This document shows, piece by piece, positions 1 to 39,427 of a DNA stretch of 39,427 nucleotides (positions are counted from its first letter, which is position 1; each line of letters starts with the position of its first letter). A program made the position numbers and the translations under genes. This DNA is from Opitutia bacterium (GTDB lineage Bacteria > Verrucomicrobiota > Verrucomicrobiia > Opitutales > Opitutaceae). Below the pieces are notes generated by a model. It did no database searches and had not been told where the DNA came from. It saw nothing but the letters and a program-made list of their open reading frames with translations. The stretch covers positions 1-39,427 of the forward strand of contig CANJCM010000041.1 of NCBI GenBank assembly GCA_947472765.1, given 5' to 3'.

Positions 1-3000
1 GAGTTGAGGGTCCCGAAGGTCCCGGTCACGCCGCCGCTCGCCTGGAGGATGCGGAAGATCTGGCCGGGCTCGGGAACAAAACCCCCGAGCCCGGTCACCT
101 GGAGCCCGCCCGCGAGATTGGCGGTGCCGGTAATCATCAGGGTGTCGAAGGACGTGGCCGAGGCCAGTTCGACCTGGTACACGCCAGACGCACTCTGGGT
201 GAAGTTGCCGGTGACGTTCAGGGTCCCGGGACTCTGGCCGGGGTTGATGGTCCCGGCGTTGGTCAGGTTGCCCGCGATCGTACCGGTACCGGACAGGCGG
301 GTGCCGCTGCTCGTGCTCACGGCCCCGAGGCTGCTGGCAATGAGGATAATCTCGCCCTGCGCGAGCGTCGTGGCGCCGCTGAAACTGTTGCTGCCGGTCA
401 GGGTGAGGATGCCGGTGCCGGCCTTGGTCAGGTTGCCCGTGCCGGTGAGCCGGCCCTGAACCCCGAGGATGTTGGCACCAGTGTCGAGGGTGCCGCCGCC
501 GGCCTCGACGGAGATGTCGCGTGTCGTGCTGAAGTTCGTCGTCGCTCGCAGGGAGCCGCCACCCAGGGCAACCGAGCCGGTCGCCGCTCCGAGACTCGCG
601 TTGTTCGAAACCTCGACCACGCCACCGTTCACGCGGGTGCCGCCGCTGTAGGTGTTGGCACCGGCGAGGACCAGAATCCCACTGCCCTCCTTGGTGACGT
701 TACCCGTACCCGCAATGGCATTACTCAAGGTGACCGCGTCGCTGCGATTGATGGCCAGAGTGCCGTGATTGGTGATGTTCCCGAGGACGCTGCCGCCGGT
801 TCCCAGTTGCAGCGTCCCGGCCGTGATCGTGGTGCCGCCGGTGTAAGTGCTGGCACCGGTGAGGACCGTCGTGCCGGAGCCATTTTGGATGAGGGCTCCG
901 TTGCCGCTGATCACTCCGGGGAGGGTGACACTGTTGCTGCGATTGATGGCGAGGGTGCCCTGGTTCACGACGGGGCCGGTCAGGCTGCCGTTCGTTCCGC
1001 CGTTGCCCAGTTGCAGGGTGCCGGCGGCGATCGTCGTGGCGCCGGTGTAGGTGTTCGAGCCGGTTAGGATCGTCGTGCCGCTGCCCGCCTGTACCAGTGC
1101 CCCGGTTCCGGTGATCGCGCCGGCAAGGGTGTAGGTGTCGCTGCGGTTGACCGCGAGCGTGCCCTGGTTCGTGACCGCTCCGGTGAGGCTGCCGCTCGTC
1201 CCGCCGTTGCCCAGTTGCAGGGTGCCGGCGGCGATCGTCGTCCCGCCGGTGTAGGTGTTCGCACTGGTTAAAATCGTGGTGCCGCCGCCGGCTTGGGTGA
1301 CCGCCCCGCTGCCGCTGATGAGCCCGGCGAGGGTCACCGCGTCGCTGCGGTTGACGGCGAGGGTCCCGTTGTTCGCCACGTCCCCCACCAGACTGCCGCT
1401 CGTCCCACCCGCTCCGAGTTGCAGCGTTCCCGCGGTGATCGTCGTGCCGCCGCTGAAGCTGTTCGTGCCGCTGAGGATCGTCGTGCCGCTGCCGATCTGC
1501 CGCAGTGTCCCCGTGCCGCTGATACTCCCGCTCAACGTCACCGCGTCGCTGCGGTTCACCGCCAGGGTCCCGTTGTTCGCCACGCTCCCCGTCAGGCTGC
1601 CGCTCGTGCCTCCGGACCCGAGTTGCAGGGTCCCCGTCGTGATGGTGGTGCCGCCGCTGTAGGTGTTGGCCCCGGTCAATATCGTCGTCCCGGCCCCCAC
1701 CTGCGTCACCGCTCCGGTTCCGCTGATCACTCCGCCCAGCGTCACCGCATCGCTGCGGTTCACCACCAGCGTGCCCTGGTTCACCACGTTCCCCACCACG
1801 CTGCCGCTCGTCCCGCCGTTCCCCAGTTGCAGCACGCCCGTCGTGATCGTCGTGCCTCCGCTATAAGTGTTCGTACCCGTCAAAGTCGTCGTCCCTGTCC
1901 CCGCCTGAGTCACCGCTCCGGTTCCGCTGATCACTCCACCCAGCGTCACCGCATCGCTGCGGTTCACGCTCAGCGTCCCGGAATTAACCACGTCTCCCGT
2001 GATGCTGCCGGTCGTGCCGCCGGCGCCCACCTGCAGTGTCCCCGCGCTGATGGTGGTCCCTCCCGCATAGGTGTTGGCGCCGGTCAGGACTAGGGTTCCG
2101 GTTCCCGCCTGATTGACCGCTCCCGTACCGCTAATCACGCCGGAAAAGGTCGCCGCGTCGGAGCGATTGAAACGCAGGTTCGCATTGTTCGTCACGTTTC
2201 CGGCGATGCTCCCGGAGGTGCCGCCCGCACCAATCTGCAGCGTCCCGCTAGAGACGGTGGTGCCGCCCGAATAGGTGCTCTCGCCGCTCAGGATCAGCGT
2301 GCCCAGATCAGTCTTGTCGATGCTGCCCGTCCCAATCACCGGCGACGCAATCGTCCCCGTCATGATCTCACCGGCAAACGATCCGTCGCCCACCCGCAGC
2401 ACCGTCCCCGCCGTGTTCGTCGTCACCGCGCCGCCGCTGACCGTGTAACCATCCGTCGCAAACTGCAGGCCGGTGATGGCGACCGCGCCGGAGGAGGTGT
2501 CGACGGTCACGGTTCCGGCCGTGCCCTGCAGGATGGCCATCCCGGGAGTCCACGCGCCGGCCGCGCCGCCATTAACCAGTCCCCAGCTGGCGGCGCCGGC
2601 CGCCGCGGACCAGGTCCCCGAGCCTCCGGTCCAGCTCGGCCGCGCCGCCGTTCCGACGACGAGGTTGACCTGGTTCGCCACCGACGTCTGCACCGTGCCG
2701 GTAAACGCGCCCGAGGGCAACGAATCCGCCAGCAGCCCGTTGTCCGTCAGCGCCCCGGTGTAGTTGAAGAGTCGATATAGACCGGCGCCGAAGCTGCCGG
2801 CATCGGTGACGGAGAGCTGGCCGTCCAGAGTCAGGGCTCCGTTCACCTGAAACACACCCGTCGCGCTGGGCGCCCCGAGCGCCACGTTGACCCGCGAATT
2901 GGCGTTCAGGGTCAGCCCCGCCATGGTCAGAGTGCTGCCCGCCGATCCCGCCAGCACCCCGGCATCCTGCACCGTCACGGCTCCGGCAATCGTCCCGCTG

Positions 3001-6000
3001 CCACCGAGCGTCGCCATGGGACCCACGGTGACCGCGCCCGTGCCAGTCTGAACGCCGTTAATCGACAGCCGGCCCGCCGTCACGCTCGTGGTTCCCGAAT
3101 AGGTGTTCGCTCCCGACAGGGTCAGCGTGCCCAGATCGGTTTTGTTGATCCCACCCGTGCCAATGATTTTGGCCGAGATGGTCGCCGCGATCGAACTGCC
3201 CGCGGCCGTGGTGTCACCGACCTGGAGAATCGTATTGGCCGTAGTGGTCGTCAGGTCTCCGGCCCCTTGCACCGTATAGCCATTGGTCAGGAACTGCGCA
3301 CCCGCGAAAGTCACGCCAGCATTGTCGACCGTCACGGTTCCCGCCGTCCCGCGGAACGTCGCCATCTGGGTTCCCGCCCACGCGGTGCCGCCGGACCCGT
3401 CCGCTTTCTGCCAGGACGTGCCACCGGCTCCGACCCAGGTGCCCGCACCACCGGTCCAGTAACCGGCCACGGTATTGGCCACCACCAAATCGACTTTCCG
3501 GTTGATCGCGGCGTCGACGGCGATCTGCAGGTCGCCAAAGTTGACCGGTGCCGAGATGAGCTGGAGGCCATTGTCGGTCACCGTGCCGGTGGCGTTCATC
3601 AACCGATAGGTGCCGACCGCGAGGGTCCCCGATTTCGAAAGCGCCACATTGCCGTCAATCGTCATCGGACCGAGCACCTGGATGAGCGGATCGATGCCCG
3701 GACTTCCCAACGCGAGACCCACACGGGCCGAGCCGGTCATCGTCAGTCCACGAGTTGTGAAGACAGAGCCGGTGGTGCCGAGCAGGGTCGCGTTGTTCTG
3801 GATCGAGACCGTGCCTCCCGTGGCGCCCGAGCCACCGAGGCTCGCGCCCGCGGCCACGGTGACGTTGCCGACGGCCCCGGCCTGGTTGCCGTTAATCAAA
3901 AGTGTTCCGGCGCTCACCGTGGTCGCACCGGCGTAGGTGTTGGCTCCGGTTAGCATCGTGGTGCCGCTGCCTTGCTGCAGGACAGCTCCGGTGCCGCTGA
4001 TCACGCCGGGAACGGTCAACGCATTGCTGCGATTGAAACTCAGGCTGGCGTTGTTCGCGACGTTGCCGGCGAGACTGCCGGTCGTGCCGCCCGTCCCGAG
4101 CCGGAGCGTTCCGGCGGTGATGGTGGTGTTTCCGGTGAACGTGTTCGCACCGGTGAGTGAAAGTGTCCCCGCTCCCAGTTTGGTGACCGTCCCCGTGCCG
4201 CTCATCCCGCCCGCGTAGGTCAGATCGTCACTGCGGTTGAAGATCACCGCGGCATTATTCACCACGTTTCCTCCGAGACTGCCGATCGTGCCACCCAGAC
4301 CAATTTGCAGCGTTCCGGCACTCACGGTCGTGCCACCGGCCGGAGCGTTGTCACCCGTCAGCGTCGTCGCACCCGCGCCGGCAAACGCCACGGTGCCCGA
4401 GCCCCGAATCGAACCCGCGAAGGTGACGTCGTCGCTCCGGTTGAAAATGAGCGCGGCGTTGTTGGCGACGGAGCCGACGATGCTGCCGGTCGTTCCACCG
4501 GCGCCGATTTGCAGCGTGCCCGCCGTGACAATCGTGCCGCCGGCATAAGTGTTCTCGCCAGTGAGGATCGCCTTGCCGAGATCGGTTTTCTCCACGCTCC
4601 CCGTGCCCGCCACGATGGCCGAAATCGTCCCCGTCATCGCGGCACCGTCCGCGGTGCCGTCCCCCACCCGAAGCGCCGTCCGGCTGGTATTCGTGGTGAG
4701 CGTGCCACCGGAAATCGTGTAGTCCGTCGCCGCGAGTTGAAGGCCCGTAAACACCACGGGGCCGCCGGCATTGTCGACCGTGACCGCACCTGCCGTGCCG
4801 GCGAATATTGCCAGCCCCGGTTGCCAGCTCCCCTGCGCCGTCCCGTCGGTCGATTTCCAACTGGAACTTGCACCCGCGGTCCAAAGTCCGGCGCCACCCT
4901 GCCACATGGGCAACTGCGCCCCGCTGCTGCCGCCCCCGGTGCCACCACCGCTGCCGCCGCTGCCACTTCCCCCACTTCCGCCTCCGGTCGTGAAAACGAC
5001 ATTCACCTGATTGGCGACGCTCGTCTGAACCTGTCCGCTGAAGCCCGAAGGCATGGTTCCCGGCAGCAGCGTGTTGTTGGTGAGGGCGCCGGTATAGTTG
5101 ATCAGGCGATAAAGTCCCGCGCCGAAACCGGTCGCCCCGTTGACGTTCAAGACCCCATCGAGGGTGAGCGCACCGTTGACCTTGAAGAGTTCAGTCGTGC
5201 TGGGAGCGCCGAACGTGACGTTGAAGATCGAGTTCGCGCTCAACGTCAGTCCAGCCGTCGTGAAGGTGTTTCCGGCCGAACCCCGCAACGTGGCTCCGCT
5301 CTGCACGGCGACGGCGCCGCCGGTGCTGCCCGTGCCGCCGACCGTGGCTCCCGATGCGACCGTGACCGAGCCGGTCGCCGCCGATTGATCGCCGTTGATG
5401 GTCAGGGTCCCGGCGCTGACGTTCGTCGCACCGGTGTACGTGCTGGCTCCCGTGAGAACCAGGGTGCCCACATCCGTTTTGCTGATTCCGCCCGTGCCCA
5501 CAATCGGCGCCGAAATGGTCGCGGTCATACTCGCTCCCGCCGGCGTGCCGTTACCGACTTGGAAAGGGCTGCTCGCGGTGTTGGTCGTCAGGGCGCCGCC
5601 TGCGATCGTGTAGCCACCGACGAGGAACTTGGTCCCCGTGACGACGACCGGGCCGCCGCCGACATCGATCGTCACCGTGCCGGGAGAACCCCGGAAGGTC
5701 GCGACTCCGGGGCTCCACGGACTCTGGGCCGTTCCCGCCTCGTCGCGCCAGTTGGTCGGCGTCGCGGCGCTCGTCCACGTTCCGACTCCGTCTTTCCAAA
5801 AGAGCGCGGTCGTGCCGCCTGATCCTCCACCTCCACCTCCTCCACCGGTGCCGGCCACCCCGTTGAATTGAACATTATCGATCGTCGCGGTCCCGCTGAA
5901 CTGCGCGACGAGTTTGGCATCCGCGACGCCATAAAAGCCCGCGGGCAGATCCACCGCATACGAGGCCATGTCCGTCCCGCTGAGACTCGTCGTGGCGAAG

Positions 6001-6692
6001 GAGGTCGAGCTGCCGTTGAGAAACCACGTAATCGTGACGGGAGCGGAGACCGACGCCGCAAAAGTCAGGTTGGCATCGCTCACGACGCCCGGCGCATTCG
6101 CATAGGTCGCGGGATCGAAATCCATGAACCCGGAGGTGTCCTGCAGGAAGGCAATCCGCCCATCGAGCAAGCTGGAGGTCAGCGCGAGGTTGCTCGCGTC
6201 TCCGACGGCCGCCAGGCTGACGGGAATCGGGATAAGAGAAGTGGGTACGTTGCCGGAGACGCTCGTGGCGTTGACCGTGTTCAGGCCGACTTCCGTCGCT
6301 ACGATCTGCACGCCACTGGTGTAATTGTAAGAGGAGGAACCGTTGGTCCCATCCCAGTAGAGGCGGCCAAAGCCGGTGGAGAAATCTCCCGCGGCGGCCA
6401 GGTTGGTCACCACATTGCCGCTCGATGAAGCGGGCGGGAGCGCCGTCAGCCGGAAATTCGAGCCGATCGACTTTACGGGATCGCCCGTCTCCCCATTCAG
6501 GGAGGGATACCCGGGGCCCAGGAACTGGCCGAAATTGTATCCCGAAATCAACTGGACCTGAGCCACTCCGATCAGCGGGAGCGCGAGCAGAAGTCCCAGC
6601 AGGAGGGACCTCCGGTACGGCGCGGGCAGTGACCGGGTTTTATGGGACAAGGTGGCGACTTCGTGAAGCGGCATGAGAGCGAAAACCAACAT
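1..6692 (-). CDS. Giant autotransporter-associated beta-strand repeat protein (3' end outside window)
   Basis: The minus-strand frame stays open from 6692 to the window edge (2230 codons visible, no stop in the parts translated), so the C-terminus is missing. Residues about 1-7 precede an arginine-containing stretch and a hydrophobic signal segment ([16 protein letters not shown]). Residues about 40-270 closely resemble the neighbouring PEP-CTERM protein. A glycine-rich linker follows, then four super-modules, each opening with a W-x-G-x-GTW-like motif (near 5.8, 4.9, 3.5 and 2.65 kb on the DNA). They continue with LTG.NTY.GGTT-type strands characteristic of autotransporter-associated beta-strand repeats (PATR). 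Two stretches have a strict 68-residue period. The product is probably an extracellular beta-helical adhesin or matrix protein; whether it ends in a beta-barrel or a sorting signal cannot be seen. ATG at 6692 is the first in-frame start after a stop at 6708-6710; ATG at 6674 is an alternative. No strong Shine-Dalgarno sequence is seen. Confidence 0.9.
742..2364 (-). repeat. Tandem 204-bp coding repeats, block 1
   Basis: A landmark (CTGCGATTG / CTGCGGTTG and variants, encoding the NRSD turn on the minus strand) recurs at 742, 937, 1141, 1345, 1549, 1753, 1957 and 2161. The spacings are 195 once and then exactly 204 bp six times. Each unit encodes 68 residues of the form GGTSGS..G.V.N.GTL..NRSD..TL.G.I.GTG....G.GTT.LTG.NTY.GGTTI..GTLQLG. 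Copies are similar at DNA level, and those between about 1.3 and 2.1 kb look closest, which suggests recent duplication or homogenisation. Confidence 0.9.
4027..4638 (-). repeat. Tandem 204-bp coding repeats, block 2
   Basis: The same landmark occurs at 4027, 4231 and 4435, again spaced exactly 204 bp. These three units sit in the second super-module of the giant protein and are separated from block 1 by non-tandem modules. They therefore represent a second, independent expansion of the same 68-residue unit. Confidence 0.85.
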
Positions 6693-6706
6693 TCTGGGAT
6701 CGTAAT

Positions 6707-6750
6707 CCTAAAAAACGAAAACAGGTGACCGCTGCCTGGCAGCGGTCACC
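6707..6750 (-). terminator. Hairpin terminator between PEP-CTERM gene and giant repeat gene
   Basis: Positions 6724-6750 form a near-perfect palindrome (GGTGACCGCTG stem, short CCTGG-type loop). Read on the minus strand it is followed by TGTTTTCGTTTTTT (6723-6710), a good intrinsic terminator for the PEP-CTERM gene ending at 6778. On the plus strand it is also followed by GTTTTTTC, so it may work in both directions. It would limit read-through into the giant gene starting at 6692. Confidence 0.75.
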
Positions 6751-6777
6751 GTTTTTTCTCGTAAACCAACCCAAGCG

Positions 6778-7608
6778 TTACGCAGCGACTTGCTTGCGGC
6801 GGCGATACGCAGCCAGGCCGAGGACGGCGGCGCCAAAGCAGGCGGCGTACGTCGACGGCTCCGGAATTGCGCTGACGCCGTTGAACTGGACGTTGTCGAA
6901 CGTGGCGGCCCCGCTAAACTGACCGACGAGCACGGCGGAGGAGATTCCGTAGAATCCCGCCGGTAGATCGACGGAGTACGAGGTCATCGAAGCGCCCGTC
7001 ACGCTGGTGCTGGCAAACGAAATCCCGCTCCCATTGAGGAACCAGGAGATGGTCACGGGGGCCGAGACTGCGGCGGCAAACGTCAGGTTGTCGTCACTGG
7101 TGACGCCGCCCCCGTTCACAAACGCCGTCGGATCGTAATCCGCGAAGCCCGAGGTGTTCGTAACGAACGCCAGCCGGCCGTTCGTCAGGTTGGACGTGAG
7201 AGCCAGATTGAGACCATCGCCCTGAGCGGCGATGGTATAGCCCTGGACCGTCTGACCGTTGACCGTGTTGACCCCGAACGAATCGTTGGCGGTGATTTGC
7301 ACCCCGGCGGAATAGTTATAGCTCGAGGACCCGTTGGTTCCGTCCCAATAGAGTCGGCTGAAGCCCGTCGAATAATTGCCGGTGGTGCCATTGTTACCGA
7401 CGTAGTCACCACTGGAGGTACCCGGCGCCTGCGAGGTCAGACGATAGTTGGATCCGATCGAAGGCACGGGATCGCCAGAGGTGCCGTCCAAGGAGGGATA
7501 ACCGCCGCCCAGGAACTGGCCGAAGTTGTAGCCCGAGATCAGTTGCACCTGGGCGGAAGCGAGCGCCGGAAGAGCGAGGACCAGCGCGGAGAGGAGGATT
7601 TTTTTCAT
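6778..7608 (-). CDS. PEP-CTERM sorting domain protein
   Basis: The 276-residue protein has a clear signal peptide (MKKILLSALVLALPALASA, cleavage about residue 19) and a canonical C-terminal PEP-CTERM signal. That signal comprises PEPST at about residue 249, a hydrophobic helix, and a YRRRK cluster before the end. Such proteins are exported and then processed by an exosortase, which is not encoded in this window. The 225-residue middle has no recognised domain but is repeated, with the same order of motifs ([44 protein letters not shown]), in the N-terminus of the giant repeat protein next door. It is probably a beta-sandwich surface protein. Its own start is preceded by a strong hairpin, and a terminator follows it. 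Confidence 0.92.
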   Translation of the reverse strand: MKKILLSALVLALPALASAQVQLISGYNFGQFLGGGYPSLDGTSGDPVPSIGSNYRLTSQAPGTSSGDYVGNNGTTGNYSTGFSRLYWDGTNGSSSYNYSAGVQITANDSFGVNTVNGQTVQGYTIAAQGDGLNLALTSNLTNGRLAFVTNTSGFADYDPTAFVNGGGVTSDDNLTFAAAVSAPVTISWFLNGSGISFASTSVTGASMTSYSVDLPAGFYGISSAVLVGQFSGAATFDNVQFNGVSAIPEPSTYAACFGAAVLGLAAYRRRKQVAA

Positions 7609-7621
7609 AAGAGTAGTTTAG

Positions 7622-7653
7622 GTAGTCGCGGCGCGGGATGGTCCCGCGCCGCG
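7622..7653. other. GTAG plus 12-bp hairpin upstream of the PEP-CTERM gene
   Basis: GTAG at 7622-7625 is followed by a perfect 12-bp stem (CGCGGCGCGGGA at 7627-7638, loop TGG, and the complementary arm ending at 7653). It lies 14 bases upstream of the PEP-CTERM start codon and 22 bases after the stop of the upstream gene. The minus-strand side lacks a T-run, so it is not a classical terminator. It could be an mRNA processing or stabilising hairpin, or another REP-type element given the GTAG. Confidence 0.6.
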
Positions 7654-7674
7654 CGGAGTTGAGTGGAGCGTGGC

Positions 7675-9363
7675 TTAGTTCTTCAGGATGCCGCGCTTGT
7701 TCAGAGCGGTCCAAACCGAGGTCCAGAGCGTCGTGGCGGTGCGGTCAAACGCGCCCTTGTAGGACGTCGACACCGCCGGAGCCACGACGTAGGCCGCGTC
7801 CTGGGTGCTGCCGTAAGCGAGGGACGACGCCGCCAGCGAAGGACGGGGATCGACTCCGTTGGCGGTCGCGTGGGCGGGAGTCGGGATGCTGGTCGAGAGC
7901 GTCCGGTTCAGGGTCGCCGGATAATAGACGCTCGGGATGGCGGTGCCGTTGAAGGTGCCACTCGCGACGCCCGTGCTCGCTTGGGTGGCCGAGCCGCCGG
8001 AGATCGTGGTGTAGAGCGTGGTAAAGCCAACGACCGTGTTGTTGCGGAGCTGCAGCAGGCCCTGGCCGAAGTAGTCGCGCGCAGAATAGCCATACTCGGC
8101 GGTTTCGCCGGAGGCGAGACCCGTGGTCTTCAACGCATCCACCCGCAGGCCTTGCCCCGCGGTCGTACCGCTGACATTCTGGAAGATGGAGTTGACGACC
8201 TGGCCCGCGAACCCGGCCCGCATGCGGGCGGCATTGACCGACGCAGCGCTCGCGCTGCCACCGATCGCCGAGCTCGAGTTGTACGCTTCGGTGCTGACGA
8301 GCACCGTGAAGTTGTAGAAACGCGCGTCACCGGTCGGGTCGGACGCGTTCGGGGTGCCGAAGGTCGTGGTGTCGTTCTCCAGCTTGTCCTCGCCATCGAG
8401 CTCCAGGCCGTTGTCGCCGTAGCCATAACCCTGGAGGACGAACACGAACTGGGCGAGACCCAGCCAGCCTTCGTCCACGTCGAAGCCGTCATCATCCGCG
8501 TAGTTGACGTTGACGTGATCGAGGTTGACCGAGCCGCCGAAGATTTCGACGCCGTCGTCACCCGTGGCATAAATGTCGATATAGCTGATCGTCGTCTTCG
8601 CACCGACGGCATACAGCGTCAGCGCGTTCAGTTCCTTGCCGGTCGAAAGCGCGGCACCGCCGTGGCGGATGGAGACATACTTCATGAGGCCGCCGTTGTG
8701 CTCCACATTCGGAATCAGGCCGCCGCCGTATTCGGCGAGCGGACCGGCCGTGATTCCCTCGATATAACCGACGCCGTCATCAGCGGCGGTGAAGCTACCG
8801 CTGCTGTCCACATCAACCTGCTTGCCGCTATTGGTCGAACCGTCGCCGGCAATAATTACTCCACCCCACATGCTGGTGTTCTTGACATCGGCCGAGTTGC
8901 GCGGAGGCAGCGGCGAGGTCGCGGGATTGAGATCGAGATACTTCGCGTCACCATCGGCCGGCGCCCAGCGATCCGCCAGAAGATCGGCGTTGGCGTCCTT
9001 GAAGAGGCCCGTCGCCGCGCCACCCCCGGCCAAACCGGCATCGAGGGCGGCAGTCGTGAAGATGATGGGGTTCGCCACCGTTCCCCGGGCCTGGATCTTC
9101 GCCGGATAGCGAATGATCAGCGAGCCGGCGTCGGCCGCACCGGCGGTCGACTGCGGCTGACCGCGGACGATCACACCGGGTTCGATGTCGAGCACCGTGC
9201 CGGAGCCCGTGACGAAAATCTGCGTGTCGAGAATGTACGGGCTGTTGGCCACCGTCCAGGTCGCGGACGAAGTGATGTTGGAGGTGATGTGCGTGGCAGC
9301 AAAGGCGGATGAGCCGAGCAGGCCGATCGCGCCGAGGGAGAGAAGCTGACTTCTGAGTTTCAT
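7675..9363 (-). CDS. Secreted beta-helix-like protein of the type found beside TonB receptors
   Basis: The 562-residue protein has a signal peptide (hydrophobic residues 8-22, cleavage after SSAFA). It resembles secreted proteins often encoded beside TonB-dependent receptors in Bacteroidota and Proteobacteria: an early GTVLDIEPGVIVRG segment (about 55-69), MWGGVIIAGDG (about 165-175), KYVSIRHGG (about 228-236), an Asp-rich run YADDDGFDVDEG (288-299), and the terminal pattern YKGAFD...LWTSVWTALN. These strands suggest a right-handed parallel beta-helix, and the acidic loops may bind metal ions. No catalytic residues can be assigned. It lies 72 bp downstream of the receptor gene and 66 bp upstream of the PEP-CTERM gene on the same strand, so co-transcription with the receptor is likely. 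The family resemblance is from memory of sequence patterns; the function is unknown. Confidence 0.8.
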   Translation of the reverse strand: MKLRSQLLSLGAIGLLGSSAFAATHITSNITSSATWTVANSPYILDTQIFVTGSGTVLDIEPGVIVRGQPQSTAGAADAGSLIIRYPAKIQARGTVANPIIFTTAALDAGLAGGGAATGLFKDANADLLADRWAPADGDAKYLDLNPATSPLPPRNSADVKNTSMWGGVIIAGDGSTNSGKQVDVDSSGSFTAADDGVGYIEGITAGPLAEYGGGLIPNVEHNGGLMKYVSIRHGGAALSTGKELNALTLYAVGAKTTISYIDIYATGDDGVEIFGGSVNLDHVNVNYADDDGFDVDEGWLGLAQFVFVLQGYGYGDNGLELDGEDKLENDTTTFGTPNASDPTGDARFYNFTVLVSTEAYNSSSAIGGSASAASVNAARMRAGFAGQVVNSIFQNVSGTTAGQGLRVDALKTTGLASGETAEYGYSARDYFGQGLLQLRNNTVVGFTTLYTTISGGSATQASTGVASGTFNGTAIPSVYYPATLNRTLSTSIPTPAHATANGVDPRPSLAASSLAYGSTQDAAYVVAPAVSTSYKGAFDRTATTLWTSVWTALNKRGILKN

Positions 9364-9435
9364 TGGTAGCGGTTCTATTTTTTCTGGAGCCTTCGGAGAT
9401 GAAGGAAATTTTTCACCGGTCGGGTCTACGCGGGG

Positions 9436-12400
9436 TCAAAATTCGTAGGTGACCGATCCGCTGTAATCGCGACCTGCACGGTACGTGTTCCGCTCGACCA
9501 GGGCGCTCGTCGCCTCCCGGTCGTAAATCTGACCCCGCTCCGGATCGGCCAGGTTCTTGACGGAAGCCTTCAGCTTCAGGTGCGCCGAAAGCCGCTGACT
9601 GAAGAGGAGGTCGAACCGGGTGTAGCCGCGCTCGTAGATATCGAAAAAGGAAGGCTTCCCCGTCGTCGCGAGGACGTCGCTGATTAGATACGCCGCGAGT
9701 GTGACGCTCGTTCCCCACCGGCCGGGGGCCCAAGTCACGTCGATATTGCCGATCGACTCGGGCTGATCGAAGAGCCGCCGGGTGAGCGGAATCTTCCGTT
9801 TGTCCTGATAAACGCCGAGCAACTGGGACACGACCAGCGGATGCTCGCCCACCTGGGCGTCAATGAAGGTATAATTGCCGGAGAGCGAAAAGTCCTGCAG
9901 CAGTTCCGACCACGTCCGGAAGCTGTGCCGGAATTCCAGTTCCAGTCCCTTGAGCTGCGCGGGATTCGGATTGTTCACCCACGACTCGGTCGCATCGCCG
10001 GAGGGCGGAATCGTCTGGTTGAAGAGCATCTTCTCGATCGGATTCTCGATGTCCTTTCGGAAGATGGAGAACGAGATGAGGTCGGTCCGGTTGGGCGCCC
10101 ATTCCAGGCGAAGATCGTAGTTCGTGGCATCCGAGGGCTTCAGCGCCGGGTTGCCGACGACCAGATTACCCGACTCGACGCTCTTGTTGAAAAACGGGCT
10201 GATTTCCCGCAGCGAAGGCCGGCCGCTCGTCTTGGAATAATGCAGCCGGGCCGTGACGTTTTTCCAGGGCCCCAGAATCAATCCAATGCCGGGGTAGGAC
10301 TTTTTCTCCTCCACCGGCGGATTGTTCGTCGGATGGGCGCCCAGGATTCCCTTCGCGGGATTGATGCTGTAGAAACTGGCGGACGTGAGATTTCCGCCCC
10401 AACGGCCCGAGCCGCTCGAACCGATCGAGAAATCCTCGGTGCGAATTCCCGCCACCAGCTTCACGTCCTGCAGCAGCGCGATATTCACCCCGACATAGGA
10501 GGCGCGAATTTCCCGCTCGGCCGCGGTGGGCGGCGTGGCGATCCCGCCTTGCGCCACATTAATGACCTTGGCGAACGCACCATTCGGGGTCGTCGCACTG
10601 ACCGCCCCGCTCGAAGCAGGCCGATAGTCGATCGCGACGCCGGAAGTCGCGCGGTCGGTGGAATCGGCCGCCACGCCGAAATTCACCTCCGACACTTGCT
10701 CGCCCCAGAGCCGGAGCGGCCAGGCAATATCCAACCGGGCCGCCTTCTGTGTCTCCCGGTTCTCCCCCCAAACCGCTTTCAACATCTGTGGGGCGTCATT
10801 GCCCCCGAACACCTGATAGCTCTGGTGGAGCCGGTTCAGCGGCGTGGCAAAGTTCGCCTCAATGAACGGCGAATCCTTCTGGTAGCTGGTGCCCCGCTGC
10901 AGCGCCCACGTCACCTTCGGATCACCCCAGCGGGACAGGTTATGCCGGCCGGAGAGCTGGTAAGCGGTCAGATTCCGTTCGCGGAAGTATTCGAAAGTAT
11001 TGAACCAGGCATTTTCCTCGGCTCCGGCAAAGCCCGCGCGCCCCGCGATGGCCTTGTACGTTTTGGTGGACGGGTCGAAAGTCAGCCCGGTCCCGTTGAC
11101 CTGCGCTTCATCGATGCCGCTCTGGACGAACAGGCCCGTCAATTTCAGCTCGTGCGCGGCTGAGAAGCGATATCCGAGGGCCGCCGTCACACCCAGCACA
11201 TGGTCGGAGACGCTGTCCGTGTAATCGTACAGGACATACTGGGAGGTCGGCAGCCCGAGTTCGAATTCGCTCGGCCGGCCGGGATTCCCCGGAGTGGCCG
11301 GCCGGCTCGAGGTCGCCGGGGTCGCCTCCGTCGCAGGAGTCCCCCCCTGCGCACCCTTCGCCTGCTTCCGGCCCGTTTTCGTCTTGTAGGAACTGTCGTT
11401 GAACCCCGTCAGGAGCAGGCCGAGTTTCTGCTCGCCGAATTCATAAGCCCGCGCGAATTCGAAAGAGACCTTCTTCCCCATCGGAATTTTCTGCCGATGC
11501 GTCGGGACGTACTGCCAAGTCGGATCGCTCGTGCCGGCGTCGAGCCGCGAACGCGAGCCGAAGCCCAGTCCTTCGTTTCTGCTGCCGCGAATCACATAGT
11601 GCGGGCCGCCGTCCGCCGCGTTGGAATTCCCACTGAGGCCGAAGGAAAGATTGAACTGATTCTCGGTCGGAATCGCGCGCGTCCGGACATCCATGTTGCC
11701 GCCGGCCGACTCCGCCCACTGCGAGGACTCGAACGTCTTCGCGACCACCACCGCCTCCACCGCGGACGCGGGCAGCAAGTCGAGTTGCACCGCTTGTCTC
11801 TCGGGATCGGGAGTCGGCAGCTTGATGCCCTGCAGCGTCGTGCTCAGGAAGCGGTCGCTGAGCCCGCGCACGACCGCAAACTGACCCTGCTCCACCGAGA
11901 CGCCAGGTATCCGGAAAACAATTTCCGAAAGATCGCCCGCGGAAAATTTCGCGAATTGATCCGAACTCAACGTGTCGACGGAAACGGCGGCTTTCACCCG
12001 CTCCACCCGCAAGTCCGACGCGGATCCGCGCGTGGCCGTACCTTCGACTTTGAAGGCGTCCATCTGGATCACGTTGTCCGCCACCGCCGGGGTCGCACCC
12101 GCGGAAGGCGCGGAACCTGGGAACGTGATCTCGGCCCCGGCCGGCAGGGCCATCGCGGGCGTCGCCGCACTTTGACTCGCCGTCGGAGAAGCGGCGACGG
12201 GCCGCGTTTCCGTTTGCGCTGCGGGAAGCACGTTCAGCACGGGAACGCCGGCATCGCCCGAGCCGCCCGAGCCGCCGGATTCACCATCGGCCTCCACGAC
12301 CGGCGGGAGGTCATTCACCGCGAACAACGGCGCCGCTTCGAAGTTGTAGGCCGGGGGTCGATACGCCGCCGGAGGTTCGTCCTTGAGACCGGCATAAGCG

Positions 12401-13155
12401 GCGGCGCGCACCTGCGCCGTACCCTGACGAATCTTCGCCACCGCCGGGGTAAACGCCGCCGAGTTCGCAATCACTTCGACAAACTGGGGCGCAGCGTGGC
12501 TGGCACTGCGGGCGAGTTCTGCGGCGACTGCCACCGCTTCCTCTTCGTCACGCAATTGGCTGGTCGCCGCGGCCACCGCCTGTCGGACGATCGCAAAGAT
12601 CACCTTTTCTTTCCGGGCCGTGGACATCTTCGCATCCTGCCGGACTTCCGCAACGCGCGCCGGCCAGTCGGCGGCGGTGTAGGCCGGGCGTGGAGCCGCG
12701 CGAGCCACGCCGATCGTCCGCTTCCCGGACTGCACGGCAGCCGGCGACGCGACGGCCACCGGCTTCGCCGCGGCCACAGGTCGGGCGACGATTTGACCGT
12801 CCACCGCGCTGAAGCTCATTCCTCCCTGCTGCCCGAGCAGTTCCAGAAAACTTCCGAGCGACATCGTGCCGCCACGAGCCTGCAGGACGATCTCCGAACC
12901 GAGAGCGATTTCGCCCGGGGGATAAGTGACCTTCAGGCCCGTCTCGACTTCGATCAGCGCAAAAATCTCGGCCAGTGTCGCCGGGCGCGTCGCGACAATA
13001 TCAGTGGAGAGAACCACCTGCTCCCAAGCTGGCTCCGGTCGGGCGACGCAGAGGGCAATGGCCAGCTGGGCGGCCATTCCTCCGAGCAGCAGCCACCAGC
13101 GCACGGAGCGAGTGCGGCGGCCTCTCCGGAGGTCGATATAGTGTGAACGGGACAT
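9436..13155 (-). CDS. TonB-dependent outer-membrane receptor with N-terminal STN signalling domain
   Basis: The protein has 1239 residues from ATG 13155; a TTG at 13179 would add 8. An N-terminal hydrophobic segment (WWLLLGGMAAQLAIAL, about 20-35) is followed by an STN (secretin/TonB short N-terminal) domain at about 50-127. Next come an unusual Ala-rich, helix-forming segment (about 155-255) and a Gly/Ser/Pro linker, and then a TonB-box-like VIQMDAFKVEG (about 362-372). The plug domain runs about 380-490 (VVRGLSDRFLSTTLQGIKLP, ESAGGNMDVRT). The remainder is a beta-barrel ending in a terminal Phe (SGSVTYEF). STN domains usually pass a substrate signal to an anti-sigma factor that releases an ECF sigma factor. 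A divergent sigma gene lies 161 bp away, but no FecR is visible. The substrate is unknown. Confidence 0.93.
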   Translation of the reverse strand: MSRSHYIDLRRGRRTRSVRWWLLLGGMAAQLAIALCVARPEPAWEQVVLSTDIVATRPATLAEIFALIEVETGLKVTYPPGEIALGSEIVLQARGGTMSLGSFLELLGQQGGMSFSAVDGQIVARPVAAAKPVAVASPAAVQSGKRTIGVARAAPRPAYTAADWPARVAEVRQDAKMSTARKEKVIFAIVRQAVAAATSQLRDEEEAVAVAAELARSASHAAPQFVEVIANSAAFTPAVAKIRQGTAQVRAAAYAGLKDEPPAAYRPPAYNFEAAPLFAVNDLPPVVEADGESGGSGGSGDAGVPVLNVLPAAQTETRPVAASPTASQSAATPAMALPAGAEITFPGSAPSAGATPAVADNVIQMDAFKVEGTATRGSASDLRVERVKAAVSVDTLSSDQFAKFSAGDLSEIVFRIPGVSVEQGQFAVVRGLSDRFLSTTLQGIKLPTPDPERQAVQLDLLPASAVEAVVVAKTFESSQWAESAGGNMDVRTRAIPTENQFNLSFGLSGNSNAADGGPHYVIRGSRNEGLGFGSRSRLDAGTSDPTWQYVPTHRQKIPMGKKVSFEFARAYEFGEQKLGLLLTGFNDSSYKTKTGRKQAKGAQGGTPATEATPATSSRPATPGNPGRPSEFELGLPTSQYVLYDYTDSVSDHVLGVTAALGYRFSAAHELKLTGLFVQSGIDEAQVNGTGLTFDPSTKTYKAIAGRAGFAGAEENAWFNTFEYFRERNLTAYQLSGRHNLSRWGDPKVTWALQRGTSYQKDSPFIEANFATPLNRLHQSYQVFGGNDAPQMLKAVWGENRETQKAARLDIAWPLRLWGEQVSEVNFGVAADSTDRATSGVAIDYRPASSGAVSATTPNGAFAKVINVAQGGIATPPTAAEREIRASYVGVNIALLQDVKLVAGIRTEDFSIGSSGSGRWGGNLTSASFYSINPAKGILGAHPTNNPPVEEKKSYPGIGLILGPWKNVTARLHYSKTSGRPSLREISPFFNKSVESGNLVVGNPALKPSDATNYDLRLEWAPNRTDLISFSIFRKDIENPIEKMLFNQTIPPSGDATESWVNNPNPAQLKGLELEFRHSFRTWSELLQDFSLSGNYTFIDAQVGEHPLVVSQLLGVYQDKRKIPLTRRLFDQPESIGNIDVTWAPGRWGTSVTLAAYLISDVLATTGKPSFFDIYERGYTRFDLLFSQRLSAHLKLKASVKNLADPERGQIYDREATSALVERNTYRAGRDYSGSVTYEF

Positions 13156-13316
13156 TGCTGCGATGATGAGACCCAGCAACCGGTATCGATCTACCCTCCG
13201 ATCGTGTCACGAGCCGGTGACAACGCGGTGACAGCGGGCGCTGACACCAAAACGTTTCACAAACCGGGTGCTGTAGCATCGACAGGCGTTTCCGGAACCA
13301 TGATGCGTTTTTATCC
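13156..13316. promoter_or_regulatory. Divergent promoter region of TonB receptor and sigma factor
   Basis: This 161-bp gap must hold promoters for both directions. It contains an inverted repeat TGTCAC (13205-13210), six-base spacer, GTGACA (13217-13222). A direct copy CGGTGACA follows at 13226-13233, 11 bp after the first (13215-13222), and a variant CGCTGACA lies at 13239-13246. The arrangement resembles an operator or clustered regulator sites; the binding protein is unknown. No clear -35/-10 pair can be called. Confidence 0.5.
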
Positions 13317-13916
13317 ATGAACCCGGGCGACGACACCGACGACGAAGTCCTGGCGCGTGTTCGTCTCGGGGACGAAGCCGCGCTCGCCGCGCTGTTTCAG
13401 CGGTATCACGACCGACTCGGCCGCTTCTCTTACTCGTTTCTTCGCCGACGGGAGCTGGCCGAGGAAGCCGTCGCCAATGTATTCATCAACGTCTGGCGGC
13501 GCCGGGAGACCATCGTCGTCAATACCTCGGTGCGGAGCTACCTTTTTGCGGCGGTCATCAATCAATCGCTCAATTTGCGGCGGGGACAGACCCGCCACAG
13601 CGCCATTTGGCTCGAACACGTGCCCAATACCCTGCTGGTCGAAGCGCACGGAACCGATCGGGATGTTCTATATAGAGAGCTGGTGAGCGAAATCGAATCC
13701 GCCCTCGAACGGCTGCCACCCCGCCAGCAAGCGATCTTCCGGATGAGCCGGTTTGAAGGGCTGCGGTACGCCGAGATCGCCAAAAGCCTCGGGATGTCGT
13801 CCCGGATGGTGCAGAATCAAATGCTCCAGGCGTTGAAACAGCTCGCGCTCGACGTGCCCAAGTCCTCGCGGCGGGTTCATGTTCATCGGGAGTGGAGCCT
13901 CCCGCGGGTCAACTGA
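13317..13916 (+). CDS. ECF-type RNA polymerase sigma factor
   Basis: The 199-residue protein has the two domains of a sigma-70 family group 4 factor. Region 2 lies at about 20-90 (ALFQRYHDRLGRF, ELAEEAVANVFINVW for core and -10 binding). Region 4 lies at about 120-178, with a helix-turn-helix for -35 recognition (LPPRQQAIFRMSRFEG, YAEIAKSLGMSSRMVQNQM). It lacks regions 1 and 3. Its closest pattern is the FecI-like group that pairs with STN-TonB receptors, and the receptor lies divergently next door. No anti-sigma gene follows; instead the next gene overlaps its last 38 bases in another frame. The start codon is ATG at 13317; no Shine-Dalgarno is evident. It probably directs transcription of the receptor and perhaps of its own operon (inference). 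Confidence 0.93.
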   Translation: MNPGDDTDDEVLARVRLGDEAALAALFQRYHDRLGRFSYSFLRRRELAEEAVANVFINVWRRRETIVVNTSVRSYLFAAVINQSLNLRRGQTRHSAIWLEHVPNTLLVEAHGTDRDVLYRELVSEIESALERLPPRQQAIFRMSRFEGLRYAEIAKSLGMSSRMVQNQMLQALKQLALDVPKSSRRVHVHREWSLPRVN

Positions 13917-15471
13917 GCCTCCTTCCTTCGTGCCCTGCTCTCCAAGGATACTTTTGCCATTCGGCCGCCGCCGGGGCGCCGGCGCGGCCGCCCTGGCAGG
14001 ACTGTTGCTGGCAATACTGCCACCCGGTCTGTGCGGGGCGGACGATCCGCTCCCGGCGATTCGCGCCCGCGCGGAACGAGGGGATCCAGAAGCCTTGAAC
14101 GCGCTGGCCAATGCCTACGCGAACGGTGACGGCATCACGCAGAACTATCCCGAGGCGATCCGCCTTTACGAGCGCGCGGCCGGGGCCGGGCTCGCCGTCG
14201 CGCATTTCAATCTGGGTCTTCTCTATGACCTGGGACGCGGGGTCGCTCCGGACGCGGCCACCGCTTTCCAACATTATCTGCGGGCCGCCACGCGGGGATT
14301 CGCTCCCGCACAGTTCAACGTCGGCCACATGTACGCCCACGGGGTGGGCACGCGGCAGGATTATTTCGAAGCGTTGATCTGGTTGCGACCGGCCGCCGAA
14401 CGCGGGCTGGCCGAGGCGCAGTTCGATCTGGCGCTGGCTTATGAACACGGGCGTGGCGTCGGCCGCGACGAGGCGCTCGCCCAACGTTGGTACAGCGCCG
14501 CCGCTGCGCAGGGCCAGGCTCGCGCGCAGTTCAGCCTGGGGCTGATGCTGGAGCAGGGCCGCGGATCGCCGGCGGATGCCGCCACGGCCGCGATTTTCTA
14601 CCGGGCGGCTGCCGTCCAGAATTACGCCCTGGCCCAAAACAATCTGGGGCTCCTGCTCGCGGAAGGCCGCGGCGTGGCGGCCGATCCGATCGAAGGTTAT
14701 AAATGGCTCGCGCTGGCGGTCGAGAATGGCGCCGATCCTTCGGCGAGAAACCTGGTCGCCGGACGACTTTCCGAGACCGAGCTCGCCGAAGCCAACGCGT
14801 CGCTCGCGCGGGCCCGGGCACTCGTCACCGGCAACGCCCCCGCGCTGGCGGCGGGCAGGACCGGAGCAGCCGACCGGCCTGGATCCGACCCGGCCGCCCA
14901 CGCCGTCGGAATCGCAGCCGCTCCGCCACCGCCGCGACCGGTTTCCGGAATCACGAAAGATCGCTCCGGCAACAGCGAAGTGCCAGCCGCTTCTGCTCCT
15001 GATTTTACCGCCCCCGGCCGCCGCCCGGCTGACGAGAGTTCGCTCGGACTGCTGCCGTCCAGCCTCCGGGCCGCGAATCCGGAGCCGGCGGCGACGGAGA
15101 AGCGCTATGCCGTGCGAACAAGTGAGGTGCCCTTGCCTCAACTTGCAGCCGGGGATCCGCGGATTGCCAGGCTCATGACGGAAAACAACCGCTTGAATGA
15201 AGAGATCGTCCGCACGAGCGTCCGCCTCGCGCAGGCGACGCGCCAGTTGAAATCCCTGGAGGAGCGGGCCGAATCCGAACGCGAGGCCACGGCCAGTTTT
15301 CGCGCCACCGTCGGCGATCCCGCCGAAATCAAAAGACGTTTTGAAATCCTGCGTCGGACGATCGCGAAGCTCGCCGAGGAGAATCGCTGGTACTCGGCCG
15401 CCCAGGAAGAACTCAGGCGCCTGCAGATTGAAAACGATCGCCTGAAGGCGGGTCGGCCGGCGCAACCGTAG
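13879..15471 (+). CDS. Secreted Sel1-repeat protein with C-terminal coiled coil
   Basis: The 530-residue protein has an N-terminal hydrophobic segment (ALAGLLLAILPPGLCGA, about residues 37-53), probably a signal peptide. It is followed by about six Sel1-type TPR-like repeats (about 60-285) carrying the A..NLG.LY..GRGV pattern every 36 residues. A Pro/Ala-rich disordered stretch (about 305-410) follows, then a charged coiled coil (about 420-525, TENNRLNEEIVRTSVRLAQ onward). Sel1 repeats mediate protein-protein contacts, often in periplasmic signalling or assembly. The ATG at 13879 overlaps the sigma gene by 38 bases. A GTG at 13930, just after the sigma stop, would give a more usual signal-peptide length and may be the real start. 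Placed in the sigma operon, it is a candidate for a structural or regulatory partner of the surface system. Confidence 0.85.
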   Translation: MFIGSGASRGSTEPPSFVPCSPRILLPFGRRRGAGAAALAGLLLAILPPGLCGADDPLPAIRARAERGDPEALNALANAYANGDGITQNYPEAIRLYERAAGAGLAVAHFNLGLLYDLGRGVAPDAATAFQHYLRAATRGFAPAQFNVGHMYAHGVGTRQDYFEALIWLRPAAERGLAEAQFDLALAYEHGRGVGRDEALAQRWYSAAAAQGQARAQFSLGLMLEQGRGSPADAATAAIFYRAAAVQNYALAQNNLGLLLAEGRGVAADPIEGYKWLALAVENGADPSARNLVAGRLSETELAEANASLARARALVTGNAPALAAGRTGAADRPGSDPAAHAVGIAAAPPPPRPVSGITKDRSGNSEVPAASAPDFTAPGRRPADESSLGLLPSSLRAANPEPAATEKRYAVRTSEVPLPQLAAGDPRIARLMTENNRLNEEIVRTSVRLAQATRQLKSLEERAESEREATASFRATVGDPAEIKRRFEILRRTIAKLAEENRWYSAAQEELRRLQIENDRLKAGRPAQP

Positions 15472-15506
15472 CGCGGCGGGCGTTCCGTCGCACCCGAAGC
15501 CGAGCC

Positions 15507-17396
15507 GTGCACAAGAACACCACGTTGTTCCCATCAGGGCGCACCCGCGGCCCTGTGGCGGCCACGCGACGGGAAGTTCCGGGCATCGTCTTCACTCTGG
15601 TCCTGGTCGCGCTGCTCTATCTGAACAGCCTGAAGGCACCGTTCGCGTTCGACGACGTCTCCGCGGTCACGCAGAATCAAACCATCCGGCAACTATGGCC
15701 GCCTTGGAACGCGTTGAATCCCCCGCTGGAATCGGCCGGGGCGCTGGGCCGGCCGGTGGTCAACTATTCGCTCGCGGTGAACTATGCCCTCGGGGGATTG
15801 GACGTGCGCGTCTACCATCTCACGAATCTGGGTCTGCACCTTTCGGTCACACTCGCGCTCTGGGGCATCTTGCGCCGGGCCCTTCGGCAGACGCCGTTGG
15901 CCGGAAGCTGGCGCGGAGGGACCGACGGCCTGGCGTGGGTCATCACCCTCCTTTGGTCCGCCCATCCCCTGCTGACCGAATCAGTCACCTGCATCGTCCA
16001 ACGAAGCGAGATCCTCGGTTCACTTTTTCTGCTTCTCACGCTCTACTGCTTCATCCGCTCGGTCGAGGACCCGGCCTCCACCCGGCTCTGGCAATGCCTC
16101 GGCGTCGCCTCCTGCCTGGTGGGAGCGGGGAGCAAGGAGTTCGTCGTCGTGACGCCGTTGATCATCCTGCTCTATGATCGGGCCCTTGTGGCGGGAGACT
16201 TTCGGGGGGCCTGGCGCCGCCGGAAGGGATTCTACCTCACGCTCTGCGCGACTTGGGCACCGCTGGCCTGGCTGGTGCTGGGAAACAACCGGCGCGCCGG
16301 CACCGTGGGGTTCGATCTCGGAGTCAGTTCCTGGGAATATCTACTTACCCAGTGCCGCGCGCTGGCGACCTACCTGAAACTAAGTTTCTGGCCGCATCCG
16401 CTCGTGCTGGACTATGGCACGGCGACGATTCGGCACCCGGGTGAGGTCTGGTGGCAGGGAGTGCTCGTCCTGGGGTTGCTCGCTGGAACGGCCTGGGCGT
16501 TGGTGCGCCGGCCGGCCGCGGGTCTGGTGGGGGCTCTGTTCTTCCTCGTGCTGGCCCCGAGTTCGAGCTTCCTGCCGCTGACGACGCAAACGATCGCCGA
16601 GCACCGCATGTATCTTCCCCTGGCCGCCGTGCTGGTGCTGGTGGTTACGACGGCGGCCTCCCGGCTGGGGCGACCGGTGATCATCCTCTGTTTTGGGGCC
16701 AGCCTTGCCTCCGGTTGGGGGACGGTGCAGCGGAACAAGGACTATGTGACTTCGGTGAGTATCTGGCGCGACACCGTGGCGAAGGCCCCGTCGAATCTGC
16801 GCGCCCGCCTCAACCTCGGCACCGAGCTCACCCAGGCCCAGCGCCCCGCCGAGGCCCTGCTCGTATTCGAAGAAGCACTTCAGGGAGACATGACCGGGCT
16901 GGCGACTTCCCACGTGGCACTGGCCGGCAACTGGAAATCGGATCTGCATGCCGGCTACGGGCTGGCGCTGCATCGCGTCGGTCGGAGCGAAGAGGCGGCC
17001 GGACAGCTGGTGGAGGCCTGCCGGTTGAACCCGCGGCACCGCAATGCGCATTTCAATCTCGGCAAGGTGCTCGCCGAGCTCGGGCGACTGGAGGAAGCTC
17101 TCCCCTGGTATCAGCAGGCGGTGAAATTGCAGCCGGTGGACGTCGAGGCGCGCACCGGATTGGGCAAGGTGCTGGTCGTGCTGGGACGCTACCAGGAAGC
17201 TGAGGAGGAGGCGAAGGCCTTGATTCGACTCGAGCCCGGAAACCTGGAGACGCGAATGGACCTCGCCGACCTGATGATCCTTCAGGAACGCTATCCGGAG
17301 GCGCAAAAAATGTATGAGGAGATCCTGGCCACGAAGCCGGCACACCCGCGGGCTGTCGACCGGATCGGGAAATTAAGGCAGATCCAGCAAATTTGA
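15507..17396 (+). CDS. Multi-TM GT-C/TMTC-like protein with C-terminal TPR repeats
   Basis: The 629-residue protein starts at GTG 15507, 35 bp after the Sel1 gene. The first about 400 residues contain roughly nine or ten hydrophobic helices. An early acidic loop (LKAPFAFDDVSAVTQNQ, about 36-52) matches the acidic loop typical of GT-C glycosyltransferases of the TMTC/O-mannosyltransferase type. The last about 200 residues carry TPR repeats (RARLNLGTELTQAQRPAEAL, NAHFNLGKVLAELGRLEEAL and following). Bacterial relatives are usually annotated only as tetratricopeptide repeat proteins. It probably transfers sugar from a lipid carrier to exported proteins or a polymer at the inner membrane. The surface proteins on the other side of the sigma gene could be substrates, but that is inference. 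Confidence 0.82.
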   Translation: MHKNTTLFPSGRTRGPVAATRREVPGIVFTLVLVALLYLNSLKAPFAFDDVSAVTQNQTIRQLWPPWNALNPPLESAGALGRPVVNYSLAVNYALGGLDVRVYHLTNLGLHLSVTLALWGILRRALRQTPLAGSWRGGTDGLAWVITLLWSAHPLLTESVTCIVQRSEILGSLFLLLTLYCFIRSVEDPASTRLWQCLGVASCLVGAGSKEFVVVTPLIILLYDRALVAGDFRGAWRRRKGFYLTLCATWAPLAWLVLGNNRRAGTVGFDLGVSSWEYLLTQCRALATYLKLSFWPHPLVLDYGTATIRHPGEVWWQGVLVLGLLAGTAWALVRRPAAGLVGALFFLVLAPSSSFLPLTTQTIAEHRMYLPLAAVLVLVVTTAASRLGRPVIILCFGASLASGWGTVQRNKDYVTSVSIWRDTVAKAPSNLRARLNLGTELTQAQRPAEALLVFEEALQGDMTGLATSHVALAGNWKSDLHAGYGLALHRVGRSEEAAGQLVEACRLNPRHRNAHFNLGKVLAELGRLEEALPWYQQAVKLQPVDVEARTGLGKVLVVLGRYQEAEEEAKALIRLEPGNLETRMDLADLMILQERYPEAQKMYEEILATKPAHPRAVDRIGKLRQIQQI

Positions 17397-17462
17397 CCGC
17401 CCGTGCGGCCGGCCCGCGACGTCCTTGCTCGCCCATCCCGCAACCCGGGGACGGCGGCAAAT

Positions 17463-17855
17463 TCACCGCGGTTTCGGTGGAGAACTGCCCGCGCCCGCCT
17501 GCTCCGTCAGGCGATTGAGCACGAGTGAGCGCAGGGCGGGTTCGAGCGTCACGCTGTGGGACTCGAAAACGCGGACGATTTCGGTCCACGGCGGATCGGT
17601 CTGGGGCATCTTCAACACCGGAGTGCGATTCATGAAGGGCGACTCGTCCCCGGCATCGATGCCAGTGTGCGCGAAGCCCGACTCGCGTCGCCACGTCAGC
17701 GCATGTTCGCCGTGCCCAAAGTCGTAGCAGATTTGAAAGCCGGTCACGGTATCGCCCTGATCGAACCAGACCACGAGTTCGAGGCCGTCCGATTCGAACC
17801 AGCGGCGCCGCCCCGGGCCGCGTTCCTGCTTCACGTTTTTGATCTCGTGCAACAC
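17463..17855 (-). CDS. Conserved hypothetical protein (LHEIKNVKQ-type)
   Basis: This small soluble protein has about 130 residues from GTG 17855; an upstream TTG at 17888 would give 141. It begins LHEIKNVKQE and continues with GRRRWFESDGLELVVWFD, TGFQICYDFGHGEHALTWR, and a C-terminal part with LEPALRSLVLNRL. I recall similar short proteins in other Gram-negatives beginning with the same LHEIK motif and containing the RRWF...L.VWFD and GFQLCYD patterns. No function is known to me. There is no signal peptide or TM segment. It is convergent with the TPR gene and stands alone, so the context gives no hint. The proposed start is based on that remembered N-terminus. Confidence 0.65.
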   Translation of the reverse strand: MLHEIKNVKQERGPGRRRWFESDGLELVVWFDQGDTVTGFQICYDFGHGEHALTWRRESGFAHTGIDAGDESPFMNRTPVLKMPQTDPPWTEIVRVFESHSVTLEPALRSLVLNRLTEQAGAGSSPPKPR

Positions 17856-17976
17856 GCGACACTGATCCGGCCAGCCGGGTGAAGTCAAAGGCGGCGATTA
17901 CCGGAGATTCCGCGATGCGACCCGCGGTGCCTTGTCGGAGCAGGACATCCAGAACTCGGATCCCGAAATTGGCCTG

Positions 17977-18052
17977 GTGGCCCGCTGCGTGCGCAGCGGG
18001 ATGGCTTAGGGCCGATCGATGAAAAGGTCCCTGTCCTCACGGACAGGGCCAC
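17977..18052. repeat. 76-bp two-hairpin REP-like element, copy A (in a 406-bp gene-free stretch)
   Basis: GTGG at 17977 is followed by stem CCCGCTGC, loop GTGC, stem GCAGCGGG (17981-18000). The second hairpin has stem CCCTGTCC, loop TCAC, stem GGACAGGG (18029-18048), then CCAC. The total is 76 bp. The rest of 17856-18261 holds no gene; it contains a small 8-bp hairpin at 18121-18140 and otherwise unremarkable sequence. Confidence 0.85.
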
Positions 18053-18261
18053 CTCTAATCACTACGCCAAGGCTGCTGTTTTGGAATCAGGCCCACTCTG
18101 GGATCATGCTGAATCCTGTCCTGGGTTCGCCAGAACCCAGCCCACTACTCTGCGACCTCCGTTAACCTCTGCGCCCTCTGCGTTCCCACTCAGGGGCTTC
18201 GGCAGGCAAATGCCACGGCCCGGAAGCAATCCGCAGACTTCGCAGCGGGACGCAGATGGAA

Positions 18262-19587
18262 TCAGGCCAGACGGGAGACGACCAGCGACGCGTTCGTGCC
18301 GCCGAAGCCGAAGCTGTTCGCCAACGCGGCCCGCACCGGTTTCCGCACCGCGACGTTCGGCGTGAAGTTGAGGCCCAGGGCCGCGCAGTCCGGATCCGTG
18401 TTCTCCAGATTGATCGTGGGCGGCACCACGCCGTCGTGGATTGCGAGCACCGCCGCCAAGGTGCCCATCGCGCCGGCGCCACCGAGCAGGTGGCCGGTCA
18501 TCGACTTCACGCCGCTCACATGGAGCGAGGCCTTGTTATCCGCGAACACACTGGCAATCGCCGCCGCTTCCTCGCCATCGCCGCCGGGTGTCGAGGTGGC
18601 GTGCGCCGAAACATAATCCACCTCCGCCGGGGCGAGCCCGGCCCGATCCAGGGCCATGCGCATGGCCCGGGCGGAACCCTCGGCACCGGGGGCGAGCGAA
18701 GAAAGATGATAGGCGTCGGCGGACGCGCCGTAACCGCGCAACTCGGCATAGATGCGCGCCCCGCGCCGCTGCGCGTGCTCGAGTTCCTCCAGCACGAAAA
18801 CCACCGATCCCTCCGAGAGCACGAAGCCGTCGCGATCCTGGTCGTAAGGCCGCGACGCTTTTTCCGGCGCGTCGTTGCGCGTCGACAGTGCCCGCATCTG
18901 GGCAAACGCACCCACCGCCAGCGGCGTGATCGTCGATTCCGCGCCGCCCGAGATCATGACGTCCGCGTCGCCGCGGATAATCGTCGCCGCCGCCTCGCCG
19001 ATCGCGTGACCGCTGGTGGCGCAGGCCGACGCGACGCTCATGTTGGATCCGCGGAGGTCGAGCAGCAGGCTCACCTGGCCCGCGAGCAGGTTGGGCGCGA
19101 TCTGGATGATGAAGAACGGCGAGATCTTGCGGAAGCCGCCCGTCTGCCAGGTCGTGTGCATCGCCTCCATCTCGGGCAGGCCGCCGAGACCGACGCCAAG
19201 ATTCACGCCGAGTCGCTCCGGCGGCAGCGTTGCCCGGTGCGCATCGAGTCCGGAATCCGCATACGCCTCGACCGCGGCGGCCACGCCGAGGTGGGTGAAG
19301 CGACCAAATTTCTTCAGGTCTTTCGGCGTCATCGCCTGCGTCATCGCTTCCTGCCCCGGTCCGCGCGGATGCAACGGCGCCGGCAGCAGCCGGGCCGGAT
19401 CGAAGTCACGAACCTCACCCGCAATCTGCGCCGTGCACAGCGCCGCATCGAAACGCGTAATGCGGCCGATGCCGCTGCGGCCGGCGATCAGCGACGCCCA
19501 CGTGGCGGCGGCGGAGTTGCCACAGGGAGTGACGGCGCCGACACCAGTGATGACCACGCGGCGGGAAGGAAGGGACGTTGAAGCCAT
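18262..19587 (-). CDS. fabF: Beta-ketoacyl-ACP synthase II (FabF-like)
   Basis: The 441-residue protein has the full condensing-enzyme signature: nucleophile Cys189 in VASACATSGHAIGEA, His329 in SAHATSTPGGDGEE, Lys361 and His366 in KSMTGHLLGGAGAMG, and the terminal NSFGFGGTNASLV. It condenses malonyl-ACP with an acyl-ACP in fatty-acid chain elongation (cytoplasm). It is slightly longer than typical FabF (about 412), mainly through an insertion around residues 65-90 (LPAPLHPRGPGQE). The active-site loop reads SAHATSTPGGD where FabF proteins usually have AHGTSTP.ND. No acpP lies upstream, so it may be a second, specialised copy in the genome. The downstream neighbour on the same strand is a TetR gene, separated by a REP-type element. 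Start is ATG at 19587. Confidence 0.92.
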   Translation of the reverse strand: MASTSLPSRRVVITGVGAVTPCGNSAAATWASLIAGRSGIGRITRFDAALCTAQIAGEVRDFDPARLLPAPLHPRGPGQEAMTQAMTPKDLKKFGRFTHLGVAAAVEAYADSGLDAHRATLPPERLGVNLGVGLGGLPEMEAMHTTWQTGGFRKISPFFIIQIAPNLLAGQVSLLLDLRGSNMSVASACATSGHAIGEAAATIIRGDADVMISGGAESTITPLAVGAFAQMRALSTRNDAPEKASRPYDQDRDGFVLSEGSVVFVLEELEHAQRRGARIYAELRGYGASADAYHLSSLAPGAEGSARAMRMALDRAGLAPAEVDYVSAHATSTPGGDGEEAAAIASVFADNKASLHVSGVKSMTGHLLGGAGAMGTLAAVLAIHDGVVPPTINLENTDPDCAALGLNFTPNVAVRKPVRAALANSFGFGGTNASLVVSRLA

Positions 19588-19658
19588 GGAAGGAGTGATT
19601 GGGACGGATTAAAGCCGGCGTCCAAGCGCGAAATGCCGGTCGGCGGGCCAACCCCGGT

Positions 19659-19810
19659 ACATCACGCAATACCTGGATTCCGAAGTTGATTGGCTCGGCG
19701 TGGCCCTGTCCGTGAGGACAGGGACTTCGTGATCGCTTCGCCTAAAGCCGTCCCGCTGCTCACGCAGCGGGCTACGAAGCCAACGTCGGAATCCAGGCAA
19801 TACGTGATGT
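19659..19810. repeat. 152-bp element with 30-bp terminal inverted repeats around REP copy B
   Basis: The core 19700-19775 is the 76-bp two-hairpin element (GTGG, CCCTGTCC-GTGA-GGACAGGG, then CCCGCTGC-TCAC-GCAGCGGG, CTAC). Outside it, 19659-19688 (starting ACATCACGCAATAC) and the reverse complement of 19781-19810 (starting ACATCACGTATTGC) match at 26 of 30 positions. The whole unit is therefore a MITE-like palindrome between fabF and the TetR gene. Confidence 0.85.
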
Positions 19811-19827
19811 GCAAGGGTGCGTGAGAG

Positions 19828-20469
19828 TCAAAATGCCCGCATGAAGTCATGGGCTGGGCGGGGGGCTGCGGACGAGGCCGTCGACTCCGGGGCGAATTCC
19901 GCGCGGAGCTTGCGCCGCATGGCGTGAAGGAGGGCATCGCTTTCCGCAGGCGCCTCGATCGCACGGGCGAGGAGCAGCGCCCCGACCAGGGAACTGAGCA
20001 AAAGGGCAACGCGCTCGCGGTTCTCCCTCGGATCGGACCGAAGCCGGAGGGCCGCGGCCAACCGATCCAGGTGCCCGGAGAACTCCCGGGCATAACGCGA
20101 TCGCAGCCCGCCCTCCACCCGTGCCATGTCGGCGCCGACGGCCACGACAAAACACCCGGTCCCCCGGTTGTCCCGATGCCGCGGAGCCAGGTAACTATCG
20201 ATCAACAGCCGGGCCCGCGCCGCCGCGGTCGGGCCCGCCGCGATGCGTTCGAGATTCGGAATCGCGGCCGCGAACGCCGCCGCGCTGGCCTCGGCGACGA
20301 GCTGGGCCTTGTCCTCAAAGTACGCATAGAAGCCGCCGTGCGTCAGACCGGCCGCCCGCATGACCTCGTCCACGCCAGTCTCAGCCACCCCGCGCTCCCG
20401 GAACACCCGCCCCGCCGCCGCGAGGATCCGATGCCGAATGGCCTGCTTGTGGCTGGGCGGGTAGCGCAT
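19828..20469 (-). CDS. TetR/AcrR-family transcriptional regulator
   Basis: The 213-residue protein has an N-terminal DNA-binding helix-turn-helix at about residues 10-56 (RILAAAGRVFRERGVAETGV, DEVMRAAGLTHGGFYAYFED), typical of TetR repressors. The remainder is the variable helical ligand-binding and dimerisation domain. The HGGFYAYFEDK motif places it near the LmrA/YxaF-like group that controls efflux or detoxification genes. ATG 20469 is chosen because it immediately precedes the conserved HTH; an upstream in-frame GTG-type start would run through repeat copy C. Likely targets are its own gene and the divergent HIT gene or the fabF gene downstream, but no operator was identified. Confidence 0.9.
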   Translation of the reverse strand: MRYPPSHKQAIRHRILAAAGRVFRERGVAETGVDEVMRAAGLTHGGFYAYFEDKAQLVAEASAAAFAAAIPNLERIAAGPTAAARARLLIDSYLAPRHRDNRGTGCFVVAVGADMARVEGGLRSRYAREFSGHLDRLAAALRLRSDPRENRERVALLLSSLVGALLLARAIEAPAESDALLHAMRRKLRAEFAPESTASSAAPRPAHDFMRAF

Positions 20470-20505
20470 TGGATGATAGTTGTTTACGTTATGCTTCCGA
20501 ACTTC

Positions 20506-20586
20506 GTGGCGCAGTCCGCTGGGTGAGCAGCGTGACGACGTTGGGCGAGGCGCTTGGGCAGTCCCTCCCCTCACGGACAGGGCCAC
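20506..20586. repeat. Degenerate two-hairpin REP-like element, copy C
   Basis: GTGG at 20506 begins a copy of the 76-bp element with a 5-base insertion in the first hairpin (GCAGT) and mismatches in the second stem (CCCTCCCC against GGACAGGG), ending in CCAC at 20586. It lies in the 276-bp divergent region between the TetR gene and the HIT gene. Nothing else recognisable is present there. Confidence 0.65.
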
Positions 20587-20745
20587 CGCAGCCCTCTCAA
20601 TTTCGGATTTCGGCCATTACATGACGACCGTCATTCCAAAATGCAAGCCCGTCCTCGGCCGGAACCCGGTTTTGACATTCCCGGGGGCGGCCTTTTTGCT
20701 CCGCCCTCTTTTTCTCCCGCGCCAGCCTCCCCTTCCACCGCCCTC

Positions 20746-21270
20746 ATGCAGCAGCTTCACGCCCACTGGCGCATGGAATACATCGAGGCGCCGCGCTATC
20801 CGGCCAACATGCGGCGACCGTTCACGGAACTGCCGGCCTTGGGCGATGACCGAGCCGCCCTGATTGTTCATCGCTCGAAGCTCTCGTACCTGCTGCTGAA
20901 TCGTTTCCCCTACAATCCCGGCCACCTGCTCGCCGTGCCCTTCCGCGAAGTCACGAACCTCGAGGAACTCACCGCCGCGGAACGCGCCGATCTCTTCGAC
21001 GAAATCATCGTCGGCCAGGACTTGCTGACCCGCGCGCTGAAGCCGGAGGGGTTCAACATCGGCTTCAACCTCGGTGGCAACGTCGCCGGCGGCAGCATTT
21101 CCCATCTCCACGGCCACATCGTCCCGCGCTGGAACGGCGACAACAACTTCATGCCCGTGCTCGGTCAGACCCGCGTGCTGCCGCAGTCGCTCACCGCCAC
21201 GTGGGAAAAGCTGCACGCCGCCGCCCAAGCCGCCCCGAAGAAGCGCCGCCCGGCCCGCCGTCGCCGGTAG
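20746..21270 (+). CDS. HIT-family nucleotide hydrolase/phosphorylase
   Basis: The 174-residue protein carries the histidine triad HLHGHIVPRW (H120, H122, H124 from the chosen start). It hydrolyses or transfers the alpha-phosphate bond of nucleotides such as Ap4A or AMP-lysine-type substrates in the cytosol. Preceding family features include SKLSYLLLNRFPYNPGHLL and GFNIGFNLGG. The C-terminus ends in a short Arg/Lys-rich tail (PKKRRPARRRR). ATG 20746 is preferred; ATG 20641 in the same frame would add a Pro-rich extension not expected in the family. It lies 25 bp upstream of the PhoH gene and is probably co-transcribed. Confidence 0.9.
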   Translation: MQQLHAHWRMEYIEAPRYPANMRRPFTELPALGDDRAALIVHRSKLSYLLLNRFPYNPGHLLAVPFREVTNLEELTAAERADLFDEIIVGQDLLTRALKPEGFNIGFNLGGNVAGGSISHLHGHIVPRWNGDNNFMPVLGQTRVLPQSLTATWEKLHAAAQAAPKKRRPARRRR

Positions 21271-21295
21271 TCGCCGACGCTCGCCCGCCCCTGCC

Positions 21296-22279
21296 TTGCC
21301 CTCGAAGACCCTCCATTTTCCGAGCCCGCGCCACCTCAGCTCGCTCTACGCGGGCCGCGAGGAAAATCTCGTGCACGCCGAACGCGCGCTGGGGGTGAAG
21401 TTTGTCACCCGCGACGACTGGCTGAAGATCGACGCCGGGGCCGAGCCGCTGGCCAATGCCGAGGCGCTGTTCGGCTTTCTCGACCATGCGCGCGCCCAGG
21501 GCATGACCATTCGGACGCCTGACTTTCACCGGCTGGCCGATGCGTTTGCCCGCGGCGAGGGTGAGGCGCTCAACTCGTTGCTGGAGGAGCCGCTCGTCAT
21601 CGCGACCAACCGCAAGACGATCGTCCCGAAGACCCTCAGCCAGAAACTGTATCTGCAATCGATGCTGGAACACTCCGTCGTGTTCGGCATCGGCCCGGCG
21701 GGCACCGGCAAGACCTACCTCGCGATGGCCGCCGCCGTCTCGGCCCTGCTCAAGAACGAGGTCGAACGCATCATCCTCACGCGCCCCGCCGTCGAGGCCG
21801 GCGAAACCCTCGGTTTCCTGCCGGGCGACCTGCGCGAGAAAATCCTCCCATACCTGCGGCCGCTCTACGACGCGTTGCACGACATGCTGGACCCCGAGGA
21901 CGTGACCCGCCTGTCCGAGAAGGGCGTGATCGAAATCGCCCCCCTCGCCTACATGCGCGGCCGCACGCTCTCGCGGGCCTTCATCGTCCTCGATGAGGCC
22001 CAGAACACCACCCCGGAGCAGATGATGATGTTCCTCACGCGGCTCGGGGAGGAATCCCGCATGGTCGTGACCGGCGACATCACGCAGATCGATCTGCCGC
22101 GGGCCAAGCAAAGCGGCTTGCTCGAAGTCCGGCACATCCTGGCCGACGTGCCGGGCATCGACTTCCACACCTTCAGCGGCGCCGACGTCGTCCGGCATCC
22201 GCTCGTGCAGAAGATCATCGCGGCGTACGACACGTATCGAAATCCCGACGGCCCCGGCCCCAGCGGGATCGCGCCGTAG
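21296..22279 (+). CDS. phoH: PhoH-family ATPase
   Basis: The protein has about 327 residues from TTG 21296 (LPSKTLHF...). It has Walker A GIGPAGTGKT at about 130-139, Walker B FIVLDEAQN at about 228-236, and the sensor-like MVVTGDITQIDLP. PhoH proteins are cytosolic RNA-associated ATPases, and this one is followed directly by pgpH and ybeY, the usual conserved neighbourhood tied to rRNA maturation. The open frame extends upstream to 21074 inside the HIT gene, but that part is a shadow. The TTG after the HIT stop gives the normal family N-terminus, though no good Shine-Dalgarno confirms it. Confidence 0.92.
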   Translation: MPSKTLHFPSPRHLSSLYAGREENLVHAERALGVKFVTRDDWLKIDAGAEPLANAEALFGFLDHARAQGMTIRTPDFHRLADAFARGEGEALNSLLEEPLVIATNRKTIVPKTLSQKLYLQSMLEHSVVFGIGPAGTGKTYLAMAAAVSALLKNEVERIILTRPAVEAGETLGFLPGDLREKILPYLRPLYDALHDMLDPEDVTRLSEKGVIEIAPLAYMRGRTLSRAFIVLDEAQNTTPEQMMMFLTRLGEESRMVVTGDITQIDLPRAKQSGLLEVRHILADVPGIDFHTFSGADVVRHPLVQKIIAAYDTYRNPDGPGPSGIAP

Positions 22280-22294
22280 CCGGACCCGACAATC

Positions 22295-24697
22295 GTGCGC
22301 AACCACCTGAAACTCCTCGTTGGCGGTCTCGCGGCCCGGCACACCGGCCGCCCGGCCACGCCGTCGGGCATGGGAGAGTTTCTCGATCGGAGCCGGTTGA
22401 TGGCGGTGCTGATCTTCGTCGTCACCGTCGCGACCATCGTGCTCATCAGCTCGGCCGGCGTCAGCACGCTCAACGTGCCGGTGCAGATCAACCAGGTCGC
22501 GAGCGTCCGCGTGACCGCCCTCGCCTCCTTCAGCTACGAAAGCGCGGAAAAGACGAACGCGGCCCGCGATCAATTTCTCAACCGCGTCCCGCCGGTCTAC
22601 CGGATCGATACCGAGCCGCTCCGCCGTTTCGAGGGAGCCGCGCAGCAACTGCTCGCACAGCTCGCCGCCTTCGACGCGAGCCACGCCCCCGGCATCGGCG
22701 CCACGCTGCTGAACCGCCGGACGGAACTCACCGCGATCGCCGAGGCGTTCAACGCCAGCGATCCAACCTACCACGCGACCGCCGACGATGTCGCCGCGAT
22801 CCTCGCGGGCGGCGACGAGAGGATGCGGGCCCTGATTTTCGAGAACGGACTCGCGACCCTCCGCACGCTCTACGCCGAGGGGGTCACGGACTCCACCCTC
22901 GGTGGGGTCGTGCCCGGCAGCGCAGTGGTGTTCCAGATCGCCCGCGCCGATGGCAACGTGCGCCCGCGGCCCGTCCAGACCCTGGAGGACGCGCTGACAC
23001 TCCTCCGCGTCAACCTCGCGACGGACAATCTCCCGCGCGCCGCAACGCTCGCCGTCTTCCGGCTCTTCCGCTTCGGCCTCACCCCCAACATCGTCTTCGA
23101 CCGCGTTGCCACCGAGGCCCGGCAGGCCGCCGCCGGCAATGCGATCAAGCCCGTCATCGTGAATGTGGCGCGGGGTCAGAGCATCATCGAGGCGGGCGAC
23201 CGCGTGACCCCCGGGCAGTTCGAGATGTTCACCGCGCACCGGCAGTATCTCCGCGATCACGGTGACACGGCGATCGAGGAAGGTCTGACGCTGTTCGGCC
23301 GCGTGCTGCTCGTGCTCGCGATGGTGATGGCGTCCTTGATCTACATCCGCATCGAGGATCCCGAGACCCTGCGCAGCAACGTCCGCTGCGGCCTGCTCGC
23401 GCTCGTCGTGATCGTGAACCTCGCCCTCGTGCGGGCCAACTACTCGCTCGGCGGCGCCGAGTTTTTCCTGCGCGACAGTTCCTGGGCCTCGACTCTGCCG
23501 TACGTCGCCCCGACCGCCTTCGCGCCGCTCATCGTGGCCATCCTGATCGATGCCGGCTCCGGCATCTTCATGGCGCTGCTGATCTCGATTTTCACCGGTG
23601 TCATCTACGGCAACCGGCTCGACCTGCTCGTCCTCACCTTCCTCGCCTCGCTCGTCGCGATTTACTTCGGCCGCGATGCCCGCCGCCGCGGCCCGCTGGT
23701 TCGCGCGGCCGGTGCGGGCGGACTCACGGTGGCGGTGTTCGCCGCGCTGATCGGCATCGCCGACCAGACGCCGCCAGACACGCTGCTGCGGCAGATCGTC
23801 GCCGGACTGACCACGGGCCTGCTCACCGGCATCGCGGTGGTCGGACTCCTGCCCGTCCTCGAGTCGTTGTTCAAGCGAACCACGGACATCACCCTGCTCG
23901 AGCTCACCGACTACAATCATCCGCTGCTGCGTCGCATGCAGCTCGATGCCCCCGGGACCTATCACCACTCGCTGGTGGTGGCGCAGCTCTCCGAGAATGC
24001 CGCCAACGCGATCGGGGCGAACCCGCTCATCGCCCGCGTGTGCGCGCTGTTTCACGATGTCGGCAAGACCGCGAACGCCTCCTATTTCGGCGAGAACCAG
24101 CGCGACCGCGTCGACCCGCACGCCGGCCTCGATCCGGCGGAGTCCGCCCGAATCATCAAGCAGCACGTCACCGACGGCGTGGAACTGGCCCACAAGCATC
24201 AGCTCCCGCGCTCCGTCGTGGACGTGATCCAGCAGCATCACGGCACCAGCCTCGTGCGCTTCTTCTACCAGCGGGCCATCGATCAATCGCGGGCGCCCTT
24301 CCCGACCAAGTCCCCGCGGGCCGGCGCGGCAGCGGACTCAGGGATCGAACGCACCCTGACGCCGCCAGCCGGCGTCCCCGAGGAGTTGTACCGCTACGAC
24401 GGCCCGCGGCCGCAATTCAAGGAGAGCGCCATCATCTCGCTCGCCGACGGTGTCGAGGCGACCTCGCGTTCGCTGCGACAGACCGACGCCGACCAGCTCA
24501 CGGAGCTCATCAACCGGATCGTCAACGAACGCATCACGGACGGCCAGTTGGACGAGGCGCCGCTAACGCTCGAGGAGCTCACGCGAATCAAGAACAGCTT
24601 CCAGTTTACGCTGATTAACATGCTCCACGGCCGCGTCTCTTATCCCGCCGCCGACAAGAAGAGCGGCGAATCCACGCGGCCGGCCACCGGCGGATAG
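22295..24697 (+). CDS. pgpH: 7TM-HD cyclic-di-AMP phosphodiesterase family protein (PgpH/YqfF)
   Basis: The 800-residue protein begins with GTG 22295, 15 bp after phoH. A first TM helix lies at about 35-56, followed by an external 7TMR-HDED domain (about 57-330). A bundle of about six or seven TM helices covers about 330-520. A C-terminal HD phosphohydrolase domain follows, with His at about 556 (YHHSLVVAQLSENAANA), the HDVGK metal motif near 586, and H..D-type residues around 628-640 (VVDVIQQHHGTSL). In Firmicutes PgpH hydrolyses cyclic di-AMP; that activity here is inferred from the family. It lies in the phoH-pgpH-ybeY gene order. A hairpin immediately after its stop separates it from ybeY. 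Confidence 0.93.
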   Translation: MRNHLKLLVGGLAARHTGRPATPSGMGEFLDRSRLMAVLIFVVTVATIVLISSAGVSTLNVPVQINQVASVRVTALASFSYESAEKTNAARDQFLNRVPPVYRIDTEPLRRFEGAAQQLLAQLAAFDASHAPGIGATLLNRRTELTAIAEAFNASDPTYHATADDVAAILAGGDERMRALIFENGLATLRTLYAEGVTDSTLGGVVPGSAVVFQIARADGNVRPRPVQTLEDALTLLRVNLATDNLPRAATLAVFRLFRFGLTPNIVFDRVATEARQAAAGNAIKPVIVNVARGQSIIEAGDRVTPGQFEMFTAHRQYLRDHGDTAIEEGLTLFGRVLLVLAMVMASLIYIRIEDPETLRSNVRCGLLALVVIVNLALVRANYSLGGAEFFLRDSSWASTLPYVAPTAFAPLIVAILIDAGSGIFMALLISIFTGVIYGNRLDLLVLTFLASLVAIYFGRDARRRGPLVRAAGAGGLTVAVFAALIGIADQTPPDTLLRQIVAGLTTGLLTGIAVVGLLPVLESLFKRTTDITLLELTDYNHPLLRRMQLDAPGTYHHSLVVAQLSENAANAIGANPLIARVCALFHDVGKTANASYFGENQRDRVDPHAGLDPAESARIIKQHVTDGVELAHKHQLPRSVVDVIQQHHGTSLVRFFYQRAIDQSRAPFPTKSPRAGAAADSGIERTLTPPAGVPEELYRYDGPRPQFKESAIISLADGVEATSRSLRQTDADQLTELINRIVNERITDGQLDEAPLTLEELTRIKNSFQFTLINMLHGRVSYPAADKKSGESTRPATGG

Positions 24698-24702
24698 TGC
24701 TT

Positions 24703-24730
24703 CCGGCGAGGGAGGCGGGCTCCTCGCCGG
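24703..24730 (+). other. Hairpin after pgpH
   Basis: The stem CCGGCGAGG (24703-24711) pairs perfectly with CCTCGCCGG (24722-24730) around a 10-base loop, 5 bases after the pgpH stop. There is no T-run, so it is a weak terminator or an mRNA-stabilising structure. Confidence 0.5.
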
Positions 24731-24731
24731 T

Positions 24732-24761
24732 GGATTCTTCGCTACGCTCAGAATGACAGGG
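24732..24761. repeat. Dispersed palindromic repeat (GAATGACA...GAAGAATC type)
   Basis: On the minus strand this reads CCTGTCATTCTGAGCG then TAGCGAAGAATCC. I recall near-identical sequence as a high-copy dispersed repeat in several unrelated bacterial phyla. Only one copy is in this window, so the repeat nature here is from memory, not shown. Confidence 0.4.
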
Positions 24762-24791
24762 CATTTATTCAGTCGGTCACGTTTCCAATCA

Positions 24792-24850
24792 TCCTGATTC
24801 TTGTCTCCCGATTCCTGTCTCCTGTCTCCTGACTCCTGCCTCCTTCCTCC
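24792..24850 (+). repeat. Degenerate CTCCTGT tandem repeat abutting ybeY start
   Basis: A run of TCCTGAT, TCTTGTCTCC, CGATTCCTGT, CTCCTGT, CTCCTGA, CTCCTGC, CTCCTTC and CTCC ends directly at the ATG of ybeY. On the other strand it is a GGAGACA-type polypurine run. The units are mutated 7-mers. The leader therefore has no Shine-Dalgarno on the coding strand. Confidence 0.8.
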
Positions 24851-25342
24851 ATGCGTCCCGTCGTCATTGCGAACCGTCACTCCCGACTCCGCTTTGATCG
24901 GCGCCGCGTGACGGCCGCGATTCACGCGCTCGACGCGGCCGCCGCGGAAATCCGCGTGCCGCAGCCGGGCTTTCTCGGTGGCGAACTCTCGCTGGTCTTC
25001 CTGACGGATGCCGCGCTCGGGAAACTGCATGACACCTTTCTCGCTGATCCCTCGCTGACGGACGTGATCACGTTCGAAGGCGATCCGGCCTTCGGCACGG
25101 GAGGCGAGATCTGCGTCTCCGCCGACGCGGCCGCCCGCCAGGTGGGCCGGATGCGCACTGCCGCTGGAGTCGCCGCCTTCAGTGCCGAGCTCACCCTCTA
25201 TCTCGTGCACGGCTGGCTGCATCTCGCCGGCTACGACGATTTGGTTCCGATCAAGAAACGGGCGATGCGGCGGGCCGAAGCGCGGGCGATGGCCGTGCTG
25301 CGGCGCTGCCGTTGCGTTCCGCATTTTCAACTGGTCGCGTAG
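24851..25342 (+). CDS. ybeY: rRNA maturation RNase YbeY
   Basis: The 163-residue protein shows the expected order of motifs: LSLVFLTDAALGKLHDTFL (about 48-66), TDVITFEGD (about 70-78), GEICVSADAAARQ (about 84-96) and the zinc motif HGWLHLAGYDD (about 119-129). YbeY is a single-strand endoribonuclease needed for 16S rRNA 3' processing and ribosome quality control. The usual metal motif is HGxLHLxGYDH; here the last ligand position is Asp instead of His, a change I also recall in some Bacteroidota YbeY proteins. The C-terminus has an extra short tail after the motif. It follows phoH and pgpH. Its leader is a simple repeat rather than a ribosome-binding site, so translation signals are unusual. 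Confidence 0.93.
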   Translation: MRPVVIANRHSRLRFDRRRVTAAIHALDAAAAEIRVPQPGFLGGELSLVFLTDAALGKLHDTFLADPSLTDVITFEGDPAFGTGGEICVSADAAARQVGRMRTAAGVAAFSAELTLYLVHGWLHLAGYDDLVPIKKRAMRRAEARAMAVLRRCRCVPHFQLVA

Positions 25343-25400
25343 CCTCGCGCCGCTACCCGGACGCAGGCTTCCGGAACGACGGTCCCGCCGACCGGTCGCA

Positions 25401-26315
25401 ATGCAGCAACCATTGATGCCCATGCCATCGCCCGCCTTCCGTCGCTCCGGTGTCATCTCCCTCGGAATCGTCATGCTGGCCAGCCTGGCAGCCCCCGGGC
25501 TGACCGACGGCCGCGCCGCGGACAGCAGCTCGGCAGCCGCGGCCGCAGCGGCGGCCGGCGTGACTTCGCCGACGAACAGCTCGTCGACCGCCAGGGTCAC
25601 AGCCGCGATCGTGCCGGCCGGCGAAACGACCGTGACGCTCGACATCAATTTTGGCGTCCGCTTCGTGCCGAACTCGCGAGTCGCCGTACCCACCGGTGAA
25701 TTCCTCCGCGTGTCCGCGCCGAATCTCGGGCCCTTGCAGTGGCTGAAGGACGGCAAGCCGATCAACGGCGCCACGAATGCCACCCTTGTCATCGAAAGCG
25801 TCCAGAGCAGCGATGCGGGAATCTACGCGGTCATTTACACCGATCCCGCGATGGCGGGGCGTGGTTCGCAGCCCATGTTTCTTTCGGTCGGACCGGGCGA
25901 GCGGCTGCTCAATCTCTCGACCCGTGCGCAACTCGCCGCGGGGCCGGGACAGAGTGTCCTTGCCGGGTTCGTCGTCGCCGGAGGCAACGGCAAGCGGATC
26001 ATTCTCCGAGCCGTCGGACCGACGCTCTCGAGCTTCGGCATCACCAATCCCCTGAAGCTGCCCGTCGTCCGCGTGCTCGATGCCAAGGGCAAACCCTACG
26101 AGAACGGTTACGTCTATCCCGCGGTCGTAGGCGGCCCGACTTACGAGACCGACCTTGCCGCCGGCCTCGCGCGGTGCGGCGCGTTTCCGATTCCCGCCGG
26201 CACCGCCGACGTCACGCTGATGATGCCGTTTGTCCCCGGCAATTACGTGGTCGAGGTCACCAGCCGCGACGAAACCGCGGGGATCGTTCTACTCGAGATT
26301 TACGAAGTGCCTTGA
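25401..26315 (+). CDS. Secreted Ig-like domain protein with C-terminal beta-sandwich
   Basis: The 304-residue protein starts at ATG 25401 and has a signal peptide (GVISLGIVMLASLAAPGL, about 18-35). An Ala/Ser-rich stretch follows. An Ig-like domain lies at about 90-146 (LQWLKDGKPINGATNATLVI, SVQSSDAGIYAVIY), with the W...L...D.G.Y pattern of I-set folds. The C-terminal domain at about 165-304 (LAGFVVAGGNGKRIILRAVG, PTLSSFGITNPL) is one I recognise as common at the ends of Verrucomicrobiota secreted proteins. It is probably extracellular or surface attached. It lies 58 bp after ybeY on the same strand, but function and context seem unrelated. Confidence 0.85.
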   Translation: MQQPLMPMPSPAFRRSGVISLGIVMLASLAAPGLTDGRAADSSSAAAAAAAAGVTSPTNSSSTARVTAAIVPAGETTVTLDINFGVRFVPNSRVAVPTGEFLRVSAPNLGPLQWLKDGKPINGATNATLVIESVQSSDAGIYAVIYTDPAMAGRGSQPMFLSVGPGERLLNLSTRAQLAAGPGQSVLAGFVVAGGNGKRIILRAVGPTLSSFGITNPLKLPVVRVLDAKGKPYENGYVYPAVVGGPTYETDLAAGLARCGAFPIPAGTADVTLMMPFVPGNYVVEVTSRDETAGIVLLEIYEVP

Positions 26316-26381
26316 GGGAGGGGAATGGCGATTGCCGAATGCCGATTGGCTCGTTCGAAGGCTGACCAACGAAGCCGGGTT

Positions 26382-26594
26382 GAGCCTGAAGCCAGGAACC
26401 CAGGAATCAGACCCAATTCTGAATCACTCGATAGTATTAAGGACTTGAACCGGAAGGCCGGGGAGATCGGGACGCCCGCTCCCTCCTTCTCGATCTCCTG
26501 TTTCAACCCGGCCTCCCACTCGGTGCACTCAGGCACTCTGTGGTAAAGCTCAGTACTCCGAACGTCCGATTCCTGGCTTCATGGCTTCAGGCTC
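26382..26594. repeat. 213-bp element with 30-bp terminal inverted repeats
   Basis: The left end 26382-26411 begins GAGCCTGAAGCCAGGAAC. The reverse complement of 26565-26594 begins GAGCCTGAAGCCATGAAG. The two arms share GAGCCTGAAGCCA, an internal CCAGGAATC and the final GA. No open reading frame of note lies inside. It fills most of the 339-bp gap between the Ig-like gene and the DUF502 gene; the remainder shows nothing else. Confidence 0.75.
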
Positions 26595-26654
26595 CATCCT
26601 GAAAGGCTAATTTTGCCGTGCGTTCATTTCGGGCGCCTTTAGCTTCGCCGGGAC

Positions 26655-27320
26655 ATGTCCGAAGTCACGCTGCCGCGCTCGCGCCTGATCACCTTCCGCA
26701 ACGCCTTCTTCTCGGGCGTGCTGCTGTTGGCGCCGCTGATCGTGACGATCTGGGCCTTTCGTACATTCATCGATGTCGTCGGTGGACGGTTTCGTCCGCT
26801 CTACGAGGGCTATCTGCCGGTCTCGCTCCAGCAGTTGCCGTTCTTCTGGGATGTCGTCGCCACCGGCGTGGTCATCCTGCTCGTGACCCTGCTGGGCCTC
26901 TTCTCGAATTACTTTCTCGGCAAATATTTTCTGAGCGTCGGCGAGCGCGCCATCCTGCGCATCCCCGGCGTCGGCGCGGTCTACAGCTCGGTCAAGCAGG
27001 TCGTCGCCACGTTCGGCGCGCAGAATCGCAACATGTTCAGCAAGGTCGTCGTCGTGGAATTCCCGCGACCCGGCACGTGGAGCCTGGGCTTCCTCACCAA
27101 CACGAACCAGGGCGAGCCCCAGGTCGCGGCGGGGCCCGACATATGGACCGTGTTCGTGCCGACCTCGCCGAACCCCACCAGTGGATTCATGATCATGGTC
27201 CCGCGTTCCGAGGTCATCGAACTCACGATGAGTGTCGGCGACGGCATGAAGATGATCGTCTCCGGCGGCGCGGTGGTGCCGTCATGGTCCGGCGGCCGGC
27301 CGGTCGAGGTCGCGAAGTAA
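26655..27320 (+). CDS. DUF502 family membrane protein
   Basis: The 221-residue protein has two TM helices at about 13-33 (NAFFSGVLLLAPLIVTIWAF) and about 62-85 (FWDVVATGVVILLVTLLGLF). These are followed by the conserved cytosolic/periplasmic DUF502 domain with IPGVGAVYSSVKQV, FPRPGTWSLGFLTN and VPTSPNPTSGFM. The family is widespread, without an established biochemical role. Gene spacing of 31 bp to the RecO-like gene suggests a small operon. Start ATG 26655 gives the expected short N-terminus before TM1. Confidence 0.92.
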   Translation: MSEVTLPRSRLITFRNAFFSGVLLLAPLIVTIWAFRTFIDVVGGRFRPLYEGYLPVSLQQLPFFWDVVATGVVILLVTLLGLFSNYFLGKYFLSVGERAILRIPGVGAVYSSVKQVVATFGAQNRNMFSKVVVVEFPRPGTWSLGFLTNTNQGEPQVAAGPDIWTVFVPTSPNPTSGFMIMVPRSEVIELTMSVGDGMKMIVSGGAVVPSWSGGRPVEVAK

Positions 27321-27351
27321 CCGCCGGGGTTCGCCGGCTCCTTTTCTCCCG

Positions 27352-27987
27352 GTGCCCGCGCAATCGCTCGAGACGGACGCCTTCGTCCTGCTGAAGCGGC
27401 TGCCCACCGATTCGTTTCAAAGCTTCACGGTTTTCTCGCCCACCCACGGCCTGCTCGTCGTCCTGCAGCGGATCAGCAAGCCGCGCGCGGGCGGCAAGTC
27501 CGGCGCCGGAGCCAGCGTGCCGCTCGATCTCTTCGACGAGGTCTGGCTGCAGCTCGAATCTTCCAACCAGGGGCACACGTGGTTCACGCGGGAGACGCGG
27601 CTGATTGCCCGCCCCACCGACATCGGCCGCAGTTACGACGCGCTGCGGTTTGCCTCGGGCTTCGCGGCGCTGATTGTGCGCAATCCCGTGCACGAGGACA
27701 GCCGCGAGGCCGTGGCGAAACTCCTCCGCGAGTCCTTCGCGGCCTTCGCGGCCGGCCCGCGACCCGACATCGTCCACCTGAAGAGCGTGTACCGGTTTGC
27801 CCGTTACGAGGGCTATCCGCTGAAGGAGCAGTGGTTCCCGACCTTGTCGGCGGCCGATCGCGCCGAGGCCGCCGCGGTGCTCAACCAGCCGCTCGCCGGC
27901 CAGACCGCCACGGTCGAGGCGGTGGTGCGACTGCAGCGCCGGCTCGACGACTACCTCCGCGGCCACACCGAGTTCCTGCTCGATTGA
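27352..27987 (+). CDS. recO: RecO-like DNA repair protein
   Basis: The 211-residue protein starts at GTG 27352. The N-terminus (LETDAFVLLKRLPTDSFQSF, TVFSPTHGLLVVLQRISKP) matches the OB-fold pattern of RecO, in which a strand, an S..F..FS..HG motif and a basic loop occur in this order. The C-terminal helical part lacks the usual zinc cysteines. RecO helps load RecA onto SSB-covered DNA in the RecFOR pathway. The protein is divergent and shorter than E. coli RecO (242), so the call rests mainly on the first 80 residues. It sits upstream of a helicase/nuclease gene, a compatible repair context. An alternative is an uncharacterised Verrucomicrobiota OB-fold protein. Confidence 0.65.
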   Translation: MPAQSLETDAFVLLKRLPTDSFQSFTVFSPTHGLLVVLQRISKPRAGGKSGAGASVPLDLFDEVWLQLESSNQGHTWFTRETRLIARPTDIGRSYDALRFASGFAALIVRNPVHEDSREAVAKLLRESFAAFAAGPRPDIVHLKSVYRFARYEGYPLKEQWFPTLSAADRAEAAAVLNQPLAGQTATVEAVVRLQRRLDDYLRGHTEFLLD

Positions 27988-28078
27988 ACGGCGCGGGCGG
28001 AAAAATTTGCGCCGCGGCCACACCGCGCTTGTTTCCCCGGTCACCTCGCTCCTGAATTTCGAAATCGACGGTGCTGGC

Positions 28079-28154
28079 GTGGCCCTGCCCGTGAAGGCAG
28101 GGACTTCGAGAACGCTACGCATTATGTCGTCCCGCTGCTCACGCAGCGGGCTAC
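28079..28154. repeat. 76-bp two-hairpin REP-like element, copy D, with outer inverted repeats
   Basis: GTGG at 28079 is followed by CCCTGCCC, GTGA, AGGCAGGG (one mismatch). The second hairpin is CCCGCTGC, TCAC, GCAGCGGG (28131-28150), then CTAC: 76 bp exactly. The flanks (left TGAATTTCGAAATCGAC, right reverse complement TGGATTCCGAAGTCGAC) match at 14 of 17, the same outer arms as copy B. It fills most of the 210-bp gap before the helicase gene. Confidence 0.85.
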
Positions 28155-28197
28155 GAGGTCGACTTCGGAATCCAAGTCGGATGTCACTTTCCGCCGC

Positions 28198-31100
28198 ATG
28201 CAGTTTGATCTGGAGCGCCGCACCGCGGCCCTGAGCGTTGGCGAATTCGCCGACTTCTCGCTCGGCCCGCGCGACGCCGTCGGCGGACCGCAGGGGCTGT
28301 GGCGCGCCCAGCTCGGCACGCACTGGCACAACGAACTCCAGAGCCGCGCCACCGCCGACCACGGTCCGGACGCCACCTTCGAGCTGCCGATCACCGGCCG
28401 CGTGGTGCACCGCGGCTGGACCCTCACGCTGACGGGACGGATCGATCAAATCATCCGCCGCGGCCCCGCGGTCACGCTGCGCGAAATCAAGACCGTCACC
28501 CGCGCACTCCCCGCGGACGAAACGGAACTGCGCCGCGACTACCCCGGCTACCTCGCCCAGCTCGCCACCTACGCCGCGCTCACCCGCCTCGGCCTCACCC
28601 AACCCTCACGTCACGTAATACGTGACGAGTCGCCGCCCGCACCGGGTAGCCCGCGGCGTGAGCTGCGGGACGAAATCGGAACGAGTAACGTACCGGTCCC
28701 TGCCCCCACGGGCAGGGCCACTTCCACCCCGCCCGCCAAGTTTGCACGTAACGTAATACGTGACGAACCCGCCGCGGCGCCGCCGGAGATTCTCCGTGCG
28801 GAACTGGTCTTCGTGGAGGTCGACTCCGGGCTCGCGCAGACGGTGACGCTGACGTCGGCGGACGATTTTTATTTTCGCACGCAGCTCGAGCGGGTCGCCG
28901 AGTTTCTCGATCTTCGACTGCGTGCGCGCGAGCGACTCCGGAACCTGCGTTATCGGCCCGCCTTCGCCGTTCCGCGTCCCGGTCAGGAAATGACGCAGGT
29001 GGAACTCACCGCCCTGTTCCAGCAGCATCCGCTCGTGCTGTTCGAGGCACCGACCGGCTTCGGCAAGACGGGCGTCCTGCTCGAGTTCGCGCTCGGTCAG
29101 CTCCGCTCGGGTCACTTCGACCGCGTGCTGTACCTCACGAGCAAGTCGACCGGGCAGCTTCAGGTGGTGCGCACCTTGTCGGCCATGACGGTGGCGGCGG
29201 TCGAGCCAGCGCAAGATCTGACGTCGAAGGTCAAAGGCTCGGAGATACCGAACCCGGTTCCACCCAAATTCAGCGTGACGCCGGCGCCGCCGGTCGCCGC
29301 CCCCGCGGTCACCGCCTGGCAGGTGCGGGCGAAGACCGAGCATTGCGTCAACACCACCTTTCACTGCGTGCGTGATTCGTGCTCGTATCTGGACGGCGCC
29401 GCGGAACGGTGGCCGCAGAGCGGACTGGCGCGCTTCTACCTCGACGAGCGGCAGGCACGCGACGTCGAGACGCTGCGCGCCGCCGGCCGCCACGCGAAGA
29501 TTTGCCCGTACGAAATCACGCGGGCCGCCCTCGCGTTCAACGACGTGTGGATCGGCGACTACAACTACGTCTTCGCCCCACGGAATCGCGGCCTGTTCTT
29601 CGAGCAGCCCGGCTTTGCGGCCGCGCGCACGCTGCTGCTCGTCGACGAGGCGCACAATCTGCCCTCGCGAGTGGCGGACGCGTATTCCCACGCAATTACC
29701 TACGAGGAAACGCTGGCCACGCGCTCCGAGCTGAATCGGATTCGTCCGCCCGCCGCCCTGGTGACGGCCTGGGATCATTGGTGTCATGGTCTGCAACACC
29801 TGCACCGCTGCGACGCATTGTCCGCGGCGGAAGAGGATGATCTTCGCCACCTGCTCGAGACCCTGGCGAAACTCATTCCCACCCTGTCGCTGGATCTCGC
29901 GGCGCTCGGGCCCGACGTGGCGGACACGCTGTGGAAGATTCCCTCGCTCTGGGAGGACCTCTCCTCGACCGAGCTGCCGCGGCTCTGGTGGTGTCCGCGC
30001 GATGGCGAACTCGCGCTCACGTGTCTCGATGCCGCCAGCGCGATTGGCGCCACGCTCCGCGAGTTCGGGGGCGTCGTCCTCGCGAGTGCGACGCTCACGC
30101 CGGTGGATGGATTCACCGCGACATGCGGACTCGACGATTCGACCGCGCGTTCGCCGCAGACGGTGTTGCCCGAGGTTCGCTCGATCGGCGAGCTGCCGCT
30201 CCCTGCCAACAGCGACCGGACGCCAGCCGTCGATCCGACCGCCAAACTCGGCACGCTGAACAAGCGCGAGACGAAGAAGCTACTGCGCCAGTTGACGAGT
30301 GCCGCGGAACTCCTGCGCGTCGAGGAAGTGCGAGCCGCGGCGCAGCCGGCGCTACTTCGGGCCCATACGCCCTGGCGCGATGGCGCCTATGTGATCGGCA
30401 TCGACACCCGCGTCGACACGACCTTCCAGCACCGGTCGCACCATTACACGACGACCGCCGCCACCATCGCCGCCCTCCACGCCGCCGCCCAATCGGCGAG
30501 CGCGCAACATTCAACTCTCAACTCTCAACCCTCAACTCTCAACCAACTCAGCGCTCAACCCTCAGCTCTCAACCCGCCCAACTCTCAGCTCTCAACTCTC
30601 AACCCGCCCACCCCTCAACCCTCAACTCTCAACCAGTCTCCCCCCTCAGCTCTCAACTCGAGCTCGGGCACAAGCCCGAGCTCGATCGCCATCTTCTTCC
30701 CCAGCTATGCCTACGCCGAGGCGATTGCGCGGGAACTCGCCTCCATCGCGCCCTCGGTCCCGGTTTCACTGCAGCCCAAGCTCCGCGATCTCGCCGCACA
30801 GGCGACGTGGGTGGAGAACTCGCTGCGCCAGGGCGGGGCGATGTTCCTCGTCCTGGGTTCCAGTTTTGCCGAGAGCATCGATCTGTTGGGCGGCCGGGTC
30901 TCGCATGCGATGGTCGTCGGGCCGGCGCTGCCCGAGGTGAACGCGGTGCAACGCGCGCGCCTGGCGGAGGCGACGCGCCAGGGTCTCGGGCGCGAAGCGG
31001 CGTTTCGCCGGGTTTATCAGGCTCCCGGGATGACCAAGGTGAATCAGGCGCTCGGCCGCCTTGTCCGCAGTCCCGGGCAACGCGCCCGCGTGTTGCTGCA

Positions 31101-31209
31101 TTGCCGGCGGTTCCTCGATTCGAGTTACGCGGAGCTGCTGGCGTCGGAATATCGCGGCGGGACACCGATTGCGACCGACGAGGCGCTTGAAAGCTGGCTC
31201 CGCGGGTAA
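28198..31209 (+). CDS. XPD/DinG-type iron-sulfur helicase with N-terminal PD-(D/E)XK nuclease-like domain
   Basis: The 1003-residue protein has two parts. The N-terminus (about 1-125) has the PD-(D/E)XK pattern: TGRIDQI (Asp about 83), LREIKTVTR (Glu/Lys about 97-99) and YLAQLATYAAL, as in Cas4/RecB-type nucleases. From about 265 on comes a superfamily 2 helicase. It has Walker A FEAPTGFGKTG (282-292), four cysteines at 383, 390, 395 and 436 placed like the Fe-S cluster of XPD/DinG, DEAH at 483-486, and a second RecA-like domain with IAIFFPSYAYAEAIA and a terminal QALGRLVRSPGQRARV (motif VI-like). It probably unwinds and perhaps cuts DNA in repair. Two low-complexity in-frame insertions interrupt it: a REP-type element at 28607-28766 and a simple repeat at 30508-30684. 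Both fall in likely linker positions, so the gene may still be functional. Confidence 0.9.
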   Translation: MQFDLERRTAALSVGEFADFSLGPRDAVGGPQGLWRAQLGTHWHNELQSRATADHGPDATFELPITGRVVHRGWTLTLTGRIDQIIRRGPAVTLREIKTVTRALPADETELRRDYPGYLAQLATYAALTRLGLTQPSRHVIRDESPPAPGSPRRELRDEIGTSNVPVPAPTGRATSTPPAKFARNVIRDEPAAAPPEILRAELVFVEVDSGLAQTVTLTSADDFYFRTQLERVAEFLDLRLRARERLRNLRYRPAFAVPRPGQEMTQVELTALFQQHPLVLFEAPTGFGKTGVLLEFALGQLRSGHFDRVLYLTSKSTGQLQVVRTLSAMTVAAVEPAQDLTSKVKGSEIPNPVPPKFSVTPAPPVAAPAVTAWQVRAKTEHCVNTTFHCVRDSCSYLDGAAERWPQSGLARFYLDERQARDVETLRAAGRHAKICPYEITRAALAFNDVWIGDYNYVFAPRNRGLFFEQPGFAAARTLLLVDEAHNLPSRVADAYSHAITYEETLATRSELNRIRPPAALVTAWDHWCHGLQHLHRCDALSAAEEDDLRHLLETLAKLIPTLSLDLAALGPDVADTLWKIPSLWEDLSSTELPRLWWCPRDGELALTCLDAASAIGATLREFGGVVLASATLTPVDGFTATCGLDDSTARSPQTVLPEVRSIGELPLPANSDRTPAVDPTAKLGTLNKRETKKLLRQLTSAAELLRVEEVRAAAQPALLRAHTPWRDGAYVIGIDTRVDTTFQHRSHHYTTTAATIAALHAAAQSASAQHSTLNSQPSTLNQLSAQPSALNPPNSQLSTLNPPTPQPSTLNQSPPSALNSSSGTSPSSIAIFFPSYAYAEAIARELASIAPSVPVSLQPKLRDLAAQATWVENSLRQGGAMFLVLGSSFAESIDLLGGRVSHAMVVGPALPEVNAVQRARLAEATRQGLGREAAFRRVYQAPGMTKVNQALGRLVRSPGQRARVLLHCRRFLDSSYAELLASEYRGGTPIATDEALESWLRG
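28607..28766. repeat. REP-like element copy E inserted in frame in the helicase gene
   Basis: The 76-bp core 28646-28721 has GTAG, stem CCCGCGGC, loop GTGA, stem GCTGCGGG (one G-U pair). The second hairpin is CCCTGCCC, CCAC, GGGCAGGG, then CCAC. It is flanked by direct 22-bp repeats (28607-28628 and 28745-28766, 21 of 22 identical), each containing the palindrome CACGTAATACGTG or a one-base variant. The period is 138 bp, which is 46 codons, so the frame is kept. Confidence 0.85.
30508..30684. repeat. CTCAACTCTCAACC-type simple repeat plus 11-bp hairpin inside the helicase gene
   Basis: From 30508 to 30658 the DNA is a degenerate repeat of CTCAACTCT / CTCAACC units, encoding a Ser/Thr/Leu/Asn/Gln/Pro linker (STLNSQPSTLN pattern). 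It is followed at 30659-30684 by a perfect hairpin: stem CGAGCTCGGGC, loop ACAA, complementary stem. The whole is in frame between the two helicase halves. Confidence 0.9.
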
Positions 31210-31224
31210 ACAGAACCCGTTTCC

Positions 31225-31294
31225 TGGAGGGCGGGTGCCTCACCCCCGGAACGGTTCACTTTCTGCACGTGGCCGGTGGGGCACCGGCCCTCCA
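31225..31294. repeat. Paired hairpins of a second dispersed type (TGGAGGGC...)
   Basis: TGGAGGGCGGGTG, CCT, CACCC (31225-31245) is followed by an inverted partner: stem GGCCGGTG, loop GGG, stem CACCGGCC, then CTCCA (31271-31294). The arms face each other as in the 76-bp elements but have different sequences. It lies after the helicase stop and before the CAP-domain gene. Confidence 0.65.
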
Positions 31295-31383
31295 TGGGAC
31301 GCACTTCGGATCGCTACCAAGTGGTTCGCGAGTTTCGGGTCTCTTCACCTTGCGGAACCTCGTCCGACCCGTTTGCTCGTGTC

Positions 31384-34215
31384 GTGTTCAATCGTTCGCG
31401 GCTCGCCGGCCTTTTCCTGCTTCTCTCCGCGTCACTGACGGCGCAGCCCGTGGCTCCCACCGCGGAGCAGCTCACCCTCCTGCGCGCGGGCGAACTCCAG
31501 GAGCCGCCGCGCGCCGCGGCCTCCACCCCGTTCACCGTCGAGACGACCTCCCGGGAGGCGGTCCGGCAGTTCTACCGCACAATCTATCCTTCGTCGGCCA
31601 ATGTGCCGATGGGCTGGACCGGCAGTTACGCGGTCAATGGCGCCGGTGACACCTCGTCAGCCTACAAGGAGGCCGTGCTCCGCCGGATTAATTTCTACCG
31701 CGCCCTGGCCGGCGTGCCCGCGACGCTCACGCTCCGCTCCGACTACAGCGCCAAGGATCAGCAGGCGGCGTTGATGATGAGCGCCAACAACGACCTGAAC
31801 CACTTCCCGCCCACCTCGTGGACTTATTACACCGCGGACGGCGCCGATGCGGCCAAGAACTCCAACATCGCCATCGGCTACGCCGGAGCCGACGCGATTA
31901 CCGGTTACATGACGGATCACGGCAGCGGCAACGCCGCCGTGGGACACCGGCGCTGGCTGCTCTATCCGCAGACCAAGGAAACCGGCACGGGCGACGTTCC
32001 CGGCAACGGTTCCTCCCTGCCTCCGGCCAACGCCACCTGGACGATCACCCCGGACTTCGGCACGACGCGTCCCGCCACCCGCACCACGGCCGTCGCCTAT
32101 CCGCCGGCCGGCTACGTGCCGCACACACTCGTCTGGCCGCGCTGGTCGTTCTCCTACCCCGGCGCAAATTTCTCGGGCGCCACCGTGACCATGACCCGCA
32201 ACGGCCAGTCCATTTCCGCGGTGGTCGAACCGGTCGTCGCCAACCTGGGCGAACCGACGCTCGTCTGGGTGTACGACGGCAAGGATTCCGATTCCACCGA
32301 CTCGCACGGCCGGCCGTCAAGTGACACGGTCTACCGCGTGACCATCGCCAACGTGGGCGGCTTGTCCGGTGGCAATCAGACCTTCAGCTACGATGTCACG
32401 GTGTTCGACCCTGATGTCGCTGGCCCTGATTTTTCCGCGGTCGCGGTTTCCGGTTCGGCCGCCCCCGCCGTCGGCGCCGCCACCACCTACACCGTCGCCA
32501 AGCCCACGTTCGCCAGCCGGTTCGACTGGCGAACCCTGCCGCTGACTGCGTTTGCGAAGACCTACGACGCGGAGGCTGGGTTGGATGGCATCGCCGCCAC
32601 GACGAACAGCGATTACAGCGTGGTGCAATCGACGGTAGCGGGGGCGAGCGGCGGTTCCTCGTCGTATCATTTGGCGCACACGAGTCGCACCGACCAAATT
32701 CTCCTACTGCCCGAGACCTTTCTCGTCAGTGATACGAGCGCCGCCGTCACCTTCCGGAGTCGTCTGGGCTGGGCGAGCGACATCCAGACCGGACAAGTCG
32801 AGGTCTCGACGGATGACGGAGTCACGTGGTTCGAGGTCTATTCCCAGGCCGGCACGAACAACGCCGGCGAGTCCAGCTTCACGTCCCGCAGCACCTCGCT
32901 GGCGTCGTTTGTGAACCGCACCGTGCGGGTTCGCTTTCTTTATGCGGTGGACGCATCGGGATCGGCCTATCCGCAGTCGACGAGCGGCGTCGGCTGGTAC
33001 CTCGACAACATCACGCTGACCGGCGTGCAGAAGGCCACGCCCGGTTCGGCGACGGCGGGGACCAGCACTTCCACTTCCTTTGCCTACATCCCTGGATCTC
33101 CGGGAAGGGTCGGGCTGCAGGCGCGGGGCGTCCTCTTCGACAGCTATTCGATGGAATGGGGGCCGGTCGCGGTCGTGACCGCGGCGAATGCGGTGACGGT
33201 CACCACGCAGCCTTCAAGCCTGGCCTCCGGCGTCGCCGGCACGGCGAGCTTCACGGCCGCGGCCAGCGGCACGGCAACGTATCAGTGGCAGTACAACGGG
33301 GCCGCGCTCGCCGGCGCGACGAATGGGACGCTCGCGCTGACCAATGTGCAGCCGGCCAGCACCGGCATCTATCTCGCGCAGGTCACGAGCAGCGGGACCA
33401 CGGTCTCGAGCCGCGGCGCGATCCTGGGCCTGACCTCGGCGTCGAAGCTGGTCGGAACGGGCACGGAGTTTCCGAACATTTTTCACGCGGGCACGGGTTT
33501 CACTTACGATCAGATTCTCCTCGGTGGCACGGCGGCGTCGGTCACGGCCGATACCGGACAAATCCTCCGGATGTCGTACATCGATCTCAACGACGACGTC
33601 GTGCAGGTGGAGTTCTCCGGTGCCGGCACGCTGAGCCTGGTCCTGGATGCGGTGTCCGGTCCCGCGATTCCGCTCAAATACAACCAGGCCACCACCTACA
33701 TGAAGGGCCACGCCGGGATCGTCCTGACCGGCGCGGACGAAAGCACGAATCTCTCCGTCTTCAGTGTCGGCCGGGCGAATGCGGCGAACCAGGCGCTGTT
33801 TCGCAGCGACGTCACGTATGACGGCTTCGCCGACATCGCGTTCATCGCGATTACAAGCACCGACGGAAAGTTCGGCGGTCTGCGCACGGCGAACGCGAGC
33901 TACTTTGCCACGAAGGGCTACACCGGCGTCTACGCTCCGAACGTGGAGTTTACGGGCCCTGTGTTCGTCGGCGACATCCGCGCCGAAAACGACGCCACCC
34001 CCGTGCTCATGATTGGCTCAGGCCCGGACACGCGGATCACCGGCGGCGATCTCCTCCAGACCAATGGACGCGCCGTCCAGGTCAGCGGGCTGACCCAGTT
34101 GAATTTCAGGGCCGGCAGCAATTCCCACGGCACCCTGTTTCCCGCCCAGACCAATCGGGCGCGACTGGAACAGAACGGCACCGACGTCACGACGTCGACG
34201 GTGGTCAGTCCGTAG
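31384..34215 (+). CDS. Secreted CAP/SCP-domain protein with Ig-like domain
   Basis: GTG 31384 gives 943 residues with an immediate signal peptide (RLAGLFLLLSASLTAQ, about 6-21). An upstream in-frame GTG at 31276 lies within the hairpin repeat and is less likely. A CAP (SCP/YkwD) domain spans about 90-215: FYRALAGVPATLTL, NNDLNHFPPTSWTYYT (His about 140) and GHRRWLLYP (about 187-195), with the two His positions typical of the fold. A beta-rich middle follows (about 330-590; VRVRFLYAVDASG, GVGWYLDNITLTG), reminiscent of MAM/jelly-roll modules. An Ig-like domain lies at about 607-680 (TYQWQYNGAALAGATNGTLA). A C-terminal region of unknown type ends without a visible sorting signal. It is probably an extracellular protein; no enzyme activity can be assigned. 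Confidence 0.88.
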   Translation: MFNRSRLAGLFLLLSASLTAQPVAPTAEQLTLLRAGELQEPPRAAASTPFTVETTSREAVRQFYRTIYPSSANVPMGWTGSYAVNGAGDTSSAYKEAVLRRINFYRALAGVPATLTLRSDYSAKDQQAALMMSANNDLNHFPPTSWTYYTADGADAAKNSNIAIGYAGADAITGYMTDHGSGNAAVGHRRWLLYPQTKETGTGDVPGNGSSLPPANATWTITPDFGTTRPATRTTAVAYPPAGYVPHTLVWPRWSFSYPGANFSGATVTMTRNGQSISAVVEPVVANLGEPTLVWVYDGKDSDSTDSHGRPSSDTVYRVTIANVGGLSGGNQTFSYDVTVFDPDVAGPDFSAVAVSGSAAPAVGAATTYTVAKPTFASRFDWRTLPLTAFAKTYDAEAGLDGIAATTNSDYSVVQSTVAGASGGSSSYHLAHTSRTDQILLLPETFLVSDTSAAVTFRSRLGWASDIQTGQVEVSTDDGVTWFEVYSQAGTNNAGESSFTSRSTSLASFVNRTVRVRFLYAVDASGSAYPQSTSGVGWYLDNITLTGVQKATPGSATAGTSTSTSFAYIPGSPGRVGLQARGVLFDSYSMEWGPVAVVTAANAVTVTTQPSSLASGVAGTASFTAAASGTATYQWQYNGAALAGATNGTLALTNVQPASTGIYLAQVTSSGTTVSSRGAILGLTSASKLVGTGTEFPNIFHAGTGFTYDQILLGGTAASVTADTGQILRMSYIDLNDDVVQVEFSGAGTLSLVLDAVSGPAIPLKYNQATTYMKGHAGIVLTGADESTNLSVFSVGRANAANQALFRSDVTYDGFADIAFIAITSTDGKFGGLRTANASYFATKGYTGVYAPNVEFTGPVFVGDIRAENDATPVLMIGSGPDTRITGGDLLQTNGRAVQVSGLTQLNFRAGSNSHGTLFPAQTNRARLEQNGTDVTTSTVVSP

Positions 34216-34252
34216 AGCGGATTAGATCGAAGTGTAACCGGTAAGGCTGGGA

Positions 34253-34315
34253 GGGCGCGCACGAGGCGCGCCCCTACACGATCTTCCTTCGTAGGGGCGT
34301 GCCTCGTGCACGCCC
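34253..34315. repeat. Outward-facing hairpin pair of a third type (GTAGGGGCGTGC...)
   Basis: The first hairpin has stem GGGCGCGC, loop ACGAG, stem GCGCGCCC, then CTAC (34253-34277). After 13 bases the second has GTAG, stem GGGCGTGC, loop CTCGT, stem GCACGCCC (34291-34315). Both units read GTAG plus an 8-bp stem with CTCGT loop, on opposite strands. The pair lies between two convergent genes, where it could also stop transcription from both sides. Confidence 0.75.
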
Positions 34316-34330
34316 GTTTCTTCGCTCCAG

Positions 34331-34936
34331 CTACAGCCGCAACGTGAACACCGCGAACGTTGCCACGCCGCCGAGAATCGCGACCCAGCCCCAGCGCCGG
34401 TGTCCGGGGATGCCCCACCACATATAGTAGCCGGTCGCGATCCACACGATCATGCCGAGACACGCGAGGTCGACGACGATGCCCCAGGACTTCGCGAGCC
34501 ACCCGTCCTGACCGAAGCCGCCGCGCCCGTGCATCCCGGTGAGGAATTGGTCGAAGCGAAAGCGACGATCCTCGACGATCAGCTTCTGCCGATCGACGGC
34601 ATAGGTGACCCGGACGGTCTTCAGGAAGGAGTACGCGATGACGTAAACCGTGTTCGGATTCGCGCGGTACGCGTCGAGATTCGGCGCTTCGAGCCCCACC
34701 TCCCGCAGCACGCCACGACCGAATTCACGCAAGGCGGCGGCGTCCGTCGGCACCGCCGCAGAGAACGGCCGCTCGGATCGCGCCACCCAGAGGGGTTGTC
34801 CGTTCGCGGCGTCGCGGCGGTTGAAATATTCGTTGTGCGCAAACGGCAGCGACGAAACGCCGTACATGAGCAGCCAGGGCAGCAGGCAAAGCCCGAGATA
34901 CAGATGCAGGCGGCGGAGGAAAAGGGCCGTGGTCAT
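34331..34936 (-). CDS. PepSY-associated TM protein, second of a tandem pair
   Basis: The 201-residue protein has an N-terminal TM helix (LHLYLGLCLLPWLLMYGVSS, about 10-29) followed by a periplasmic domain of about 110 residues with PepSY-like strands (TVYVIAYSFLKTVRVTY, RQKLIVEDRRFRFDQFLTG). Two C-terminal TM helices follow (WGIVVDLACLGMIVWIATGY; WVAILGGVATFAVFTL). The W...L..HLY.GL...P...Y and YMWW motifs are typical of PepSY-TM proteins linked to iron or redox processes. It starts 9 bp after the stop of the upstream paralogue, with GAGG placed before the ATG, so translational coupling is likely. Confidence 0.85.
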   Translation of the reverse strand: MTTALFLRRLHLYLGLCLLPWLLMYGVSSLPFAHNEYFNRRDAANGQPLWVARSERPFSAAVPTDAAALREFGRGVLREVGLEAPNLDAYRANPNTVYVIAYSFLKTVRVTYAVDRQKLIVEDRRFRFDQFLTGMHGRGGFGQDGWLAKSWGIVVDLACLGMIVWIATGYYMWWGIPGHRRWGWVAILGGVATFAVFTLRL

Positions 34937-34945
34937 CGGTGGTCC

Positions 34946-35590
34946 TCAGATGGCGCAGACGTAAACGGCAAAGACCGCCGCGCCGGCGATCGCCGCCGAC
35001 ACGCCGACCAGCCGCGTGGGCTTCATTTCCCACCACATCCACAGTCCCGAGAGCGCCCAGACCACGGTGGCCGCAATCAGCAGGTCGACCGAGACCGCCC
35101 ACGCCGTGTCGAGCGCGTAGCCGGTTTCGTAGCCGCGGCGGCGGTGAAAGCGGGCAAAGAACGCATAGGTCCGGGGCACCGCCTTCTCGATCACGAGCTT
35201 CTGATCCGACGGCGTGTAGGTGATCCGCCGCGGCGAGAGGAGATCGTTCCGGTTGATCACCATCGTCCCGTCCGGCCGCCGGTTGACGGTGTGCGCTCCA
35301 TCCAGATCCAGCGTGCGCAAAATCTGCCGGGCGGCATCCGCCGGCGCGCTGCCTGGCGGAATACTGCCGGCATAGGTCAACTCGCGCTCCCGCTCGAAGG
35401 GTGCGACCGCACCGGATTTCGGGACGAATAAATCCCGGTGATTCATCATCAGCGTGCTCACCGCGTACATCAGCAACCATGGCGACAGGAACAGCGCCAC
35501 ATAGAGGTGGGAGCGACGGGCTAGTTTCGAAAGCGTCAACGCGATCAGGGGTGCTGCCGGCGAGTGTTCTGGCGACGAGTCGCGGGGCAA
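34946..35590 (-). CDS. PepSY-associated TM protein, first of a tandem pair
   Basis: The 214-residue protein has the same layout as its downstream neighbour: TM helix with HLYVALFLSPWLLMYAVSTL (about 29-48), a periplasmic domain with MVINRNDLLSPRRITYTPSD, and two TM helices (VSVDLLIAATVVWALSGLWM; VSAAIAGAAVFAVYVC). The two proteins differ in their central domains, so the duplication is old. The start is uncertain: TTG at 35590 gives a Pro/Ser-rich leader, and TTG at 35539 would start closer to TM1. The 5' end lies 12 bp from a 272-bp inverted-repeat element, so its promoter may be within or derived from that element. Confidence 0.82.
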   Translation of the reverse strand: MPRDSSPEHSPAAPLIALTLSKLARRSHLYVALFLSPWLLMYAVSTLMMNHRDLFVPKSGAVAPFERERELTYAGSIPPGSAPADAARQILRTLDLDGAHTVNRRPDGTMVINRNDLLSPRRITYTPSDQKLVIEKAVPRTYAFFARFHRRRGYETGYALDTAWAVSVDLLIAATVVWALSGLWMWWEMKPTRLVGVSAAIAGAAVFAVYVCAI

Positions 35591-35601
35591 CGCGGAATCA
35601 A

Positions 35602-35873
35602 GTGAACCACTAATTGAAACTAATCGGTCACTAATCCGAGCAACCTGAACCCAACCGAGCCTGGTGAGACTCGTCTATCAGCCTGACATCACGTTTCGAA
35701 TCCCTGCCCTCACGGGCAGGGCCACGTTTCAGTCGTGGCCCGCTGCGTGAGCAGCGGGAGGATTGGCCTGCCAATAAGCCTCAGCCCGTTGGGCGAACCT
35801 CAATCGTTCGCCGGGAGGCGCGGGAGGGTGGCTCGAACCATCAGCGTCCAATTAGCGCCAATTAGTGGTTCAC
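35602..35873. repeat. 272-bp MITE-like element with 26-bp terminal inverted repeats, containing REP copy F
   Basis: The left end 35602-35627 begins GTGAACCACTAATTGAAACT. The reverse complement of 35848-35873 begins GTGAACCACTAATTGGCGCT. They match at 22 of 26. Inside, at 35702-35758, lie two hairpins of the 76-bp family in opposite order: CCCTGCCC-TCAC-GGGCAGGG, CCAC, then GTGG, CCCGCTGC-GTGA-GCAGCGGG. There is no open reading frame of note inside. It occupies nearly all of the divergent space between the PepSY and ceramidase-like genes. Confidence 0.85.
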
Positions 35874-35909
35874 ACTCAGCCGCACTGGAGGAAGGTTAAC
35901 GGTATCCCC

Positions 35910-37349
35910 ATGAAACTTTCCGTCTTCTTCCCCACCGGTCTGGTTGCGTTGTTTCTCGCCTGCTCCGTTCGCGCCGCCGCCCCGGCGGCCCCATTGGCCG
36001 ACTGGAAGGCCGGCGTCGCCGTCGTTGACATCACGCCGGAGTTGCCGATGTGGATGGCCGGCTACGGTGCGCGCACGCGGCCCGGCGATCAGGTGGCCCA
36101 GCGCCTTCACGCCAAGGGGCTCGCCCTCGAGGACGCCCGCGGCCGCGTCGCCGTTCTCGTCACGACCGACACGCTCGGAATTCCCCGGCTCGTCCGCGCC
36201 AACGTCGAGCAGCGCGTCGCCGCGCAGTTCAAGCTGCCTGCGTCCCATCTGCTCATCAACGCCTCGCACACGCACACCGGACCGGAAATTCGCGTCATTG
36301 ATACGAGCTTCGGCCGGCAGGATCAGGCCCGGCTCGAGCGCGTCGTGAAGTACCGGCAGGAGTTGGAGGACAAACTCGTGCAGGTCGTGGGCGAGGCGTT
36401 GGCGCATCGGGCTCCCGCCGCGCTGGCCTTCGGGCAGGCTCAGGCCGGCTTTGCGATGAACCGCCGGGAAAATTACTCGCTGCCGAAAGGCGACCTCCGC
36501 AGCGGCAAGGTTCCGAATCCCGACGGGCCCGTCGATCACGATGTGCCGGTGCTGCAGGTGACCGACGCCGCGGGCAAACTGGTCGCGGTGCTTTTTGGCT
36601 ATGCGTGTCACAACACCACGCTCGACGGCTACGCGTTCACCGGTGACTACGCCGGCTTCGCGCAGGCGCACCTCGAAGCCGCGCATCCCGGCGCAGTGGC
36701 GCTGTTCATGTCAGGCTGCAGCGGTGACCAGAACCCACACCCGCGCCGTGACATGATTCCCGGCGTCAAGCCGCTCGAACTGGCCAGCCAGCACGGCCGC
36801 ACTCTCGCGATTGCAGTCGAAGCCGCTCTGCAGTCGTTTCCCCGGCCGCTCGCGTCACAGCTCGAGTCCGTCCTCGAGGATGTCGCTCTCGATTACCAGC
36901 CCGTGCCGACCCGCGAGGAACTTCAGCAGCAACTCAAGTCTTCGGACCGAACCACGCGGGAGAACGCCCAGGTGAATCTCGAGAAACTGGACCGCGAGGG
37001 CCGCCTGCCGACGCAGTACCCGTATCCTGTGCAATTGCTGCGGGTCGGGCCGCTGACGCTCGTCGCGCTGGCGAGCGAAGTGGTCGTCGATTATTCGCTG
37101 CGCCTGAAACGCGAGATCCCCGGACCGCTCTGGGTGTCCGCCTACAACAACGATTTCATGGGCTACATGCCGAGCCATCGCGTGTGGCTCGAAGGTGGTT
37201 ACGAGGGCGGCGGATCGCTCGTGTTCACTTCGTCCTCGATGTACCGCGGCGCCGTGCACCCGAACATTTGGGCGCCCACCCTGGAGGAGCGCATCATCGC
37301 CAAGGTGCACGAACTCAACGGTCGGCTGCCCCGTCCGGCCGCGCCCTAA
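35910..37349 (+). CDS. Secreted neutral/alkaline ceramidase-like hydrolase
   Basis: The 479-residue protein starts at ATG 35910, preceded by GGAGGAAGG about 14 bases upstream. It has a signal peptide (FFPTGLVALFLACSVRAAA). It resembles the N-terminal catalytic domain of neutral non-lysosomal ceramidases: KAGVAVVDITPELPMWMAGY (about 28-47), zinc-type NASHTHTGPE (H120, H122), GYACHNTTLDG (about 229-239), and FMSGCSGDQNPHP where the nucleophile serine region lies. The C-terminal immunoglobulin-like domain of full ceramidases is absent, as in many bacterial proteins of this type. The substrate could be ceramide or another amide; family members in Planctomycetes and Verrucomicrobiota are mostly uncharacterised. 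The location is probably periplasmic or secreted. Confidence 0.88.
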   Translation: MKLSVFFPTGLVALFLACSVRAAAPAAPLADWKAGVAVVDITPELPMWMAGYGARTRPGDQVAQRLHAKGLALEDARGRVAVLVTTDTLGIPRLVRANVEQRVAAQFKLPASHLLINASHTHTGPEIRVIDTSFGRQDQARLERVVKYRQELEDKLVQVVGEALAHRAPAALAFGQAQAGFAMNRRENYSLPKGDLRSGKVPNPDGPVDHDVPVLQVTDAAGKLVAVLFGYACHNTTLDGYAFTGDYAGFAQAHLEAAHPGAVALFMSGCSGDQNPHPRRDMIPGVKPLELASQHGRTLAIAVEAALQSFPRPLASQLESVLEDVALDYQPVPTREELQQQLKSSDRTTRENAQVNLEKLDREGRLPTQYPYPVQLLRVGPLTLVALASEVVVDYSLRLKREIPGPLWVSAYNNDFMGYMPSHRVWLEGGYEGGGSLVFTSSSMYRGAVHPNIWAPTLEERIIAKVHELNGRLPRPAAP

Positions 37350-37493
37350 GCCGCGCGGTGCGGTTTTTCCGGGATTTCCCGCGCCGCGGGAGGATTCACA
37401 GCAATTTCAACCTCGCGGCCCGAGGTATGAATAAACTTCCGCCATCCCGGTGTGACCTCCGGGCCCTTGGCGCGTCTTACCTCCGCACGAGTG

Positions 37494-37628
37494 ATGAAGA
37501 GCTTCCTGAAAATTGTCGTCCTCGCTCCGATCTTCACGTTCGTCGTGAGGGTGGTGATTCTCTGCGGCGTCGTTTTCGACCTGTGCTCGACGAACGAATC
37601 GGCCACGGACGATCAGAACGGCCGCTGA
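37494..37628 (+). CDS. Possible small membrane peptide
   Basis: A 44-residue frame starting at ATG 37494 (or GTG 37491) encodes MKSFLKIVVLAPIFTFVV, a further hydrophobic stretch RVVILCGVVFDLC, and a polar tail STNESATDDQNGR. This is a short single-TM or signal-anchor peptide. Codon quality is acceptable, and it overlaps the end of the opposite-strand gene by 16 bases. The 144-bp gap after the ceramidase-like gene has no other gene. No homologue is recognised; it could be chance. An 86-codon minus-strand frame covers the same DNA but looks less protein-like. Confidence 0.35.
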   Translation: MKSFLKIVVLAPIFTFVVRVVILCGVVFDLCSTNESATDDQNGR

Positions 37629-38008
37629 AACGACTTGGGATCCTCGCCGGCGCGCAGGGAGATCGCCGCCCCTTCCTGCCCGAGTTCGAGGCACTCGAAA
37701 AGATTCCGGATGCACTGGCCCAGACGATCGTGGCCCGCCTGCTCCCGCTCGATTTGATCGACGAGTTTCCGGCCCAGGATGGCGGCCTCGGCCTGCACCC
37801 GCGTCGCAATCCTGACCGGTGGGTTGTCATCGGAATCGAGGTACGGCGAGAGCAGCGCCTCAAGCCGCGAGGCGGTGTCCGTGAGGGAATCGGCGCCACC
37901 CACCGGCCGGGAGCCGGTTTCCGGCATCAGGTGCAGGATCCGCCGGGCCACGCGCCCGGCGTGGGGCAGATTCAAGGCGACGCGAAAATACGGCAGGTCG
38001 TCAGGCAT
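37613..38008 (-). CDS. Hypothetical protein, small
   Basis: ATG 38008 gives 131 residues, 22 bp after the esterase stop on the same strand. The composition is that of a normal soluble protein: MPDDLPYFRVALNLPHAGRV, then LHLMPETGSRP, TASRLEALLSPYLDSDD, and a mostly helical C-terminal half (VQAEAAILGRKLVDQIERE, LGQCIRNLFECLELG). There is no signal peptide or TM helix. The open frame continues upstream inside the esterase gene, but that part is a shadow with high Arg/Thr/Ser content. I do not recognise a family. Co-transcription with the esterase is likely. Confidence 0.6.
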   Translation of the reverse strand: MPDDLPYFRVALNLPHAGRVARRILHLMPETGSRPVGGADSLTDTASRLEALLSPYLDSDDNPPVRIATRVQAEAAILGRKLVDQIEREQAGHDRLGQCIRNLFECLELGQEGAAISLRAGEDPKSFQRPF

Positions 38009-38030
38009 GGCAGCGAGGGCGGGTGCAATG

Positions 38031-39104
38031 TCACAGCCGCGGCAGCAGATCCGCGAGGTATCGGCGCCAGTTGTACCAGTTGTGGGCGCCCGTCGTCGCC
38101 TTCCACTCGTGCTTGATGCCGAGCTGGTCGAGCGTCGCATGCGAGGCCTTGAAGCCCTCCCAGTTGTGGTCGAGTTCCCCGCACGCGAAGTAGAAGAGCC
38201 GCATGCCCGCGTTGAATTTCGCCGCGTCCTGCAGCAGCGGGTAATCCGCCGCAAAGCCGTCCCGCAGCCGCGTGCTGAACGGCGCCATCACGGAAAAGAG
38301 ATCGGGCCGGCGAAAGCCGACGTGGAGGGTCTGCGAGCCCCCATTGGAAAGTCCGGCGAGCCAGCGATCCTCACGGGTACCGGAAATCCGGTAGCGTTGC
38401 TCAATCCGCGGCATGACCTCGTCCGTGAGGTGCTGCTGAAAGGTGTCGAGCCACTTCATCCGCGCCTCCTCGGTGTACGGCTGCGCCCGCGGAAACTCCG
38501 CATGCGGCATCACGATGATCATTTCCTTCATCTGGCTGCGACCGATCAAATTATCCGCCATCACGTCGGCATACCCTGCGACGGTCCAGTTCGACGGGTC
38601 GCCGGAGCCGCCGTGGAGCAAGTACAGCACGGGATACTTTCGATCTGAAGTTCCGTAGGTCGGCGGAGTGTAGACGTAACACTTCACGCCCTGCCCGAGC
38701 GCCTTGGAGTAGATCGTTTCAATATGCAGGACGCCGTGCGGCGCCCTTTCATCGACATCCTCGGGAAACGGTGCCGGGCCGCGGACTTCGAGAGTGCTGA
38801 CGAGCGTCCCACGCCGGCGCGGCGGATTGGCTGGGTCGGAGACGACGAGGCCATCGACGCTGAAGCGGTAGGAATAGAAGCCGTGCTCGAGTACGTCCGT
38901 GCGATAGGTCCACGTGCCATCGCTGCCGCGCTGCATCGGAACGCCGGCGCGATCGGCGATGAAATCGGCGAGCAGCAGCACGCGCTGGGCGTGCGGCGCC
39001 ACGAGGGTGACCGTCGCGGTACGATCGGCCGCCACCACGGGCGCGGCCGCCCGCGCCAACATACTGACGGCCACGAACACGAGGAGAAGACGAAGGGTAT
39101 TCAT
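38031..39104 (-). CDS. Secreted esterase of the Fes/esterase-D type with N-terminal early-set domain
   Basis: The 357-residue protein starts at ATG 39104 (a GTG at 39131 would add 9), with signal peptide LRLLLVFVAVSMLARAAA. An E-set/CBM48-like beta-sandwich follows at about 30-110 (VTLVAPHAQRVLLLADF, WTYRTDVLEHGFYSYRF). An alpha/beta-hydrolase then has YPVLYLLHGGSGDPSNW (about 157-173), the nucleophile elbow GLSNGG (Ser about 253), Asp about 312 (GELDHNW) and His about 341 (GAHNWYNWRRYL). Such enzymes cleave feruloyl or acetyl groups from plant polysaccharides, or siderophore esters. Verrucomicrobiota often carry several. No carbohydrate operon is visible nearby, so the substrate is open. Confidence 0.92.
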   Translation of the reverse strand: MNTLRLLLVFVAVSMLARAAAPVVAADRTATVTLVAPHAQRVLLLADFIADRAGVPMQRGSDGTWTYRTDVLEHGFYSYRFSVDGLVVSDPANPPRRRGTLVSTLEVRGPAPFPEDVDERAPHGVLHIETIYSKALGQGVKCYVYTPPTYGTSDRKYPVLYLLHGGSGDPSNWTVAGYADVMADNLIGRSQMKEMIIVMPHAEFPRAQPYTEEARMKWLDTFQQHLTDEVMPRIEQRYRISGTREDRWLAGLSNGGSQTLHVGFRRPDLFSVMAPFSTRLRDGFAADYPLLQDAAKFNAGMRLFYFACGELDHNWEGFKASHATLDQLGIKHEWKATTGAHNWYNWRRYLADLLPRL

Positions 39105-39331
39105 GCGAAGGACGGGGTTGATGCGCCGCACTCAGAGTGCCGCGGGGCCACGTTCGCTCTCTCCACGTCTGAATCCAACGCGAATTTCTGTTACGGGACG
39201 CAGTCGGTCCATCTTCCGCCCTCCCCGAGCCCCACACCCCGCCCTTCGGGCACCCCTCTCAAGCCGGAACGATGCAGTAGAAAACCGCGAAGAGCGCGAA
39301 GAGACGCGAAGGTTTAAAATCGTTGGCCTTT

Positions 39332-39407
39332 GTAGCCCGCTGCGTGAGCAGCGGGACGACGTGAGGCGAAGCGTTGGAGAAGTCCCTGCCCTCACGGGCA
39401 GGGCTAC
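39332..39407. repeat. 76-bp two-hairpin REP-like element, copy G
   Basis: GTAG at 39332 is followed by CCCGCTGC, GTGA, GCAGCGGG (39336-39355). The second hairpin is CCCTGCCC, TCAC, GGGCAGGG (39384-39403), then CTAC: 76 bp and the least mutated copy in the window. The remainder of 39105-39427 shows no gene, only a short GCGAAGAG-type repeat near 39290-39312. Confidence 0.9.
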
Positions 39408-39427
39408 ATTCGGAACAGGTCACCGAA

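Follow-up and report, generated by a model that had tools for sequence, protein, structure and literature searches.

Heterodimeric REP hairpins and a candidate cognate RAYT in an Opitutia bacterium, with many copies inside a 128-bp inverted-end element

The 76-bp repeats in a 39,427-nucleotide stretch of an Opitutia bacterium genome (the whole stretch analyzed, hereafter the window) are a REP/REPIN-RAYT system, a known kind, because their hairpin unit has 440 exact matches in the genome, the genome's RAYT gene is flanked by such hairpins, the RAYT genes of relatives are flanked by hairpins with other stems, and RAYT clades track the stem type. We consider it highly probable that they are heterodimeric REPINs served by a cognate RAYT (TnpA-REP, an HUH/Y1 enzyme), including a 128-bp element spread by a second transposase. 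Beyond the known kind, many copies lie inside this larger element, with near-constant hairpins and a decaying remainder.

A preliminary description of the window had reported five copies of exactly 76 bp, each composed of two inverted GTRG hairpins, and our analysis confirmed the coordinates, the length and the arrangement. Its further claim of an 8-bp stem with a GTGA loop held in part: the stem is perfect in eight of the ten units, those at 28079 and 28646 each having a single mismatch, and the loop is GTGA in eight, with GTGC in the unit at 17977 and GTGG in the unit at 28698-28721. The features are as follows, with the P and Q labels based on stem positions 4-5:

17977..18052, plus strand: 76-bp heterodimer, Q unit and P unit
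17977-18000, plus strand: Q unit, CCCGCTGC, loop GTGC
18029-18052, minus strand: P unit, CCCTGTCC, loop GTGA
19656..19667: left half of an interrupted target palindrome, GGTACATCACGC
19668..19670: AAT, left 3-bp direct repeat, an apparent target duplication
19671..19798, minus strand: full-length 128-bp element, inverted end ACCTGGATTCCGAAGTT at 19671-19687, other inverted end running to 19798
19700-19775: REP dimer within that element, P on plus, Q on minus
19799..19801: AAT, right 3-bp direct repeat, an apparent target duplication
19802..19813: right half of that same target palindrome, ACGTGATGTGCA
20511..20586, plus strand: decayed sixth dimer copy, 76 bp, GCAG/GTGG tags, stems mismatched
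28050..28177, minus strand: 128-bp element whose ends have decayed further; its right end is visible at 28161-28177 and its left limit is placed by the 128-bp spacing
28079-28154: REP dimer within that element, P on plus (one stem mismatch), Q on minus
28607..28627: palindrome left of the intragenic dimer, CACGTCACGTAATACGTGACG, core CGTAATACGTGACG
28646..28721, plus strand: intragenic 76-bp dimer inside reading frame 28198-31209, without either inverted end
28745..28765: second, slightly different palindrome copy, right of the intragenic dimer
35702..35758: 57-bp pair of opposite order with the tags facing inward, P at 35702-35725 (minus), Q at 35735-35758 (plus)
39332..39407, plus strand: 76-bp heterodimer close to the end of the contig, Q on plus, P on minus, both tags GTAG

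A tag followed by a perfect 8-bp stem and a 4-nt loop occurred in 10 units of the window and in none across 50 order-1 Markov copies of it. Two of the five copies, at 19700 and 28079, extend on both sides into the 128-bp element. The decayed copy at 20511-20586 and the tags-inward pair at 35702-35758 had been missed in the preliminary description. The reading frame that holds the intragenic dimer may encode a helicase-like protein, judged by eye; the palindrome core to the left of this dimer recurs 138 bp further on, and the orthologous frame in another genome (G152) has one such palindrome across the aligned stretch. The copy at 39332 stops 20 bp before the contig end and, with its visible flanks, matches the end of contig C32; going by this sequence match, the two may be one physical copy.

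The proposed REP/BIME identity was supported by a search of the whole genome, a draft of 157 contigs, which turned up many more copies: the 440 exact matches stand against none in a reversed control, and a looser unit pattern gave 455 matches against two in its control. A scan of 1.54 Mb of the 4.97-Mb genome, requiring a near-GTRG tag, at least six pairs and a CCC..GGG frame, found 171 hairpin units, of which 160 carry a GTAG or GTGG tag and 139 have eight of eight Watson-Crick pairs, and 48 of the 61 dimers with tags outside are exactly 76 bp long. Of 74 inverted dimers, 67 lie between genes as called by a home-made gene finder, compared with 608 of 5000 random 76-mers. As in GTAG-tagged REPs, the tag lies directly 5' of a short hairpin, and the units are high in copy number and mostly extragenic. 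An Rfam search of the window returned no family at gathering score, and a reading as an RNA family was rejected on that result.

A RAYT gene flanked by the same hairpins, which the preliminary description had named as the partner to look for, is present on contig C9 of this genome (G000): one gene for a RAYT-type HUH transposase, with these hairpins both upstream and downstream. Its reading frame has no stops and carries the HUH motif MPDHFH and Tyr128; H69, H71 and Y128, the HUH and catalytic Tyr residues expected of a RAYT, are invariant in the alignments. The gene was recovered only with NCBIfam NF047646 and is the sole subfamily match in its own genome. Its score (E=1.8e-10, 40.9 bits), like those of five other subfamily proteins (45.8-53.4 bits), falls under the curated cut-off of 80 bits, which is an NCBI naming threshold and not a biochemical criterion. 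The subfamily profile had a single match in the PDB up to E=10, 4er8 'TnpArep' (E=1.1e-6), and the same entry was the top fold match (E=1.1e-6) of a structure model of a relative (L095; mean pLDDT 84.6).

Among 30 subfamily loci examined, taken from 37 matches, GTRG hairpins lie on both sides of the gene in 14, against none among 600 pairs of shuffled flanks, and the hairpins that flank the RAYT genes of relatives have other stems than those of this genome. In a tree of 38 subfamily rows, the RAYTs beside CCC-foot hairpins cluster together (95/82), as do those beside CGGA-foot hairpins (99/93); the rows comprise 16 of the 30 loci of one set and 22 of the 30 of the subfamily-match set, plus an outgroup, and omit L113, whose frame is broken, L131, which is the same as L101, the frameshifted L108, further doubles and distant matches. 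Three observations here count against the RAYT explanation, namely that 16 of the 30 loci are without hairpins on both sides, that co-occurrence is imperfect, with a subfamily RAYT in 10 of 18 genomes with at least three hairpin matches and in 18 of 132 others, and that the stem of the Q-type hairpins next to the RAYT is CCCGCTCC, which differs from the abundant CCCGCTGC by one compensated pair and occurs in just these three units across the 1.54 Mb. Seven Y1 genes (Pfam PF01797) were considered as partners and rejected, as none of these hairpins occurs in the stretches read beside them, two of which are bounded by a contig edge (the gene on C141 starts <0.5 kb from the contig start, and that on C34 lies <0.2 kb from the contig end). 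Other hairpins do stand near Y1 genes: GTAG-GGGCGCGC-CTCGT on C34 and C49, and GTGG-CACGGGTC on C37 and C34.

The same hairpin architecture is present in other genomes of the family, where the GTGN pattern was found in 21 of 150 genomes and 12 of 49 genera; the suggestion of a lineage-specific REP system thus stands as that of a lineage-limited one with a characteristic loop. In a genome of the same genus (G139), the loops among the units listed are mostly GAGA or GGGA. We presume that these loops resemble the unusually stable DNA hairpin loops of the GNA and GNNA classes, and take the likeness as a lead only.

The two arms are unlike in 72 of 74 inverted dimers of this genome. Across 12 relatives, identical stems were found in 1 of 46 inverted pairs and in 12 of 16 direct pairs, counted at the places listed and, for G067, G079, G112 and G146, only at places with a near neighbor. 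Each of the five 76-mers in the window is predicted to fold as two separate hairpins, and these dimers do not conform to the strict definition of a REPIN, in which both REPs close up together as a single long hairpin; they do form an inverted pair at a set distance around a less conserved spacer. The dimer works like a REPIN without being one in that strict sense.

Unlike the REPINs of Pseudomonas fluorescens SBW25 in the available text of their description (Bertels and Rainey, 2011; PMC3116915), the arms here differ from one another, each folding alone, and many copies sit in a 128-bp inverted-end element with apparent 3-bp duplications. REPs were reported earlier from Opitutus terrae as the GTAG-17, -19 and -20 families (Di Nocera et al., 2013; PMC3733652), and the accessible portions of that paper describe a Verrucomicrobia host, a GTAG or GTGG tag, HH and TT dimers, heterodimers, intragenic copies and REPtrons, all of which have their like here. 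The partners of GTAG-17 and -19 dimers are 1-2 bp apart, whereas ~28 bp separate the 24-nt units in our dimers, a comparison made by description and not by consensus sequence. E. coli TnpA-REP (PDB 4er8) and the REPtrons of PMC8266576, to the extent of the text available, likewise combine an HUH/Y1 enzyme with adjoining hairpins, and in those REPtrons tag and hairpin are also determinants, with loop positions decisive in the perfect-palindrome group. From E. coli TnpA-REP our system differs in its merely remote sequence similarity, its different subfamily, its perfect 8-bp stems and its GNNA loops.

Of 57 dimers with tags outside and a length of 73-79 bp (the 39332 copy was omitted as the contig-end double of C32), 31 lie in an element of ~128 bp with both inverted ends, 10 have one end and 16 have neither. 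The 31 elements, often at the center of other palindromes, are bordered by apparent 3-bp target duplications that are exact in 12 copies and have at most one mismatch in 26; permuted flanks gave means of 3.8 and 14.1, and maxima among 5000 of 10 and 22, respectively. A search for the inverted ends with at most one mismatch found 118 matches genome-wide and none in the control, and the exact Q-side end pattern matched 22 times in this genome and never in the 149 further genomes of the family that were searched; the end sequence is ACYTGGATTCCGAAGTT. Inverted ends with a 3-bp target duplication are not the mode of Y1 enzymes as known from IS200/IS605, and the 128-bp form, with its inverted ends and apparent duplications, is foreign to the Y1 mechanism, a further point against the RAYT explanation. 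The element does have the inverted ends and apparent target duplications of a MITE, and resembles the bacterial MITEs of the available texts (PMC6382973, PMC10969869) in its small size as well; it differs from them in carrying a REP dimer, in being often centered in other palindromes, and in that no parent IS was found at the 20 loci inspected.

These features give about an even chance to a classical MITE, in which a DDE transposase acts on the 17-bp inverted ends of the element, carrying the REP hairpins along as passengers, and the RAYT plays no part in the spread of the element. In its favor are the constant 128-bp spacing of the ends, their 118 matches, the restriction of the exact Q-side end to this genome and the 3-bp repeats, which in both counts exceed the permuted maxima. 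The dimer nonetheless exists apart from the MITE, because 16 of 57 dimers have no end and 10 only one, and the 19 dimers read in relatives lack the inverted ends of the 128-bp form (one set of 20 regions was chosen partly for a listed spacing near 76 bp). An autonomous IS with the same ends was sought in the draft genome at 20 loci around end matches for which no partner was listed, and hairpin units were found at all of them and an IS at none. Five of the 31 copies, moreover, show two or three mismatches between the supposed duplications, and a MITE leaves the uniformity of the hairpins alone unexplained. Such a MITE is compatible with the RAYT explanation for the shorter dimers.

That uniformity is pronounced. 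In 49 of the 128-bp elements chosen by their ends alone, the hairpin units are off consensus at 31 of 2352 sites (1.3%) and the spacer and links at 292 of 1960 (14.9%), the spacer alone accounting for 150 differences in 1078 sites; in the 12 most diverged carriers the counts are 15 of 576 and 148 of 480. The preliminary description had held that structure rather than sequence is conserved, which is not so within the genome, where hairpin sequences are near-invariant and paired stem changes set apart a few stem types, but is so across genera, where stems covary: 69 distinct units among the matches listed, scored only at stem positions that the search left free, gave a mean of 3.32 of 4 pairs, against a shuffled mean of 1.52 and a maximum of 1.94 in 2000 shuffles. 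The conservation of the hairpins could be explained, without RAYT activity, by purifying selection for some function that they have in the cell. We regard this reading, with a role in transcription end, RNA protection or nucleoid protein binding and with spread only in the past, as possible but somewhat doubtful; the excess of changes outside the hairpins and the mostly intergenic position of the dimers agree with it, but the loop (3 of 392 sites changed), the tag (9 of 392) and the stems (19 of 1568) are conserved to about the same degree, and compensation is seen in only 2 of 17 altered stem pairs, a stronger constraint than structure alone would need. Nor are gaps between convergent gene ends clearly favored (19 of 67 dimers, against 141 of 565 gaps >76 bp), and the window has no Rfam match at gathering score. 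Chance inverted repeats or an assembly artefact have a negligible probability: the assembly is a draft and the contig end at which one copy sits is shared with another contig, but the match counts refute this reading, and the architecture recurs in other genomes of the family.

Under the RAYT explanation, the enzyme would mobilize the hairpins by recognizing, in a unit folded in single-stranded DNA, its GTRG tag, CCC/GGG foot and small GNNA loop, and by cutting and joining beside that unit, so that REPs are spread or rewritten in place. Two unlike units would be held at a set spacing so that each can fold alone, where otherwise the pair would close up as a single hairpin. One such dimer would, in this species, have joined a 128-bp inverted-end element that then multiplied to dozens of copies. 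Many of these appear to have landed, with apparent 3-bp target duplications, in the centers of dispersed palindromes that were there before, and we think that a second transposase, other than the RAYT, multiplied this element. A more specific proposal, which we consider unlikely, is that the RAYT converts single REP units in place by swapping or copying them from one genomic site to another, ending exactly at tag and foot, while a separate transposase spreads the 128-bp carrier.

REP/RAYT systems are common small bacterial repeats, and to our knowledge it is unsettled how their uniformity is maintained. The contrast between unlike inverted and like direct pairs bears on the pair preference that, in the accessible text of Di Nocera and co-workers, 'has no obvious explanation' (PMC3733652). 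If in-place conversion is true, all hairpins of the genome would be kept uniform while the spacer, links and inverted ends of the same copies decay, and REPs would be a converted, not merely copied, sequence population. The spacer and links of the 128-bp carrier provide a built-in clock beside each hairpin, by which turnover, selection and conversion are separable.

Re-reading of the sequence confirmed that all five copies in the window are exactly 76 bp long, each an inverted dimer of one Q unit and one P unit with the tags outside. The Q unit has the common form GTRG-CCCGCTGC-GTGA-GCAGCGGG-A and the P unit the form GTRG-CCCTGYCC-GTGA-GGRCAGGG-A; the 8-bp stem and GTGA loop that the preliminary description gave to every unit hold for most of them, with perfect stems in 8 of 10 units and GTGA loops in 8 of 10. 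Folded as DNA, each of the five 76-mers forms two separate hairpins (z-scores -4.1 to -5.0). Two further pairs lie in the window:

20511-20586, decayed sixth dimer copy
35702-35758, tag-inward pair

The tag-inward pair is enclosed by 34-bp inverted arms (GTGAACCACTAATTG..., 35602-35873), another nested palindrome. The dimer at 28646 is intragenic, within the frame 28198-31209, whose closest orthologue (family genome G152, 70% protein identity) is without the dimer when read by eye; the orthologue has one palindrome in place of the window's two, which are 138 bp apart from each other, and the DNA alignment is gappy past the palindrome. The same frame translates CTCAACTCTCAACC-like repeats at 30505-30634 (LNSQPSTLN...), which same-genus matches mostly skip. 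The contig end, 39332-39427, agrees over the compared part with that of contig C32 (from 47194), reflecting either an assembly break at a repeat or an overlap between neighbours.

Beyond the window, which is the entire contig C41 of a 4.97-Mb draft (157 contigs, 95.9% complete), the many further copies expected of mobilised BIMEs are present: exact matches to GTRGCCCNNNNCGTGNGNNNNGGGA number 440 in the genome and 0 in a reversed control, and a looser pattern allowing any GNNA loop gives 455 and 2, respectively. Within 1.54 Mb of the draft we counted 171 units, 139 with Watson-Crick pairing at 8/8 stem positions and 159 with a GTGA loop; there P is joined with Q in 72 of 74 inverted dimers. A length of exactly 76 bp is shared by 48 of the 61 with tags outside, and one of 57 bp by 9 of the 13 with tags inward. 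According to a simple home-made gene finder, on which these counts rest, 67 of the 74 inverted dimers are intergenic, 5 lie within frames and 2 partly so, compared with 608 of 5000 random 76-mers that are intergenic.

Aligning the 76-bp dimers with their flanks revealed that conservation extends outward to inverted ends, ACYTGGATTCCGAAGTT, which bound a unit of 128 bp. At no more than one mismatch the end motif matches 118 times in the genome (0 in the control), and the exact Q-side end matches 22 times in this genome and never in 149 other family genomes. Among 57 dimers examined, 31 carry both ends, 10 one and 16 none. Directly outside the 31 complete elements, 3-bp direct repeats are exact in 12 and within one mismatch in 26, when permutation of right flanks gave means of 3.8 and 14.1 and maxima of 10 and 22 over 5000 rounds; 2 or 3 of the 3 repeat bases differ in the remaining misfits (5/31). 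The outer flanks are complementary (at least 6/8) in 21 of the 31 (permuted mean 10.3, maximum 18), and many elements occupy palindrome centres such as TGTCATCT-NNN-AGATGACA, with a further misfit at C10:18575, flanked by halves of two different palindromes. The palindromes that the 128-bp element entered seem to belong to a separate repeat of greater age, because uninterrupted TGTCATC-N5-GATGACA is present 41 times in the window's genome (0 in the control) and also in 27 of the 150 family genomes, including G123, G140 and G139, where GTGN-loop hairpins are nil or nearly nil. In places these palindromes stand in twos or threes about 53 bp apart (for example L157:14169, equivalent to C1:54169). 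The trinucleotide duplication together with the inverted ends speaks for movement of the 128-bp element by a DDE-type enzyme; no DDE-type gene with these ends was seen in the 20 loci inspected.

Conservation within the element is confined to the hairpins. In 49 elements gathered by their ends alone (at most 6/28 end mismatches, no hairpin condition), the hairpin units differ from the consensus at 31 of 2352 sites and the spacer and links at 292 of 1960 (p=4e-70), and at G/C sites alone the counts are 18/1715 and 112/1029; the inverted ends, themselves the selection criterion, differ at 98/1372. Conservation drops abruptly at the tag and past GGGA. The consensus was built from 27 copies first located by their hairpins, and the spacer differences include old subfamilies, if any, besides decay. 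In the 12 most diverged elements the interior is changed at 148/480 sites and the hairpins at 15/576, and hairpin differences show no significant correlation with interior ones (rho 0.19, p 0.19). Since turnover of whole elements alone would leave the spacer equally uniform, the hairpins seem to be subject either to strong purifying selection or to replacement of the REPs only.

We read 19 dimers in eight other genomes, from 20 regions picked partly by length, one of them without a dimer (L251 and L252 are one copy); by eye, the inverted ends of the 128-bp element are absent from all 19. In the ten that are 76 bp long, units are 95% identical pairwise and the 22-nt spacers 35%, compared with 27% expected at random, with related spacers in a single pair (L235/L239, 68%). 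Among the matches listed for 12 relatives are 29 tag-outside dimers, 12 of them 76 bp long and 19 in the range 74-76 bp; stems there are identical in 1 of 46 inverted neighbours and 12 of 16 direct ones (p=1e-8), 7 of the 46 having at most one stem difference. Stems covary across genera: among 69 distinct units in the matches listed, a mean of 3.32 pairs form at the four stem positions that the search pattern left free (shuffled mean 1.52, maximum 1.94).

A Pfam PF01797 profile search found seven Y1 genes in the genome, none with a P/Q-family hairpin nearby in the stretches read. A search with NF047646 added an eighth, G000:C9:74863-75264 (E=1.5e-9), which has P/Q-family hairpins on both sides and thus supplies the flanked RAYT gene that had been predicted. 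Its frame is stop-free and retains an HUH motif (MPDHFH) and Tyr128, and it scores 40.9 bits, under the curated cut-off of 80. Its sequence alone matched a single PDB entry up to E=10, the TnpA-REP structure 4er8 (weak, E=0.078); with the subfamily profile 4er8 was again the sole match within that limit (E=1.1e-6), and an AlphaFold model of a relative, L095 (mean pLDDT 84.6), had 4er8 as top fold match (E=1.1e-6), ahead of IS200/IS605 transposases. The subfamily, with a single match in the window's genome, is found in 28 of 150 family genomes and 17 of 49 genera; scanning named genomes yielded 30 loci, with the nearest in drafts of Opitutae and other Verrucomicrobiota and weak ones in other phyla. 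In three RAYTs (L075, L076, L077) the frame extends into the downstream hairpin, which encodes a PALTxRAT-like tail (L075:1896-1972).

RAYT and hairpin travel together, and their association across genomes is not strict. In a flank test covering 30 of the 37 subfamily matches in family genomes, 14 loci have GTRG hairpins on both sides within 350 bp and 16 do not; none of 600 shuffled flank pairs had them. Stems at these loci vary by lineage (CCCGCTGC, CCCCGAGC, CCAAACTC, CCGCGTTC, CGGAACGC and CGACGTTC, for example), and most loops are GNNA or GNA (GTGA, GGGA, GAGA, GTTA, GTAA, GCCA, GGA, GAA), with GTGC, GGAT and AGGAG among the exceptions and quite different hairpins in some distant relatives. 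In the RAYT tree, enzymes whose hairpins have a CCC foot group together (95/82), one hairpin-less member among them, and so do those whose hairpins have a CGGA foot (99/93), two other stems among them. The same-genus genome G139 has 104 units, whose loops are mostly GAGA or GGGA among the matches listed, and its RAYT is flanked by GAGA-loop hairpins. Overall, a RAYT of this subfamily is present in 10 of the 18 genomes that have three or more hairpin matches and in 18 of the remaining 132 (Fisher p=1.8e-4).

Other repeats accompany this family. At 34213-34325 lies a different hairpin family (GTAG-GGGCGCGC-CTCGT-GCGCGCCC type), which also occurs no more than about 1 kb from two other RAYT genes (L038, L039) and here accounts for 29 of 362 BLAST pieces between the window and other contigs; dispersed repeats at 39230-39283 and 31225-31300 have 15 and 5 of the 362 in their 100-base bins. 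A third family, GTGG-CACGGGTC-TCCC/TCCT-GACCCGTG, surrounds the RAYT gene of contig C37 (L044:1559-3640) and occurs in C34 too. A 204-bp repeat with many copies at 363-5704 perhaps encodes a repeat-rich surface protein, and 36-bp inverted arms 151 bp apart (26377-26599) mark a candidate small mobile element.

Earlier work has described REPINs whose conserved REPs stand at a set distance across a less conserved spacer (PMC3116915), as well as REP heterodimers with spacers of similar length and dissimilar sequence, and Opitutus terrae REPs, GTGG-tagged ones included (PMC3733652); for TnpA-REPs with perfect palindromes, loop positions are decisive (PMC8266576). In a limited literature search, no published case of a REP dimer carried by an inverted-end element with 3-bp duplications turned up, and PMC3733652 was the only account found of REPs from the Opitutus group. 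The hairpins and their RAYT are a REP/REPIN-RAYT system of the Opitutus group, in which the RAYT would carry out the mobilising step, and the 128-bp carrier, for which a second transposase would be responsible, is an unusual variant whose hairpin-only conservation is clearly measured.
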